Assembly (NCBI GenBank): GCA_020161065.1
Contig: JAIUPH010000018.1
Coordinates: 124,001-188,000 of the forward strand
From: Pseudomonadota bacterium
GTDB lineage: Bacteria; Pseudomonadota; Gammaproteobacteria; Burkholderiales; Burkholderiaceae_C
Direction of reading: 5' to 3'
DNA: 64,000 nucleotides
Shown: positions 1-64,000 of the stretch, in pieces
How the letters are laid out: each line of letters opens with the position of its first letter
Position numbering within the stretch: the stretch's first letter is position 1
Position numbers and translations under genes: made by a program
The notes under the pieces: model-generated
What the model saw: the letters and a program-made list of their open reading frames with translations, nothing else
Told to the model about the DNA's origin: nothing
Databases searched by the model: none

Positions 1-1303
1 GGTCCTTGGTGTGGCGCAGCCCGCCGACCAGTCGCGTGCCCGCGGCCACCGGCACGCTGACCTGCCCGAACGCCGCCTTCGACACCGTGGTGTCGCGCGT
101 GCCCAGCGAGCCGGCGCAGGCCTCGGCGCTGAGCAGGCAGCTCTGCTCGTTGAGCATGTCGTACCAGTAGGCGCCCACCACCCACTGCACGGCCGAACTG
201 CCCGGCGCGGCCAGCCGCACCTCGGCGCTCTTCTGGCGCGCGTTCTTCGGGTCGGCGTTGTACTGTTCCTCCGAGCCCGCGGGGCGCGAGGCGTCCCACT
301 TGCGGTAGACGATGCCCTCGCCGCTTTGGTACGCGGGCAGCACCGTCAGCACGCCGAAGCCGAGGTTCCAGTCGGCCTGCGCCCACAGCTTGGTGGCGTC
401 GTAGCTCTGGTACCCCACCTTCTCCAGCCCCGGCGTCGTCGGGTTGACGGCCGACTGCAGCCGCGTGTCTTCGTCGTTCCAGTTGGCCTGCGGGATGAAG
501 CCCGGCCCCTTGCCGCCGAGGTGGATGCGCTCGCCGCCGACCAGCAGCCGGAAGTCGCCGTTCGGCTTGAACAGCACCTTCACGCGCGCGCCGCTGGCCT
601 GCGCGTCGTTGAAGCCGTCGCTCAGGTAGCCGTCGCGGCTGATGGCCGCGCCCGAGACGCGCAGCGCCACGGTCTCGCCGAGCGGCAGGTTGAAGCCCGC
701 TTCGCCGCGCACCAGGCGCTGGCTGCCCAGCTCCAGCGAAGCGCGGCCGTCGCTGCGGCCGAGCACGGGGTCGCGCGTCACGTAGTTGACGGCGCCGGCC
801 GCGGCGTTGCGGCCGTACAGCGTGCCCTGCGGGCCGCGCAGCACTTCCACGCGGTCGAGGTCGAACAGCCCCAGCGTGTTCATCTCGGCGCGGAAGTTGT
901 AAACGCCGTCGTAGTTGGTCGACACCGCCGACTCGCCCATGCCCGGCGGCAGGTCGGAGCCGATGCCGCGGATGGCGATCACGTTGCCGCGCGCCGCGCC
1001 CTGCACCTCGACGTTGGAGACGTTCTTCAGGATCTCGGCGCCGCTGCTCAGGCCTTGCTCGGTGATCTCGGCGCCGCTCACGGCCTGCATCGAGATGCCG
1101 GTCTTCTGGATGTTGGCCGCGCGGCGTTCGGCGGTGACGGTCACGGTCTGCAGCTGGCCGCTCTTCTTCTCGGCGGCGGGGCTCGGCTCGGCCGCCGGCG
1201 CGGGCTCGGCGGCGGTCTGCGCAAGGGCTTGCAGGCTGCTCAGCGGCAGCAGCGCGACGAGCGCTGCGGCGGCAAGCGGAGTCAGGGCGGGACGCTGTTT
1301 CAT
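1..1303 (-). CDS. TonB-dependent outer-membrane receptor, 3' part cut by window edge
   Basis: Outer-membrane gated channel for active uptake of a ligand, energised by TonB. About 434 residues are visible, starting at an ATG at 1303 with a Sec signal peptide (AALVALLPLSSLQALAQ). A TonB-box-like QTVTVTAERR is followed by a plug domain with the usual LRGPQGTLYGRNAAAGAVNY element and the first barrel strands (MNxLGLFDLDRVEVLRGPQG style seen in sphingomonad/Burkholderiales catabolic receptors). The reading frame is open through base 1, so the C-terminal barrel lies outside. It sits 135 bp downstream of the histidine kinase gene on the same strand and may be the last gene of the Ton-system operon or have its own promoter. 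The ligand cannot be read from sequence; the neighbours argue for a catabolic substrate rather than a siderophore. Confidence 0.9.
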   Translation of the reverse strand, partial: MKQRPALTPLAAAALVALLPLSSLQALAQTAAEPAPAAEPSPAAEKKSGQLQTVTVTAERRAANIQKTGISMQAVSGAEITEQGLSSGAEILKNVSNVEVQGAARGNVIAIRGIGSDLPPGMGESAVSTNYDGVYNFRAEMNTLGLFDLDRVEVLRGPQGTLYGRNAAAGAVNYVTRDPVLGRSDGRASLELGSQRLVRGEAGFNLPLGETVALRVSGAAISRDGYLSDGFNDAQASGARVKVLFKPNGDFRLLVGGERIHLGGKGPGFIPQANWNDEDTRLQSAVNPTTPGLEKVGYQSYDATKLWAQADWNLGFGVLTVLPAYQSGEGIVYRKWDASRPAGSEEQYNADPKNARQKSAEVRLAAPGSSAVQWVVGAYWYDMLNEQSCLLSAEACAGSLGTRDTTVSKAAFGQVSVPVAAGTRLVGGLRHTKD

Positions 1304-1438
1304 GATGCTTGGAAGGTGTTGTGTCGATCGAGCGTGGCGGCGGCGGCCCGCAGCAGCGGCAAGCGCTGCCGTGGAGCCTGGCGGTCATGTTCGGCGGCGG
1401 CCGTGGCCGCGTCATCCGGGTGACTCCGGCTGTTTGCG

Positions 1439-2506
1439 TTAAGGGCGGTAAAGGTCGCCGGCGCCGGCCGCGGCCAGCGGCAGCGCGAAGCGCAGTTCGA
1501 GCCCGCCGCCGGCGCGCGCCGCCGCGGCGATGCTGCCGCCGTGCGCTTCCACCGCGCGCCGCGCGATGGCCAGGCCGAGGCCGAAGCCTTCGGTGTGGGT
1601 GCCGCCTTCGACGCGCACGAAAGGCTCGAAGATGCGCTGCAGCGCGCCGGCCGGCAGACCGGGCCCGCGGTCGGCCACGCTGACGCGCAACATGCGCGCA
1701 TCGACCTCGGCGCGCACGTCGACGCAGCTGCCTTCGGCGGTGAACTTGACGGCGTTGCGGATGACGTTCTCGAAGGCGCGCAACAGCAGCTCGCCATGCG
1801 CGCGCAGCGTGATCGAGCGCAGGCTCGAATCGAAGCGCAGGTCGCGCCCTTTGGAACGCGCCTCGAAGCGCGCGTCCTCGGCCACCGATTCGAGCAGGCC
1901 GATGGCGTCGATGTCGCCCGGCGTGCCCGGCGGCGTGCCCGATTCCAGCCGCGCCAGCGTCAGCACCTCGTCGACCAGGCGGTCCAGGCGCTCGACCTCG
2001 CGCTCGATGCGGCGCAGCGTGTCCTGCGCGTCGGTGCCCGGGCGCTGCAGCAGGCCGGCCGCCACCTGCAGCCGCGCCAGCGGCGAGCGCAGCTCGTGCG
2101 ACACGTCGTGCAGCAGCCGGCGCTGCGCGCCGAGCAGCGCGTGCAACTGCTGCGCCATGCGGTCGTAGTCGCGCGCCAGCGCCGCGAACTCGTCGCGCTG
2201 GCGGCCGAGCTGCGGCGCCACGCGCAAATCCAGCCGGCCGGCGGCCGCGGCGCCGAAGGCCTGGCGCAGCAGCCGCAGCGGCCGCGACAGCGACCACGCC
2301 AGCACGCCGCTGATCAGCGCCGCGATGAGCCCGCCGGTGAGCACCGGCATCAGCACCGACTGCTCGACCTTGGGCGGCACCGGCGGCAGCTCGATCAGTT
2401 CCGGAAACAGCCGCGCGAAGACGTTGATGCCGAGACCGGTGAGCAGCGCCGTGAACCAGCAGGCCGCGAAGACCTTCCAGAACAAACCGCCGGGGCCGCG
2501 CGGCAT
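1439..2506 (-). CDS. Sensor histidine kinase, CpxA/BaeS-like with short periplasmic loop
   Basis: Membrane kinase of a two-component pair, 355 aa. TM1 spans about residues 12-32 and TM2 about 53-72, leaving only a short, proline-rich periplasmic loop, so it probably senses membrane state or a partner protein. Then come a HAMP domain (about 70-125), a HisKA H-box [12 protein letters not shown] with phospho-acceptor His137, and an HATPase domain with N-box [11 protein letters not shown] and G-boxes DRGPGLP and GFGLGLAIA. The gene follows the response regulator by 13 bp on the same strand, so the two are co-transcribed. Fused-domain oddities are absent and length is normal for the family. Position between the MFS gene and a TonB receptor suggests it tunes envelope transport functions; that is inference. 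Confidence 0.9.
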
Positions 2507-2519
2507 GGCGGGCCTGCGC

Positions 2520-3215
2520 TCAGTGCAGTTCGCGCACGAGCTGGTAGCCCATGCCGCGGATGCCGCGGATGCGCGCCGAGCCGTCGCGCGCGCGGCCCAG
2601 CTTGTGGCGTATGGCGCACAGGTGCACGTCGATGCTGCGGTCGTAAGGCCCGATCTCGCGCCCCAGCGCGCGCCGCGAGAGCTGCTCGCGCGGCACGATC
2701 TGCCCTTGCTCGCCGGCCAGCACTTCCAGCAGGTTGAACTCGGCCGGCGTCAGCGTCAGCGCCTCGCCCTGCCATTGCGCGCGCCGCTGCTCGGGCCACA
2801 TCACCAGCGCGCCGGCGCGGATCACGGTCTGCGGCGTCAGCTGCGGCAGCCCGGGCTGCGTGCGGCGCAGGATGGAGCGCACGCGCGCCGTCAGCTCGCG
2901 CGGCGTGCAGGGCTTGGCCACGTAGTCGTCGGCGCCGAGCTCGAGGCCGGTGATGCGGTCGGCATCGTCGCCGCGCGCGGTGAGCATCAGCACCGGAATG
3001 GCGCTCTTCAGGCGCACGCGGCGCAGCACTTCCTCGCCGTCGACGCGCGGCAGCATCGAGTCGAGCACCACCAGCGAGAAGCCGCCGTCGAGGCAGGCGC
3101 GCACGCCGGCCGAGCCGTCGTGCACCGCCTCGACCTCGAAGCCTTCCTGCGCCAGGTAGGCGCCGAGCAGGCCGGTGAGTTCCACGTCGTCGTCGACGAG
3201 CAGCAGCCGCGCCAT
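2520..3215 (-). CDS. OmpR/CpxR-family response regulator
   Basis: DNA-binding partner of the adjacent kinase, 231 aa. The receiver domain (1-120) has the acidic pocket DDD at 8-10, phospho-acceptor Asp52 in VVLDSMLP, and the switch residues Thr79 and Lys101 (VAKPCTPREL). The C-terminal winged helix has the OmpR signature (RALGREIGPYDRSIDVHL and GMGYQLV). A CpxR-like domain order and length are seen. It starts 18 bp downstream of the MFS stop codon, so MFS, regulator and kinase look like consecutive genes of one leftward transcript. Targets are unknown. Confidence 0.92.
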   Translation of the reverse strand: MARLLLVDDDVELTGLLGAYLAQEGFEVEAVHDGSAGVRACLDGGFSLVVLDSMLPRVDGEEVLRRVRLKSAIPVLMLTARGDDADRITGLELGADDYVAKPCTPRELTARVRSILRRTQPGLPQLTPQTVIRAGALVMWPEQRRAQWQGEALTLTPAEFNLLEVLAGEQGQIVPREQLSRRALGREIGPYDRSIDVHLCAIRHKLGRARDGSARIRGIRGMGYQLVRELH

Positions 3216-3233
3216 GGCCTTGTCCTCCAGCGT

Positions 3234-4460
3234 TCAGCGCCCGCGGCGCAGCAGGCCGGCCAGCAGCGCCACCGCGCCCAGCACCAGCAGCACCTGGCCT
3301 TCGACGCCGACGGCCAGCGCGCGCGCGCCGCCCAGCGCCTTTTCCAGCCACACCACGAGCACCGGGTTGATGAACATGCCGAAGAACAGGCACGACTGGA
3401 AGGCGCCGGTGCCCATGCCGCGGCGCGAGACCGGCAGGTCGCGCATGTTCCAGGTCACCATCGCCGGCAGCAGGATGCCGCAGCCCAGGCCGTTGACGAA
3501 GCCGGCCGTGGTCAGCGCGCCGTAGTCGGCGGCGCCCTTCATCAGCAGGAAGCCGGCGCCGCCGATCAGCGCGCCCACCGCGAGTTGCAGCGCCACGTTC
3601 AGCCGCGCCGCCAGCACCCAGCCGAACAACAGCGTGCCGGCGATGACGCCCAGGCTGTTGACGCCATAGGCCAGGCCGATCTGCGCCGGCGAGCGCACGC
3701 CGATCGCGCCGTGCAGGTAGCCGAAGTGCACCGGCACGGTCAGGAACACGATGCCCAGCACCACGCCCAGCGCGCAGATGAAGCCCAGCAGCCGCGGGCG
3801 GAAGGCCAGCGTGTCCTCGGCGAACTGCGCCGCCGTCATCGACGCGCGCGAGCGCGGTTCCCACAGGTAGATGGCCATCAGCGGCGCCAGCACCAGGCTG
3901 ACCGCGAACACCGCGTACGGCGCGCGCCAGCCGTGCTCGGCGATGGCGCCGCCCAGCGTGTTGAGCAGGAAGGCCGAGGTCGCCGAGACGGTGGTCTGCA
4001 GCGACATGAAGCGCTCGCGCTGGCGGCCTTCGTAGTAGTCGCCGATCATCGTGGTGCTGATGGTCATCAGCGCCGCTTCCAGCACGCCCAGCGCGAAGCG
4101 GCTGGCGATGATGGCGGTGAGCGAGTCCAGCACCATCGGCGCCGTGCCGACGAAGGCATACAGGAAGGTCGAGCCGACCAGCAGCCGCTTGCGGCCGAAG
4201 CGGTCGGCCAGCTCGCCCATGAAGACCGACAGCCCGGCCATCATCAGCATCGGCGCCGTCATGGTCAGCGGCACCAGGTAGTCGGCGCCGGGCACGTCCT
4301 TGAAGTGCGCCTGCATCGCCGGCAGGCTGGGGCCGAGGATGGCCGTCACCAGCACCGTCAGCCCGCTGGTCACCAGCAGGATGCAGGCGTGGATCAGCCG
4401 CGGCCGGCGCGCCGCGCTGGTGGCGCGGGCGCCGCTGGCAAGGCTGGCGGAAGGGTTCAT
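3234..4460 (-). CDS. Major facilitator superfamily transporter
   Basis: Inner-membrane secondary carrier, 408 aa with about 12 hydrophobic segments. The loop 2-3 signature is present as GELADRFGRKRLLVG, and the second half repeats a shorter version of the fold. Substrate and direction cannot be fixed from sequence; families of this type include drug/proton antiporters and aromatic-acid importers. It lies 55 bp downstream of tonB and 18 bp upstream of the response regulator gene, all leftward. A job moving the TonB-imported compound, or a breakdown product, across the inner membrane is a reasonable inference from this context. Confidence 0.85.
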   Translation of the reverse strand: MNPSASLASGARATSAARRPRLIHACILLVTSGLTVLVTAILGPSLPAMQAHFKDVPGADYLVPLTMTAPMLMMAGLSVFMGELADRFGRKRLLVGSTFLYAFVGTAPMVLDSLTAIIASRFALGVLEAALMTISTTMIGDYYEGRQRERFMSLQTTVSATSAFLLNTLGGAIAEHGWRAPYAVFAVSLVLAPLMAIYLWEPRSRASMTAAQFAEDTLAFRPRLLGFICALGVVLGIVFLTVPVHFGYLHGAIGVRSPAQIGLAYGVNSLGVIAGTLLFGWVLAARLNVALQLAVGALIGGAGFLLMKGAADYGALTTAGFVNGLGCGILLPAMVTWNMRDLPVSRRGMGTGAFQSCLFFGMFINPVLVVWLEKALGGARALAVGVEGQVLLVLGAVALLAGLLRRGR

Positions 4461-4515
4461 GCGTCGTCTCCTGGTGATGGCCCGCGGCGGCGCCGGGGCC
4501 GGCGGCGTTCGGTGT

Positions 4516-5210
<695 letters not shown>

Positions 5211-5214
<4 letters not shown>

Positions 5215-5642
5215 GGCAAAAACTGCTCGGAGCCGACGACGCCGATCTTCGTCAGCCCGCTGCGCTGCGCGGCGGCCAGCAGGCCGGCCACCACGTCGTA
5301 GCGCGCCTTGCGGTCGGGCCGCAGGTGCACCTCGGGCTGCACGGCGCGGGCGGCTTCGGCCTGCATGCGGCGCTCGGCCTCGTCGCCGCCGGCCAGTTCC
5401 TCGCCGTTCCAGCGCACGCGCGAGGCGGCGTCGACGTCGATGCGCAGCACCTCGGGCTTGGGCGCATCGCTCGGCGGCGCGCCGTGCGGCATGTTCAGGT
5501 TGACCGCATGCAGTTGCACCGGAATCGTGATGATCAGCATGATCAGCAGCACCAGCATCACGTCGATCAGCGGCGTGGTGTTGATGTCCACCAGCGGTTC
5601 GTCGCGCGGCGCCGCCTTGCGGGCGGCCAGGGTCTTCTTCAT
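5211..5642 (-). CDS. exbD: ExbD/TolR-family proton-channel subunit (second copy)
   Basis: Component of the TonB motor, 143 aa. A short cytoplasmic tail is followed by one TM helix that carries the proton-relay Asp (VDINTTPLIDVMLVLLIM) and a periplasmic ExbD domain. The gene lies between exbD-1 (22 bp upstream) and tonB (4-bp overlap). It differs clearly from the upstream copy, so this is an ExbB-ExbD1-ExbD2-TonB arrangement like that described in Xanthomonas. In that system the second ExbD is needed only for particular substrates, which fits a dedicated system. Confidence 0.92.
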
Positions 5643-5664
5643 TGCCGGCTCCTGCTCGTTTTCG

Positions 5665-6099
5665 CTACAGCGTGCGCGCCGGCGGCTCGGTGATGAAGCC
5701 GATCTTCACGATGCCGGCGCGCTGGCAGGCCAGGATGATCTTGCCCACCGGCTCGTAGTCGCTGTGCCAGTCGCCGCGGATGTGCACCTCGGGCTGCGGG
5801 TCCATCGCGGCGACGGTCTTCAGCCGGCGCACCAGCTCGTCGACGCCGCTCACTTTGGCGTCCAGCCAGTACAGGCCGCCGCGCGCGTCGACCGAGATCA
5901 CGATGTTCTCGGGCTTGCTCTCGCGCACCTCGTTGCGCTGCTTGGGCAGGTCCACCGGCACCGAGTAGTTCACGACCGGGATGGTGATCAGGAAGATGAT
6001 CAGCAGCACCAGCATCACGTCGACCAGCGGCGTGGTGTTGATCGCCGACACCGCCTGCTCCTGGCCGTCGCCGCCGGCCGCGGGGATCTGCATCGCCAT
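5665..6099 (-). CDS. exbD: ExbD/TolR-family proton-channel subunit (first copy)
   Basis: First of two adjacent ExbD paralogues, 144 aa. The TM helix has the canonical AINTTPLVDVMLVLLIIFLI with its essential Asp, followed by a periplasmic domain (PENIVISVDARGGLYWLD; PEVHIRGDWHSDYEPVGKI). It starts 13 bp after the exbB stop codon, so it is expressed with exbB. Normal length for the family, nothing missing. Confidence 0.93.
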   Translation of the reverse strand: MAMQIPAAGGDGQEQAVSAINTTPLVDVMLVLLIIFLITIPVVNYSVPVDLPKQRNEVRESKPENIVISVDARGGLYWLDAKVSGVDELVRRLKTVAAMDPQPEVHIRGDWHSDYEPVGKIILACQRAGIVKIGFITEPPARTL

Positions 6100-6112
6100 C
6101 GCCCGCGCTCCT

Positions 6113-6880
6113 TCAGGCGCCGGTGGCCAGCAGCACGGTGTGCAGCTCGCCGGAGAAGTCGCGCACCTCGTCCATCACCGCGGTGTTCCGGCGCAGCAGC
6201 CAGTTGTAGCCCAGCACCGCGGGCACCGCGACGGCCAGGCCGATGGCGGTCATGATCAGCGCCTCGCCCACCGGGCCGGCCACCTTGTCGATCGAGGCCT
6301 GGCCGGCGACGCCGATGGCGGTGAGCGCGTGGTAGATGCCCCAGACGGTGCCGAACAGCCCGACGAAGGGGCTGGTGGAGCCCACCGTGGCCAGCAGGCT
6401 CATGCCGCCCGACAGCCGGCGCTGCACGCGCTCAGTGGCGCGGTGGATCGACAGGTCGACCCAGTCGGCGAAGTCCACCTTGGCGTGCAGGCCGCCGTGC
6501 TTGTGGCTGGCTTCGAGCCCGGCTTCGGCGATGTAGCGGAAGGGGCTGCCGTCGTCGAGCTGCGCGGCGCCCGCGGTCACGGTGCCGGCGTTCCAGAAGC
6601 GCTCGTCGGCCTTCTTCGCCTGGCGGCCCATGCGGCCCTGCTCCAGCAGCTTGGTGACGATGACGTACCAGCTGGCCATGGACATCAGCGCCAGGATCAC
6701 GAGCACGGTCTTCGACACCGCGTCGCCCTGCGACCACAGCGCGTCCAGGCCGTAGGGGTTGGCGCCGGCCGCGGCGGTGGTGGCGGCCGTGGCGGCGTTG
6801 GCGGCGCTGGCGGCGCTCGCCGCGATCAGCGCGGCGGCCGCCAGGGCGCGGCGCAGGGTTGGCATCAGATAATCAGGCAT
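6113..6880 (-). CDS. exbB: ExbB/MotA/TolQ-family proton-channel protein
   Basis: Inner-membrane stator of the TonB motor, 255 aa. The ATG at 6880 was chosen because GGAGA lies about 8 bases upstream and a signal-peptide-like, Ala-rich N-terminus follows (ALIAASAASAANAA). TM1 is near 55-75 (VSKTVLVILALMSMASWYVI); the conserved TM2/TM3 block contains STSPFVGLFGTVWGIYHAL and GEALIMTAIGLAVAVPAVL. Followed within 13 bp by exbD. The upstream neighbour, the ABM-domain gene, ends 23 bp before this start, so the Ton genes are probably on the transcript that begins at the SMP-30 gene. Confidence 0.93.
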   Translation of the reverse strand: MPDYLMPTLRRALAAAALIAASAASAANAATAATTAAAGANPYGLDALWSQGDAVSKTVLVILALMSMASWYVIVTKLLEQGRMGRQAKKADERFWNAGTVTAGAAQLDDGSPFRYIAEAGLEASHKHGGLHAKVDFADWVDLSIHRATERVQRRLSGGMSLLATVGSTSPFVGLFGTVWGIYHALTAIGVAGQASIDKVAGPVGEALIMTAIGLAVAVPAVLGYNWLLRRNTAVMDEVRDFSGELHTVLLATGA

Positions 6881-6903
6881 GAGCGTGTCTCCAGGAATGA
6901 ATG

Positions 6904-7224
6904 TCAGTCGGCGAGGTGGCCGGCCGCCGCCGGCGCCGGCACCGCGATGAAGTTCTCGACCTCGGGTGCGCCCTGCAGCAGGCCTTGCAGGCGCTGGCGC
7001 AGGCTGACCAGGCCGGCAGACGGGCGCCAGCCCAGCGTGGGGTCTTCGAGGCGCCGCCACTCGACCAGCAGCGCGTAGTGCTGGCCGTTGTCGACCGAGC
7101 GCCGCAGCTCGTGCGACAAGTAGCCCGCGGCGTCGCGCAACAGCGGCTCGGCCTGGGCGATGGTGCGCTCGAAGGCCGCCTCGCAGCCCGGGCGCACCAT
7201 CAGGGTGGCGACCTGCAGGATCAT
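6904..7224 (-). CDS. ABM-domain (antibiotic biosynthesis monooxygenase-like) small protein
   Basis: A 106-aa single-domain dimeric alpha-beta barrel protein: MILQVATLMVRPGCEAAFE opens the ferredoxin-like fold and GYLSHELRRSVDNGQHYALL matches the family pattern (strand, His, long strand). Members include cofactor-free monooxygenases acting on quinols, haem-degrading enzymes and many uncharacterised proteins, so the reaction cannot be assigned. It is 7 bp downstream of the SMP-30 gene and 23 bp upstream of exbB. This places a possible ring-oxidising enzyme inside the same transcript as the Ton motor. Confidence 0.75.
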   Translation of the reverse strand: MILQVATLMVRPGCEAAFERTIAQAEPLLRDAAGYLSHELRRSVDNGQHYALLVEWRRLEDPTLGWRPSAGLVSLRQRLQGLLQGAPEVENFIAVPAPAAAGHLAD

Positions 7225-7231
7225 CGCCGCC

Positions 7232-8266
7232 TCAACGCGCCGTGGCCGGCACGCGCCAATGCGCCAGCGGCAGCCCGGCCACCGGCGAGCGGAACCACGG
7301 CAGCGTGTCGCCCGCCAGGCTGCCCAGGTAGACGGTGCGCAGGTCGGGGCCGCCGAAGGCGATGCTGGCCATCATCGGCGCCAGCGTGCCTTTGCACGAG
7401 GCCATCAGCTCCGGCGTCGTCGTGCCGGCCTGGTAGTGCTGCTCGTAGACGGCCAGCGCCGCCGGGTTGCCGTCGTCGAGCAGCGTGAGCAGCTCGCCCT
7501 CGGGCGTCAGCGCCACCAGGCGCTCGGTCAGCACCAGCGTGATCCACAGGTTGCCGGCGGCGTCGATCGCGAAGCCGTCGGGAAAGCCGCCGAGGTCGGC
7601 CGGGCCGTAGGTCTCGCGGCCGTGCAGCGAGCCGTCGGGCCGCACGCGCAGCCGCGAGATGCGGCGCGCGTTGGTCTCGGCGACGTAGAGCCATTCTTCA
7701 CGCGCGTCCAGCCGCAGCTCGTTGGTGCCGACGAAGCCTTCGGCGACGATGCGGATGCCGCGCTCGTCGATCAGCCCGACGTAGCCGTCAGCCGTGCGCG
7801 CGTTGATCGAGCGCGTCCACGGCACCTCGCGCGTGGTCACGGTGAACCAGGTGCGGCCCTTGGAATCGGTCAGCACGAAGTTGGTCTTGCCCAGCGGCCG
7901 GCCGTCGACCTCGCGGTACAGCGTGCGCGAGCGGCCGTCGCGCGTCATCAGCTCGATCGCGTCGGTGCCGAAGTTGGCGATCACGAGGTCGCCGTCGCGG
8001 TTGAAGGCAATGCCGTTGGGCAAGCTGCCGCCCATCACCAGCGATTGCGCGTCGAGCGCGCGGTCGCCCTCGATGCCCGACTGGCGGATCAGCGTCTGCG
8101 TGCCGTCGGCGGCGATCTTCATCACGCCGCGCGCATCGGCCGTCCAGACGCTGCCGTCGGGCTCGCACAGGATGCATTCGGGGCGCTGCAGGTCGCGGCC
8201 CAGCGTGCGGATGGCGGCGCGGTCGACTTGCCAGCCCTTGAGCGGATTGTTTTGCACCGTGGCCAT
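7232..8266 (-). CDS. SMP-30/gluconolactonase/LRE-family lactonase
   Basis: Six-bladed beta-propeller hydrolase expected to open a lactone, 344 aa. The N-terminal metal-ligand Glu is at 30 (LQRPECILCEPDGSVWTAD), and later blades contain FVGTNELRLDAREEWLYVAE and GFPDGFAIDAAGNLWITL, which supply the Asn and Asp ligands of the family. An upstream in-frame ATG at 8344 was rejected because it lies inside the conserved promoter/operator described separately; initiation at 8266 leaves a leader of about 19 nt. First gene of a leftward run into the ABM and Ton genes. Lactone substrates are typical of intradiol or sugar-acid pathways; the true one is unknown. Confidence 0.85.
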   Translation of the reverse strand: MATVQNNPLKGWQVDRAAIRTLGRDLQRPECILCEPDGSVWTADARGVMKIAADGTQTLIRQSGIEGDRALDAQSLVMGGSLPNGIAFNRDGDLVIANFGTDAIELMTRDGRSRTLYREVDGRPLGKTNFVLTDSKGRTWFTVTTREVPWTRSINARTADGYVGLIDERGIRIVAEGFVGTNELRLDAREEWLYVAETNARRISRLRVRPDGSLHGRETYGPADLGGFPDGFAIDAAGNLWITLVLTERLVALTPEGELLTLLDDGNPAALAVYEQHYQAGTTTPELMASCKGTLAPMMASIAFGGPDLRTVYLGSLAGDTLPWFRSPVAGLPLAHWRVPATAR

Positions 8267-8281
8267 GGGGTCCGAGCTTCG

Positions 8282-8350
8282 ATGGCGGCGCATCGTAGGC
8301 AGCGCGCCCGGCTTCGGGAAATCGAATCTGGCGATGCGCCGCATCGCCCG
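8282..8350 (-). promoter_or_regulatory. Composite operator/promoter, copy 1 (upstream of SMP-30 lactonase)
   Basis: A 17-bp perfect palindrome (GCGATGCG-C-CGCATCGC, 8331-8347) is followed on the minus strand by AGATTCGATTTCCC and a -10-like TACGAT (8297-8292). The palindrome centre (8339) is 42 bp from the upstream edge of the -10. The -35 region (TTCCCG) is poor, as expected for an activated promoter. The same layout recurs at 20.6 and 23.6 kb. The divergent LysR gene starts about 100 bp away, and is the likely regulator. Confidence 0.7.
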
Positions 8351-8413
8351 AGCGCATACGTGGGATTACCCTGAACGGCGCCGCACCGGCCGCCCCGCGG
8401 CACGGCGCGCGCC

Positions 8414-8419
8414 TACACT
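8414..8419 (+). promoter_or_regulatory. Possible -10 box for the LysR gene
   Basis: TACACT lies 30 bases upstream of the LysR ATG. No good -35 hexamer is visible, and no Shine-Dalgarno sequence precedes the ATG (a C-rich stretch does), so this is a weak call. Confidence 0.3.
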
Positions 8420-8448
8420 GGCGGCCCGCGAACCCGGCCCCGCCCCCC

Positions 8449-9384
8449 ATGCGCTACCAGCGCCTCGACCTCAACTTGCTGACCGCCTTGCGCGCGCTGC
8501 TGACCGAGCGCAACGTGACGCGCGCCGGCGAGCAGCTTCACGTCTCGCAGCCGGCGATGAGCGGCATGCTGGCGCGGCTGCGCGAGTATTTCGACGACCA
8601 GCTCGTGGTGCCCGTCGGCCGGCGCATGGAACTCACGCCGCTGGGCGAGCAGCTCGTCGAGAAGGTCAACGACCTGATGCTGCGGCTGGACGCCACGCTG
8701 GCCACGCGGCCCGGCTTCGACCCCGCCACCTCGCGCCGGCAGTTCTCGATCGTCGCGTCGGACTACCTGATCCAGGTGCTGCTGCTGGGCGTGCTGCGCG
8801 AGGTGCACGACGAGGCGCCGGGCATCACCATCAGCTTCGCGCAGCCCAGCAACACGGCGGCGGTGGACCTCGAAAACGGCGAGGTCGATTTCGTCATCAA
8901 CCCGGCGCGCTTCGTGACGCCGAACCAGGCCTCGATCGTGCTGTTCGAGGACAGCTACCACCTCGTGGTGGACCCGGCGCACGCGCCGGTCCGCGGCCCG
9001 GTGGACCTCGACCGCTTCATGGCGCTGCGCCACGTCACGCTGGAAAGCAACGGCCGGCCGCAGTTCGAAAGCTGGTTCCTCGCCGAGCACGGCAAGCTGC
9101 CGCAGGCCGACGTGGTGGTGCACAGCTTCGGCATGCTGCCGCAGCTGGTGCTGGGCACCTCGCGCGTGGCCGTGATGCACACGCGCATGGCGCTGCAAAG
9201 CCTGCGCTTCTGGCCGCAGCTGCGCCTGCTGCCCCTGGCCTTCGACGCGCCGCGCCTGGTGGAGACGCTGCAATGGCACCGCTACCGCGACCTCGACCCC
9301 GGCAGCCAATGGCTGCGCGACAAGATGATCGAGCATGCGCAGCGGCTGCCGAAGCCGGAGGCGTTGTTACTTGATCGGGGTTGA
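8449..9384 (+). CDS. LysR-family transcriptional regulator (NodD/NahR-like)
   Basis: DNA-binding regulator, 311 aa. The N-terminal helix-turn-helix (about 8-65) contains LDLNLLTALRALLTERNVT and VSQPAMSGMLARLREYFDD, the pattern of the NodD/NahR/LinR branch that responds to aromatic or flavonoid-like effectors. The effector domain follows (SIVASDYLIQVLLLGVL; VHSFGMLPQLVLGTSRVAVM). It is transcribed divergently from the SMP-30 lactonase gene, a classic LysR arrangement. A palindrome in the shared region recurs before two more operons, so this protein is the prime candidate to control all three. It converges on the SDR operon across a 400-bp repeat-bearing gap. Confidence 0.9.
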   Translation: MRYQRLDLNLLTALRALLTERNVTRAGEQLHVSQPAMSGMLARLREYFDDQLVVPVGRRMELTPLGEQLVEKVNDLMLRLDATLATRPGFDPATSRRQFSIVASDYLIQVLLLGVLREVHDEAPGITISFAQPSNTAAVDLENGEVDFVINPARFVTPNQASIVLFEDSYHLVVDPAHAPVRGPVDLDRFMALRHVTLESNGRPQFESWFLAEHGKLPQADVVVHSFGMLPQLVLGTSRVAVMHTRMALQSLRFWPQLRLLPLAFDAPRLVETLQWHRYRDLDPGSQWLRDKMIEHAQRLPKPEALLLDRG

Positions 9385-9784
9385 TGCGTTGTTCGCCGAC
9401 TCGTGCGACGGCCGCCGCGGCAAGGCTGCGGGCGGGCCCTCGCAGCGGCTCAAGATCGAGCCGTTGCGTGGCGCTGCGCGCCACGACCCCTGCGATGCTC
9501 GCGCCTGCGGCCCACCGCGCAACTCGCTCCGTTCACTGCGTTCACTATGCTCGGACAGGCGCGGTGAGTCAGTTCACGAGGCGCGCCTGGCGGCGCGCGG
9601 CCGCAAGCGCTGCGCTTCTCGGGCGTCTCGATACTCGCCGCCGCGAGGGCCCGCCCGCAGCCTTGCAAGTCGCTCGGTGGCGTGCCACTGGCCGAACACC
9701 TCGGTTGGTGTCGCAAAGGGCTGTGCGGGCAACCCGCGAACCATGACCACGGCCGCGCCGCACAGCGAGCGCGAACCCGCGGGG
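9385..9784. repeat. 400-bp non-coding gap holding an inverted-repeat element
   Basis: Between two convergent 3' ends. Perfect 24-bp inverted repeats lie at 9420-9443 and 9643-9666, spanning 247 bp. Inside are a further hairpin (CGTGGCGC-TGC-GCGCCACG near 9465-9485) and the repetitive phrase TTCACTGCGTTCACTATGCT. Several reading frames stay open here only because of base composition and none resembles a protein. The layout resembles a small dispersed repeat or MITE-like element; no transposase or target duplication is visible. Confidence 0.6.
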
Positions 9785-10575
<791 letters not shown>

Positions 10576-10579
<4 letters not shown>

Positions 10580-11079
10580 CGCGGGCGCCCGCCGAAGGCG
10601 ATGTTGAGGATCGCCGCCTCGCGATCGCGGTTGCGCTGCGCCAGGTCGTCGAGCCGGGTGTCGGCAGTGGCTTGCGCAAAGCCGCCGGCGCGCAGCGCGG
10701 CCAGCAGCTCGTCGGCGCTGCGGCCGGCCAGCGGCGCCACGTCCTTGACGGGCGCCGCCATCACGGCACGCAGCGCCAGCATCGGCGGGCTGGCGCCGGG
10801 GCGTGCCGACGGGTTGGGGATGAAGCTGCAGGCCAGCACGACCAGCGCCACCGCGATGATGGCGCGGCCGCCGCGGTTGTCCAGCACGTGGCGTTTGAAG
10901 GCCGTCCAATTGACCGTGGCGTGCAACGCGACGGCGCCCACCATCACCCAGCTCAGCCACTCGTGCGCCACCTTGTTGAAGCCGCTGTCGAGGTGGAAGA
11001 ACATCAGGATGCCGGTGGTGGCCATCAGCGCGAAGGCGCCCATGGTCAGCGGCGTCGCCCAGTCGCGGGAAAGTCTCAT
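10576..11079 (-). CDS. DUF4405/cytochrome b-like membrane protein
   Basis: Small inner-membrane protein of 167 aa. Three hydrophobic segments are visible: WATPLTMGAFALMATTGIL, a second around EWLSWVMVGAVALHATVNW, and IIAVALVVLACSFI. Histidines at the membrane face of each (FFHLDSG, AHEW, ALHATVNW) match the haem-ligating pattern of DUF4405/cytochrome b561-type domains. It is bracketed by ATGA overlaps with the FAD monooxygenase and the SDR, so it is an integral part of the operon. It could pass electrons between the quinone pool and the operon's redox enzymes; that is inference, and haem binding is unproven. Confidence 0.65.
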
Positions 11080-12209
11080 AGCGGTGCCCTCAGCTTCTCT
11101 TGCGCGTCGCGCATGACCTGCGTGTGTTCGTCGAGCGAGCCGCCCTCGCGTTCGATCTGGCCCATGCGGCCCGAGGCGCTGACGACCAGCCGAGCGCGGT
11201 CGTAGTGGCGGCCGGCATAGGCCAGCAGCGCGCCTTCCAGCGAGTGCCGGCGCGCCAGCTCCTCGGCCAGCACGATGGCGCCTTCCACCGCGATGCCGGC
11301 GCCCGAGGCCAGGTGCGGCGTGGTGGCGTGCACCGTATCGCCCAGCAGCACGATGCGGCCACGGTGCCAGGGCCCGGCGATCATGTGGCCGGCGAGTGGG
11401 CGGTACAGCAGCCGCGCCTCGGGCAGCGCGCCGGCGCGCAGCGCGTCGCGGATCTCGCCGACCTGGCCGCCGAACTCGGCCAGCAGCTCGGCCAGCCTGG
11501 CCGGCCACTGCTCGCGGTCGATGAAGTCCATGCCTTCGCGCTTGTCCAGCACGAACAGGTAGCACTCGGTCTCGCTGATCGGGTTGAGGCCGGCCTTGGT
11601 GGTGCGGCCCATGTAGATGGTGCTGTTGCGGCGCCGGCGCGGCACCACGGCGCGCCACGAGCCCTGGCCGGTGAAGGCCGGGCCGGCAAACGCCGGCAGC
11701 ACCAGCTTGCGCACGGCGGAATGCACGCCGTCGGCGCCGATCACCAGGTCGTAGCGGCCGCGGCTGCCGTCGGTGAACTGCACGTCGACGCCGTCGTCGT
11801 CGGGCGTCATCGCGCTGAAGCTGACGCCCAGCCGCACCTCGGCGCCGGCCGCCTGCACCGCGTGGCCCAGGATGTCGGCCAGCACCGGCCGCATGATGCC
11901 GGCGGCGCCGGGCAGGCCTTCGCCGTCGATCGCCGGCAGCACCGGCACGCTGACTTTCACGCTGCCGTCGGCGCCGCAGACGTCGACCGCGTCCCAGTGG
12001 CCGCCGCGGCGCAGCACTTCGTCGACCACGCCGATGGTGCGCAGCGCGCGCAGCGTGGGGCCGCTGATGGTGATGCCGGCGCCGTCGGGCGCCCAGCTCG
12101 GGTTCTGCTCGACCAGCGTCACCGCGACGCCGAGCTTGCGCAGCTGGATGGCGGCGCACATACCGCCGACGCCGCCGCCGACGATCAGCGCGTTCCCGAT
12201 CAAGGCCAT
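11076..12209 (-). CDS. FAD-dependent aromatic monooxygenase
   Basis: Single-component flavin hydroxylase, 377 aa, of the PHBH-like group that uses NAD(P)H and O2. Dinucleotide-binding GGGVGG is at 11-16, the central motif IGADGVHSAVRK and the FAD-ribityl motif VLLGDTVHATTP are intact, and length is typical of 6-hydroxynicotinate 3-monooxygenase and salicylate hydroxylase relatives. The gene starts 22 bp after the hydrolase stop and overlaps the DUF4405 gene by ATGA. It probably hydroxylates a ring, perhaps with loss of a carboxylate, before cleavage by the VOC protein. Confidence 0.85.
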   Translation of the reverse strand: MALIGNALIVGGGVGGMCAAIQLRKLGVAVTLVEQNPSWAPDGAGITISGPTLRALRTIGVVDEVLRRGGHWDAVDVCGADGSVKVSVPVLPAIDGEGLPGAAGIMRPVLADILGHAVQAAGAEVRLGVSFSAMTPDDDGVDVQFTDGSRGRYDLVIGADGVHSAVRKLVLPAFAGPAFTGQGSWRAVVPRRRRNSTIYMGRTTKAGLNPISETECYLFVLDKREGMDFIDREQWPARLAELLAEFGGQVGEIRDALRAGALPEARLLYRPLAGHMIAGPWHRGRIVLLGDTVHATTPHLASGAGIAVEGAIVLAEELARRHSLEGALLAYAGRHYDRARLVVSASGRMGQIEREGGSLDEHTQVMRDAQEKLRAPL

Positions 12210-12231
12210 GCCGGTCTCCTGTGTTCGTTCG

Positions 12232-13395
12232 TTAGTCGACGTGGCCGCCCAGCACCTCGGCCAGCCAGTCGGCGATGGCGTTGCCGGCGTTGGCCGGGTT
12301 GTCGAGCGAGCTGTGCTCGACGCCGCCGGTGCTGTCGTCGAAGATGTACAAGTCCTTGCGCCGCGCGTTGACCAGTTGGGCGTAGGTCTGATGCGCGTAC
12401 TTCAGCGGGATCTGGCGGTCGTTGGCGCCGTGGGTGACGAGGAAGGGCACGCGGATGCGGTCGAGCACGCCGTTCAGGTGCATGGCTTCGGCCTTGGCGA
12501 GGAAGTCGTCCATGCCCTTGGCGCCGAACACCCATTGCACGTGCTGCCAGTAGTGCGGCACCGGGTTCTCGCCTTCGCGCTGCAGCCGCGCGCGCTGCAC
12601 CTCGCGCCAGTCGTGGTTGGCGCCCCAGACGGCGCCGCAGGCGAAGCGCGGCTCGAAGGCCACGGCCCGCGGGCAGTAGTAGCCGCCCAGCGAGACGCCC
12701 AAGGCGCCGATGCGCTGCGGGTCGACTTCGGCGTGCTGCTGCAGCCAGTCGACCACCGGCGTGGCCCAGGCCTCGCTGTCGGGCACCGCGGGCAGGCCGT
12801 GCAGGCGCAGTGCCTCGCCGGTGCCGGGCTGGTCGATGAACAGCGCGGACACGCCGCGGCGCGCGAACATCGTGCCCATCACGCTTTTCTGCAGCATCTC
12901 CTTGGTGGAGTCGAGCCCGTTCATCACCACGACGATGGGCGCGCGCTGCTCGGGCGGCAGGCCTTCGGCGCGCACGTAGAGGCCGGCGAGCGTGGCGCCG
13001 CGGTACGGCAGCTCGACGCGGCGGCAGTTCTCGCGCGCCAGCCGGCGGCTTTGCTCGAACAGCGCCAGCGAGCGCTTGTACAGCGCCAGCCGGTGCTCGA
13101 AGCCGTGCGCCTGCATGCGCTCGGCGATGGCCAGGTACAGCGCCGCGCGGCCGAGCTTTTCGCCGGCCGACAGCTTGTGGCCGCGAGCGAGGTCGATCTC
13201 GGCCAGCGCCACCAACCGGTCGCCGCCGCCCTTCCAGGCTTCGTAGAAGGCCAGCGTGCCCGGGTCGTCGCCGGCGCGCGCCGCTTCCAGCAGCGGCGCG
13301 CACATCGCGTCGACCTCGCCGATGTTGCCGCCGTGGGTCAGCGCAATCATCGTGGACAGGCTCCACACGTAGTTGGTCGGGAAGTACTGGAACAT
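12232..13395 (-). CDS. Alpha/beta hydrolase of the DHPON-hydrolase/Ayg1 type
   Basis: 387-aa hydrolase with an all-helical N-terminal part (about 1-125) in front of an alpha/beta fold, the build of 2,6-dihydroxypseudooxynicotine hydrolase and fungal Ayg1, which cleave C-C bonds next to a ketone. Catalytic triad: Ser235 in GVSLGG, Asp326 in THGANDRQIP and His361 in GVEHSS. The oxyanion region is VVVMNGLDSTKE. The ATG at 13395 lies 3 bases after the Rieske stop codon, so translation is coupled. This enzyme class inside an aromatic operon points to side-chain or polyketide-like C-C cleavage rather than simple ester hydrolysis. Confidence 0.85.
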   Translation of the reverse strand: MFQYFPTNYVWSLSTMIALTHGGNIGEVDAMCAPLLEAARAGDDPGTLAFYEAWKGGGDRLVALAEIDLARGHKLSAGEKLGRAALYLAIAERMQAHGFEHRLALYKRSLALFEQSRRLARENCRRVELPYRGATLAGLYVRAEGLPPEQRAPIVVVMNGLDSTKEMLQKSVMGTMFARRGVSALFIDQPGTGEALRLHGLPAVPDSEAWATPVVDWLQQHAEVDPQRIGALGVSLGGYYCPRAVAFEPRFACGAVWGANHDWREVQRARLQREGENPVPHYWQHVQWVFGAKGMDDFLAKAEAMHLNGVLDRIRVPFLVTHGANDRQIPLKYAHQTYAQLVNARRKDLYIFDDSTGGVEHSSLDNPANAGNAIADWLAEVLGGHVD

Positions 13396-13397
13396 GG

Positions 13398-13748
13398 TCA
13401 GTCGAAGAGGTTGGGCAGCACGGCCGGCACCCACACGTCGCCGTCGCGCAGCGTCACCGGCACCGGCACCAGCCGCTCGCCGGTGCAGGGGCCGGCGAAG
13501 CACAGGCCGCTGCGGATGTCGAAGTGCGCCGAGTGCGCATAACAGACGATGTGCGAGCCATCGGCGGCCAGGAAGCGGTCTTGCCGGTACTCCAGCGGGC
13601 GGTGCTCGTGCGGGCAGTCGTTGAGGTAGGCGAAGACCTCGTCGCGCTGCCGCACCACGCACAACTGGTCGTCGCCGCCGCGGCGCAGCAGCCCGCGCGA
13701 GCCGCCGTCGGGCAGCTCGTCCAGGCGGCACAGGCGCTGCAGGTTCAT
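13398..13748 (-). CDS. Rieske [2Fe-2S] ferredoxin
   Basis: A 116-aa soluble Rieske protein. Cluster ligands are complete: Cys45-Pro-His47 and Cys69-x2-His72 (CYAHSAHFD), followed by PCTGERLVPVPV, the pattern of BphF/CarAc-type ferredoxins. No ring-hydroxylating oxygenase alpha subunit or ferredoxin reductase lies in the operon. It could serve an oxygenase encoded elsewhere, or donate electrons to a flavoprotein of this operon. Spaced 16 bp from the VOC gene and 2 bp from the hydrolase. Confidence 0.9.
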   Translation of the reverse strand: MNLQRLCRLDELPDGGSRGLLRRGGDDQLCVVRQRDEVFAYLNDCPHEHRPLEYRQDRFLAADGSHIVCYAHSAHFDIRSGLCFAGPCTGERLVPVPVTLRDGDVWVPAVLPNLFD

Positions 13749-13764
13749 CGCGGCCGTCGAACGC

Positions 13765-14697
13765 TCATTCGCCCGGCGCCCACTTCGGCGCGGCGGTGAA
13801 CAGGAAGATCTGCGAGTTGTCCTTGCCCGGCGGGCAGGTGCGCGGCACCCAGGCGTCGTCGTGCAGGTCCATGTCGGCGTCGATCTCCATCACTGCGCCG
13901 AACGGGCTGTTGAAGTACCAGAAGTAGTTGCTGCCCAGGATGTGGCGTCCCGGACCCCAGAAGCTCTTGTAGCCCTTGTCGACGAAGGCCCAGCCGTGCT
14001 GCAGCACTTCCGACGCCGAGCCGAGGTGGAAGGTGAAGTGGTTGCAGCCCACCATGTGCTCGTTGAAGCGCTGGATCATGAAGAGCGTGTGGTGGTCCGC
14101 CGTGCCGGCCGGCCGCATGAAGGGGCCCAGGTTCTCGAAGCGGTCGGTGACGACGAAGCCCAGGCGCGCGTAGAAGGCCTCGGCCTTGGCGACGTCGGGC
14201 ACGAACTGCACCAGGTGGCTCAGCGTGCGCGGCTTGATCACCTCGTCGGGGTTGGCCGCGCAGTCGTTCGGCGCGCGGCCCGGCGGCTGGCCCGGCACGT
14301 TGAAGCCGAGGTGGCGCGCGGTGTAGGGGTGGCGCACGGTGAGCTGGAAGCCGATGGCGAAGCCGCCGTCGTCGATGGTGTGCAGGCTGCCGTCGGCGTC
14401 GACGCGCACCTCGCGGTCGCGGCCCAGCTCGGCGCGGATGGCCGCCAGCGTCGCCGCATCGGCCACGCCGTACACCGTGTCGCGCAGGCAAGGGCTGTGG
14501 GCGCCGGGCGGCAGCGGCGGCAGGCCGGGGTCGTCGTCGCGGCGGATGACGATGCCGGTGCCGTCCAGCGCCGTGAAGTGGCCGCCGGTGGCGGCGTCGA
14601 AGCCTTGCTCGTCGAGGCCGTAGTCCAGCAGGTACTGGCGCGCGGCGGCGAGGTCGTCGACGCCGAAGACGAGGTGGTCGGGTCCGAGGATGTTCAT
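13765..14697 (-). CDS. Two-domain VOC protein, extradiol (catechol 2,3-) dioxygenase-like
   Basis: 310 aa, two glyoxalase-fold modules (1-125 and 158-285). The catalytic half keeps the extradiol metal triad: His161 (LSHLVQF), His220 (CNHFTFHLG) and Glu271 (AVMEIDAD). A further His at 203 or 249 region (TADHHTLF; GRHILG) matches second-shell positions. Expected to open a catechol-like ring next to a hydroxyl using Fe(II) and O2. The start overlaps the DenD-like stop (ATGA). This is the only ring-cleavage candidate in the operon. Confidence 0.85.
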   Translation of the reverse strand: MNILGPDHLVFGVDDLAAARQYLLDYGLDEQGFDAATGGHFTALDGTGIVIRRDDDPGLPPLPPGAHSPCLRDTVYGVADAATLAAIRAELGRDREVRVDADGSLHTIDDGGFAIGFQLTVRHPYTARHLGFNVPGQPPGRAPNDCAANPDEVIKPRTLSHLVQFVPDVAKAEAFYARLGFVVTDRFENLGPFMRPAGTADHHTLFMIQRFNEHMVGCNHFTFHLGSASEVLQHGWAFVDKGYKSFWGPGRHILGSNYFWYFNSPFGAVMEIDADMDLHDDAWVPRTCPPGKDNSQIFLFTAAPKWAPGE

Positions 14698-15638
14698 GCG
14701 GTGGCGCGGCGGATGAGGGTTTCGATGTCGCCGTCGTGGCGCAGGCCGAGGCGTTCGGCCTCCGGCGTGGCCAGCGGCGGGTAGGCGGCGAACAGCCGCT
14801 CGACGAAGGGGTCGGGCGCGTAGCGCACCAGCGCTTTGCGGTCGGCGCCGTGGCGGGCGGCCAGCGCTTCGACCAGCTCGCCGACGCTGAAGCGCAGCAC
14901 CGGCATCTGGTAGCTGCGGCGCGGGTTCAGGCGCACCGGGTCGACGGTGGCTGCATGTAGCAGGTTATCGACGCAGGCGCCGACCGAGATCCACCAGGCC
15001 ACGCCGTCGGCACTGACGGGCACGGTGATGGGCTCGCCGGCGGCCAGCTTCCAGAACAGCTGGCTCATGAAGGCGCTCATCATGCCGGCGCCGTCGCCCG
15101 GCCGCGCCACCACGCCGGGCAGGCGCAGCGAGCAGCCCTGCACCCAGCCCTTGCGCGTGGCGTCGGCGACGAGGTACTCGCCGGCCAGCTTGTGCGCGCC
15201 ATAGCTGAGGCCCGGGTTGGGCAGCGTCGCTTCGTCGACGCGCGGCGGCAGGTGTTCGCCGTAGACCGCGATGGTGCTGGCGAAGACGAAGCGCGGCGCC
15301 GGCGCCCCGCAGCCGCGCAGGTCTTCCAGCAGCCCCAGCGTCGCGTCGAGGTTGATGCGGCGGCCCAGCTCGTAGTCTTTCTCGGCCGCGCCGCCGGGAA
15401 TGCTGGCGAGGTGGAACACGGCGTCCACCGGGTCGCGATAGGCCCGCGCGCGCAAGCCGGGGTCGGCGATGCTGCCGGCCAGCGCCTGCACGCGCGCATC
15501 GGCCGGCGGCGCGGCAAAGCCGATGTCGAGCAGCGTCAGCTTGCCGATCGGCTGGCCGCCCAGGCCATCGGCCAGCAGGCGCTGCACCAGTTGGCGGCCG
15601 ACGAAGCCTTCGCTGCCGGTGACGACGACGTGCGTCAT
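14694..15638 (-). CDS. NAD-dependent epimerase/dehydratase family, DenD-like dehydrogenase
   Basis: Extended SDR, 314 aa. Rossmann motif GSEGFVG at 8-14; active-site Thr122 with Tyr146 and Lys150 (YGAHK). The segments FHLASIPGGAAEKDYELGRR and TIAVYG resemble D-erythronate dehydrogenase DenD, which oxidises a C2 hydroxyl of an acid sugar. Overlaps both neighbours by 4 bp. In this operon it more likely oxidises a hydroxy acid freed from the aromatic substrate; that is inference. The exact substrate is unknown. Confidence 0.8.
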   Translation of the reverse strand: MTHVVVTGSEGFVGRQLVQRLLADGLGGQPIGKLTLLDIGFAAPPADARVQALAGSIADPGLRARAYRDPVDAVFHLASIPGGAAEKDYELGRRINLDATLGLLEDLRGCGAPAPRFVFASTIAVYGEHLPPRVDEATLPNPGLSYGAHKLAGEYLVADATRKGWVQGCSLRLPGVVARPGDGAGMMSAFMSQLFWKLAAGEPITVPVSADGVAWWISVGACVDNLLHAATVDPVRLNPRRSYQMPVLRFSVGELVEALAARHGADRKALVRYAPDPFVERLFAAYPPLATPEAERLGLRHDGDIETLIRRATA

Positions 15639-17500
15639 CGGCCGCCCCCCTTGCGAAACGGCAGCGTCGCCAGGAAGGCCAGCCGCGTCCAGCCCAGCAG
15701 CTTGAGGCCGGCGCGCGCCGAGCTGGCGTCCAGCCGCGCTGCCATCGGCATCGTGCCGAAGCTCTTGCCCTTGATCACCAGTTCGTCGCCGACGCGCTCG
15801 ATCGCTTCCACGTGCATCAACTCTTCGTCGGCCGGGCCGCGCAGCACCATGCCTGGCGCCGCGCTCGCGGCCGGCGCCGCCGGGGCGACGTTGGGGTTGG
15901 CGCCGTCGTGGCGCACGCCGACGGCGACGCTGCCGAAGTCCATGCCCAGCGCCTCGAACATCTTGATCGCGGTGGCGCGGCCGGCGCCGTAGACGCCGCC
16001 GCCCGGGTGCTGGAACGGGCCCGCGAGGAACAATCGCTCGACGCCGGGCACCGTGAACTGGCCCAGCTCGGCCGTCGGCCGCGCGCCGGCGCTCTGGTGG
16101 AAGTACGGCGCCACGCCGTGCAGGTCGCCGCGCACCATGCTGTTGGGGCTGGAGCGCTCGATGTCGACCGGGCTCACGATGCTGCGCGCGACGATGTTGT
16201 CGGCCGTCAGGTTGCTGACGAAGCGGCGGTAGTGGGCGAGCGAGAGGTCGCCGATTTCTTCCTTGAACTCGTCCCAGTGCTTGCCGGCCCAGCGCGGGTC
16301 GGTCACCTGGTAGGGCGCGAATGTGATGCCGTGGAACATGCCCGCGCCGGCGGGCACGCGGCTCTTGTCGCCGATGCTTTCGTCGCCGCCGGCGCACAGC
16401 CGGCGCGCCGTGACCAGGCCGCGCTTCAGGTCGTCGAAGTCGGCGATCATGTCGTCGAGCCGGTCGGTCGCCATGAACTCCAGCATCGTGGCATAACCCA
16501 CTTCTTCGCCGGCGTAGTAGCGGCAGGGCTGCTTCAGGTCGTAGTGGCTGACCATGATGGAAAACGGCGCCAGCTGCGTGCGCTCGGCCTTCTTCAGCAC
16601 GGGCTCGGGCACGCCTTGCACGAACTTGCGCACCACGTGCGGGTGGATGGCGCCGATCACGCCATCGCGCGCGGCGATGGTCTCGCCGTCGGTCAGGCGC
16701 ACGCCGCTGGCGCGGCCGCCGCTGGTGGTGATCTGCGCCACCTCGGCGTTGCAGCGCACTTCGCCGCCATGGCTTTCGATGCAGCGCACCAGCGCCTCGG
16801 TCAGCTTGCCGCTGCCGCCCACCGGCTGGCTGACGCCGTAGGTGTGGATGATGCCGGGCATCAGCAGCACGCCCATGCCGGTGCCCAGCTCGTTGGGGTG
16901 CTGCAGGTTCTCGCTGACCAGGCGCAGCAGGTGGATCTTGATCTTGTCCGATTCGTAGAGGTCGTTGACGAGGCTCAGGCAATCGCGCGTCATGTACTCC
17001 AGCATCAGCCGGCCTTCGTCGCTGCGGTCGAGCATGGCCACCAGCTCGCCCAGCGGCGGCGGCGGCGCGTAGAGGCCGGGCATGAAGACCTTCAGCACCT
17101 CGGCGCTCATCGCGACGAAGCGGCGATAGGTCTCGGCGTCCTTGGCGCTGACCTTGGCGAACCCCTCGCAGGTCTTGTCGACGTCCTTGTAGGTGAACAG
17201 CACCGACTGGTCGGGGAAGATCGTCGCGTGCGGCACCGGCGAGTAGTGGTAGTCCAGCCCGTGCTTGGACAGCAGCCCCAGCTCGTCCTGCCGGATCATC
17301 GGGTTGCCCTGGATCATGATGTGCACGCTGGAGTGCTCGTCATGCCAGTAGCCCGGGGTGTTGAGCTGGCGCGTGCTGACGCCGCCGCCCGGCCAGGCCT
17401 TGCGTTCCAGCACCAGCACCTTCTTGCCGGCCTTGGCCAGGTAGGCGGCGGCGACCAGGCCGTTGTGGCCGGCGCCCATCGCGACGATGTCGTAGGTCAT
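15635..17500 (-). CDS. Phytoene-dehydrogenase-like FAD oxidoreductase (CrtI/COG1233 type)
   Basis: Large FAD flavoprotein, 621 aa. An N-terminal dinucleotide fold (VAMGAGHNGLVAAAYLAKAG, then LERKAWPGGG) and the C-terminal FAD-closing motif (LFLAGPFQHPGGGVYGAGR) identify the CrtI/RetSat/amine-oxidase group. A C-terminal tail of about 90 residues (after 530), Ala/Pro-rich then basic, extends beyond the usual fold. Overlaps the FAH gene and the DenD-like gene by ATGA. Such proteins desaturate or oxidise hydrophobic substrates; with an alicyclic or reduced-ring substrate this enzyme could aromatise it. Confidence 0.82.
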   Translation of the reverse strand: MTYDIVAMGAGHNGLVAAAYLAKAGKKVLVLERKAWPGGGVSTRQLNTPGYWHDEHSSVHIMIQGNPMIRQDELGLLSKHGLDYHYSPVPHATIFPDQSVLFTYKDVDKTCEGFAKVSAKDAETYRRFVAMSAEVLKVFMPGLYAPPPPLGELVAMLDRSDEGRLMLEYMTRDCLSLVNDLYESDKIKIHLLRLVSENLQHPNELGTGMGVLLMPGIIHTYGVSQPVGGSGKLTEALVRCIESHGGEVRCNAEVAQITTSGGRASGVRLTDGETIAARDGVIGAIHPHVVRKFVQGVPEPVLKKAERTQLAPFSIMVSHYDLKQPCRYYAGEEVGYATMLEFMATDRLDDMIADFDDLKRGLVTARRLCAGGDESIGDKSRVPAGAGMFHGITFAPYQVTDPRWAGKHWDEFKEEIGDLSLAHYRRFVSNLTADNIVARSIVSPVDIERSSPNSMVRGDLHGVAPYFHQSAGARPTAELGQFTVPGVERLFLAGPFQHPGGGVYGAGRATAIKMFEALGMDFGSVAVGVRHDGANPNVAPAAPAASAAPGMVLRGPADEELMHVEAIERVGDELVIKGKSFGTMPMAARLDASSARAGLKLLGWTRLAFLATLPFRKGGGR

Positions 17501-18477
17501 GCGAACGGCACGAAGCGGTGGTCCACGGCGCCGAAGATGCTCTGCCCGTCGGCGCCGAAGACCTCGAAGCGCAGGCGGTCGCCGATCTTCAGGAACGGCG
17601 TCGTCGAGTCGCCGTGCTCGATCTTCTCCAGCGCGCGCTTCTCGGCCAGGCAGGCCGAGCCCACAGTGCGCGCGGCGCGGTTGGACACCGTGCCGCTGCC
17701 CAGGATGGTGCCGGCGCGCAGGTTGCGGCTCTTGCCCAGGTGCGCGAGCAGTTCGCCCCAGGACCAGTCCATCTCGCGCCCGTTGGGGTGGCCGAAGGCA
17801 TGGCCGTTGCGGCTGACCTGCAGGTCGAGGTGGATGCGGCCGTCGTCGCCCCACGCGGCGCCCAGTTCGTCGGGCGTCACCGCCACCGGCGCGAACGCCG
17901 TCGCCGGCTTGGCGTTGATGAAGCCGAAGCCCATCTGCAGCTCGCGGAACAGGTGGGCGCGCAGGCTGACGTCGTTGAGGATGGTCACCAGCCGGATCTT
18001 CGCGGCGCAGGCCGCCGGCGTAGCGGCCATCGGCGTGTCGTCGACGATGACCGCGAACTCGCCTTCGAAGTCGCCATTGTCGGCCTCGATCAGCGGGTAG
18101 TCGTCGGTCGGGCCGCAGAAGTCGTCGCTCTGGCGCTGCACCAGCACCGGGATGCCCGGCGTCTTCTTGACGTCGAGGTCGTAGGCCTGCTCCATGATGT
18201 TGCCGTGGTTCAGGAAGGCCGAGGCGTCGACGAACTGGTGCGTGCGCGGCAGCGGCGCGGCGCACTGCGCGGGGTCGAAGGCGAAGGCCTGCGGCACGCG
18301 GCCTTCGTTGAGCTGCGCGTACAGCGCCTGCAGCGCCGGGGCGCGGGCGTCCCAGTCCTCGATCAGCTGCTGCATCGTCGCGGCCAGCGGCGCCGCGTCG
18401 ACGGCGCGGCGCAGGTCGCGCGAGACCAGCACCAGGCGGCCGTCGCGGCTGCCGTTCTTCAGGGTGGCGAGTTTCAT
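17497..18477 (-). CDS. Fumarylacetoacetate hydrolase-family protein
   Basis: 326-aa C-C bond hydrolase/decarboxylase family member. Metal-binding acids are visible in DFEGEFAVIVDD (Glu-x-Glu) and VTILNDVSLR, with the family's RNLRAGTILGSGTVSNR loop. Typical of enzymes acting on acylpyruvates or 2-hydroxy-dienoates after ring cleavage. Begins 25 bp downstream of the SDR gene stop; its stop overlaps the CrtI-like start. Consistent with a step just after the VOC dioxygenase. Confidence 0.87.
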   Translation of the reverse strand: MKLATLKNGSRDGRLVLVSRDLRRAVDAAPLAATMQQLIEDWDARAPALQALYAQLNEGRVPQAFAFDPAQCAAPLPRTHQFVDASAFLNHGNIMEQAYDLDVKKTPGIPVLVQRQSDDFCGPTDDYPLIEADNGDFEGEFAVIVDDTPMAATPAACAAKIRLVTILNDVSLRAHLFRELQMGFGFINAKPATAFAPVAVTPDELGAAWGDDGRIHLDLQVSRNGHAFGHPNGREMDWSWGELLAHLGKSRNLRAGTILGSGTVSNRAARTVGSACLAEKRALEKIEHGDSTTPFLKIGDRLRFEVFGADGQSIFGAVDHRFVPFA

Positions 18478-18502
18478 CGCGGGGGTCTCCTCGGGTAACG
18501 GG

Positions 18503-19270
18503 TCATGCCAACGGCCGGCCGCCGTCGACCGGGATCACCGCGCCGGTGCTGAAGCTCAACAGCGTGGCCGCGGCGACGACGGCGGCGGCCACCTCGTCGG
18601 GCAGCGCCAGGCGCTGCAGCGGCGTGCGCGCCGCTTGCTCGTCGCGCCAGGCGCGGTCCATGCGCTTGACGAAGTCGGTGTCGGACAGGCCGGGCGCGAC
18701 GCTCAGCACCCGCACCGCCGGCGCCAGCGCGCGCGCCAGCGACTTGGTGAGGTTGTCCACCGCCGCCTTCGACGCGCAGTAGGCGACGTTGCTGCCCATC
18801 GCGGTGACGGCGGCGATCGACGACAGGTTGACGACGAGGCCGCTGCCGCCGCCTGCGCGCGGCGCCGCCAGCAGCGGCTTGAAGGCGCGCACCGCGGCGA
18901 TGATGCCGCGCACGTTGGTGGCCAGGATCTCGTCGATCAGCGCGTCGTCCAGCGCGTCGAGGTCGGCGTGCGGCACGAAGCGCGTGGTGCCGGCGCCGTT
19001 GACCAGGATGTCGCAGCGCCCCCAGCGGCGGCCCACCTCGGCGGCCAGCGCGGCCAGCGCCGCCGAATCGGTGACCGGGCAGTGCAGCGCGGCGTGCGGC
19101 AGCGCGGCGGCCGGCAGCCGCGCGGCCAGCGCATGGGCCTGCGCTTCCGACCGGTGGTAGCCCACCACCACCGCGCAGCCGGCGCGCGCCAGGCCCAGGC
19201 AGATGGCTTCGCCCAGGCCGCCGGCGCCGCCGCTGACGACGGCCAGCCGGCCGCTCAGATCCAGCGTCAT
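18503..19270 (-). CDS. Short-chain dehydrogenase/reductase
   Basis: 255-aa NAD(P)-dependent oxidoreductase. Cofactor motif SGGAGGLG at 13-20, NGAG at 91-94, catalytic Ser150/151, Tyr164 and Lys168 (YCASK), C-terminal GAVIPVDGG. It starts only one base after the HisD-like stop codon. A second SDR lies at the far end of the same operon; they are not close copies, so two different hydroxyl groups may be oxidised. Confidence 0.9.
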   Translation of the reverse strand: MTLDLSGRLAVVSGGAGGLGEAICLGLARAGCAVVVGYHRSEAQAHALAARLPAAALPHAALHCPVTDSAALAALAAEVGRRWGRCDILVNGAGTTRFVPHADLDALDDALIDEILATNVRGIIAAVRAFKPLLAAPRAGGGSGLVVNLSSIAAVTAMGSNVAYCASKAAVDNLTKSLARALAPAVRVLSVAPGLSDTDFVKRMDRAWRDEQAARTPLQRLALPDEVAAAVVAAATLLSFSTGAVIPVDGGRPLA

Positions 19271-19271
19271 G

Positions 19272-20555
19272 TCAGGCCGGCTGGAAGCGCCGCACGCGGA
19301 TGTCGGCCTGCTCCTTGTGGCCGCTCATGTGCTCGTAGCCGCACAGGCGCGAGCAGTATTCGCCGACCATCACGCTGGCCTGGTCGGTCAGCACGCGCTG
19401 GTAGGTGTGCGTCTTGATGAACTTGCCGACCCACAGCCCGCCGGTGTAGCGGCCGGCGCCTTGCGTCGGCAGCGTGTGGTTGGTGCCGATCACCTTGTCG
19501 CCATAGCTCACGTTGGTGCGGTGGCCGAGGAACAGCGCGCCGTAGCGCGTCATGCGCTGCAGGAACCAGTCGGGGTCGGCGGTCATCACCTGCACGTGCT
19601 CGGAGCACAAGCGCTCGGCCTCCTGCAGCATCTCTTCCTGCGTGTCGCAGAGGATGATCTCGCCGTAGTCGCGCCACGAGACGGCGGCCACCGCGCGCGT
19701 GTCCAGCCGCGCCAGCACGGTCTCGATGGCGGCCGGCAGTTCGGCGGCGATCTTCGCGCTGCGCGTGATGCAGTAGGCCGGGCTGGTGGGGCCGTGCTCG
19801 GCCTGGCCCAGCAGGTCGACGGCGACCAGCTCGGCGTCGACCGTGTCGTCGCAGATGACCATCGTCTCGGTCGGCCCCGCGAAGAGGTCGATGCCGACGC
19901 GGCCGAACAGCTGGCGCTTGGCTTCGGCGACGTAGGCGTTGCCGGGGCCGACGATCATGTCGACGGCCGCGATACTCTCGGTGCCCAGCGCCATCGCCGC
20001 GATGGCCTGCACGCCGCCCAGGCAGTAGATCTCGTCGGCGCCGGCCAGGTGCATGGCGGCCACGATCTCGGCGCAGGGCTTGCCTTCGAACGGCGGCGCG
20101 GCGGCGATGACGCGCGGCACGCCGGCCACCTTGGCGGTGAGCACGCTCATGTGGGCCGAGGCGATCAGCGGGTACTTGCCGCCGGGGATGTAGCAGCCGA
20201 CCGAGTTGACCGGGATGTTGCGGTGGCCCAGCACCACGCCGGGCAGCGTCTCGACCTCGACGTCCTTCATCGAGTCGCGCTGGATCTGCGCGAAGCGGCG
20301 GATCTGCGCCTGCGCGAAGCGGATGTCGTCCAGCGTGCGCGCCGGCAGGCTGGCGATGCAGGCGTCGATCTCCGCCTGGCTCAGGCGCAGGGTGGCGGGC
20401 GACCAGTGGTCGAACTTCGCGCTGTATTCGCGCACGGCGGCGTCGCCGCGCGTTTCGATGTCGCGCAGGATGGCTTCCACGGTGCTGCGCACCTGCGCCT
20501 GGAGGTCGGCCTTGGCCGCGGCGGGCTTGCCTTGCTTGAGATGCTGGACGGTCAC
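19272..20555 (-). CDS. Histidinol-dehydrogenase-family enzyme, HpsN-like
   Basis: 427-aa Zn- and NAD-dependent dehydrogenase that would oxidise a primary alcohol to a carboxylate in two steps. All four Zn ligands of HisD are kept: Gln251, His254 (LGQAEHGP), Asp353 ([14 protein letters not shown]) and His413 (MSGHKEQAD). No his operon is nearby, and the sequence [18 protein letters not shown] is that of catabolic relatives such as sulfopropanediol dehydrogenase HpsN. The GTG at 20555 was chosen because GGAG lies 9 bases upstream; an in-frame ATG further up overlaps the -10 box. First gene of the big operon. Confidence 0.85.
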
Positions 20556-20589
20556 GGCGAAAGGCTCCGGTGGTCTCGAATGTCCGATG

Positions 20590-20652
20590 GCGGCCATGCT
20601 AGGCAGCGCCCCCGGCCTTGGGAAATCGTTTGTGCCGATACGGCGCATCGGG
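20590..20652 (-). promoter_or_regulatory. Composite operator/promoter, copy 2 (upstream of HisD-like operon)
   Basis: Imperfect 15-bp palindrome CGATACG-G-CGCATCG at 20636-20650 (one mismatch), then CGATTTCCCA and -10-like TAGCAT (20601-20596) on the minus strand. Palindrome centre (20643) to -10 distance is 42 bp, identical to the copies at 8.3 and 23.6 kb. A predicted start site near 20589 gives a 34-nt leader. Confidence 0.7.
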
Positions 20653-20680
20653 CGGCGCAATGCCTGCGCCGCGCCTGCCG

Positions 20681-21127
20681 TCAAGGCCGCGGCGGCCGGC
20701 TTTCGAAAGGCTGCAGCAGCTCGATCAGGTTGCCGGCGCAGTCGCGCACGAAGGCGGTGGGGTTGCCGTCGACCGTCAGCTCGAAAGCGATGTCGGCGCC
20801 GGCTTCGCGCAGCCGCGCCACCGCGGCCGGCACGTCGGGCACCTCGAAGCAGGGGTGCTTGTTGCCGTGCGTGCGCAAGTCGAGGTTGGGCACGCGCCGA
20901 TCGGGCGGCAGCGGCGCCGCGCCTTCGACCTGGAAGATCTCGATGCGGAAGTCGCCGCGCCGCACGAAGGCGATGTGCGCCGGGATCTTGTCGATGAAGA
21001 GCCGCTCTTCCAGCTCGAAGCCCAGCATGCGCCGGTACCAGGCCAGCGCGGCGTCGAGGTCGGGCACGCTGATGCCGTAGTGATGGGCGCGCAGCGCGCC
21101 GACGACCGATGCTGAAGCTTCGCTCAT
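20681..21127 (-). CDS. Small VOC-family (glyoxalase-fold) protein
   Basis: 148 aa, one VOC module pair: [20 protein letters not shown] starts the first beta-alpha unit and [19 protein letters not shown] the second, ending [12 protein letters not shown]. His and Glu residues at the metal positions ([26 protein letters not shown]) suggest a metal site as in lactoylglutathione lyase or epimerase relatives. It begins 4 bp after the TonB receptor stop, so the two genes form a bicistronic unit. A role in handling the imported compound is inferred from that pairing only. Confidence 0.82.
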
Positions 21128-21131
21128 GCCG

Positions 21132-23528
21132 TCAGTCGAAGTTGACCGAGAAGCGCAGGCCGGCGTAGCGCCGCGCATCGCGCGCCGGCTGGCCGATCAC
21201 CGCGTTGGCGGTGCTGCCCCACAGGCCGCTGAAGAAGTCTTCGGCGTTGACGAGGTAGAAGCGGTTGAACAGGTTGTTGACGAACAGGCCCACCGAGTAC
21301 TTGCCGTCGGGCGACGAGGCGGTGGCGCCGATGTTCATCAAGCCATAGGCCGGCTGCAGCGTCTTCGGGTTCTGGTTGGCCTGCAGGTTGGCCTTGGTGC
21401 GGTAGGCGTACTGCGCGTTCAGCCGCAGCTCCCAGGGCAGCCATTGCTGCTGCAGCACATGCTCGATGCCGAGCACCAGCTTGAGCTTGGACGAATCGGG
21501 CATGGTCTTGCCCGACAGGTCTTGCGTGCCGAACCAGGTGGACGGGTCGGCCGGGTTCGGCTGGTTCACGGTGCAGCCGTCGGTCTGGCCCGGGTAGCAG
21601 GGCGCGCCGCCGAAGCGCAGGAACTTGGCATCGATGTAGGCGGCGCTGAAGTTCACGCGCGTGTCGTCGCCGGCGGCGAGCATGCCGTCGAGTTCCAGCC
21701 CCCGCGTGCGCGCGCGCCCGGCGCTCGACAGGATCAGGTTGTTGACGTAGCCGCCGCCGACGTTGTCGAAGATCTGCACCTGGTAGTTCTTGTACTCGGT
21801 GTTGAACAGCGCCGTGTTGAGCGTGAGCTTGCCGCCCAGCAGCGTGAACTTCGAGCCCAGCTCGAAGTGGTTGATCTTCTCCTGCTCCACCGGCGCCAGC
21901 GGGTCGTTGTTCTGCAGCGTGGCCGCGGTGTTGTAGGCGCGCGGCTTGTAGCCGCGCGAGAAGGTGGCGTAGGCCATCTGGTCCTTGCCCAGCTTCTGGC
22001 GCAGCGTGAGGTCGCCGACCACGGTGTGCGAGGTGTCGCTGCCGCTGGAGGCCAGCGCGTGGGCGTGGTCGTCGATGCGGTACTCGATGCGGTCGCGATT
22101 CGCGCGCAGGCCGGCCAGCACGCTGGTGGCCTCGCCCAGCGTCCAGGTGCCGCGGCCGTAGAGGCCCAGGCTTTGCGTCTGCGAGCGCACGGTGTCGATC
22201 TTCGGGTTCACGAACATCAGCCGGTTCCAGTCCTGCGTGACGTCGACATCGGAGTAGAACAGCCCGGCGACATAGCTCAGCGGCTGGTTCAGCGGCGAGG
22301 CGATCTTGAACTCCTGCGTCACCGAGGTCGGCTCGATCCTGATGCGCTGCTCGTTGTAGTAGTACGGCGGCCCGCCGTCGGCCGGCGTCGGCAGCGGGCC
22401 GCGCAGGTCGTTCAAGAAGTAGGTGGCGACGATGGGCACGTCCTGCAGGTTGTTCTGCCGGTTGGACATGCGCGCCGTGGTCGAGGTGAAGGTGTAGTCG
22501 CCGAAGCGCTTCTCGATGTTGAGGCTGAGGTCGCGGTCGCGCGTTTCCGACTGCATGCGCACCGGCGACGCGTACTCGGTGTTGCCGTAGCCGGGCGTGA
22601 CGCCGCCCAGCGCCGTGGCCTGGCTCTGGCCGTGGCCGCCGTTCCAGGGGAAGAACGGGAACAGCTCGGCGCCCGGCGTCAGGTACTGGTAGGTGAAGGT
22701 GCCGCCGTCGGACGTGCCGTCGGCGACGCGCGCCGTCAGCGTGAGGTCCAGCGTCTTGTCGGGGCTGAGCATCAGCTTGGCGCGCGCGCCGCGCGACTTC
22801 GATTGCGATGGCTCGTCGAGCAGCACGTTGCGGATCGGATATTCGCGCCGCGAGCCATACAGCGACAGGCTGTAGGCCAGCATCTCGCCGGCCGGCCCGG
22901 TGACGAACAGGTTGCCGCGGTATTCGTGGTCGTCGGTCAGCGTGAAGCCGGCGCTGCCGCTGAAGCTGCGCGATGGCTGCTGCGTCACGAAGTTGATGAC
23001 GCCGGCCGATGCCGTGCGACCGCCCAGCGTCGACTGCGGGCCCTTCAGCACCTCGACGCGGCGCACGTCGGCGAGGTCGTTGGCGGCGGTGGAGTCCGAC
23101 GGCACCGGCACGCCGTCGATCATGATCGAGACGCCCGAGGTCAGGCCGATCGCCGCCTCGTTGGCCGTCGTCGAGATGCCGCGCATCGAGTACGGCACGC
23201 GGCCGTTGAACGAGCCCTTCAACTGCACCGAGGGCACGAGGTTGTTGATGTCGGAGATGTCGGTCGCGTTGGCCTTCTCCAGCACCTCGGACGACATCAC
23301 CGAGGCGGCCACCGGCGTGTCCTTCAGCCGCTCGACGCGCTTTTGCGAGGTGATCACCACCTCCTGCAGCACCGGCGCGGCGGCCGATGCGGCGCTGGCC
23401 GGCGCCGTCGCGGGGGCCGTCGCGGGGGTCGTCTGCGCAAAGCCGGCGGCCGGCCAGCCGAGGGCGGCCAGCACGGCCAACGCAATGGGGGCGTGGCGGG
23501 GGCGGGCAAGGGTCGTGGTCCGGCTCAT
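21132..23528 (-). CDS. TonB-dependent outer-membrane receptor
   Basis: Complete receptor, 798 aa. Signal peptide ends near WPAAGFAQ; then a short Thr/Ala-rich stretch, TonB-box-like LQEVVITSQKR, plug domain (VRRVEVLKGPQSTLGGRTAS) and a long barrel ending in the aromatic residue FSVNFD. ATG at 23528 has GGAGA 5 bases upstream. Preceded by the same operator/promoter as the SMP-30 and HisD-like operons. The sequence resembles receptors paired with aromatic or terpenoid catabolism in sphingomonads more than siderophore receptors; no siderophore genes are nearby. Confidence 0.93.
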   Translation of the reverse strand: MSRTTTLARPRHAPIALAVLAALGWPAAGFAQTTPATAPATAPASAASAAAPVLQEVVITSQKRVERLKDTPVAASVMSSEVLEKANATDISDINNLVPSVQLKGSFNGRVPYSMRGISTTANEAAIGLTSGVSIMIDGVPVPSDSTAANDLADVRRVEVLKGPQSTLGGRTASAGVINFVTQQPSRSFSGSAGFTLTDDHEYRGNLFVTGPAGEMLAYSLSLYGSRREYPIRNVLLDEPSQSKSRGARAKLMLSPDKTLDLTLTARVADGTSDGGTFTYQYLTPGAELFPFFPWNGGHGQSQATALGGVTPGYGNTEYASPVRMQSETRDRDLSLNIEKRFGDYTFTSTTARMSNRQNNLQDVPIVATYFLNDLRGPLPTPADGGPPYYYNEQRIRIEPTSVTQEFKIASPLNQPLSYVAGLFYSDVDVTQDWNRLMFVNPKIDTVRSQTQSLGLYGRGTWTLGEATSVLAGLRANRDRIEYRIDDHAHALASSGSDTSHTVVGDLTLRQKLGKDQMAYATFSRGYKPRAYNTAATLQNNDPLAPVEQEKINHFELGSKFTLLGGKLTLNTALFNTEYKNYQVQIFDNVGGGYVNNLILSSAGRARTRGLELDGMLAAGDDTRVNFSAAYIDAKFLRFGGAPCYPGQTDGCTVNQPNPADPSTWFGTQDLSGKTMPDSSKLKLVLGIEHVLQQQWLPWELRLNAQYAYRTKANLQANQNPKTLQPAYGLMNIGATASSPDGKYSVGLFVNNLFNRFYLVNAEDFFSGLWGSTANAVIGQPARDARRYAGLRFSVNFD

Positions 23529-23589
23529 CTCGTCTCCGTATGCTGGTTCTTGGGGTCCAACGGCCGCCGCCATGGCGCCGCGGCGGGCG

Positions 23590-23652
23590 GGTCGGATGCT
23601 AAGAAGCGCCCCCGCGCGCCACCAATCGAATCTGGCGATGCGCCGCATCAGC
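23590..23652 (-). promoter_or_regulatory. Composite operator/promoter, copy 3 (upstream of TonB receptor)
   Basis: Perfect palindrome GATGCG-C-CGCATC (23637-23649), then on the minus strand GCCAGATTCGATT as in copy 1, and -10-like TAGCAT (23601-23596). Centre-to--10 distance is again 42 bp. Over the palindrome and the next 14 bases copies 1 and 3 are identical although the spacer toward -10 differs, so the shared part is likely the protein-binding site. Confidence 0.72.
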
Positions 23653-23747
23653 GCCGGGCATGGTTGGCCCTGGAAAACCACTAGGCGCGCCGATGGCCCA
23701 CGGCCGTTTGTGCGACAGTCGCCGCCACTCAGCGGAGGTGCCTCGCG

Positions 23748-25124
23748 ATGGATTCCGAATTCGACCTCGTCACCCTCGGCGCCGGCTCGGGCGGCGTCGC
23801 GGCGTCGCGGCGCGCCGCGGCGCTGGGCGCGCGCGTCGCCATCGTCGAAGGCCGGCGCGTCGGCGGCACCTGCGTGCTGCGCGGCTGCGTGCCCAAGAAG
23901 CTGCTGATGTACGCCGCCGGCTATGCCGATGCCTTCGGCGAAGCGCGCGGCTACGGCTGGCAGCTCGACGGCGAGCCGCGCTTCGACATGGCGCACTGGG
24001 CCGCGGCCAAGGCCGCCGAGACGGCGCGGCTGGAAGGCGTGTACCGGCGGCTGCTCGGCGAATCGGGGGTCGAGATCGTCGAAGGTCAGGGCACGATCGA
24101 AGCGCCGGGCGTCGTCGCCGTCGGCGGCCGGCGGCTGCGCGCGCGCCGCATCCTGGTGGCCACCGGCGCGGCGCCGGTGACCGACAGCATCCCCGGCATC
24201 GAGGCCTGCGCCACCAGCGACGACCTGCTTGACCTGCGCGCGCTGCCGGCGCGCGCCGCGGTGCTCGGCGGCGGCTACATCGCGGCCGAGTTCGCCGCCA
24301 TGCTGGCGCGGCTGGGCGTGGCGGTGACGATGTGCTATCGCGCCGAGCAGCCGCTGCGCGGCTTCGACGCCATGCTGCGCGAGGCGGCCGCCGAAGCGCT
24401 GGCCGCCGCCGGCGTCGAGCTGCTGGCCGGCCGCGTGCCGCGCGCGCTGAGCCGCATCGACGGCGGCCTGCGCCTCGAATTCGACGGCGGCGACGCCGCG
24501 CGCGACTTTCCGTGGGTGCTCAACGCCACCGGCCGGCGCCCCAACAGCGCCGGGCTCGGGCTGGCCACGCGCCAGGGCGGCGGCGTCATCGTCGACGACG
24601 AGTTGCGCACCAGCGTGCCCGGCGTGTGGGCGATCGGCGACGTCACCGACCGCCACAACCTCACGCCGGTGGCCATCGCCGAAGGCCGCGCGCTGGCCGA
24701 CTCGCTGTTCGGCCCGGCGCCGCGCCGCGTCGACCTCTCGCGCGTGGCCAGCGCCGTCTTCATGATCCCGCCGCTGGCCTCGGTCGGGCCCAGCGAAGAA
24801 CAAGCGCTGGCGACGGGCCGCAAGCTGAAGATCTTCGAGACCGCGTTCCGGCCGATGCGCACGGCCTTCATCGGCGGCGCCGAGCGCACGCGCATGAAGC
24901 TCATCGTCGACGCCGCCGACGACCGCGTGCTGGCCGCCCACATGGCCGGCGCCGACGCGCCGGAAATCATCCAGGGCCTGGCCGTCGCCCTCAGCGCCGG
25001 CGCCCGCAAGGCCGACTTCGACCGCACGCTGGCCATGCACCCGACGGCGGCCGAAGAGTTCGTGCTGCTGCGCGAGGTGAGCCGCGTCGTGGGTGGTGGT
25101 GGCGGCAGCAGCAGCGCGGCTTGA
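23748..25124 (+). CDS. gor: Glutathione-disulfide reductase
   Basis: Cytosolic FAD enzyme that reduces glutathione disulfide with NADPH, 458 aa. Redox-active cysteines at 42 and 47 (GGTCVLRGCVPKKLL), FAD fold GAGSGG near the N-terminus, NADPH fold GGGYIAAEFA, and the C-terminal catalytic HPTAAEE are all present. Good ribosome site (GGAGG, 10 bases upstream). Divergent from the TonB receptor. It may be housekeeping or support thiol-dependent steps of the island; the second view is inference. Its 3' end is 9 bp from the convergent thioesterase gene. Confidence 0.93.
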   Translation: MDSEFDLVTLGAGSGGVAASRRAAALGARVAIVEGRRVGGTCVLRGCVPKKLLMYAAGYADAFGEARGYGWQLDGEPRFDMAHWAAAKAAETARLEGVYRRLLGESGVEIVEGQGTIEAPGVVAVGGRRLRARRILVATGAAPVTDSIPGIEACATSDDLLDLRALPARAAVLGGGYIAAEFAAMLARLGVAVTMCYRAEQPLRGFDAMLREAAAEALAAAGVELLAGRVPRALSRIDGGLRLEFDGGDAARDFPWVLNATGRRPNSAGLGLATRQGGGVIVDDELRTSVPGVWAIGDVTDRHNLTPVAIAEGRALADSLFGPAPRRVDLSRVASAVFMIPPLASVGPSEEQALATGRKLKIFETAFRPMRTAFIGGAERTRMKLIVDAADDRVLAAHMAGADAPEIIQGLAVALSAGARKADFDRTLAMHPTAAEEFVLLREVSRVVGGGGGSSSAA

Positions 25125-25133
25125 GCGCCCCGT

Positions 25134-25562
25134 TCACGCCACCGCGGCGCCGTAGGCCTGCATGAACTCCGGCGGCATGCGCCGCGGCCGGCCGCTGGCC
25201 AGCTCGATGCACACCAGCTCCCAGCGGCCGCGCAGCACGGTGGCGCCGTCGCGGTCGCGGCGGATCTGGAAGGCGCGCGTCATCGCCAGCTTGCCGTCGC
25301 TGGCGGTCAGCCAGGTGGCGACGGTCAGCGCCTCGCCTTCGGTGGAAGGCAGCAGGTAGTCGTAGGCGGCCTGGCGGATGGCCATCGCGCGGTCGAGCCG
25401 CCGGTAGTCGGCCAGCGCCAGGCCCAGCGCCTCGGAATGCGCCCAGGCCACCTGCTCGCACCACTGCACGTAGACGGCGTTGTTGGTGTGGTTCAGGCCG
25501 TCGATGTCGGCGGCCTGCGGCAGCACGGCCAGCGTGAAAGGTTGTGCGCGGTCCCAGCTCAT
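25134..25562 (-). CDS. Acyl-CoA thioesterase, 4HBT/YbgC hot-dog family
   Basis: 142-aa hot-dog protein. The family signature with catalytic Asp is DIDGLNHTNNAVYVQWCE; the rest of the fold (TEGEALTVATWLTASDGKLAM; GRWELVCIELASGRPRRMP) fits acyl-CoA thioesterases. ATG at 25562 was chosen since upstream sequence in the frame is an artefact of the neighbouring gene. Shares its orientation with the haloperoxidase-like gene but is probably a separate function. Confidence 0.87.
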   Translation of the reverse strand: MSWDRAQPFTLAVLPQAADIDGLNHTNNAVYVQWCEQVAWAHSEALGLALADYRRLDRAMAIRQAAYDYLLPSTEGEALTVATWLTASDGKLAMTRAFQIRRDRDGATVLRGRWELVCIELASGRPRRMPPEFMQAYGAAVA

Positions 25563-25602
25563 CGTCGGCGCGATTGTGGCGCCGGCCGCGCACCCCCCTC
25601 GC

Positions 25603-26922
25603 CTACTTCGCCTGGAAGCGGTTCTGCAGCGTGTACTGGCTGACGCTCTGGCCCTGCGCCTCGCCGGCCACCAAGGCCGTGCGGAAGTGCATGCCGCCGT
25701 AGATGCGCGCCAGCGTGATCTCGTCGACCAGCGCATCGGTGCTGGCGTAGTGGCGCGTCGTCGCACTGGCCGTGCTGTCGAAGTCGAACGACACCGATGT
25801 CGTGCCGTAGAACGAGCGCAGCACCTGCGCCGCGGCCGCGCTGACGCAGCCGTGCGCCGCCGGGTACTCCGGGTGGCCCGGCGTCGGCAGGAACGGCGTC
25901 CACGCGGGGTCGGCCGTGGTGGCGGCGTTGTCGTCGGTGTCGGCCAGGTTGATCGCGCTGAACGGGCGCCAGGCCAGGTAGTGGTACTTCGATTCGAAGC
26001 AGGCGATGGTGGCGTCGGCATGCGTCACCCACAGCAGCGCGCCCAGCCGCGCCTGTTCGGCCAGGCTGCGGTTGGTCATCATGAAGCGGCGCAGGTTGCG
26101 CGGCCACAGCGTGGTCGGCGCTTCGGAATGGAAGCGCGCCATCTCCGCCTGCCCCGCCGTGCGCGTGCTGCTGCCGCTGCCGCCCAGGTCGCGGGTTTCG
26201 TTCACGTCGGCGGCGTAGGCCGCGCTGCTCAAGGCCAGCGGCGCCGCGGTGCGGAACTGCGCCGCCGAGGTCAGCGCGAAAGGCCGCACGTTCGGGTAGC
26301 TGCGGCCCACGGTGCCCGGCCCGCGGTAGGCGCCCGGCGCGGTGCCCGGCACGAAGGCCGGCAGCGCGGCGGCGCGGCCGTCGTCGGCACGCGCCGCCAC
26401 CACCGTGGCCGCGACCTCGGCGCCCAGCGCCACGCCCTTGGCGCGCGCGTCGGCATCGGTGATGGTGGCCAGCGCGCTGTCGTAGGCGGCCTGGTAGGTG
26501 GCGGTGCGCGTGGGGAACAAGGCCTTCAGCACGTAATAGGCCGCGGCCATGGCGGCGGCGTCCTGCGACGCACCGCTGGTCGGCGAAGCCGGCGCGCTGG
26601 CGTAGAACGGCCGGTAGCCGCCGGCGATGGCGATCACCGCGTCGTACATCGCGATGTGCACCGTCGCCAGGTCGAACGCGTAGTTCGACTGCCGCTCTTC
26701 CGGCGTGCCGGTGGCGGCGTTGGGCTGGTTGATGGTGTTGGTGGCGATCTCGTCGAAGCGCGACACGGTGTTGGCCGTGCCCGCGTCGATGGTCACCGGC
26801 TGGCCTTGGCCGGCCTGCCCGTCGTCGCCGCCGGCGCAGGCGCTCAGCGCCGCGGCGGCCAGCACGGTCATGCCCAGCAGGCGTCGCGTGTTCGATCGCG
26901 TGTTCCAGATTTCGAATGTCAT
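25603..26922 (-). CDS. Vanadium-dependent haloperoxidase-like lipoprotein (PAP2 superfamily)
   Basis: 439 aa with a lipoprotein signal (VLAAAALSAC) and an all-helical PAP2/vanadium-haloperoxidase domain. Vanadate-pocket motifs are present: Lys and Arg in KYHYLAWRP, a His-bearing loop TPGHPEYPAAHG (the usual Ser-Gly-His is Ala-Ala-His), and Arg and His in ARIYGGMHFR. Likely periplasmic and lipid-anchored. Activity could be halide oxidation or phosphatase; many bacterial relatives are untested. Start 26922 is the first ATG in front of the signal peptide. Stands alone between the thioesterase and the LytTR regulator. Confidence 0.8.
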   Translation of the reverse strand: MTFEIWNTRSNTRRLLGMTVLAAAALSACAGGDDGQAGQGQPVTIDAGTANTVSRFDEIATNTINQPNAATGTPEERQSNYAFDLATVHIAMYDAVIAIAGGYRPFYASAPASPTSGASQDAAAMAAAYYVLKALFPTRTATYQAAYDSALATITDADARAKGVALGAEVAATVVAARADDGRAAALPAFVPGTAPGAYRGPGTVGRSYPNVRPFALTSAAQFRTAAPLALSSAAYAADVNETRDLGGSGSSTRTAGQAEMARFHSEAPTTLWPRNLRRFMMTNRSLAEQARLGALLWVTHADATIACFESKYHYLAWRPFSAINLADTDDNAATTADPAWTPFLPTPGHPEYPAAHGCVSAAAAQVLRSFYGTTSVSFDFDSTASATTRHYASTDALVDEITLARIYGGMHFRTALVAGEAQGQSVSQYTLQNRFQAK

Positions 26923-27076
26923 CTCGATGCTCCCTGCGCGAAGTGCGGCCGAGACGTTCGGGTCGTCAACCTCGCGGCGGCAGTCTGGCCGGCGCCGCCG
27001 GCGAAGCCAACCGCGATGCGACGAGTACGCCAAGCAGCGCTTGAACCGGCCGGCGGCGGGTGCGAACCCGCGCCGC

Positions 27077-27820
27077 CTACATCTGCTTGAACAGGTGCTC
27101 GTGCGCTTCGCTGACCGGCAGCTTCTCGCTGCGCGACTTCAGCAGCACGCGCACGCGGCCGCGGAAGTCGCGGCTGACGCCGGCGATGGCCACGGCGTTG
27201 ACGATGGTCGAGCGGTGGATCGGCCAGAAGCAGGCGGGGTCGAGCTCGTCCTGCAGCTCTTTGAGCGAGCGGCGGATCAGCGCGTCGCCATCGGCGGTGA
27301 CCACGCGCGTGTACTTGGTGTCGGCCTGGAAGTAGCACACCTCGTCGACGGTGATCAGGCGCACGCCGCCGCCGTGCGAGGCGTTGATCCAGCGCAGGTG
27401 CTGGCGCACCGGCGCGGCGGCGGCCAGCTCGCGCAGCACGCGCTCCAGCGCGCCCGGCGCCACCGAAACGCGGTCGCGCAGGCGGCGCACCGTCATCGCC
27501 AGGCGCGCGCTGTCGTAGGGCTTGAGCACGTAGTCGATGGCGCCTTCCTCGAACGCCGCGACGGCATGCGCGTCGTAGGCGGTGACGAAGACGACGTGCG
27601 CCTGGCACTGGCGCGCCACGTCCAGGCCGCTGAGGCCCGGCATCTCGATGTCGAGAAAGGCGATGTCGGGCCGGTGGCGCTCCAGCAGGCGCAAGGCCTC
27701 GATGCCGTTCTCGGCCTGCGCGACGATCGCCAGCTCGGGCCACAGCGCGGCCAGCTGGCCGCACAGCTGGGCGCGCAGCACCACTTCGTCTTCGGCCACG
27801 AGGGCGGTGACGGCGTTCAT
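27077..27820 (-). CDS. LytTR-family response regulator
   Basis: 247-aa AlgR/LytR-type regulator. Receiver domain with Asp57 (IAFLDIEMPG) and Lys100 (VLKPYDS); C-terminal LytTR DNA-binding domain (about 140-247) with VCYFQADTKYTRVVTADG and FWPIHRSTIVN. It starts 21 bp after the kinase-cupin gene, so it is the third gene of a kinase, kinase-cupin, regulator operon. LytTR proteins bind short direct repeats; none was convincingly located here. Confidence 0.92.
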   Translation of the reverse strand: MNAVTALVAEDEVVLRAQLCGQLAALWPELAIVAQAENGIEALRLLERHRPDIAFLDIEMPGLSGLDVARQCQAHVVFVTAYDAHAVAAFEEGAIDYVLKPYDSARLAMTVRRLRDRVSVAPGALERVLRELAAAAPVRQHLRWINASHGGGVRLITVDEVCYFQADTKYTRVVTADGDALIRRSLKELQDELDPACFWPIHRSTIVNAVAIAGVSRDFRGRVRVLLKSRSEKLPVSEAHEHLFKQM

Positions 27821-27841
27821 GCAAGCACCGGGTGACCGCGC

Positions 27842-29572
27842 TCAGCCCTTGCGCGCCGGCGCATCCTTCAGCTCGACCAGCAAGGTGCGCATGGCCTTGC
27901 CCGAGACGTTCTCGACCTCGTGCGTCTCGGCCTCGCTCCAGAACACGTCGCCCAGCCGGTTGATGGCCTCGAAGGTCTTGCCGCCCGCTTCCCTGACGCG
28001 CGCCTTGCCGTCGCTGAGCACCACCGTCAGGTGCGCCGGATGGCTGTGCACGCCGACGCCGCAGACGCCCAGCCCCGGCTTGCTGTGGAAGTCGAGCACG
28101 CGCACGCGCTCGTTCTCGAAGGCCACGCGAAAGGCGCCGGCCTGCGAGGTCACCGCGTCCAGCGCCAGGGCCTCGCCCGGCAGCGCCAGCGTCGGCAGCA
28201 GGCCCAGCAGCACGCGGCGCAGCACGCCTTCGGGACCCGCCGCGCGCGCGGCGGTTTCAGGATCCGCCGCGCGCGCGGCGGTTTCGGGGTCCGCCGCGCG
28301 CGCGGCGGTTTCGGGGTCGGCCGCGCGCGCGGCGGTTTCAGGATCCGCCGCGCGCGCAGTGGCTTCGGCGCCGTCCGCTGCGCGGCGATCGGCTTCGACA
28401 GGCTTGTTCATGTTCACGCTCCCATGGGTGGTGTCGACCAAGGCTCGGCCGGCGGCCGGCGGCCGCTGCGGCAGTTCGATCAGCACGGCCAGCCCCGGGC
28501 CGCCGCCATGCGGGCCGGGCCGCGTGCTGACGCGGCAGGCGCTGCCGTACAAGGTGTGCAGCGCCACCTGCAGGTGGTAGCTCAGCGCCGGCGGCAGGCT
28601 GGCGCCGACGGCGTCGCGGTGCGCTTCGATCAGCAGCGTGAGCTTGCCGCCGGCGGCCTGCAGCGACAAGCGGCCGCCGGGCGCCGCCGCCGTCCCCGCG
28701 CCGGCCGGCGCCAGGCGGTCGAGCAGCGGCAGCAGCAGGAAGGGCGGAAACGGCAGCGCGGCGGCGTCGGCCAGCGCAGCCAGCGCCGCATCGGGCGCCT
28801 CGATCCGCCAGCCGGCCGCCCACGGCGCGACGGCCTGCTGCAAGCGCAGGTAGCGCCGGATCATGTCGACCTCGTGGCCCAGCGTCGAGTGCCCGCTGCG
28901 CAGCCCCGGCATGGCCTGGCGCAGGAAGCCGACCAACTGGTCGAGCAGGTCGTGGCCGCTCGCGGCGTCGACGGCATAGCGGCCCTGCACGGCCTGCAGC
29001 ACGCGCAGCACGAAGGCCGGGTCGACCTGGTTGCGCAGCGCTTCGAGCTGCGCTTCTTTCAGCAGCGCCTGGCTGCTGCGGCGGGCGATCTCGGCGCGGC
29101 CCAGCCATTCACGCTGGCGCTGGCCGCGCTGCACCCACACCAGCACGAGCATGAAGACGACGCCGTGGAACAGCGTCATCCAGGCCAGGTAGGCGAAGTT
29201 GCTCCACGACGGGAAGGCCTCGCCGGTGAGCGGCACCACCACCTCGTTGAAGCCCCAGCGCGCGGCCAGCGACCACACCAGCTGCATCAGCGCCGCCGTC
29301 GACAACGGCGCCAGCGTGACCAGCAGCAACAGCTGCCAGGCGCGCCGCAAGCGCGCTTCGAGCCACAGCGTGAGCAGCGCCAGCAGCCAGCCGCAGAACA
29401 TCCATTCGACCAGCAGCACGGCCAGGAACAGCAGCTCGGCGCGCGTGTGCAGCCGGCCGAAGGGCAGCACCAGCGCTTCGTTGGCGCTGACCGTCAAGCC
29501 CCACAGCGCGCCGTAGACCAGCGCCTGGCGCAGCGGGCGCAAGGGCCGCGATGGGCGCAGCGGCGACCTCAT
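27842..29572 (-). CDS. Degenerate LytS-type kinase fused in frame to a cupin domain
   Basis: One uninterrupted 576-codon frame. Residues 1-150: about four TM helices. Residues 165-375: a His_kinase/LytS-like region in which the phospho-acceptor His is replaced by Ala186 (NQVDPAFVLRVLQ; the sibling kinase has IEPHFLFN) and no clear N-box is seen. Residues 388-450: an Ala-rich linker with five PETAARAAD-like repeats. Residues 451-475: hydrophobic (LLGLLPTLALPG). Residues 476-576: cupin (VRVLDFHSKP, VGVHSHPAHLTVVLSDG, DVFWSEAETHEV) with likely metal His residues. An internal ATG at 28411 could start the cupin separately (189 aa), and GTG codons after the repeats are further options. The start overlaps the upstream kinase stop (ATGA). 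Confidence 0.7.
   Translation of the reverse strand: MRSPLRPSRPLRPLRQALVYGALWGLTVSANEALVLPFGRLHTRAELLFLAVLLVEWMFCGWLLALLTLWLEARLRRAWQLLLLVTLAPLSTAALMQLVWSLAARWGFNEVVVPLTGEAFPSWSNFAYLAWMTLFHGVVFMLVLVWVQRGQRQREWLGRAEIARRSSQALLKEAQLEALRNQVDPAFVLRVLQAVQGRYAVDAASGHDLLDQLVGFLRQAMPGLRSGHSTLGHEVDMIRRYLRLQQAVAPWAAGWRIEAPDAALAALADAAALPFPPFLLLPLLDRLAPAGAGTAAAPGGRLSLQAAGGKLTLLIEAHRDAVGASLPPALSYHLQVALHTLYGSACRVSTRPGPHGGGPGLAVLIELPQRPPAAGRALVDTTHGSVNMNKPVEADRRAADGAEATARAADPETAARAADPETAARAADPETAARAADPETAARAAGPEGVLRRVLLGLLPTLALPGEALALDAVTSQAGAFRVAFENERVRVLDFHSKPGLGVCGVGVHSHPAHLTVVLSDGKARVREAGGKTFEAINRLGDVFWSEAETHEVENVSGKAMRTLLVELKDAPARKG
28232..28366. repeat. Five 27-bp tandem repeats in the kinase-cupin linker
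   Basis: Units at 28232-28258, 28259-28285, 28286-28312, 28313-28339 and 28340-28366; the core GCCGCGCGCGCGGCGGTTTC is nearly invariant and the last unit is the most diverged. Each encodes nine residues (PETAARAAD type), so copy changes stay in frame. Each unit also contains the self-complementary CCGCGCGCGCGG, giving strong local hairpin potential. Confidence 0.93.
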
Positions 29573-30720
29573 GCGCCCGCCCCCGCCGGCAGCCGCACCA
29601 GCGGCACGCGGATCGTCGCGCGCACGCCGCGCGGCTGGTTCACTGCCAGCGCCAGCGCGCCGCGCTCGCCGTACAAGGCGCGCAGCCGGGCGCGCGTGTT
29701 GGCCAGCCCCAGCCCCGAACCGCCGCTGCCCGAGAAGCCGGCGCCGGTGTCGGCAACGCCGGCTTCGAGTTGCGCCGGCGCCGACCGGCGCGCGTGCACG
29801 GTCACGCTGCCGCCGGCGGGCGCCGGCGCAATGCCGTGCTTGATGGCGTTCTCCACCAGCGTGGCCAGCGTCAGCGGCGGGAAGGCGCAGCGCTGCAGGC
29901 CATCCTCGATCTCGAAGCGCACCTGCAGGCGGCCGGCCATGCGCACCTCGACGATGCCGAGGTAGGCGCGCACCAGCTCCAGCTCGCGGCCCAGCGTGTC
30001 GGCAGGGCCAGCGATACCGGCGCTGGCCTCGCCGACGTCCGCCGCCGGCAGCGTGGAGCGCAGGTAGGCGACGAACTGCGCCAACAGCCGCGTGCCCGGC
30101 TCGCCGGCGTCGTGCAACCGGCGCACCGTGGCCAGCGTGTTGAACAGGAAGTGCGGCTCGATCTGCTGGCGCAGCGCCTGCAGCCGGGCTTGCGCGAGCT
30201 GCTGCTCCAGTTGCAGCCGCCGCAGCTCGGTCGCGCGGCGCGCCGATTCGGTGTCGAGCGCGCGCTGCCACAGGTACAGCAGCGACGACACGCCGGTGGC
30301 CAGCGTGCACCACTGCACCAGCCGCAGCCAGGACGACAACCGGTCGGGCGGCGCCTGCAGCGCGCCGGCGGCGACCAGCAGGCCTTCGCCGAGCAACGCG
30401 CCGGCGACGATGGCCACCAGCAGCAGCGCCGCGCGCAGCCAGGGCCGCGGCGTGGCGATGCGAAACGACAGCGTGACCACCGAAGCGATCGACACCGCCA
30501 CCACCAGCCGCTGCACCAGCAGATCGAACCACGCGCTCAGCACTTCGTCCACCGGATACTGGCGCCAGACGAAGGGCTGGGCGATCAGCTGCGTCGACAT
30601 CAGCAGCGCCACCACGGCGGCCGCGCCGAGGGTCAGCGACCAGCGCGGCGGCACCGCCCGCGACGCCGACTGCCGGTCGGCCTGCAGCAGGAAGCGGATG
30701 ATCGCCAGCAGCGGCGGCAT
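29569..30720 (-). CDS. LytS/AlgZ-type sensor histidine kinase
   Basis: 383-aa membrane kinase. Several TM helices occupy about 28-150; the His_kinase domain has phospho-acceptor His190 (QQIEPHFLFNTLATV), and the ATPase part has LVENAIKHG and a glycine-rich DTGAGFSGSGGSGLGLANT. ATG at 30720 chosen: a purine-rich GAAGGGGG lies about 11 bases upstream and the N-terminal segment fits the family. First gene of the operon; likely phosphorylates the LytTR regulator, with the His-less sibling acting as a heterodimer partner. Confidence 0.9.
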   Translation of the reverse strand: MPPLLAIIRFLLQADRQSASRAVPPRWSLTLGAAAVVALLMSTQLIAQPFVWRQYPVDEVLSAWFDLLVQRLVVAVSIASVVTLSFRIATPRPWLRAALLLVAIVAGALLGEGLLVAAGALQAPPDRLSSWLRLVQWCTLATGVSSLLYLWQRALDTESARRATELRRLQLEQQLAQARLQALRQQIEPHFLFNTLATVRRLHDAGEPGTRLLAQFVAYLRSTLPAADVGEASAGIAGPADTLGRELELVRAYLGIVEVRMAGRLQVRFEIEDGLQRCAFPPLTLATLVENAIKHGIAPAPAGGSVTVHARRSAPAQLEAGVADTGAGFSGSGGSGLGLANTRARLRALYGERGALALAVNQPRGVRATIRVPLVRLPAGAGA

Positions 30721-30929
30721 GGTGTCGAAGCCCCCTTCGTCCAATGCGAGGCGGGCCGCGCCCGGCGCGGGCATGCCAGCGCAGCGCAAGCCTCGCGACG
30801 ATTGGATGACCGGCCCCCGCCGCTGTCCATCCCCAACGCGACCGATGCGGCCAGGCGCCGACGAACGCGGCGTGGCGGCGACGAACGCGGCGGCGCGGGT
30901 ACGTGTCGTGCCGCGCCGGCGCTCAGTGC

Positions 30930-31748
30930 TCAGCGCCCGCCGCCGAACACCGGCGCCCGCCGCTCGATGAAGGCGGCCACGCCTTCGCGGCCGTCGGCAC
31001 TGGCGGCAGCGCGCAGCAGCGCGGCGCGCTCGGCGTCAAGGTGGGCGTGCAGCGGCATCGTCACCGCGTCGTCGCACAGCCGCTTGATGCCGGCCAGCGC
31101 GCCGCGGGCACCGCGCGCCAGCGTGGCGGCCAGCGCCTGCGCGGCGGGCAGCAGCGCGTCGGCGGCGTGCAGTTCGTCGACCAGGCCCCAGCGCAGGCAG
31201 TCTTCGGCCGTCAGCGGCCGGTTGCTCATCAGGATGTGCTTGGCGCGCGCGGCGCCGGCGCGCCGCGTCAACTGCCAGGCGGCGCCGAGGTCGGGGCTGA
31301 GGCCGATGGCCGAGTAGCCGCCGCGCAGCTTCAGCGCCGGCGAGGCCAGCACGAGGTCGGCCGACAACGCCAGCGCGATGCCGGCGCCGCCCACCGGCCC
31401 CTGCAGCGCGCTGACCACCGGCAGCGGCAGCGTGGCCAGCGCCTGGATGGCCGGGTGCAGGCCGTCGAGCAGCGCGCGGATCAAGGCCGGCAGGTCGTCG
31501 CGGCGCGCCACGAACTCGCGGATGTCGCCGCCGGCGCAGAACTGCGGCCCGCGCGCGCTGATCAGCAGCGCGCCGATGGCGCCTGACTGGTCCGTTAGCT
31601 GCGCCTGCTGCACGGCCGCCACCAGCGCGGCGGCCAGCGCCGTATCGATGGCGTTGGCGGCCGCCGGCCGGTTCAACACGAGGTGGCCGACGCCGTCGCC
31701 GTCCACCCGCCACAGCACCGGGTCGCGCTCGTTGGCATCGTCGTTCAT
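30930..31748 (-). CDS. Enoyl-CoA hydratase/isomerase family protein
   Basis: 272-aa crotonase-fold enzyme, last gene of the acyl-CoA operon. Oxyanion-hole motif FCAGGDIREF, second oxyanion loop GPVGGAGIALALSADLVLA, and GLSPDLG at the catalytic-acid loop (Asp rather than the Glu of mitochondrial ECH, as in isomerase-type members). Length normal. Starts 4 bp after the preceding crotonase stop. Hydration or isomerisation of an unsaturated acyl-CoA made by the operon's dehydrogenase is likely. Confidence 0.88.
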   Translation of the reverse strand: MNDDANERDPVLWRVDGDGVGHLVLNRPAAANAIDTALAAALVAAVQQAQLTDQSGAIGALLISARGPQFCAGGDIREFVARRDDLPALIRALLDGLHPAIQALATLPLPVVSALQGPVGGAGIALALSADLVLASPALKLRGGYSAIGLSPDLGAAWQLTRRAGAARAKHILMSNRPLTAEDCLRWGLVDELHAADALLPAAQALAATLARGARGALAGIKRLCDDAVTMPLHAHLDAERAALLRAAASADGREGVAAFIERRAPVFGGGR

Positions 31749-31752
31749 TGCA

Positions 31753-32601
31753 TCAGTCTCCTTGTTCTTGCGCCGCCGCGCCGGCGCCGCGGTCCCAGTC
31801 GTAGGCCATCGGCTGCTTGGCCGCGAAGCGGCGGATGCAGTCGAGGTGCGCCTCGTCGGCGACGCAGATCGCCTGCGCGGCCGACTCCAGCTCGGCCATC
31901 GCGCCGGCATCGGTCTCGTAGGCGCGGTTGGCCATGCGCTTGGTCATGCCCAGCGCGACGCGGGCCGCCGGCAGGAAGCGCCGCGCCAGCGCCAGCGCGG
32001 CGTCGTCCAGCGCCGCGGGCTGGTGCTGCGCCAGCACCAGGCCCAGGCTTTGCGCTTCGGCGGCGTCGACGCGGCGGCCCGTCATCAGCAGCTCCTTGGC
32101 CTTTTGCAGGCCGACGACGCGCGGCAGCAGGTGGATGGCGCTCATGTCGGGGATCACGCCCAGGCGCAGGAACACCATGCAGAAGCTGGCGCGCGGCGTC
32201 GCCAGCACGAAGTCGGCGCACAGCGCGATCGCGAAGCCGCCGCCCCAGGCCGGGCCGTCGACGGCGGCGATCACCGGCACTTCCAGTTCGCGCAGGCGCT
32301 GGATCCAGCCATTGAGGTCGAGCAGCCGCTGCCGCGTGTGCACCGGCGTGTTGTGCGCCGGGTCGTCGAAGCGCGCCAGCATGCCCTTGACGTCGCCGCC
32401 GGCGCAAAAGCTGCCGCCGCTGCCGGCGAGGATCAGCGCGCGCACGCTGGCGTCGCCGCGCAGCTGGTCGACCATCTCGGCGTAGTCGGCGCGCAGCGCC
32501 ATCGTCAGCGCGTTGCGCGTAGCCGGGCGCTGGTGCTGGAAGCGCGCGATGCCGTCGCCGTCGATCGTCAGGCGCGATTCGCGGTAGTCGATGGTTTGCA
32601 T
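31753..32601 (-). CDS. Enoyl-CoA hydratase/isomerase family protein
   Basis: 282-aa crotonase-fold enzyme. FCAGGDVKGM and GPAWGGGFAIALCADFVLA form the oxyanion hole; GVIPDMSAIHLLPR is the acid loop. Closely similar in length and in its N- and C-terminal signatures (YRESRLTI; YDWDRG) to the crotonase at 36261-37109, so the two are paralogues within one operon. Its ATG overlaps the CaiB-type stop by one base (TGATG). Confidence 0.9.
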   Translation of the reverse strand: MQTIDYRESRLTIDGDGIARFQHQRPATRNALTMALRADYAEMVDQLRGDASVRALILAGSGGSFCAGGDVKGMLARFDDPAHNTPVHTRQRLLDLNGWIQRLRELEVPVIAAVDGPAWGGGFAIALCADFVLATPRASFCMVFLRLGVIPDMSAIHLLPRVVGLQKAKELLMTGRRVDAAEAQSLGLVLAQHQPAALDDAALALARRFLPAARVALGMTKRMANRAYETDAGAMAELESAAQAICVADEAHLDCIRRFAAKQPMAYDWDRGAGAAAQEQGD

Positions 32602-33815
32602 CAGATCACGCGTTCGGCGGCCAGCGCGGCGCGCTCGTCGGCCGACAGTTTCAGCCACTGGCCGTAGACCTCGTCGTTGTCCTGGCCGACGCTGCCGCCG
32701 GTGGAGCGCACGGCGCCCGGCGCGCGGGTGAAGCGCGGCACCACGCCTTGCACCGGCACGGTGCCGAAGTCGCGATCCGGAACGGCCTGGATGAACTCGC
32801 GCGCGCGCATCTGCGGGTCGTCGACGATCTGGCGCGCCGAGTAGATCGGCGCCAGCGTGCCCTGGTGGCGCTCGAAGCGCGCCAGCACGTCGGCGAGGTC
32901 GTGCGCCGCGAACCAGTCGGCGAACAGCGCGTTCAGCTCGGCGGCGCGGCCGCAGCGCAGGCGGTTGTCGGCATAGCGCGGGTCGCCGATGAGGTCGTCG
33001 CGGCCGATCGATCGGCAGTTGGCGGCGAACAGCGCCTCGGTGCTGCCCGACAGCGAGATCCACTGCCCGTCGCGCGTGCGGTAGACGCCGGTCGGCGCGG
33101 CATAGGGGCTGACGTTGCCCGAGCGCTCCTGGCTCTCGCCCAGCAGCATCGCCTTGGCGGGCAGGAAGTCGATCATCTTCAGCATCGCCTCGGTCAGCGA
33201 CAGGTCGATCTCCTCGCCGCGCGCCGCGGGGTCGCGCATCAGCCGGCACAGCGCGGCGCTGACGCCCAGCGCGCCGAACACGCCGCCGATGGCGTCGCCG
33301 ATCGGGTAGCCCGGGTGCATGGGCGCGCCGTCGGCCTCGCCCGTGATGTAGGTGAGGCCGCCCATCGCCTCGAAGATGCGCGCGAAGCCGGGGCGGCTGC
33401 GGTAAGGCCCGGTCTGGCCGAAGGCAGTGGCGCGCAGGATCACGAGGCGCGGCTGCAGTTCCCACAGCACGTCGCGCGTGAGGCCCCAGCCGTCCAGCGT
33501 GCCGGGGCGGAAGTTCTCGATCAGCACGTCGAAGCTCGGCAGCAGCCGCTTCAGCAGCGCCTGGCCCTGCGGCCGGCGCAGGTCGAGCGAGATCATCTTC
33601 TTGTTGCGGTTGGTGACCTTCCACCACAGCGGCTTGCCGTCCTTGAAGGGCGGGAAGTTGCGGCAACTGGCGTCGCCGCTGCCGGGCAGCTCGACCTTGA
33701 CGACCTCGGCGCCGTAGTCGCCCAGCAGCGCCGCGGCGCTGGGCGCGGCGACGACGGTGGCGATGTCGAGCACGCGCAGGCCCGACAACGGGCCGGGGTG
33801 GGACGATGGCGTCAT
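32601..33815 (-). CDS. CaiB/BaiF-type (class III) CoA-transferase
   Basis: 404 aa. Moves CoA between acyl-CoA and a free acid, thereby activating the pathway acid. Family landmarks: LRVLDIATVVAAPSAAALLGD at the N-terminus, VIENFRPGTLDGWGL, and ARGEEIDLSLTEAML around the catalytic-Asp region. Lies 20 bp after the tandem dehydrogenase and just before two crotonases, the content of carnitine/crotonobetaine-like (CaiABD) or branched-acid operons. Substrate unknown. Confidence 0.9.
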   Translation of the reverse strand: MTPSSHPGPLSGLRVLDIATVVAAPSAAALLGDYGAEVVKVELPGSGDASCRNFPPFKDGKPLWWKVTNRNKKMISLDLRRPQGQALLKRLLPSFDVLIENFRPGTLDGWGLTRDVLWELQPRLVILRATAFGQTGPYRSRPGFARIFEAMGGLTYITGEADGAPMHPGYPIGDAIGGVFGALGVSAALCRLMRDPAARGEEIDLSLTEAMLKMIDFLPAKAMLLGESQERSGNVSPYAAPTGVYRTRDGQWISLSGSTEALFAANCRSIGRDDLIGDPRYADNRLRCGRAAELNALFADWFAAHDLADVLARFERHQGTLAPIYSARQIVDDPQMRAREFIQAVPDRDFGTVPVQGVVPRFTRAPGAVRSTGGSVGQDNDEVYGQWLKLSADERAALAAERVI

Positions 33816-33835
33816 GATGCCGTTCCTTTTAGACG

Positions 33836-36220
33836 TTAGCTGGCCGACCGGCCGGCGGCGACGAAGCGGCCGAGCTGGCAGGCGGCGTCGCCCAGCAGCA
33901 CGTCGTTGGCGGCCAGGCGCTTGGCGTAGTGGCTGATGGCAGTCTCGTCCTGCAGGCCGACGGCGCCGTGGAGTTGCAGCGCATCCAGCGCGATGGCGCG
34001 GCCGGCGCGGCCGGCCATCCATTTGGCGGCGGCGATGCGCCGCGTGCGCTCAGCCGGTGCCGCCGCGGCCCAGCCGGCGGCGGCCTCGCGCAGCAGCGTG
34101 GCGGCGTGCACCCATTGGCGGTAGTGCTCGACCACGCGGTGCTGCAGCGCCTGGAAGTCGGCCAGCGCGCGGCCGAACTGGCGGCGCGTACGCAGGTACT
34201 CGACGGTGAGCGCCAGCGCGCGGCGCATCGCGCCCACGCTCTCGGCGCAGAGGGCCACGGTGGCCAGCGCCAGCGCCTCGTCGATCATCGCGCCAGCGCG
34301 CTCGGGGCCGGCCAGGCGCGCGGCGGCGGCGACGGGCACGCCGTCCAGCCGCAGGTCGGCGGCGCCGCGCGCGTCGTGCAGCCGGTAGCGGCGCAGCGCC
34401 AGCCCTTGGGCGTCGGCCGGCACTTCGAACAGGCCGAGGCCGCCGCCTTCGAGCCGCGCGCTGACGATGAAGCGCTGCGCCACGTCGCCGCCCAGCACCA
34501 GGCGCTTGGCGCCGCTGAGCCGCCAGCCGTCGCCGTCGCCGTCGCCATCGCCATTGCCATCGCCATCACGGCGCGCCACGGTGGCGATGTCTTCGGCGCT
34601 GGCCGCCGGCTGCGCCTGCTCGCCATGCGCGAAGGCGATGCGCTCGCTGCCGTCGACCAGGCCGCGCAGGCGCTCGCCGCGCGCGGCGAAGCCATGCGCG
34701 TCCAGCAGCAACTGCGCCGGCAGCGCGGCGCACCACAGCACCGGCTCCTGCACCAGCGCCTCGCCCAGCGCCTGCAGCGGCGCCAGCAGCTCGGGCAGGC
34801 CGCCGCCGAAGCCGCCGTCGCGCTCGGGCACCAGCAGCCCGTAGAGGCCCAGCTCGCCGAACTGCTGCCACGCCGCGGCGTCGAAGCCGCCCAGCCGTTC
34901 GACGATGTCGCGCCGGCGGTCGAAGCCGTAGCGCTCGGCCAGCAGCCGGCGCAGCGCGTCGTCGAGCATGGCCTGCTCGTCGGACAGGCCTTGTTCGAGC
35001 GGGCGCTCGAGTTCCGATTCGCCGGCGAAGATGGCCTTGGCGACGATGCCGCGCTGCACCTCCGACGTGCCGCCGCCGAGCGTGATGCCGCGGTAGCGCC
35101 AGACGTGCAGCGCCAGGTTCTGCGCCTGCCCCGGCGACAGCGGCTCGGCCGCCGGCCGGCCTTCGATGGCCTCGGGGTCGAACGGCAGCGCGTCCTGGCC
35201 CAGCACGTCCAGCTGCAGTTGCTGCAGGCCTTGCAGCACCTCGTTGCCCTGCAGCTTGAGCAGCGACGCGGCCAGCGCCGGCTCCTGCCCCTGCTGCACG
35301 GCGCGCAGCGCCGGCCACCAGGCGGCCTCCAGCGCGCGGGCGCCGATGTCCAGCTCGGCCAGGCGGCGCGCGTGCACGTCCTGCTGCAGCAGCGAGCGGC
35401 CGCCCGGGCCGCGGCCGGCGGCCAGCGCCGCGGTGTCGGCGAGGTCGACCTTGCATTCGGCGACGCGCGCGACGAACAGCCGCTCGGTCACCAGCAGGCC
35501 CTTGGCGACCGACCAGCCGCCATGCTCGCGGCCGACCAGGTGGTCGGCCGGCACGCGCACCTCGTCGAAGAAGATCTGCACGTGCAGCACGCCGCCGTGC
35601 ATGAAGCGGATCGGCCGCACCGTGACGCCGGGCGACTGCAGGTCGACCAGCAGCACCGAAATGCCGTCCTGCTTGCGCGCCGCCGCGGGGTTGCTGCGCA
35701 CCAGCAGCAGCGCCCAGTTGGCCCAGTGGCCGTAGCTCTGCCAGATCTTGCTGCCGCTGACGATGAAGTCGCTGCCCTCGCGCCGCGCCAGCGTGCGCAG
35801 CGAGGCCAGGTCGGAGCCGGCGTCGGGCTCGGAATAGCCCTGCGCCCAGAAGTCGTCGAACGACAGCATGCGCGGCAGGAAGCGCGCGCACTGCGCCGGC
35901 GTGCCGTGGCGCATCAGCGTCGGGCCGATGGTGTCGAGGCCCAGGTTCTCGAAGCGCGGCGCATCGCTGGCGGCCACCTCCTCGCGAAAGATCGCCTGCT
36001 CGACCAGCGACCAGCCGGTGCCGCCATGCTCGACCGGCCAGCCCGGCGCCGCCCAGCCGCGCGCGTGCAGGATGCGCTGCCAGCGCTCGGCCTGCTCGCG
36101 CGTGACCAGGCAGTGCGCGCGCACGGCGGCGCGGATGTCGTCAGGGATCGCGCTGGCGAGAAAGCCGCGCACGTCGGCGCGAAAGGCTTCGCGGTCGGCA
36201 ATGGCGTTGGCGTGCGACAT
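33836..36220 (-). CDS. Tandem-fused acyl-CoA dehydrogenase (two ACAD modules)
   Basis: 794 aa, twice the normal length. Module 1 (about 5-390) has WAQGYSEPDAGSDLASL, the FAD/substrate loop GSKIWQSYGHWANWALLLV and ITLGGGTSEVQRGIVAKAIF. Module 2 (about 405-790) starts SDEQAMLDDALRRLLAERYG and ends in LQLHGAVGLQDETAISHYAKR. The fold repeats are diverged; module 2 is weaker in its middle domain, so one half may be structural, as in fused FadE34-like enzymes. A Gly-Asp simple repeat (near residue 555) lies in module 2. FAD-dependent alpha,beta-desaturation of an acyl-CoA, feeding the adjacent crotonases. Confidence 0.87.
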   Translation of the reverse strand: MSHANAIADREAFRADVRGFLASAIPDDIRAAVRAHCLVTREQAERWQRILHARGWAAPGWPVEHGGTGWSLVEQAIFREEVAASDAPRFENLGLDTIGPTLMRHGTPAQCARFLPRMLSFDDFWAQGYSEPDAGSDLASLRTLARREGSDFIVSGSKIWQSYGHWANWALLLVRSNPAAARKQDGISVLLVDLQSPGVTVRPIRFMHGGVLHVQIFFDEVRVPADHLVGREHGGWSVAKGLLVTERLFVARVAECKVDLADTAALAAGRGPGGRSLLQQDVHARRLAELDIGARALEAAWWPALRAVQQGQEPALAASLLKLQGNEVLQGLQQLQLDVLGQDALPFDPEAIEGRPAAEPLSPGQAQNLALHVWRYRGITLGGGTSEVQRGIVAKAIFAGESELERPLEQGLSDEQAMLDDALRRLLAERYGFDRRRDIVERLGGFDAAAWQQFGELGLYGLLVPERDGGFGGGLPELLAPLQALGEALVQEPVLWCAALPAQLLLDAHGFAARGERLRGLVDGSERIAFAHGEQAQPAASAEDIATVARRDGDGNGDGDGDGDGWRLSGAKRLVLGGDVAQRFIVSARLEGGGLGLFEVPADAQGLALRRYRLHDARGAADLRLDGVPVAAAARLAGPERAGAMIDEALALATVALCAESVGAMRRALALTVEYLRTRRQFGRALADFQALQHRVVEHYRQWVHAATLLREAAAGWAAAAPAERTRRIAAAKWMAGRAGRAIALDALQLHGAVGLQDETAISHYAKRLAANDVLLGDAACQLGRFVAAGRSAS
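34528..34568. repeat. Imperfect hexanucleotide repeat in the tandem dehydrogenase
   Basis: CCGTCG/CCATCG-type hexamers coding for Asp-Gly (with one Asn-Gly) on the minus strand, inserted in a surface loop of module 2. In-frame, like the repeats in the LuxR-type and SDR genes. Confidence 0.85.
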
Positions 36221-36260
36221 TTTGATAACGCGTTAGATGAGGATTTAGGCCACCGGCGCG

Positions 36261-37109
36261 TCAACGCGGAGGGTTCAGGTTGCGCTCGCGGTCCCAGTCG
36301 AAGGGCGGCGGCTCGCCGCGCGCGATGCGCGCCGCCGCCTCGGCGTGGTAGGGCGTGGCCATGGCGATGGCCTGCGCGTAGGTCTCCAGCTCGGCCATCG
36401 TCAGGTAGTCGGTCTCGAAGCTGCGGTTGAGCAGCTTGCGCGTCATCGCGGTGGCTTCGCGCGGCGCTGCGGCCAGGCGGCGCGCGAAGGCGTGCGCGGC
36501 GTCGGCCAGCGCCTCGGGCGCATGCACCTCCAGCACGATGCCCAGCGCCTTGGCCTCGGCGGCGTCGACGCGGCGGCCGGTGATCATCAGCTCCTTGGCG
36601 CGCGCCAGGCCGACGATGCGCGGCAGCGCGTGCAGCGCGCCCATGTCGGGCACCGCGCCGATGCGCGCGAACGACATGCCGAAGCGCGCGCGCGTCGAGG
36701 CCAGCACGAAGTCGGCCTGCAGCGCCAGCGCGAAGCCGGCGCCCATCGCCGCGCCGTCGACGGCGGCGATGACCGGGATGTCGATCTCGTGCAGCGGCGT
36801 CAGCCAGCGGTGGATGTCGCCCAGCCGGCGGCGCGTGGCCTCGGGCGAGTTGCGCGCGGGGTCGCTGTCGTGCAGCCGATCGGCCATGTCCTTGACGTCG
36901 CCGCCGGCGCAGAAGCTGCCGCCCGAGCCGGTGATGATCAGCGCGCGCAGGCTGCGGTCGGCGGCCACGATGCGCAGCATGCGGTCGTAGTCGTCGCGCA
37001 GCGCCATCGAGATGGGGTTGCGCGCCTGCGGCCGCTGGTGCGAGAACTCCGCCACCGCGCCGTGCACGGTGAGGCGCGATTCCTGGAAGGCGACGGTCGT
37101 GGCGTCCAT
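36261..37109 (-). CDS. Enoyl-CoA hydratase/isomerase family protein
   Basis: 282-aa crotonase-fold enzyme; FCAGGDVKDMADR and GAAMGAGFALALQADFVLA form the oxyanion hole, IGAVPDMGALHALPR the acid loop. The ATG at 37109 gives the same length as its paralogue at 31753-32601; a GTG at 37124 that overlaps the Bug stop codon (GTGA) is an alternative adding five residues. Between the Bug receptor gene and the tandem dehydrogenase, 40 bp from the latter. Confidence 0.9.
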   Translation of the reverse strand: MDATTVAFQESRLTVHGAVAEFSHQRPQARNPISMALRDDYDRMLRIVAADRSLRALIITGSGGSFCAGGDVKDMADRLHDSDPARNSPEATRRRLGDIHRWLTPLHEIDIPVIAAVDGAAMGAGFALALQADFVLASTRARFGMSFARIGAVPDMGALHALPRIVGLARAKELMITGRRVDAAEAKALGIVLEVHAPEALADAAHAFARRLAAAPREATAMTRKLLNRSFETDYLTMAELETYAQAIAMATPYHAEAAARIARGEPPPFDWDRERNLNPPR

Positions 37110-37120
37110 GGCGGCGCCGC

Positions 37121-38128
37121 TCACTTGAACGAGACGTTCAGCTCGCGCGCCAGCCGGGCGACCTGCTCGCGCTGGCGCTGGAAGTAGGCCAGCGCCGCGG
37201 CCGGCGTGCCGGCTTCGTCGGGCTCGATGCCGACCAGCGCCAGCGCCTGGCGCATGTCCTTGCTCTTCAGGATCTCGCTGACGTGGCGGTTCAGCGTGGC
37301 CACCACCGCGCTCGGCGTGCCGGGCGGCGCCACCAGCATGAACCAGGGCGTGATGCCGTCGAGTTCGCGCGTCAGCCCCTGCTCGCTGCTGGTCGGCACG
37401 GCGGGCAGCAGCTCGGCGCGGCGCGGCTCGGTGACGGCCAGCAGGCGCACCGCGCCGCGCTCGACCATCGGCCGCGCCGCGGCGTATTCCAGCATCGCGA
37501 AGTCGACCTCGCCGCCGGCCAGCGCCACCGCGGTGGGCGCGTTGCCCTTGTACGGCACCTCGATGGCGTGCACGCCCAGCGACTTCATCAGCAGCAGCGC
37601 GGCCAGGTGCGGGTTGCTGCCGTTGCTGCCCTGGCCGAAGCTGATCTTGCCGTCGTTGGCTCGCGCGTAGGCGACGAACTCCTGCACGTTCTTGGCCGGC
37701 AGCCCGGCGCGCACGGCGATGAACGACGGCGCGCGCCCGAGCATGGCCACCGGCACGAAGTCCTTGCCGGGGGTGAAGGCGAAGTTGTCGAACATCTGCG
37801 GGAACGACGCCGTCACCGCGTTGGCGATGCCCAGCGTGTAGCCGTCGGGCGCGGCGCGCGACACCGCTTCCATGCCCAGCCGCGTGGCGCCGCCGGGCTT
37901 GTTGTCGACGACGAAGGGCTGGTGCAGCCGCTCGCCGAGCCGCTGCGCCAGCGCGCGCGCCAGGTTGTCGGTGCTGGCGCCGGCCTGCAGGCCGACGATC
38001 AGGCGCACCGGGCGATCGGGGTAGTCGGCGCGGGCGGCCGCCGACGTCAGGGCCAGGGCCGCGCCGAGGGCGGCCAGCCAGGCGTGGCGCGCACGGCGGA
38101 CAACGGGCTTGAAGGCGGCTGCGGGCAT
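37121..38128 (-). CDS. Bug-family tripartite tricarboxylate transporter receptor (TctC-like)
   Basis: 335-aa periplasmic solute-binding protein. Signal peptide ends near ALTSAAARA; the mature start DYPDRPVRLIVG, then VVDNKPGGATRLG and RAAPDGYTLGIANA, is the Bug signature. Binds a carboxylate ligand and hands it to a TctAB membrane pair, which is not in the window, as is usual for Bug genes. ATG 38128 has GGAGAC 6-8 bases upstream. First gene of the acyl-CoA operon, so its ligand is probably that pathway's acid. Confidence 0.92.
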   Translation of the reverse strand: MPAAAFKPVVRRARHAWLAALGAALALTSAAARADYPDRPVRLIVGLQAGASTDNLARALAQRLGERLHQPFVVDNKPGGATRLGMEAVSRAAPDGYTLGIANAVTASFPQMFDNFAFTPGKDFVPVAMLGRAPSFIAVRAGLPAKNVQEFVAYARANDGKISFGQGSNGSNPHLAALLLMKSLGVHAIEVPYKGNAPTAVALAGGEVDFAMLEYAAARPMVERGAVRLLAVTEPRRAELLPAVPTSSEQGLTRELDGITPWFMLVAPPGTPSAVVATLNRHVSEILKSKDMRQALALVGIEPDEAGTPAAALAYFQRQREQVARLARELNVSFK

Positions 38129-38252
38129 CGCGATGTCTCCGGTCGATGGCCCTCGCCGGGCCGATGCCGGATCATCGCGACGGCCGCAGCGCACCACCCC
38201 CACCCGCGATGAGCAGGGCGCGCGCGGCAACGCCGCGCGGCGGCGCGCGGCC

Positions 38253-41075
<2,823 letters not shown>

Positions 41076-41224
41076 GGCCGCCGATTCTCACGCCACCCCA
41101 CACGCCAGGGGTGGGGACAGCGCCGGGCCGCCGGGCATCTACTGCCGCTGCCGGCCCACAAGGCCAACGCCCACGCCGACGCCCACGCCAACACCAACGC
41201 CCTGCCCCGGAAGCCGCCACCGCC

Positions 41225-42205
41225 ATGACCCCCCAAGCCTTGCTGCAGGCACTGCGCCTGCCCGTCGTCGCCGCGCCGATGTTCATCGCCAGCGGCGTCG
41301 AGCTGGTGGTCGCGCAATGCCGCAGCGGCATCGTCGGCGCGTTCCCGGCGCTCAACGCGCGCCCGGCGGCCGAGTTCGAGCGCTGGCTCGACGCCATCGA
41401 ACAAGCGCTGGCCGCGCACGACGCCGCGCACCCGCAGACGCCGGCCGCGCCTTATGCAGTGAACCTGATCCTGCACCCCAGCAACGACCGCCTGGCGGCC
41501 GACCTCGCCACCTGCGTGCGCCGCCGCGTGCCCATCGTCATCACCTCGGTCGGCGACCCCGCGGCGGTGGTGCAGGCGGTGCACGGCTACGGCGGGCTGG
41601 TGCTGCACGACGTGATCCACCAGCGCCACGCGCGCAAGGCGGCCAAGGCCGGCGTCGACGGGCTGATCCTGGTGTGCGCCGGCGCCGGCGGCCACGCCGG
41701 GCGGCTGTCGCCGTTCGCGCTGGTGGCCGAGGTCAAGCGCTGGTTCGGCGGCCTGGTGCTGCTGGGCGGCGCCATCGGCCGCGGCGAACAGTTGCTGGCC
41801 GCGCGCGCGCTCGGCGCCGACCTGGCCTACCTGGGCACGCGCTTCCTCGCCGCCGCCGAGGCCAACGTGTCGGCGGCCTACCGGCAGGCGGTGCTCGACG
41901 CCAGCGCCGAAGACATCGTCTACACCGACCTGTTCTCGGGCGTGCACGCCAACTTCCTGCGCTCCAGCGTCGAGGCCGCCGGCTTCGACCCCGACCGGCT
42001 GCCGCCGCGCGGCGGCCACGGCGAGAACTTCGGCAGCGAGAGCATGGCCACCAGCAAGGTCTGGCGCGACATCTGGTCGGCCGGCCAGGGCGTGGGCAGC
42101 ATCGACGCGGTGCAGCCGCTGCACGAGATCGTGCAGACGCTGCAGCGCGAGTACCAGGCGGCGCGCCAACGCGTGCTGGCCGATGACGTTCGGATAACAA
42201 ATTAG
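41225..42205 (+). CDS. Nitronate monooxygenase-family (2-nitropropane dioxygenase-like) FMN enzyme
   Basis: 326-aa FMN TIM-barrel. PVVAAPMFIASG at the N-terminus, GLILVCAGAGGHAGRLS (catalytic-His region) and FGGLVLLGGAIGRGEQLLAARALGADLAYLGTRF (phosphate-binding part) identify the family. Could oxidise nitronates or act as an FMN-dependent enoyl reductase-like enzyme; relatives are common next to acyl-CoA genes. Start of a rightward unit with a Bug receptor (36 bp gap) and a racemase. Confidence 0.88.
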   Translation: MTPQALLQALRLPVVAAPMFIASGVELVVAQCRSGIVGAFPALNARPAAEFERWLDAIEQALAAHDAAHPQTPAAPYAVNLILHPSNDRLAADLATCVRRRVPIVITSVGDPAAVVQAVHGYGGLVLHDVIHQRHARKAAKAGVDGLILVCAGAGGHAGRLSPFALVAEVKRWFGGLVLLGGAIGRGEQLLAARALGADLAYLGTRFLAAAEANVSAAYRQAVLDASAEDIVYTDLFSGVHANFLRSSVEAAGFDPDRLPPRGGHGENFGSESMATSKVWRDIWSAGQGVGSIDAVQPLHEIVQTLQREYQAARQRVLADDVRITN

Positions 42206-42241
42206 CCAGGCGTTTTCACGCCCTTCCACCAGGAGACCGAC

Positions 42242-43273
42242 ATGCCCCATCCTTCCGCCCCCGGCCGCCGGCATGCCCTCGGCACGCTCGGCGCCCTCGG
42301 CACGCTCGGCACGCTCGGCGGCCTCGGCGCCGCCGCGCTGCTGGCGCCGCGCACTGCGCAGGCCCAGGCCTGGCCGAGCCGGCCGCTGACGATGGTGGTG
42401 CCGGCGCCGCCCGGCGGCTCGACCGACGCGGTGGCGCGCACGCTGGCCGAGCAGATCGGCCCGCCGCTGGGCCAGAGCGTGATCGTCGACAACCGCGCCG
42501 GCGCCTCGGGCATGCTGGGCACGCAGCTGGTGGCGCGCGCCGCGCCCGACGGCTACACGCTGCTGCTGAGCCATCTGCTGCCCATCGTCTATGCGCCGCA
42601 GCTCTTCACCAAGGTCGGCTACGACGTGGCGCGCGACTTCGCCTTCATCACCCAGGTCTGCTCCGCCGACCTCGTGCTGGCCGTCGGCCGCGACGTGCCG
42701 GCCACCACGCTGAAGGAGTTCATCGCCTGGGCGCAGGCGCGGCGCGGCAAGCTCAGCTACGGCTCGTACGGCACCGGCTCGCCGGGCCACATGATGGCCG
42801 CCTACCTCAGCCAGACGCGCGGCCTCGACATGAACCACGTGCCCTACAAGGGCGAGGCGCCGCTGGTGCAGGACATCGCCGGCGGCCAGTTGCCCTGGGG
42901 CTTTGCCACCGTGGGCGCGCTGGCGCCGCTGATCGAGGCCGGCCGCGCGCGCGCGCTGGCCGTCACCGGGCGCCAGCGCGTCGCGCAGCTGCCCGCGGTG
43001 CCGACCATGGCCGAGGCCGGCGCGCCCGACCCCGAGTTCAACCTGTTCGGCGGCATGGCGCTGCTGGTGCCGGCCGCCACGCCGGCCGCCGTGCGCGCGC
43101 GGCTGGAGACGCTGTCGCAAGCCGCCGTGCAAAGCGCGGCGATGAAGGCGCGCTTCCAGGTCTGGGGCCTGCGCGCCGTGGGCGACGGCGCCGCCGCCGC
43201 GCGCCGCCGCTTCGACGAAAGCGGCCCGCTGGTGGCCCGGTTGATCAAGGTGTCGGGCGTGACGGTGGAGTAG
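42242..43273 (+). CDS. Bug-family tripartite tricarboxylate transporter receptor (TctC-like)
   Basis: 343-aa periplasmic solute-binding protein. Good ribosome site (AGGAGACC). The signal peptide contains an unusual Gly-Thr-Leu-Gly repeat from 9-bp DNA repeats (about 42278-42327), then ends ...RTAQAQ; the mature part has WPSRPLTMVVPAPPGGSTD, VDNRAGASGMLG and APDGYTLLLSH. Bug proteins bind organic acids. A second, non-identical Bug is at 37121-38128, so two ligands are likely. Confidence 0.92.
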   Translation: MPHPSAPGRRHALGTLGALGTLGTLGGLGAAALLAPRTAQAQAWPSRPLTMVVPAPPGGSTDAVARTLAEQIGPPLGQSVIVDNRAGASGMLGTQLVARAAPDGYTLLLSHLLPIVYAPQLFTKVGYDVARDFAFITQVCSADLVLAVGRDVPATTLKEFIAWAQARRGKLSYGSYGTGSPGHMMAAYLSQTRGLDMNHVPYKGEAPLVQDIAGGQLPWGFATVGALAPLIEAGRARALAVTGRQRVAQLPAVPTMAEAGAPDPEFNLFGGMALLVPAATPAAVRARLETLSQAAVQSAAMKARFQVWGLRAVGDGAAAARRRFDESGPLVARLIKVSGVTVE

Positions 43274-43403
43274 CCGCCGCGCGCGCCGCCGGCACTACCC
43301 GCATGGGCTGGTTCGCCCCTACCCGCCGCGGCGGGGTGGCCGCGCCGCCGGCGGCGGCAACATGGCGCGCCCGGCTTGACCGATGAGAACGGAGACGACA
43401 GCG

Positions 43404-44504
43404 ATGAGCGGCCCCCTGACAGGCATTCGCGTGGTCGAGATGGCCGGCATCGGCCCCGGCCCCTTCGCCGGCATGATGCTGGCCGACATGGGCGCCGACG
43501 TGCTGCGCATCGAGCGGCCGGCGTCGGCGGCGCGCGCGCCGCGCGACGCGCGCTTCGACATCAACGGCCGCGGCAAGCGCAGCCTGGTGGTCGACCTGAA
43601 GTCGCCCGATGGGTGCGCGCAGGTGCTGGCCCTGGTCGAGCGCGCCGATGCGCTGATCGAAGGCTTCCGCCCCGGCGTGATGGAGCGCCTGGGCCTCGGC
43701 CCCGAGCCCTGCCTGGCGCGCAACCCGCGCCTGGTGTACGGCCGCATGACCGGCTGGGGGCAGCACGGCCCGCTGGCCGCCGCCGCCGGGCACGACCTGA
43801 ACTACATCGCCATCAGCGGCATGCTCGGCGCGATGGGCCGCGCCGGCGAGCCGATGGCGCCGCCGCTGAACCTGGTCGGCGACTACGGCGGCGGCGCGAT
43901 GATGCTGGCCTTCGGCATCGCCTGCGGGCTGATCGAGGCGCGCGGCAGCGGCCGCGGCCAGGTCATCGACGCGGCGATGAGCGACGGCGCCGCGCTGCTG
44001 GGCGCGCTGCTGTGGGGCCTGAAGGGCGCCGGCCGCTGGACCGCGCAGCGCGGCAGCAACTTCCTCGACGGCGCCGCGCCGTACTACGACACCTACGCCT
44101 GCGCCGACGGCAAGTACGTCGCCGTGGGCTCGGTGGAGCCCGAGTTCTACGCGCTGCTGCTGCGCCACCTGGGGCTGGACGCCGCCGAGCTGCCGGCGCA
44201 GAACGAACGGGCGCAGTGGCCGGCGCTGAAGCAGCGCTTCGCCGCGCTGTTCCGCCAGCGCACGCGCGCCGAGTGGTGCGCGCTGATGGAAGGCAGCGAC
44301 GTCTGCTTCGCCCCGGTGCTGGACATGGACGAAGCGCCGGCGCACGCGCACAACGTGGCGCGCAAGACCTTCGTCGAGGTCGACGGCGTGCTGCACCCGG
44401 CGCCGGCGCCGCGCTTCAGCCGCACGCCGGCGGCCATCCGCCCGCCGCGCGCCGTGGCCACGCTGGACGCGGTGCTGGCGGCCTGGCCGGCCGCCGCGGC
44501 CTGA
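43404..44504 (+). CDS. Alpha-methylacyl-CoA racemase-like CaiB/BaiF enzyme
   Basis: 366 aa. Conserves the racemase acids and base: His121 (GWGQHGPLA), Asp160 ([10 protein letters not shown]) and Glu245 ([10 protein letters not shown]), which favours 2-methylacyl-CoA epimerisation over CoA transfer. ATG 43404 selected since GGAG lies 9 bases upstream; an upstream in-frame ATG at 43383 lacks one. Would invert the alpha-methyl stereocentre of a branched acyl-CoA so that the dehydrogenase can use it. Third gene of the NMO-Bug-racemase unit (130-bp gap). Confidence 0.88.
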
Positions 44505-44586
44505 CGCCACGCGGCCACGCTGCCGGCGGCGGTGGACGAGCGCGGCATCGCCTTCTCCTTCCGCAAGCGCCAGCCGGGCTGATGCA

Positions 44587-45435
44587 TCAAGCGCCGTTCG
44601 GCTTGAGGGGCACGGCCGCCGCGGCGCCGCCCAGCGCCTCGGCCGGCCGGCGCAGGCTGCGGTCCAGCGGGTTGATCTGCTGCTGCAGCGCGCGCGCCTC
44701 GCGCTGCAGCAGCTGCACCACCACCGGCAGCCGCTCGCCTTCCAGCCGCGCCGTCAGCGTACCCACGCTCAAGGCCGCCACCACGCGGCCGTTGGCGTCG
44801 AACACCGGCACGCCGACGCCGGCCATGCCTTCCAGCAGCCCGGTGTTGGCCGCGGCATAACCCTGGCGTTGCACGCGCGCCGCCTCGGTGCGCAGCCACA
44901 CCTCGTCGAGCGTGCCGAGCTGGCGGATGCGCGGCACGTTGTGGCGCATCACCTCGTCGCGCTCGGCCTCGGGCAGGTGCGCCAGGATCGCCATCGAGCC
45001 CTGGCCCACGCCCAGCGGCACGCGGCCGCCGACGTCGCCGGTGAAGCTGCGGATCGGGAACGGGCCTTCCCAGCGGTCGAGGCACAGCGCGTCGAAGCCG
45101 GCGCGCACCAGCAGGAACACGCTGTCGCCCAGCGACGCGCCCAGCCGCAGCAGCGCCGGCCGGCAGCGCTCGCGCAGGCCGCCGCCGTCGCCGGCGCGCG
45201 CGGCCAGCGCGAAGAAGTCCAGGCTCAGCGCATAACGCTTGCTGCCGGCGGATTGTTCGGCCAGCCCTTCGTCGACCAGCTGCTGCAGCAGCCGGTGCGT
45301 CGTGGCCTGGGTGTAGCCCAGCGCCTTGGCGAGGTCGCTGACGCGCTGGCCGCCCTGCTCGGCGCCGGCGGCCAGCGCTTTCAGGATCTGCACGGCGCGG
45401 TGCAGGCTGCTGACGGAGGCTTCTTCGCTGGGCAT
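44587..45435 (-). CDS. IclR-family transcriptional regulator
   Basis: 282 aa. N-terminal winged helix (SSLHRAVQILKALAAG; QATTHRLLQQLVDEGL) and C-terminal GAF-like effector domain (GQGSMAILAHLPEAERDEVM; GVGVPVFDANGRVVAALSVG). Divergent from the ABC/oxidoreductase operon at 45571, so it probably represses or activates that operon and itself. A CCG-N5-CGG element lies in between. Confidence 0.92.
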   Translation of the reverse strand: MPSEEASVSSLHRAVQILKALAAGAEQGGQRVSDLAKALGYTQATTHRLLQQLVDEGLAEQSAGSKRYALSLDFFALAARAGDGGGLRERCRPALLRLGASLGDSVFLLVRAGFDALCLDRWEGPFPIRSFTGDVGGRVPLGVGQGSMAILAHLPEAERDEVMRHNVPRIRQLGTLDEVWLRTEAARVQRQGYAAANTGLLEGMAGVGVPVFDANGRVVAALSVGTLTARLEGERLPVVVQLLQREARALQQQINPLDRSLRRPAEALGGAAAAVPLKPNGA

Positions 45436-45510
45436 GGATGTCGATCGGCGGAATGCTGATGGCTGGTTGCCGCCAGTTTATTCCGCCATGCGATTTTCTA
45501 AGCGATTGTT

Positions 45511-45526
45511 TTCCGACATACGGGTT
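45511..45526. promoter_or_regulatory. Possible IclR operator
   Basis: TTCCGACATACGGGTT holds the imperfect dyad TTCCG-N5-CGGgt, immediately upstream of the -35 box of the ABC operon. Only the CCG/CGG core is symmetric. Confidence 0.3.
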
Positions 45527-45533
45527 TCGATGC

Positions 45534-45563
45534 TTGACGCTCGGCGAATGCGCCGGCCACACT
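45534..45563 (+). promoter_or_regulatory. Candidate sigma-70 promoter of the ABC transporter operon
   Basis: TTGACG (45534-45539), 18-bp spacer, CACACT (45558-45563). Predicted transcript start near 45570, one base before the ATG at 45571, so the message may be leaderless; no Shine-Dalgarno sequence is visible. Confidence 0.5.
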
Positions 45564-45570
45564 GGCCCGC

Positions 45571-46640
<1,070 letters not shown>

Positions 46641-46644
<4 letters not shown>

Positions 46645-47495
46645 ACCGCAGCCGGGCCGCGCCGTATGCGCTGTCGGCCCCGGCCTTGCTGTTGTTCGCG
46701 CTGATGGTGCTGCTGCCGCTGGCGCTGACGGCGCTGCTGTCGTTCCAGCAGTTCAGCTACGAAAGCGGCGTGCAGGGCGGCTTCACGCTCGCTGCCTACG
46801 CCGCGGTGCTGGGCGACGGCTTTTATTGGGAGGTGTTCGGGCGCACCGGCTGGGTGGCGCTGCTGGCCACGCTGATCTGCATCGCCATCGGCACGCCCGA
46901 GGCCTACATCCTCAGCCGCATGCGCCCGCCCTGGCGCTCGGCCTTCCTGCTGGTGATCCTGGCGCCGCTGCTGGTCTCGGTGGTCGTGCGCGCCTTCGGC
47001 TGGAGCCTGGTGCTGGGGCCGGCCGGCTTCGTCAACCAGTTCTTCGAAGCCATCGGCATCGGCCGCGTGCGCATGCTCTACACGCCGATCGCGGTGGTGG
47101 TGGCGCTGGTGCACGTGATGCTGCCCTTCATGGTGATCCCGGTGTGGACCTCGCTGCAGAAGCTCGACCCGATGGTCGAGAACGCGGCGCTCAGCCTGGG
47201 CGCGTCGCGCTTCACGGTGCTGCGCCGCGTCGTGCTGCCGCAGGTGCTGCCGGGGCTGCTGTCGGGCGCGCTGATCGTCTTCGCGCTGTCGGCCAGCGCG
47301 CTCGCCATCCCCGGGCTGCTGGGCGGCCGGCGGCTGAAGATGGTGGCCACGCTGATCTACGACGAGTACCTGCACGAGCTGAACTGGCCGCTGGGCGCGG
47401 CCATCGCGCTGGCGCTGCTGGCCGTCAACCTGGCGGTGATGCTGGGCACGCAGGCGCTGATCGAAGGCCACTACCGCAAGCGGCTGGGGGCCTGA
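46641..47495 (+). CDS. ABC transporter permease (PotB-like)
   Basis: 284 aa, six TM helices. The EAA loop, docking site for the ATPase, reads ENAALSLGASRFTVLRRVVLP. Resembles spermidine/putrescine permease PotB/PotH. Overlaps the ATPase gene by 4 bp and is 5 bp ahead of the second permease. Confidence 0.92.
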
Positions 47496-47500
47496 GGGCG

Positions 47501-48292
47501 ATGAAGAACGGCCCCGTCGCCTTGGGCTTCCACGCGCTGGTGGTCAGCTTCATGCTGGCGCCGCTGGTCGTCGTCTGCCTGGTCGCTTTCACGCCGGCCG
47601 ACACGCTGCAGATTCCCTGGGGCGCGTATTCGCTGCGCTGGTTCCGCGCCGTGTTCGCGCATGGCGACCTGGTCAGCTCGTTCGTCAACAGTCTGGTCGT
47701 GGCGCTGCTGGCGGCCAGCGGATCGGTGCTGCTGGCGGTGCCGGCGGCGCTGGCCATCGCGCGCCACCGCTTCCCCGGCCGCCAGGCGCTGAACGGCCTG
47801 CTGATGAGCCCGCTGATCGTGCCGCACCTGGTGCTGGGCGTCGCGCTGCTGCGGCTGTTCGCGCTGCTGGGCGTGCGCGGCTCCACGCTGTGGCTGACGC
47901 TGGCGCACGTGGTCATCGTCACGCCCTACGCGCTGCGGCTGATGCTGGCCGCGCTGGCCGGCGCCGACCCCGCGGTGGAGCAGGCCGCGCGCTCGCTGGG
48001 CGCGTCGCGCTGGACGGTGTTCCGCCGCGTCACGCTGCCGCTGATGCTGCCCGGCGTCACCGGCGGCTGGCTGCTGGCCTTCATCAACAGCTTCGACGAA
48101 GTGACGATGTCGATCTTCATCACCAGCCCGCAGACGGTGACGCTGCCGGTGCGCATGTACATGATCGCCACCGAAAGCATCGACCCGATGATGGCCGCGG
48201 TGTCGGCGCTGATCGTCGCGCTGACCGCCGTGGTGATGCTGGTGCTGGACCGGCTGTACGGGCTTGACAAGGTGCTGGTGGGGCAGCAATGA
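47501..48292 (+). CDS. ABC transporter permease (PotC-like)
   Basis: 263 aa, six TM helices, EAA loop EQAARSLGASRWTVFRRVTLP and FINSFDEVTMSIFITSP, a phrase typical of PotC/PotI and opine permeases. GAGGG ribosome site 5 bases upstream of ATG 47501. Stop overlaps the 2Fe-2S gene (ATGA). Confidence 0.92.
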   Translation: MKNGPVALGFHALVVSFMLAPLVVVCLVAFTPADTLQIPWGAYSLRWFRAVFAHGDLVSSFVNSLVVALLAASGSVLLAVPAALAIARHRFPGRQALNGLLMSPLIVPHLVLGVALLRLFALLGVRGSTLWLTLAHVVIVTPYALRLMLAALAGADPAVEQAARSLGASRWTVFRRVTLPLMLPGVTGGWLLAFINSFDEVTMSIFITSPQTVTLPVRMYMIATESIDPMMAAVSALIVALTAVVMLVLDRLYGLDKVLVGQQ

Positions 48293-48588
48293 GCGAAGCG
48301 CCGCTGCTGCAGCGATTGCCGGGCCTGGCGGCGCGCCGGCTGCTCGACTTCACGCTGGACGGCCGCCCCGCACAAGGCTTCGAGGGCGACACGGTGCTGA
48401 CGGCCGTGCTCGTGCACCAGGCGCGCGTGCGCGACAGCGATGCCGGCGCCTCGCCCAGATCCGGCTTCTGCGCCATCGGCGCCTGCCAGGACTGCTGGGT
48501 CGACGCCGCCGACGGCAGCCGGTTTCGTGCCTGCACCACGCCGCTGCAGGCCGGCATGGCGCTGCTGACGACGAGGCGCGGACCATGA
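48289..48588 (+). CDS. [2Fe-2S] small subunit of an OoxA/HcnA-like amine dehydrogenase
   Basis: 99-aa ferredoxin-fold protein. Cluster cysteines in SGFCAIGACQDCWV and a fourth in RFRACTTPL; opening RRLLDFTLDGRPAQGFEGDTV matches OoxA, HcnA and the small subunit of hydroxyproline/sarcosine dehydrogenases. Forms a heterotrimer with the next two products. Start overlaps the permease stop. Confidence 0.9.
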   Translation: MSEAPLLQRLPGLAARRLLDFTLDGRPAQGFEGDTVLTAVLVHQARVRDSDAGASPRSGFCAIGACQDCWVDAADGSRFRACTTPLQAGMALLTTRRGP

Positions 48589-49973
48589 CGACGGTCGCGA
48601 TCGTCGGCGCCGGCCCCGCCGGCCTGCGCGCCGCCGAGCAGATCGTCGCCGCCGGCCTGCGCCCGGTGCTGATCGACGAGGCGCCGCGCATCGGCGGCCA
48701 GATCTATCGCCAGCCGCCGCCGGCACTGCAGCGGCCGCCGCGCGCGCTGTACGGCTTCGCGGCGCCGCGCGCTCAGGCGCTCTTCGAACGTTGGGCGGCG
48801 CTGCAGCCGCAGATCGACCACCGCCCCGAGACGCTGGTCTGGCAGATCGAAGGCCGCACGCTGCACCTGCTGCAGCAAGGCCGCCCCGGCACGCTGCAGG
48901 CCGATGCGCTGCTGCTGGCGACCGGCGCCACCGACCGCGTGCTGCCCTTCCCCGGCTGGACGCTGCCCGGCGTCTTCACGCTCGGCGCCGCGCAGGTGCT
49001 GCTGAAGGCGCAGGCCGCGCTGCTCGGCCCGCGCGTGGTGTTCGCCGGCAGCGGGCCGCTGCTCTACCTCGTCGCCTGGCAGTACCAGCAGGCCGGCGGC
49101 GCCGTGCAGGCGGTGCTGGACAGCGCGCCGCCCGCGGCGCCGCGGCGCGCGCTGCCGGCGCTGCTGTCGCGCCCGTCGCTGGCGCTGCAGGGCGCGCTGC
49201 TGCTGGCGCGGCTGCGGCGCGCCGGCGTGCCGGTGCGGCGCGGCGTGCGGCTCTTGCGGGCGGAAGGCGATGGCCGCGTGCAGCGCCTGCACTGGCAGCA
49301 GGGCGCGCAGGTGCAGGCCACCGATTGCGACGCCGTCGCCTTCGGCCACGGCCTGCGCAGCGAGACGCAGTTGGCCGACCTCGCCGGCTGCGCTTTCGAT
49401 TGGGACGCCATCGACGAAGCCTGGCTGCCGCGCTGCGATGCGCAAGGCCGCAGCAGCGTGGCCGGCGTCTACCTCGCCGGCGACGGCGCGGCGATCCGCG
49501 GCGCCGATGCCGCCGAGAACGCCGGCGCGCGCGCGGGCCAAGCGCTGCTGGCCGACCTGCAGCGGCCCAGCCCGCTGCCGCCGCCGCCGGCGCTGCCGTC
49601 GCACGAACGCTGGCGCCACGCGATCAAGGCGCTGGCGCCGCTGCCCGCCGACTGGGCCGCGCAGGCGCCCGACGAGCTGATGGTCTGCCGCTGCGAGGAG
49701 ATCACCGCCGGCGAACTGCGCGCCTGCGTGCGCGACGCCGGTGCGCTGGAACTCAACCGGCTGAAAGCGTTGACGCGCATCGGCATGGGCCGCTGCCAGG
49801 GCCGCATGTGCGGCGCCGCCGCCGCGCGTTTGCTGGCGCAGGCCGCGAACGTGCCGCTGGCCGAGGTCGGCCGCCTGCGCAGCCAGCCGCCGGTGAAGCC
49901 GGTGCCGATCGCCGCGCTGGCGCTGACCGCGCCGCCGGCCGCGGCGGTGCCGGCCGAGGAACGCGATGACTGA
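48585..49973 (+). CDS. FAD/NAD(P)-binding subunit, OoxB/HcnB-like
   Basis: 462 aa. N-terminal FAD fold (VGAGPAGLRAAEQIVAAG; GGQIYRQP), second Rossmann fold (VVFAGSGPLLYLVAWQYQQAG), and a C-terminal BFD-like [2Fe-2S] domain with CRCEEIT and MGRCQGRMCG. This is the electron-carrying subunit of opine oxidase, HCN synthase and D-hydroxyproline dehydrogenase complexes. Overlaps the small-subunit gene. Confidence 0.92.
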   Translation: MTTVAIVGAGPAGLRAAEQIVAAGLRPVLIDEAPRIGGQIYRQPPPALQRPPRALYGFAAPRAQALFERWAALQPQIDHRPETLVWQIEGRTLHLLQQGRPGTLQADALLLATGATDRVLPFPGWTLPGVFTLGAAQVLLKAQAALLGPRVVFAGSGPLLYLVAWQYQQAGGAVQAVLDSAPPAAPRRALPALLSRPSLALQGALLLARLRRAGVPVRRGVRLLRAEGDGRVQRLHWQQGAQVQATDCDAVAFGHGLRSETQLADLAGCAFDWDAIDEAWLPRCDAQGRSSVAGVYLAGDGAAIRGADAAENAGARAGQALLADLQRPSPLPPPPALPSHERWRHAIKALAPLPADWAAQAPDELMVCRCEEITAGELRACVRDAGALELNRLKALTRIGMGRCQGRMCGAAAARLLAQAANVPLAEVGRLRSQPPVKPVPIAALALTAPPAAAVPAEERDD

Positions 49974-51102
49974 AGGCGCGCGCCGCCCGTTGCGCGCCGA
50001 CGTCGCCATCGTCGGCGGCGGCATCGTCGGCAGCGCGGCGGCGTTGTTCCTGCGACGGCGGGGCCTGTCGGTCGTGCTGCTGGAACGCGGCCGCTGCGGC
50101 GCGGCGGCCAGCGGCGTCAACTACGGCGGCGTGCGCGCGCAAGGCCGCGGGCCTGAGCAGTTGCCGCTGGCGCTGCGCTCGCGCCGCATCTGGACGGCGC
50201 TGCCGGCTTACATCGGCATCGACGGCGAGTACGTGCCTTCGGGCCACCTCAAGCTGGCGCGCAGCGAGGCCGACCTCGCCGCGCTGCAGGCCTACGCGCA
50301 GCGCGTGCAAGGCCTCGGCCTCGATCTGGAACTGGTGACCGGCGCCGCCTTCCGCCGCCGCTACCCGTGGCTGGGCGCAGCGGCCATCGCCGCGAGCTGG
50401 TGCCCCGGCGACGGCCACGCCAACCCGCGGCTGGTGAGCCCCGCCTTCGCCCGCGCCGCGCAGGCCGCCGGCGCGACGGTGGTCGAGCAATGCGAAGTGA
50501 CCGAGCTGCAGCACGACGGCGCCGGCTTCGTGCTCGGCGACGGCCGCGGCCTGGTCTTGCGCGCGCCCTGGTTGCTGAACTGCGCCGGCGCCTGGGCGCT
50601 GAAGGTCGCGCAGGCCTTCGGCGACGACGCGCCGCTGCACGCCATCCACCCCGGCATGGCCGTCACCGAGGCGCTGCCGCGCTTCATGGACGTCAACATC
50701 GGCGTCGAAGGCGGCGGCATCTACGGCCGCCAGACGGCGCGCGGCAACTGCGTGATGGGCGGCAGCCGCGGCACCGCCGATAACGCCTTATACGCGCGGC
50801 CTCGCGCGCAGGCGATCGGCGAGCTGTGCCAGCGCATGGCCGAGCTGTTCCCGCCGCTGGCGCAGGCGCAGGTCATCCGTTTCTGGAGCGGCGTCGAAGG
50901 CGCGCTGCCCGACCACCAGCCCGTCATCGGCCCCGGCACGCGCCACGCGCAGCTGCTGCACGCTTTCGGCTTCAGCGGCGCCGGCTTCCAGACCGGCCCG
51001 GCGATGGGCGAGGCCCTCGCGCACTGGGTGGCCGACGGCCGGCCCACGGTGCCCCTCGATGCCTTCTCGATCCAACGTTTCACCTCAGTCCCAGCCACCT
51101 GA
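49966..51102 (+). CDS. FAD-dependent D-amino-acid oxidase-type catalytic subunit, OoxC/HcnC-like
   Basis: 378 aa DAO-fold flavoprotein. VAIVGGGIVGSAAALFLRRR binds FAD; SGVNYGGVRAQ and FSGAGFQTGPAMGEALAHW belong to the substrate site and C-terminal lid. Oxidises a secondary amine or imino acid (opine, hydroxyproline, sarcosine-like). Overlaps the FAD/NAD subunit by 8 bp, last enzyme gene before the solute-binding protein. Confidence 0.92.
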   Translation: MTEGARRPLRADVAIVGGGIVGSAAALFLRRRGLSVVLLERGRCGAAASGVNYGGVRAQGRGPEQLPLALRSRRIWTALPAYIGIDGEYVPSGHLKLARSEADLAALQAYAQRVQGLGLDLELVTGAAFRRRYPWLGAAAIAASWCPGDGHANPRLVSPAFARAAQAAGATVVEQCEVTELQHDGAGFVLGDGRGLVLRAPWLLNCAGAWALKVAQAFGDDAPLHAIHPGMAVTEALPRFMDVNIGVEGGGIYGRQTARGNCVMGGSRGTADNALYARPRAQAIGELCQRMAELFPPLAQAQVIRFWSGVEGALPDHQPVIGPGTRHAQLLHAFGFSGAGFQTGPAMGEALAHWVADGRPTVPLDAFSIQRFTSVPAT

Positions 51103-51114
51103 AAGGAGCCCGCC

Positions 51115-52170
51115 ATGTCCCTGCCCGCATCCCCGTTCCGACTCTCCGCGCTCGGCCTCGCGCTGCTGGCCGCCGGCGCCGCCGCGCAGGCGCAGACCAA
51201 GACGCTCTACATCGGCATGAACGGCGGCGACATGGAGCGCTCGTACACCAAGTACGTGTTCCCGGCGTTCGAGCGCATCCACGGCGTCAAGGTCGTCGTC
51301 GTGCCGGGCACCTCGTCGGACATCCTGGCCAAGGTGCAGGCGGCGAAAGAGAAGCCGCCGGTGCACGTGATGTTCCTCGACGACGGCGTGATGATGCGCG
51401 CCATCAAGATGGGCCTGTGCCAGAAGATCACCGACGGCGCGGCGCTGAAGGAGCTGTACCCCGCCGCGCAGATGGCCGGCGGCATGGCCGCGGGCGTCAA
51501 CGTCGGCATGACCGGCATCGGCTACAACAAGAAGCTGTTCGACGAGAAGAAGTGGCCGGCGCCGACCTCGTGGCTGGACTTCGCCGACCCCAAGTTCAAG
51601 GGCAAGGTGGTGTTCCAGTCGCTGCCGTCCAGCAGCTTCGGGCTGCACGGCTTTTTGATGTTCAACCGCACGCAAGGCGGCAGCGAGAAGAACGTCGACC
51701 CCGGCTTCAGCAAGTGGGGCAGCACCATCGGCCCCAACGTGCTGGAGTACATCCCCAGCTCGGCCAAGCTCAGCGAGATGGTGCAGACCGGCGAAGCCGC
51801 GATCTTCCCGCTGACGCCCACCGGCGTGGCCACGCAGAAGGCGCGCGGCGTGCCGATGGAGTACGCGCAACCGAAGGAAGGCTCGGTGCTGCTGATGGTG
51901 GCCGAATGCGTCACCGCCAACAACGACGCGCCCGAGCTCGCGCAGAAGCTCGCCGCCTTCCTGCTGACGCCGCAGGCGCAGGCCGCGGCGCTGGAGTTCG
52001 GCAACCAGATCCCCAGCAACCAGAAGACCAAGGTGTCGTCGCCGACGGCGCAGGCCACGGTCGACCGCTTCCAGGGCTACATGAAGACCGTGATCACGCT
52101 CGACTGGGACAGCATCAACGCCCAGCGGCCGGAGTGGAACGCGCGCTGGAACAAGCAGGTGGAGCGCTAA
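51115..52170 (+). CDS. ABC transporter periplasmic binding protein (PotD-like, family 1)
   Basis: 351 aa. Signal peptide ends AAGAAAQAQ; mature part TKTLYIGMNGGDMERSYTKY, VPGTSSDILAKVQAAKEKPP and GMTGIGYNKKLFDEKKWPAP, the spermidine/putrescine/iron-type class. Good ribosome site (AAGGAGCCCGCC). Gives the transporter its ligand, presumably the amine oxidised by the adjacent complex. Followed by a weak CTAAC-N7-GTTAG hairpin (52175-52192) before the convergent BrnA gene. Confidence 0.92.
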   Translation: MSLPASPFRLSALGLALLAAGAAAQAQTKTLYIGMNGGDMERSYTKYVFPAFERIHGVKVVVVPGTSSDILAKVQAAKEKPPVHVMFLDDGVMMRAIKMGLCQKITDGAALKELYPAAQMAGGMAAGVNVGMTGIGYNKKLFDEKKWPAPTSWLDFADPKFKGKVVFQSLPSSSFGLHGFLMFNRTQGGSEKNVDPGFSKWGSTIGPNVLEYIPSSAKLSEMVQTGEAAIFPLTPTGVATQKARGVPMEYAQPKEGSVLLMVAECVTANNDAPELAQKLAAFLLTPQAQAAALEFGNQIPSNQKTKVSSPTAQATVDRFQGYMKTVITLDWDSINAQRPEWNARWNKQVER

Positions 52171-52193
52171 GCCCTAACGCTGCGGGTTAGCGG

Positions 52194-52511
52194 TCAGGCC
52201 GCGCTCGCGTCGCGGAAGGCCCGAAGAACGGAGTTGATGCGCGTCTGATAGCCGGGGCCCTGGGCCCTGAACCACTCGATGACGTCCTGGTCGATCCGCA
52301 AGGAGATCAGCTCCTTGTTCGGAACCGGCTTCAAGCCGCGGCGCACGATGGCCTTGACGACATGGGACGGGTCGAACTCGGGGTGCTCGTCCGAGGGTGC
52401 GGCCTTGCTCGCGCCGTCCATCAGGCGGCCCCAGTCAGTCTTGGACTTCACTGAAGTAGCGGCGCGCTTCGCGGGTGGTCGCTTTGCGGAAGGAGACGAC
52501 GCGGATTTCAT
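52194..52511 (-). CDS. brnA: BrnA-family antitoxin
   Basis: 105-aa ribbon-helix-helix antitoxin: basic N-terminal arm, KTDWGRLMDG, then ISLRIDQDVIEWFRAQGPGYQTRINSVLRAF (RHH). It should neutralise BrnT and repress the pair. Using ATG 52511 the gene overlaps brnT by 77 bp in another frame; a shorter start would remove the conserved TDW segment. Confidence 0.85.
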   Translation of the reverse strand: MKSASSPSAKRPPAKRAATSVKSKTDWGRLMDGASKAAPSDEHPEFDPSHVVKAIVRRGLKPVPNKELISLRIDQDVIEWFRAQGPGYQTRINSVLRAFRDASAA

Positions 52512-52710
52512 CTTCGGTCTCGGTATGGGCGATCGAAACCGGTACCCCGGCCAGGAGGCCCAGCGTGATGAAGCGTTGCTCCCCGTAGGCGAAGCGATCA
52601 TCCTCGTAGGTGAAAGTCAGTCCTTCGAAGACGCGGGCGGCGTCGACGAAGTCCAGACCGTGATCCTTGAGGTTGCTGGCGCGCTTGCGTTCGGACCATG
52701 AGAAACGCAT
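52435..52710 (-). CDS. brnT: BrnT-family ribonuclease toxin
   Basis: 91-aa RelE-like toxin. MRFSWSERKRASNLKDHGLDF, FTYEDDRFAYGEQRFITLG and ISFRKATTREARRYF-type C-terminus (here VVSFRKATTREARRYF) are diagnostic. Toxin-first order and overlap with brnA are normal for this family. Moderately less GC-rich than its neighbours, as expected for an acquired module. Confidence 0.88.
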   Translation of the reverse strand: MRFSWSERKRASNLKDHGLDFVDAARVFEGLTFTYEDDRFAYGEQRFITLGLLAGVPVSIAHTETEDEIRVVSFRKATTREARRYFSEVQD

Positions 52711-52878
52711 CTGCGCATTGTAGCTACACGACGGCAAGCGGCCGGCCGGCGCGGCGCCTGCCGTTCACGCCCGCCGGCGGCACTTGGCGCCCGCCGGCGC
52801 CGCTTCGTCGCTTGCCGGCTGCGCCGCGCGGCGGCTGTGCTCACGATGGCGGCCATGCCATCCACGGAGCCGCCTGCC

Positions 52879-53496
52879 ATGAGTCGCCGCCCCTTCCTCG
52901 CCCTGCTGCCGCTGGCCGTTGCCGCGGCCTCGCTGTTGGCGCCGCCGCCGCTGGCGTTCGCACAGCAGCCAGCGCCGGCCGACACTGCCGGCGCCGCCGT
53001 CGCGCTGCCGGCCGACCCTGAGCTGGCCACCGCGCTACAGCGCTTCGCCCAGGCCGGGCCCGACAACCACGCCGCGATCGAAGACGCCGCCGCGCGCTTC
53101 GACAAGCTCTCCGCCGCGCACCCGGCCGACCCGGTGCTGCGCGCCTACGCCGGCGCCGCCACCGCGATGCTGGCATCGACCACCTGGCAGCCCTGGCGCA
53201 AGCTCAGCCTGGCCGAGGACGGGCTGTCGCTGATCGACAAGGCGCTGGCCCAGCTCGGCCCGGCGCACGACGCGCCGCTGCACCGCGGCGTGCCGGCGGC
53301 GCTGGAGACGCGCTTCATCGCCGCCGGCACCTTCCTGGCGCTGCCCTCGATGTTCAAGCGCCGCGACCGCGGCCGCCAGTTGCTGCAGGACGTGATGGCC
53401 AGCCCGCTGTTCGACGGCGCGCCGGCGCCGTTCAAGGCCGTGGTGCAGCAGCGCGCCGCGCGGCTGGCCGAAGCCGACCGCAAGGCAGGGGCGTGA
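52879..53496 (+). CDS. Secreted helical (TPR-like) protein, first gene of export operon
   Basis: 205 aa. Signal peptide (RRPFLALLPLAVAAASLLAPPPLAFAQQ), then helical repeats (AIEDAAARFDKLSAAHPADPVLRAYAGAATAML...). Not recognised as a named family. ATG 52879 has GGAG 9 bases upstream. The stop overlaps the GTG of the ABC ATPase, so it is likely a periplasmic accessory of that transporter. Confidence 0.7.
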   Translation: MSRRPFLALLPLAVAAASLLAPPPLAFAQQPAPADTAGAAVALPADPELATALQRFAQAGPDNHAAIEDAAARFDKLSAAHPADPVLRAYAGAATAMLASTTWQPWRKLSLAEDGLSLIDKALAQLGPAHDAPLHRGVPAALETRFIAAGTFLALPSMFKRRDRGRQLLQDVMASPLFDGAPAPFKAVVQQRAARLAEADRKAGA

Positions 53497-54218
53497 CGAT
53501 CATGCAAGCCCGCACCGACCCCCACGTGCTGCGCCTGCAGGACGTCCACAAGACCTACCATCTGGGCGCCCACGTCGTGCACGCGCTGCAGGGCGTGGAC
53601 CTGCAGCTGGCGCGCGGCGAAATGCTGGCGCTGACCGGCCCTTCGGGCAGCGGCAAGAGCACGCTGCTCAACATCGCCGGGCTGATCGACCGCGCCGACA
53701 GCGGCACGGTCACGCTGCGCGGCCACGACGCCAGCGCGCTCGACGAAGCCCAGGCCACGCGGCTGCGCCGCGACGCGATCGGCTTCGTCTTCCAGGGCTT
53801 CAACCTGGTGCCGGTGATGACGGTGTGGGACAACGTCGACTACGCGCTGTTCATCGCCGGCATGCCGGCACCCGAGCGCCGGCAGCGCGTGCAGGCCCTG
53901 CTGCAAGCGGTGGGCCTGGCCGAGCATGCCGCGCACCGGCCCGATGCCTTGTCCGGGGGCCAGCGCCAGCGCGTGGCCATCGCGCGCGCGCTGGTCAAGC
54001 GGCCGGCGCTGGTGATCGCCGACGAGCCCACCGCCAACCTCGATTCGCACACCGCCGACCAGGTGCTGGACCTGATGCGCGAGCAAGGCCACGCCCACGG
54101 CGCCGCCTTCCTGATCGCCACCCACGACGACCGCCTGCTGGCGCGCTGCGACCGCGTGCTGCGCCTGCTGGACGGCTGCATCCAGACCGACCGTCAACCC
54201 TTCCACCGGGTGGCCTGA
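53493..54218 (+). CDS. ABC exporter ATP-binding protein (LolD/MacB-like)
   Basis: 241 aa. Walker A GPSGSGKSTLLNIAGLID, Q-loop VFQGFNLVPVMTVWDNVDYA, signature LSGGQRQRVAIARAL, Walker B VIADEPTANLD, H-loop IATHDDRLL. Type VII (mechanotransmission) ABC class. GTG 53493 overlaps the preceding stop; ATG 53502 is equally possible. Confidence 0.92.
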   Translation: MTIMQARTDPHVLRLQDVHKTYHLGAHVVHALQGVDLQLARGEMLALTGPSGSGKSTLLNIAGLIDRADSGTVTLRGHDASALDEAQATRLRRDAIGFVFQGFNLVPVMTVWDNVDYALFIAGMPAPERRQRVQALLQAVGLAEHAAHRPDALSGGQRQRVAIARALVKRPALVIADEPTANLDSHTADQVLDLMREQGHAHGAAFLIATHDDRLLARCDRVLRLLDGCIQTDRQPFHRVA

Positions 54219-54220
54219 AC

Positions 54221-55444
54221 ATGATCACGATCTCGACCCGCTGGCTGCGCTTCGCCGCCGCCAACACCTTGCGCAACCGCCGCCGCTCGGGCGTCACCGT
54301 GGCCATCGCCGCGCTGGGCAGCGCCGCCATCCTGCTGGCCGGCGGCTTTGCGATCTACACCTACGAAGGCCTGGCCGAGGCCGCGGCGCGCACCAGCGGC
54401 CACCTGATCGTCGCGCGGCCGGCGCAGTTCAGCCAGGACGAAGACGTGCCGCTGCAGCACGGCCTGGACGACGCCGCCGCGCTGAAGGCCGCGCTGCTGG
54501 CCGACCCGCAGGTGCGCCAGGTGCTGCCGCGGGTGGAGTTCAGCGGCCTCATCAGCAACGGCGACAAAAGTACCGTGATGGTGGCCGCCGGCATCGAGCC
54601 CGACGCCGAGTTCGCGGTGAAAGGCCCGTTCATGGACGTCAGGTCGGGCCGCGTGCTGGCCTCGGGCCAGAAGCTGCAGGTGATGCTGGGCGAAGGCCTG
54701 GCGCGCAGCCTGAAGGCCCAGCCCGGCAGCGGCCTGACGCTGATGGCCAGCACCACCGAAGGCGCGCTGAACGCGCTGGACGTGACGGTGGCCGGCACCT
54801 TCAGCACCGGCGTGCCCGACCTCGACAAGCGGCTGGTCTACACCGACGTGGCCACCGCGCAGAAGCTGCTGGCGACGAAGCGCATCTCCAGCCTCGGCGT
54901 CTTCCTCGACCGCATGGCGCACACCGATGAAGCGCAGATGCGCATCCAGGCCGCGAACGGCGCGCTGCAGGTGCAGACCTGGCTCGACCAGGCGTTCTTC
55001 TACCGCAGCGTGAAGGCGCTCTACAACCGCATCTTCGGCGCGTTGGGTTTGATCATCGGCGTCATCGTCGTCTTCGTCGTCACCAACGCGATGGCGATGG
55101 CGGTGATCGAACGCACGCGCGAGATCGGCACCCTGCGCGCCTTGGGCACGCTGCCGGCGCAACTGGTGCGCAGCTTCGCGCTGGAAGGCCTGCTGCTCGG
55201 CGGCGTGGGCGCGGCGCTCGGCGCGGCGCTGGCGCTGGCCGTCAGCGTCGGGCTGCTGCTGGTGCCGGTGCAGATGCCGCCGCCGCCCGGGCGCAGCGTG
55301 GGCTACCCGCTGCAGATCGCCATCGACCCGCTGCTCTACGCCGGCACGCTGCTGGCCATGGTGGCGCTGGCCGGGTTGGCCTCGGCACTGGTCGCGCGGC
55401 GCACGGTCGCCAGGCCGGTGGTCGAGGCGCTGGCCCATGCCTGA
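54221..55444 (+). CDS. ABC transporter permease (LolC/E-MacB-FtsX family)
   Basis: 407 aa. N-terminal TM helix (VTVAIAALGSAAILLAGGFAIY), large periplasmic MacB-PCD-like domain (about 50-270), then the three-helix FtsX domain (LGLIIGVIVVFVVTNAMAMA; ERTREIGTLRALGTL). Two bases after the ATPase gene. Moves lipid or lipoprotein out of the inner membrane rather than importing. Confidence 0.92.
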   Translation: MITISTRWLRFAAANTLRNRRRSGVTVAIAALGSAAILLAGGFAIYTYEGLAEAAARTSGHLIVARPAQFSQDEDVPLQHGLDDAAALKAALLADPQVRQVLPRVEFSGLISNGDKSTVMVAAGIEPDAEFAVKGPFMDVRSGRVLASGQKLQVMLGEGLARSLKAQPGSGLTLMASTTEGALNALDVTVAGTFSTGVPDLDKRLVYTDVATAQKLLATKRISSLGVFLDRMAHTDEAQMRIQAANGALQVQTWLDQAFFYRSVKALYNRIFGALGLIIGVIVVFVVTNAMAMAVIERTREIGTLRALGTLPAQLVRSFALEGLLLGGVGAALGAALALAVSVGLLLVPVQMPPPPGRSVGYPLQIAIDPLLYAGTLLAMVALAGLASALVARRTVARPVVEALAHA

Positions 55445-55457
55445 ACCGGAAAAGACG

Positions 55458-56198
55458 ATGAAGACGCTCTCATTGCTAACGCTGTTTCTGATGAGCTTCG
55501 CTGCCCACGCCGGCGACGAGGTGACCACGCTGCTGAAGGCCGCCGACCGCTACCGCACCGGCAGCGACGCGATGCAGGTCGAAACCCGCGTCAGCACCTT
55601 CAAGCGCGACGGCCAGCCCGACAAGGAGCGTCTGTACACCGTGTTCGCGCAGCCGCAGCGGCGGTCGCTGGTGCTGATGCGCACGCCGTCGGAAGCCGGC
55701 CAGAAGGTGCTGATGCTGGGCGACGACTTCTGGCTGCTGCTGCCCGGCAGCCAGCGGCCGCTGCGCATCACGCCGTCGCAGAAGCTGCTGGGCGAGGCCA
55801 GCACCGGCGACATCGCCACCATGAGCTGGGCCGAGGACTACGACGGCACGCTGGGCCCGCAAGGCCCCTGCCCCGCGCCCGACGAGGCGCGCAGCTGCCG
55901 CCGCCTGAGCCTGCAGTCCACGCGCAAGGGCGTGACCTATGCGCGCATCGAACTGTGGTTGGGCGAGAAACGCCACGAGCCGGTGGCCGCCGAGCTGTAC
56001 GTGCAGTCCGACAAGCTGGCCAAGCGCGCGCGCTTCGTGCTGGACAAGAGCGGCACCCAGGTCGACCAGATGCTGCTGCAGGACGAGCTGAGCGGCCAGC
56101 GCGAGACCCGCGTGCAATACCTCGCGCGCACGCCCAAGGCCGTGCCCGAGGCCTGGCTGAACCCGATGTTCCTGGCCCGCAACCCCGCCCTGGAGTGA
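55458..56198 (+). CDS. Outer-membrane lipoprotein-sorting protein (LolA-like, DUF4292/COG2834 type)
   Basis: 246 aa. Signal peptide (LLTLFLMSFAAHAG), then an open beta-barrel fold with the YTVFAQPQRRSLVLMRTPSEAGQKVL and DDFWLLLPGSQRPLRITPSQKLLG phrases of this family, and WAEDYDGTL. A periplasmic carrier of a hydrophobic ligand. Overlaps the permease region by reading start only if an earlier ATG (55437) is used; 55458 fits the signal peptide. Confidence 0.88.
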   Translation: MKTLSLLTLFLMSFAAHAGDEVTTLLKAADRYRTGSDAMQVETRVSTFKRDGQPDKERLYTVFAQPQRRSLVLMRTPSEAGQKVLMLGDDFWLLLPGSQRPLRITPSQKLLGEASTGDIATMSWAEDYDGTLGPQGPCPAPDEARSCRRLSLQSTRKGVTYARIELWLGEKRHEPVAAELYVQSDKLAKRARFVLDKSGTQVDQMLLQDELSGQRETRVQYLARTPKAVPEAWLNPMFLARNPALE

Positions 56199-56203
56199 GC
56201 GGG

Positions 56204-57436
56204 ATGCGTTGGTTTGCCTGGTTGTCGGCGTTGCTGCTGGCGCTGCCGGCCGCGGCCGCCGCCGCCGATCCCCACGTCGACCTCACGCTGCGCGCCGACG
56301 ACCGCAGCGCCGCGCCGCAAAGCCTGGTGCCGGCCACGCCTTCGGGCCTGCTGCTGCAGGCCGAAGCGCGCGGCACGCTGCGCCTGGGCGCCGGCCTGGC
56401 GCTGCAGGGCAACGTGCTGCTGGCGCACCAGCGGCTGGACGATGCGGGCGGCAGTGACGCCAGCCGCGTCAACGAGCTGCACCTGGCCTGGGACCTGGGC
56501 GCCTGGCAGCTCAGCGCCGGCAAGAAGGTGCTGGGCTGGGACGTCGGCTACGCCTTCCGGCCCAACGACGTGGTGCAGCAGGAAGCGCGCCGCACGCAGT
56601 TCGAGCAGACGCCCGAAGGCCGGCCGCTGCTGCAGCTGGAGCATTTCGACGCCGACACCGCCTGGGCGCTGGTGCTGGCACAAGCGCAGAACTGGAACGA
56701 CCGCGCTGCCTTCGGCGCGCAGGAAGCGGCGCTGGCCGCGCGCGTCTACCACCGCGTCGGCGCGCTGGACCTGCACGGCTTCGCGCGCCAGGGCCGCCAT
56801 AGCGGCCCCAGCCTGGGCGCCGCCGCGGCCTGGGTGGCCGGCGACGAGCTGGAACTGCACGCCTCGGCGCGCGTCTTCCGCCGCCACGACGGCTGGGCTT
56901 TCACGGGCGACGCGCTGCAGCCTGCCGTTCAGCTACCCTGGCAGATGCGCACACTCGGCGGCGGCAGCGCCTGGCTGCTGGGCGCGCAATGGACCGGCGG
57001 CCCACACCTGAGCGTGCTGGCCGAGGCCTGGCACGACGGCCGCGCGCTGTCTGACCGCGAGTGGGACGACTGGGCCACCCGCAACGCCGCGCTGCGCGCG
57101 CTGGCCGCGCAGGCCGCGCAGGGGCCGCAAGCCGCCTGGCGCGCCGCCGCCGCCGGCAACCTGGCCTGGCAGGCCACGCCTTTCGACGCGCCCAGCCTGC
57201 GGCGCGACAACCTCTTCCTGCGCCTGGCCTGGCAGCCCGAGGACTGGACGCTGTCCATCGACGCCCTCGTCACCCCGGCCGACCGCGGCCGCGTGCTGAC
57301 CGCCGCGCTGCAGTGGAAGGGCGACCACTGGCGCGTGGACGCCAGCTGGCGCGCTTACGGCGGGCCGGCCGCGTCGCTGTTCGCGCAGCTGCCGCTGCGC
57401 CGACAGGCGCTGCTGGCGCTGACGCGATCGTTCTGA
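56204..57436 (+). CDS. Predicted outer-membrane beta-barrel protein
   Basis: 410 aa. Signal peptide (ALLLALPAAAAAAD), then alternating amphipathic strands with aromatic girdles (LGAWQLSAGKKVLGWDVGYA, FRPNDVVQQEARRTQ) and a C-terminal Phe (ALTRSF), the mark of a Bam-inserted barrel. No named family recognised. Five bases after the LolA-like gene; likely the outer-membrane end of the export path. Confidence 0.75.
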   Translation: MRWFAWLSALLLALPAAAAAADPHVDLTLRADDRSAAPQSLVPATPSGLLLQAEARGTLRLGAGLALQGNVLLAHQRLDDAGGSDASRVNELHLAWDLGAWQLSAGKKVLGWDVGYAFRPNDVVQQEARRTQFEQTPEGRPLLQLEHFDADTAWALVLAQAQNWNDRAAFGAQEAALAARVYHRVGALDLHGFARQGRHSGPSLGAAAAWVAGDELELHASARVFRRHDGWAFTGDALQPAVQLPWQMRTLGGGSAWLLGAQWTGGPHLSVLAEAWHDGRALSDREWDDWATRNAALRALAAQAAQGPQAAWRAAAAGNLAWQATPFDAPSLRRDNLFLRLAWQPEDWTLSIDALVTPADRGRVLTAALQWKGDHWRVDASWRAYGGPAASLFAQLPLRRQALLALTRSF

Positions 57437-57479
57437 TTCAAGAGTGGCGCTGACGCCCCGGTCCACAATGGCCGCCGAG

Positions 57480-58648
<1,169 letters not shown>

Positions 58649-58652
<4 letters not shown>

Positions 58653-59479
58653 ACACCACCGCTGCTGCGGCCACCACCGGCATCACCACGGCGCTGATCG
58701 CCGAAGACGAGCCGCTGCTGGCCGCCGCCTTGCGCAACGACCTGGCCGCGCTGTGGCCCGACCTGCAGTTGCTGCCGTTGCAGGCCGACGGCCGCAGCGC
58801 GCTGGAAGCGGCGCTGGCGCTGCGGCCGCAGGTCTGCTTTTTGGACATCCGCATGCCGGCGCTCAGCGGCCTGGACGTGGCCGCCGCGCTGGCCGAAGAC
58901 TGGCCCGAGCAGGAGCCGGCCGCGCCTTTTCCGCTGCTGGTGTTCGTCACCGCCTACGACCAGTACGCGCTGCAGGCCTTCGAGGCGCAGGCCGTGGACT
59001 ACCTCGTCAAGCCGGTGCAGCGCGAACGCCTGGCCGCCTGCGTGGCGCGGCTGCAGCAGCGGCTGGCCGACCGCGCGCCGCAGCGCGACGCGCTGGCGCA
59101 GGCGGTGGACCAGTTGCGCCACCTGCTGGGCCAGGCCGCGCCGCCGGCCGCGCCGCGGCTGCAGGTCATCCAGGCCCAGGTGGGCGCCACCGTGCACCTG
59201 GTGCCGATCGAGCAGGTGCTGTACTTCGAGGCCGCCGACAAGTACGTGCGCGTGATCACCGCCGAACGCGAGCACCTGATCCGCCTGTCGCTGCGCGAGT
59301 TGCTGCCGCAACTCGACCCCGCCGTCTTCTGGCAGGTGCACCGCGGCACCGTCGTGCGCACCGCCGCCGTCGCCAGCGCCCACCGCGAAGACAGCGGCAA
59401 GGTCACGCTCACATTGACGGGCAGGCCCGAGAAGCTGGTGGCCAGCCGGCTGTATGCGCATTTGTTCAAGGGGATGTAG
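58649..59479 (+). CDS. LytTR-family response regulator
   Basis: 276 aa. Receiver Asp66 (CFLDIRMPALSG), Lys121 (YLVKPVQRERL); LytTR domain (about 165-276) with EQVLYFEAADKYVRVITAERE and FWQVHRGTVVRTAAV. Start overlaps the kinase stop (ATGA). Similar in order to the LytTR system at 27-30.7 kb, but neither gene is a close copy. Likely controls the export operon it belongs to. Confidence 0.92.
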
Positions 59480-59504
59480 GGCGGCGTCGGGACGACAGGT
59501 GTCG

Positions 59505-59530
59505 CGCCGGATGAGCGCGCCGGATGAGCG
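59505..59530. repeat. Perfect 13-bp tandem duplication
   Basis: CGCCGGATGAGCG occurs twice without gap just after the LytTR regulator. The 122-bp gap to the next gene otherwise shows nothing. Confidence 0.85.
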
Positions 59531-59601
59531 CGCCGCCGGCGCCAGGCGTGACCTCGGCTCGTCCCATCCAACGGCGACGGCTTCAATGCCCGGCCAGATC
59601 G

Positions 59602-59970
59602 CTACGCGGCAACGATGCGGAACTCGGTGGCCTTGGCGACGGGACGCACGAGGTTGCGCTCGCGCTTGAGATCGACGATGCCGTAGTTGGACATGGTCTT
59701 GAGCGTGCGCGACAGGTTGCCCGGCTTGCGCCCGGTGGCCTGGGCGAGCGCCGAGATGGATTCAGGCTCGGTCTCGGCAATGACGCGCAGCAACGCGCGG
59801 TTGTCATCGCTCAACACCTCGGCCAACGACTTCATCGAGGTGAACCAGATCTTGGGCTCACCGGGCTGCGGCTTGTAGTCGCCGCGCGCGATGGCCAGCA
59901 CGCGCTGGCGAATCTGATCCTGCGGCAGGATGCCGATCACGATGGCTTTGGTGACACCTGCGGTTTTCAT
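59602..59970 (-). CDS. Antitoxin/regulator of the HVO_A0114 (TumA-like) family
   Basis: 122 aa. N-terminal part ITKAIVIGILPQDQIRQRVL-like, then a winged helix (ALAQATGRKPGNLSRTLKTM; YGIVDLKRERNLVRP). Family is the antitoxin of TumE/DUF6516 toxins and normally follows the toxin gene, as here. Intact although its toxin neighbour is truncated; may persist as a stand-alone regulator or anti-addiction gene. Less GC-rich than its surroundings, supporting acquisition. Confidence 0.78.
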   Translation of the reverse strand: MKTAGVTKAIVIGILPQDQIRQRVLAIARGDYKPQPGEPKIWFTSMKSLAEVLSDDNRALLRVIAETEPESISALAQATGRKPGNLSRTLKTMSNYGIVDLKRERNLVRPVAKATEFRIVAA

Positions 59971-59999
59971 GGCTTGCCGACCTCCGACAGGACGCCGCG

Positions 60000-60140
60000 T
60001 CAGCGAGTACCGGTGCCGTGAGGAATCTGCTCGGACACCCCGACGCGCCACGCCTCCAGCTTGATCCAGTAGCCGTTGCCTTGATCGAGGATCGACTCGT
60101 TCAATTCGAGCAGGGTGTCGATGCCGACATCGCGCTTCAC
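60000..60140 (-). pseudogene. Truncated TumE-like (DUF6516) toxin gene
   Basis: Reads VKRDVGIDTLLELNESILDQ then GNGYWIKLEAWRVGVSEQIP and HGTGTR, stop (46 codons from a GTG at 60140). The first 42 residues match the N-terminal third of DUF6516 toxins, whose sequence then continues after the IPHG element for about 70 more residues; here it stops six codons after it. So the catalytic remainder is lost by 3' deletion. Thirty bases upstream of the intact partner gene. Confidence 0.65.
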
Positions 60141-60238
60141 GCCGAACTATATCAGCTGATGATACTGCTCGGTAACGTTGCCGGCCGGGCCTGGCACGTG
60201 GCCGCACACGGCGGCGAACTCGACACCGCCATCAGCGC

Positions 60239-60532
60239 TCAAGCGCTGCCTTCGGCCCGCTGGTCGTGAATGCGCGCGCCGAGTGCCGGCCACCTCGAGC
60301 ACCGTGGCGAAGCTCGGGTTGCCTTGCGCGCTGAGCGCCCGGTACAGGCTCTCGCGGCTGAGCCCGGCCTTCTTGGCCACCTGGAACATGCCCTTCGCGC
60401 GGGCGATATCCCTCAGCGCACGGGGGCCATGCCGGCCGGATCGTCGGCGGCCTCTTCGAACCAGGCATTGAGCCAGGCCGCCATTTCTTCAGGCGTGCGA
60501 AGCTGCTCGGCCACGTCGTATGGTGTCGCCAT
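60239..60532 (-). pseudogene. Frameshifted HigA-like addiction-module antidote
   Basis: Three segments in different frames together give a normal antidote: frame 1 MATPYDVAEQLRTPEEMAAW through NAWFEEAADDPAG (from 60532), frame 2 ALRDIARAKGMFQVAKKAGL, SRESLYRALSAQGNPSFATV, LEVA, and frame 3 ARIHDQRAEGSA with a stop at 60239. The first shift falls at a CCCCC run near 60430 (2 extra bases), the second near 60285 (2 bases missing). The helix-turn-helix (VAKKAGLSRESLYRALS) is intact. Inactive unless these are sequencing errors. Confidence 0.65.
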
Positions 60533-60584
60533 GGTCTGCGGCGGCGCATTCTTGGCAGGACAAGGCCGCGGCATGCTCCAGCGC

Positions 60585-61001
60585 CTACTCCCCCGCATCG
60601 CGCACGGCGTCCAGCCAATAGTGCGGGTTGACCTCGTGCAGCCGCCTGGCCTGCCAGCGCCCCGGCTGCCCGGGAACGGCCACCGCGACTTCGACGTCAG
60701 CGCCCCACAGCGCCAGGCGTTCCTGGCAGACGCCGCAGGGCGCCAGGATCAGGAACGGCCGGTCCGCCGCGCTGCGCGAGACGCAGACCGACGCGACGAC
60801 GCGTTCGCCCAGCCGGTTGGCTTCGCAGAAGGCGCCGGTCTCGTGGCACAGGCTGACGCCGGAATTGGGCGCATCGAAGCTGACGCTGGTGATCACGCGG
60901 CCGGTCGCCGTGCGCACCGCGGCGGCGCCGGCGTCACCGGACGGAAAGCGCGCCAGCGCCTGCGCGATGGCGGCGTCGACCAAGGCTTGGTCGAGCGGCA
61001 T
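60585..61001 (-). CDS. Cytidine deaminase-family protein
   Basis: 138-aa Zn-dependent nucleoside deaminase fold. The zinc/catalytic motifs are LCHETGAFCEANRL and LAPCGVCQERL; the usual CAE is replaced by the CHETGAFCEAN form found in a proteobacterial branch related to blasticidin deaminase. Ends with HYWLDAVRD. Its ATG overlaps the upstream isochorismatase-like stop by one base. Confidence 0.85.
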   Translation of the reverse strand: MPLDQALVDAAIAQALARFPSGDAGAAAVRTATGRVITSVSFDAPNSGVSLCHETGAFCEANRLGERVVASVCVSRSAADRPFLILAPCGVCQERLALWGADVEVAVAVPGQPGRWQARRLHEVNPHYWLDAVRDAGE

Positions 61002-61540
61002 CAGGCGCCGATCCGCAGCTCGGCCGCGGCCACCGGCGTGACCCGGGGGCCGAAGCTCGTGATGTTGGCCAGCGTCGCGTTGTGGTGCGCCGTGATCTGC
61101 GCCGCGCCGAGCACGCCGTTGTCCAGCGTCGAATGGCCGTCGGCGACCAGCGTCACCGGGTAGCCGAGCGCCAGCGCGCGGCGCGTGGTGGTGTCGACGC
61201 AGAACTCGCTTTGCAGGCCGCAGACGATCAGCTCGTGCACCCCGTGCCGCTGCAACAAGGACTGCAGCTCGGTGCCGTGGAACGAATCGGCGGCGCGCTT
61301 GCGCAAGCGCACATCGCTCGCCTGCACGTCGAGGGCGGGGCTCAGCTGCCAGCCGGGCGTGCCGTGCCGCAGCAGCTCGCCGGTCGACTCGTGCTGGATC
61401 ACGACGACCAGCGCGCCGGCCTGCCGCGCCTTCGCGGCGACGAGGTTGATGCGCTCGATCACGCGGTCGACGTCGAAGGCCCGGTACTCGCCCGCGCAAA
61501 GCGCTTGCTGGACGTCGATGATGAGCAGCGCGGTGTTCAT
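61001..61540 (-). CDS. Isochorismatase-family cysteine hydrolase
   Basis: 179 aa. Catalytic triad Asp9 (LLIIDVQ), Lys81 (LRKRAADSF) and Cys114 (GLQSEFCVDTT), as in nicotinamidase/YcaC-type amidohydrolases. Hydrolyses an amide or ureide; substrate unknown. One base separates it from the small membrane-protein gene upstream and it overlaps the deaminase gene, so the three are co-expressed. Confidence 0.9.
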   Translation of the reverse strand: MNTALLIIDVQQALCAGEYRAFDVDRVIERINLVAAKARQAGALVVVIQHESTGELLRHGTPGWQLSPALDVQASDVRLRKRAADSFHGTELQSLLQRHGVHELIVCGLQSEFCVDTTTRRALALGYPVTLVADGHSTLDNGVLGAAQITAHHNATLANITSFGPRVTPVAAAELRIGA

Positions 61541-61541
61541 C

Positions 61542-61841
61542 TCAGCCCCGCCTTCCCGCCAACCAATAGACCAGCAGCCCCAGCCCCATCGCCGCCTGCA
61601 CCAGCAGCGCGTGGCGCGCGAAGCGGCGCCAGCCCGGGCTGGCGCGGCCCAGATGGCGGGCCACCAGCCCCAGCACCAGCCAGGCGGCAAAGAAGCCGGC
61701 CCAGGCCGCCCACAGCACGCCGAGGCCCATGCAGCCGAAGCTCTCGCAGCGCACGTGCCAGACGTTGAACGCCAGGCCGGCGAGCACGACGACGCCGGCG
61801 GCGTGAACGGCGATGAGCGCGCGGCTGACGATCGGCTTCAT
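61542..61841 (-). CDS. Small hypothetical inner-membrane protein
   Basis: 99 aa with three hydrophobic helices (ALIAVHAAGVVVLAGLAFNV; GVLWAAWAGFFAAWLVLGLV; ALLVQAAMGLGLLVYWLA). Two cysteines (RCESFGC) lie in the first loop. No family recognised. Stop is one base from the isochorismatase-like start. Confidence 0.65.
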   Translation of the reverse strand: MKPIVSRALIAVHAAGVVVLAGLAFNVWHVRCESFGCMGLGVLWAAWAGFFAAWLVLGLVARHLGRASPGWRRFARHALLVQAAMGLGLLVYWLAGRRG

Positions 61842-61883
61842 GGCGCACGAGCCTACCGCAGATGCCGCGGCGCCCCCGGCCCC

Positions 61884-61889
61884 TACAAT
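61884..61889 (+). promoter_or_regulatory. -10 box of ogt
   Basis: TACAAT 30 bases before the ogt ATG; no clear -35. Confidence 0.45.
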
Positions 61890-61918
61890 TTTCGGCGTCG
61901 CTGCGCACGCACCCGCCC

Positions 61919-62431
61919 ATGACCCTCGTCGCCTGCCGCCTGCCCACGCCGCTGGGCGAGATGCTGGCCGTGGCTTCGCCGCGCGGCCTGTGCCTGCTGG
62001 AGTTCGCCGGCCAGCCGCGCGTGGACCGCGAGCTGGCCCAGGTCGAGGCGGCGCGCGGTGGCCCGGCGCAGCAAGGTTCGAACGCCGTCACCGAACAGCT
62101 GGCCGCCGAACTGGCCGATTACTTCAACGGCCAGCGGCAGGCCTTCGGCGTGCCGCTGGACCTGGTGGGCACGCCGTTCCAGCGGGCCGCCTGGCAGGCG
62201 CTGCAGGCCATCCCCTACGGCAGCACGCGCAGCTACGCCGAGCAGGCGCGCGCCATCGGGCGGCCGACCGCGGTGCGCGCGGTGGCGGCGGCCAACGGGC
62301 AGAACAAGGTCTCGATCGTCGTGCCCTGCCACCGCGTGATCGGCAGCGACGGCAGCCTCACCGGCTTCGGCGGCGGCCTGCCGCGCAAGCGCGCGCTGCT
62401 GGCGCTGGAAGGCCGGGGCCGGCAGCCCTAG
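61919..62431 (+). CDS. ogt: Methylated-DNA--protein-cysteine methyltransferase
   Basis: 170 aa suicide repair enzyme that removes O6-alkyl groups from guanine. Acceptor Cys137 in IVVPCHRVIG, DNA-binding helix PYGSTRSYAEQARAIGRP and ANGQNKVSIV are intact; C-terminus GFGGGLPRKRALLALE. No AdaA domain, so Ogt type. Divergent from the small membrane-protein gene. Confidence 0.93.
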   Translation: MTLVACRLPTPLGEMLAVASPRGLCLLEFAGQPRVDRELAQVEAARGGPAQQGSNAVTEQLAAELADYFNGQRQAFGVPLDLVGTPFQRAAWQALQAIPYGSTRSYAEQARAIGRPTAVRAVAAANGQNKVSIVVPCHRVIGSDGSLTGFGGGLPRKRALLALEGRGRQP

Positions 62432-62440
62432 CGCCCCTCC

Positions 62441-62446
62441 TACAAT
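62441..62446 (+). promoter_or_regulatory. -10 box of the polyene-like cluster
   Basis: TACAAT 61 bases before the acyl-carrier-protein start, ten bases after the ogt stop codon. Confidence 0.4.
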
Positions 62447-62506
62447 CCGCGCTTTTTAGCGGCGCGCCACCGATCATTGCCGGCAGCGCCGCGGGAGGAC
62501 CGTTCC

Positions 62507-62812
62507 GTGTCATTGCCGCCGCCGACATCCGCCGCCGACGCCGCGCCCGGCCAGCACGCCGAGCTCGAGCGCGAGCTGGCCCAGCTCTTCGTCGACGCGC
62601 TCAACCTCGAAACGCCGGCGGCCGAGATCGACGTCACCGCGCCGCTGTTCGGCGACGGCCTGGGGCTGGACTCGATCGACATCCTCGAAGTGGCGCTCGA
62701 AGTCTCGCAGCGCTACGGCTTCCAGCTGCGCAGCGACGACCAGGACAACGAGCGCATCTTCCGCTCGATCCGCAGCCTGGCCGCGCACGTGGCGCAGCAC
62801 CGCGCGAAGTAG
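62507..62812 (+). CDS. Acyl carrier protein (aryl-polyene-type cluster)
   Basis: 101 aa. Phosphopantetheine site Ser56 in GLGLDSIDILEVALEV. GTG 62507 chosen because a strong GGGAGG lies 8 bases upstream; the Pro/Ala-rich leader (about 16 residues) is disordered. Carries the growing polyene or fatty chain. First gene before a COG4648-like gene and an AMP-ligase, the order of aryl-polyene clusters. Confidence 0.88.
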   Translation: MSLPPPTSAADAAPGQHAELERELAQLFVDALNLETPAAEIDVTAPLFGDGLGLDSIDILEVALEVSQRYGFQLRSDDQDNERIFRSIRSLAAHVAQHRAK

Positions 62813-62824
62813 GCGCCGCCGGCG

Positions 62825-63451
62825 ATGTCGCGCTGGGGCGTGGCGGCCGCGGGTCTGGGCCTGCTGGCGTATTCGCTGCTGTCCTGGGCCTTGATGGCCT
62901 GGGCGCCCGACCATGCCTGGACCGTGCTGGCCTTGTTCGGCCCGCTGCTGGCCGGGCTGGCGCTGGCCGGGCTGCAGCGCCGCCACCGCGCCACGCTGGC
63001 CGGCTGCGCGGCGCTGGCGCTGCTGCTCGTCTGGGCGTGGCAGCGCGGCGGCGTCGACGTCAACCGCCTGTACGTGCTGCAGCACGCCGCCATCCACGCG
63101 CTGCTGGCCTGGACCTTCGCCATCACGCTGCGCCCGGGCGCGGTGCCGCTGGTTTCCGCGATGGCCGCGCACGTGCACGCGCGGCCGCAGAGCGCGCGCG
63201 AACGCGCCTACACCGATGCGCTGACCCGCGCCTGGGCGCTGTTCTTCGTCGCCATGATCGCCGTCTCGCTAACGATTTATCTGCTGGCACCGTGGCCCTG
63301 GTGGTCGTTCTTCTGCACGGTGCTGACGCCAGCGGCCGCGGTGGCCGGCTTCGTCGTCGAGTACGCCTGGCGGCGCTGGCGGCACCCGGAGTTCCAGCCG
63401 GTGTCGGTGCAGCGCGCCATCCGCGCGTGGAAAGAGCAGGCCTCGCGATGA
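62825..63451 (+). CDS. COG4648-like integral membrane protein of polyene clusters
   Basis: 208 aa, five to six TM helices (LLAYSLLSWALMAWAP; LFGPLLAGLALAGLQ; ALFFVAMIAVSLTIYLLAPW; FFCTVLTPAAAVAGFVVEY). The core QHAAIHALLAWTFAITLRPG and ALTRAWALFFVAM match the uncharacterised family found between the ACP and AMP-ligase genes of aryl-polyene loci. Function unknown. Stop overlaps the ligase start. Confidence 0.8.
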   Translation: MSRWGVAAAGLGLLAYSLLSWALMAWAPDHAWTVLALFGPLLAGLALAGLQRRHRATLAGCAALALLLVWAWQRGGVDVNRLYVLQHAAIHALLAWTFAITLRPGAVPLVSAMAAHVHARPQSARERAYTDALTRAWALFFVAMIAVSLTIYLLAPWPWWSFFCTVLTPAAAVAGFVVEYAWRRWRHPEFQPVSVQRAIRAWKEQASR

Positions 63452-64000
63452 GCGCCCGGGCCCTGCCCTTGCTGGGCGCGCGCGACGCGGCGGCGCCGCT
63501 GGCCTGGGCCGGCGGCCAGCCGATCAGCGCCGCGCGCTTCCTGGCCGAGGCGGCGGCGCTGGCGCCGGCGCTGCCGGCCGCCGGGCCGGCCGTCAACCTG
63601 TGCCAGGACCGCTACCGCTTCGCGCTCGGCCTGGCCGCGGCGCTGTTGCTCGGCCACACCAGCCTGATGCCGCCCAACGCGCTGCCCGAGACGCTGCGCA
63701 GCCTGGTCCAGCCCGGCGGCGCCGAGCCCTATGCGCTGGTCGACCACGACGAGGTCGACGCCGGCGGGCTGAAGCGCGTGCCGGTGACGCGCGTGCCGGT
63801 GGAACGGCTGTCGATCGATGGCGCGGGTGCAGGCGGAGGCGCGGCCGAAGTGCCGCTGCTGCCCGCCGACCTGGCCGCCGTCTGCCTGCTGACCTCGGGC
63901 TCCACCGGCGCGCCGCAGCCGCACCGCAAGCGCTGGGGGCCGCTGGTGGCCAACATCGCGGCCGAGGCCGCGCGCCTGGCCGAGCTGTGCGGCTGGCCGT
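63448..64000 (+). CDS. AMP-dependent acyl ligase, 5' part, cut by window edge
   Basis: About 184 residues visible. N-terminus as in polyene-cluster acyl-CoA/ACP ligases, and the AMP-binding P-loop appears as CLLTSGSTGAPQPHRKRWG. Expected to activate an aryl or fatty starter acid and load the carrier protein. ATGA overlap with the membrane-protein gene. The rest of the ligase and cluster lies to the right. Confidence 0.88.
   Translation, partial: MSARALPLLGARDAAAPLAWAGGQPISAARFLAEAAALAPALPAAGPAVNLCQDRYRFALGLAAALLLGHTSLMPPNALPETLRSLVQPGGAEPYALVDHDEVDAGGLKRVPVTRVPVERLSIDGAGAGGGAAEVPLLPADLAAVCLLTSGSTGAPQPHRKRWGPLVANIAAEAARLAELCGWP

What the first reader, a model, noticed from the sequence alone, without database searches (positions are those of the whole stretch)
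8266..23652. Three operons share one palindrome-plus-promoter element: a probable LysR regulon
The element GATGCGsCGCATC occurs upstream of the SMP-30/Ton operon (8331-8347), the HisD-like operon (20636-20650, one mismatch) and the TonB-receptor operon (23637-23649). In all three the palindrome centre is exactly 42 bp from the upstream edge of a TAnnAT -10 box, with poor -35 boxes. Copies 1 and 3 also share the next 13-14 bases. The divergent LysR gene at 8449 is the only regulator in the island. Such exact spacing in three places is unlikely by chance and ties together uptake, energy coupling and catabolism.
Basis: partly seen in the sequence, partly recalled or inferred. Interest (0 to 1): 0.8.

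Follow-up and report, generated by a model that had tools for sequence, protein, structure and literature searches.

The report
One LysR regulator, three matching promoters
Three gene groups for taking up and breaking down an unidentified, possibly aromatic, compound carry the same two-part docking site for one neighbouring regulator protein; the layout recurs in relatives, so this is a newly mapped example of a well-known type of bacterial gene control.

Summary
Three copies lie at 8292-8357, 20596-20661 and 23596-23661 (minus strand). In each, the palindrome centre is 42 bp before a TAnnAT box. The palindrome alone is common (159 places with up to one mismatch in the genome), but the 54-nt composite occurs exactly three times. 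A profile built only from other species' copies ranks these three first genome-wide, at 56, 53 and 51 bits against 30 for the next hit.

The palindrome is not the operator itself. It is the junction of two T-N11-A LysR boxes: ATnn-N7-nnAT, 7 bp, then ATCG-N7-CGAT in these copies. Their centres are 22 bp apart, 53 and 31 bp before the -10 box, so about -65 and -43 from the inferred start. The E. coli GcvA repeats are reported at the same positions (PMC5002191).

The element tracks the LysR gene: it occurs near 55-77% orthologues, before SMP-30, MFS, TonB-receptor, HisD-like and other genes. Complete arrays at exactly this spacing stand beside 22 of 49 LysR homologues of at least 36.9% identity, and at almost no other spacing.

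Binding, inducer and start sites are unproven.

The parts
8343..8357 (-). Distal LysR box (IR1), ATGC-N7-CGAT, centre 53 bp before the -10, SMP-30 promoter
8321..8335 (-). Proximal LysR box (IR2), ATCG-N7-CGAT, centre 31 bp before the -10, SMP-30 promoter
8292..8297 (-). -10-like box TACGAT of the SMP-30 promoter
   Evidence: first T, A and last T invariant in 16 of 16 strong copies
20647..20661 (-). Distal LysR box (IR1), HisD-like promoter
20625..20639 (-). Proximal LysR box (IR2), ATCG-N7-CGAT, HisD-like promoter
20596..20601 (-). -10-like box TAGCAT, HisD-like promoter
23647..23661 (-). Distal LysR box (IR1), TonB-receptor promoter
23625..23639 (-). Proximal LysR box (IR2), ATCG-N7-CGAT, TonB-receptor promoter
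23596..23601 (-). -10-like box TAGCAT, TonB-receptor promoter
8449..9384 (+). LysR-type regulator, proposed to bind all three elements; divergent from SMP-30
   Evidence: HTH_1 and LysR_substrate domains; nearest solved relatives are LysR-type regulatory proteins, 1.5e-29
7232..8266 (-). SMP-30/gluconolactonase-like protein, first gene behind element 1
   Evidence: PF08450; start supported by orthologue alignments that begin at residue 6 or 7
3234..7060 (-). Probable continuation of the operon: ExbB/TolQ-like (6113-7060), two ExbD (5665-6099, 5211-5642), a protein without family match where a TonB would be expected (4516-5214), MFS transporter (3234-4460)
   Evidence: transcript unity inferred from strand and spacing
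19272..20555 (-). HisD-superfamily dehydrogenase, closest in the PDB to sulfopropanediol 3-dehydrogenase; first gene behind element 2
11076..19270 (-). Probable continuation of the HisD operon: SDR, FAA hydrolase, CrtO/CrtI-like flavoprotein (15635-17455), D-erythronate-dehydrogenase-like, VOC, S9-type hydrolase, FAD monooxygenase-like
   Evidence: transcript unity inferred
21132..23528 (-). TonB-dependent receptor behind element 3 (a VOC protein, ORF 20681-21178, follows)
   Evidence: PF00593 and PF07715

Best explanation
The LysR-type protein encoded at 8449-9384 binds, probably as a tetramer (dimer of dimers), to two 15-bp T-N11-A boxes upstream of each of three operons. The distal box (ATnn-N7-nnAT) is centred near -65 and the proximal box (ATCG-N7-CGAT) near -43; they are 22 bp apart, about two helical turns, on one face of the DNA. 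By eye the -35 region is poor, so contact from the inducer-bound proximal dimer should switch on the SMP-30/Exb/MFS, HisD-like catabolic and TonB-receptor operons together. At 8292-8357 the distal part also lies towards the divergent lysR promoter, where binding would repress lysR. Shown by sequence: three elements unique in the genome, their geometry, conservation and co-occurrence with this LysR. Inferred: binding, activation, tetramer, inducer, autoregulation, start sites, operon unity.
For: Exactly three composite copies in 6.29 Mb. A model built from 13 copies of other species ranks the three first at 56.2, 52.7 and 50.9 bits; next are two sites in the island of the closest paralogue (49%) on contig C16 at 29.7 and 20.8. 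In 399 genomes drawn from the family no site outside the three genomes with a LysR of at least 75% exceeds 34 bits, while the copies in those three, all within about 22 kb of that LysR, score 44 to 67 (those eight are model members, so only the absence elsewhere is informative). AT at -11/-10, read in the three window copies and expected from mirror symmetry, is present in 16 of 16 strong copies. Full arrays in 22 of 49 divergent regions at the true spacing, 16 of them beside homologues of 36.9-50% that played no part in defining the key positions; 78 of 80 altered spacings give 0, the others 1 and 2. Orthologous promoters in G353 (SMP-30, HisD, TonB receptor) keep promoter-specific variants, by eye, so the copies are not a recent duplication. 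A Massilia putida plasmid cluster with 81% HisD and 66% SMP-30 but only a 37% LysR has no element.
Against: No binding, expression or start-site data. The 13 outside copies were themselves found by their likeness to the window copies, so the held-out test is not fully independent. 21 of 49 homologues lack an array of 10 or more, and 3 of the 9 above 50% identity do so (L049 8, L083 6, L100 6 of 11). The loci are related, some nearly identical, so counts are not independent trials. The 16 strong copies were chosen by score. In G353 one strong copy (L137:966-1031) does not stand before a recognisable gene. The Massilia LysR at 37% is no more distant than some homologues that do have arrays, so that case is weak. 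Proximal boxes carry more column information than distal ones (23.8 against 14.3 bits), the reverse of the order reported for GcvA/MetR.
Confidence: 0.85

Rival explanations
1. The elements are bound by another regulator, such as the other LysR homologue about 14 kb left of the window (41%) or the two-component response regulator at 2520-3215, and the divergent LysR is a bystander.
For: Both exist. In G353 another LysR homologue (41%) lies between two elements.
Against: The other LysR's own divergent region (L102) holds only 8 of 11 key positions and no profile hit up to E 1. The Sphaerotilus hippei-like G229, two Ideonella and a Comamonadaceae MAG carry the element in the intergenic region of this LysR. 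T-N11-A geometry does not suit an OmpR-type direct-repeat site (recalled).
Confidence: 0.07
2. The elements are sites of this LysR but work mainly by repression without inducer, the strong proximal box blocking RNA polymerase.
For: The proximal box is the more constrained one, and LTTRs are described as repressors or activators depending on box position (PMC5002191, passages).
Against: Poor -35 boxes (by eye) and the -65/-43 geometry match the activated GcvA-type promoter (PMC5002191).
Confidence: 0.1
3. The palindrome is chance codon-like sequence and the shared spacing a coincidence or a recent copy-paste.
For: The palindrome with up to one mismatch is frequent: 159 places.
Against: Composite found only at the three sites; model from other species; spacing control; promoter-specific variants preserved in G353.
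Confidence: 0.01

Closest known systems
E. coli GcvA and MetR two-box promoters (LTTR 'group one' of Oliver et al. 2016, PMC5002191; passages and section 15 seen)
   Same: Divergent regulator, two 15-bp inverted repeats, for GcvA centred at -65 and -43, the proximal one adjacent to the -35 box.
   Different: Different half-sites (ATCG/CGAT here); three target operons on one island; the proximal box carries more information here, whereas that paper finds IR1 the more conserved.
Catabolic LTTRs with a regulatory and an activation site, e.g. BhbR1 of Pigmentiphaga kullae (PMC12016517, passages seen)
   Same: T-N11-A box near -65 and a second box overlapping the -35, catabolic operon control.
   Different: There DNase I footprints and an inducer are known; here neither. 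The second box there is a low-affinity, irregular site.
BsrA of Pseudomonas aeruginosa (PMC8407307, passages seen)
   Same: Best-scoring NCBIfam model for this LysR; T-N11-A box.
   Different: 135.8 bits against a cut-off of 480; BsrA has 765 bound regions in that paper, this LysR appears to have three strong sites.

Membership tests
LysR-type transcriptional regulator regulon | Regulator with HTH_1 and LysR substrate domain | tested here: met
   PF00126 and PF03466 above cut-off
LysR-type transcriptional regulator regulon | Divergent arrangement with a target operon | tested here: met
   LysR 8449 + and SMP-30 8266 -, element between them
LysR-type transcriptional regulator regulon | T-N11-A inverted-repeat box | tested here: met
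   Two per promoter, 16 of 16 strong copies
LysR-type transcriptional regulator regulon | Direct binding of the regulator to the boxes | not testable with these tools
   Needs EMSA or footprint
LTTR 'group one' (GcvA/MetR) architecture | Two inverted repeats centred near -65 and -43 from the start site | tested here: inconclusive
   Centres 53 and 31 bp before the first base of the -10, which gives -65 and -43 if the start is 12 bp further; start not mapped
LTTR 'group one' (GcvA/MetR) architecture | Distal repeat more conserved than proximal | tested here: not met
   14.3 bits distal, 23.8 bits proximal; dyad pairs about equal (4.0 and 3.9 of 7)
BsrA equivalog | NCBIfam NF050187 cut-off 480 bits | tested here: not met
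   135.8 bits

The most novel reading that the evidence does not exclude
A whole LysR subfamily, spread over many genera of one Burkholderiales family and at least one gammaproteobacterium, uses one rigid 66-bp control cassette: four half-sites (13, 9 and 13 bp apart) plus a -10 box at a fixed distance. Individual clades change only the inner half-site bases together with their recognition helix, and the usual affinity order is reversed, with the stronger box next to the promoter. Each regulator copy then collects several operons by the same cassette.
Probability: 0.35. Interest if true: 0.55.

Novelty: new member of a known kind. Interest (0 to 1): 0.42.

Why it matters
It gives a concrete three-promoter regulon, with boxes predicted to single-base resolution, for a catabolic island whose substrate is unknown: a compound that induces all three promoters through this LysR would point to the substrate. 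It also offers a natural series of about twenty regulator/operator pairs at identical spacing (some nearly identical) for studying LysR half-site recognition. And it shows how a conspicuous palindrome can be the seam between two operators rather than an operator.

Tried and rejected
Palindrome as the operator: rejected. The GCG/CGC core varies between species while the AT, GAT, ATC and CGAT half-sites hardly do. Palindrome count alone as proof: rejected. First composite pattern had a spacer one base too long and found nothing; corrected. Recent duplication: not supported, since G353 keeps promoter-specific variants. Element tied to the catabolic genes rather than to LysR: not supported in the one case tested (Massilia putida). 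Naming the substrate: the enzymes suggest an aromatic or lactone-forming compound but no defined pathway. A paper search for the gene set (5 of 6 terms) gave 0 papers. One search gave no solved relative of the FAD monooxygenase-like protein at 1e-25. Passages of PMC6449761 on LysR regulation of aromatic metabolism did not mention SMP-30 or TonB genes.

Rows dropped before counts: BLAST hits starting after residue 8 of the query, shorter than 200 aligned residues or with under 150 bases upstream were left out, and 80 regions became 73 after removing duplicates; the 49 are those of at least 36.9% identity. The 16 strong copies were picked by score out of 26 listed; the ten weaker ones were left out of the column counts. 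Of the 26, 25 have AT at -11/-10; L087 lacks the A. In one search, 88 of 399 genomes had a hit with up to 2 mismatches; of 17 listed hits with at most one, 9 are in the four genomes with a LysR of 55% or more and 8 are one recurring 26-mer (GATGGTGTTCATCGCCAGCTTCGATT) in 8 other genomes, whose gene context was not examined.
Full report
What was checked. The palindrome centre is 42 bp before the first base of TAnnAT in all three. The palindrome itself is weak evidence: with up to one mismatch it occurs at 159 places in the 6.29 Mb genome, 8 exactly. The shared sequence is much longer. The 54-nt composite GATGCGNCGNATCGNCANANNCGATT-N11-GGNGCGCTNCNTANNAT with up to three mismatches occurs three times in the genome, all here, none in the reversed control. 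An earlier version with a miscounted spacer found nothing.

Relatives. In 399 genomes drawn from the family, orthologues of 77 (G353), 75 (G229) and 55% (G397) were found. A scan of named genomes gave 75% in Sphaerotilus hippei (Burkholderiales), 74% in a Comamonadaceae MAG, 69 and 71% in two Ideonella and 59% in three MAGs, two of which gave identical element scans. S. hippei is very probably G229, whose contig has the same length. Strong copies of the element stand before SMP-30 in G353, L077, L078, L079 and L080; before MFS and the TonB receptor in L081; before HisD and the TonB receptor in G353; before an SDR and a periplasmic binding protein in L080; and about 290 bp before a flavoprotein in L082, the near-identical locus to L081. 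G397 has weaker copies, one before an MFS orthologue; L083 has only a weak one (20.4 bits).

What the element is. Sixteen strong copies align without gaps over 66 columns. Invariant are AT at -11/-10, ATG at 2-4, ATC at 11-13, ATT at 24-26, TA at 49-50 and T at 54. This makes two 15-bp T-N11-A boxes, -11 to 3 and 11 to 25, with centres 22 bp apart, 53 and 31 bp before the -10. With a start 12 bp after the first base of the -10, they lie near -65 and -43. The AT at -11/-10 had been read in the three window copies and expected from symmetry before the columns were counted (note, counts).

Tests of specificity. A profile of all 16 copies ranks the three window sites first in the genome (61.3, 59.7, 58.9 bits, by construction); next come two sites in an island on contig C16 with a 49% LysR paralogue and paralogues of SMP-30 and the S9-type hydrolase (28.3 and 20.5), then partial matches at 17.7 and below. 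A profile made without the window copies gives the same five places on top: 56.2, 52.7, 50.9, 29.7, 20.8, then 16.6. The outside copies had been found by likeness to the window copies, so this is a check on ranking and on the absence of further sites rather than a fully independent prediction. In the 399 family genomes, searched with stricter filters that lose some weak matches, 20 hits reach 1e-4. Eight score 44 bits or more, all in G353, G000 and G229, all within about 22 kb of a LysR orthologue of at least 75%, and all members of the model; the point is that nothing else exceeds 34. Of the 12 weaker hits, two are in G397 (55% orthologue), one is the C16 site, one (G131) is about 7 kb from a partial LysR match of 51%, and one (G116, L171) has a LysR homologue within its 3-kb locus; for the other seven none was seen within 3 kb (loci L162-L177 and L115 only).

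Architecture across the subfamily. Divergent upstream regions of 73 distinct LysR homologues were scored on 11 key positions. Of 49 with at least 36.9% identity, 22 hold all 11 and 28 hold 10 or more; of the 24 below, 2 and 3. Six of the 22 are beside regulators above 50%, which carry copies that defined the key positions; the other 16, of 40, do not. When the box-box and box-to-promoter distances were varied by up to 4 bp each, 78 of 80 altered spacings gave no full array and the other two gave 1 and 2, against 22 at the true spacing. One full array is in the gammaproteobacterium Parathalassolituus penaei. Misses include 3 of the 9 regions above 50% (L049, L083, L100); in G353 (L049) the SMP-30 gene lies about 4 kb away and carries a full copy there. 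Several loci are nearly identical, so these numbers are not independent trials.

Who binds. Among 31 regulators with an array of 10 or more, those with Ser-Gly in the recognition helix have G at element position 23 in 7 of 10, those with Ser-Asn in 0 of 20, and one Ser-His has G (hand count; the helix position is recalled from LysR structures). This fits direct recognition but is not corrected for phylogeny. The other LysR homologue near the window does not carry the array. A Massilia putida plasmid cluster with closely related enzymes (HisD 81%, SDR 74%) and a 37% LysR lacks the element. So in this one case the element does not follow the enzymes.

Mechanism. By analogy with published two-box LysR promoters (PMC5002191: GcvA repeats at -65 and -43; PMC12016517: T-N11-A site near -65 plus a site overlapping the -35; passages seen), the most likely working is activation of all three operons by an inducer-bound LysR tetramer. 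The reversed order of information (proximal 23.8, distal 14.3 bits) is unusual for that group and may mean tighter proximal binding, but dyad matches do not differ, so I hold this loosely. Inducer unknown. The operons combine an outer-membrane receptor, energy-coupling genes, an MFS transporter, a lactonase-like protein, an HpsN-like dehydrogenase (name recalled for sulfopropanediol 3-dehydrogenase), FAA hydrolase, VOC proteins and flavoproteins, which fits uptake and breakdown of an aromatic or lactone-forming compound.

Verdict. It is a new member of a known kind, with a subfamily-wide rigid cassette as the most interesting extension. After checking, confidence was lowered slightly (0.86 to 0.85) because the family-wide high scores are model members.

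Noticed in passing
G000 contig C16, L104:10149-10202 and 13374-13427: A paralogous island with a 49% LysR, SMP-30, S9-type hydrolase and FAA hydrolase paralogues carries two weaker copies of the same element, before the SMP-30 and the hydrolase gene.
   Followed up: partly
window 8362-8371 and orthologous intergenic regions (L077, L078, L079, L080, L096): A GGG-N4-CCC-like box (GGGATTACCC in the window) just outside the distal LysR box on the lysR side recurs in several SMP-30/lysR intergenic regions; unexplained.
   Followed up: no
L137:966-1031 (G353): A very strong element (61.9 bits) points towards the 3' end of another LysR gene with no recognisable target gene, only a 104-aa ORF.
   Followed up: partly
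window 19272-20555: The HisD-like protein is closer to sulfopropanediol 3-dehydrogenase structures (9.6e-116) than to histidinol dehydrogenases (3.5e-75).
   Followed up: partly
window 15635-17455: A 606-aa flavoprotein resembling CrtO/CrtI carotenoid enzymes (below their cut-offs) sits inside the catabolic operon.
   Followed up: partly
window 1439-3215: Histidine kinase and OmpR-type response regulator on the same strand just beyond the MFS gene.
   Followed up: no
divergent regions of Ser-Asn-type LysR homologues, e.g. L063, L066, L071, L073, L087: A short conserved stretch (CTCTCGTCAACC or CTCTCGCTAACC) overlaps the end of the -10 box and follows it in several of the more distant homologues.
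   Followed up: no
L178 (Massilia putida plasmid NZ_CP019037.1): A plasmid-borne relative of the catabolic cluster (HisD 81%, SDR 74%, SMP-30 66%) with a different LysR and no element.
   Followed up: yes
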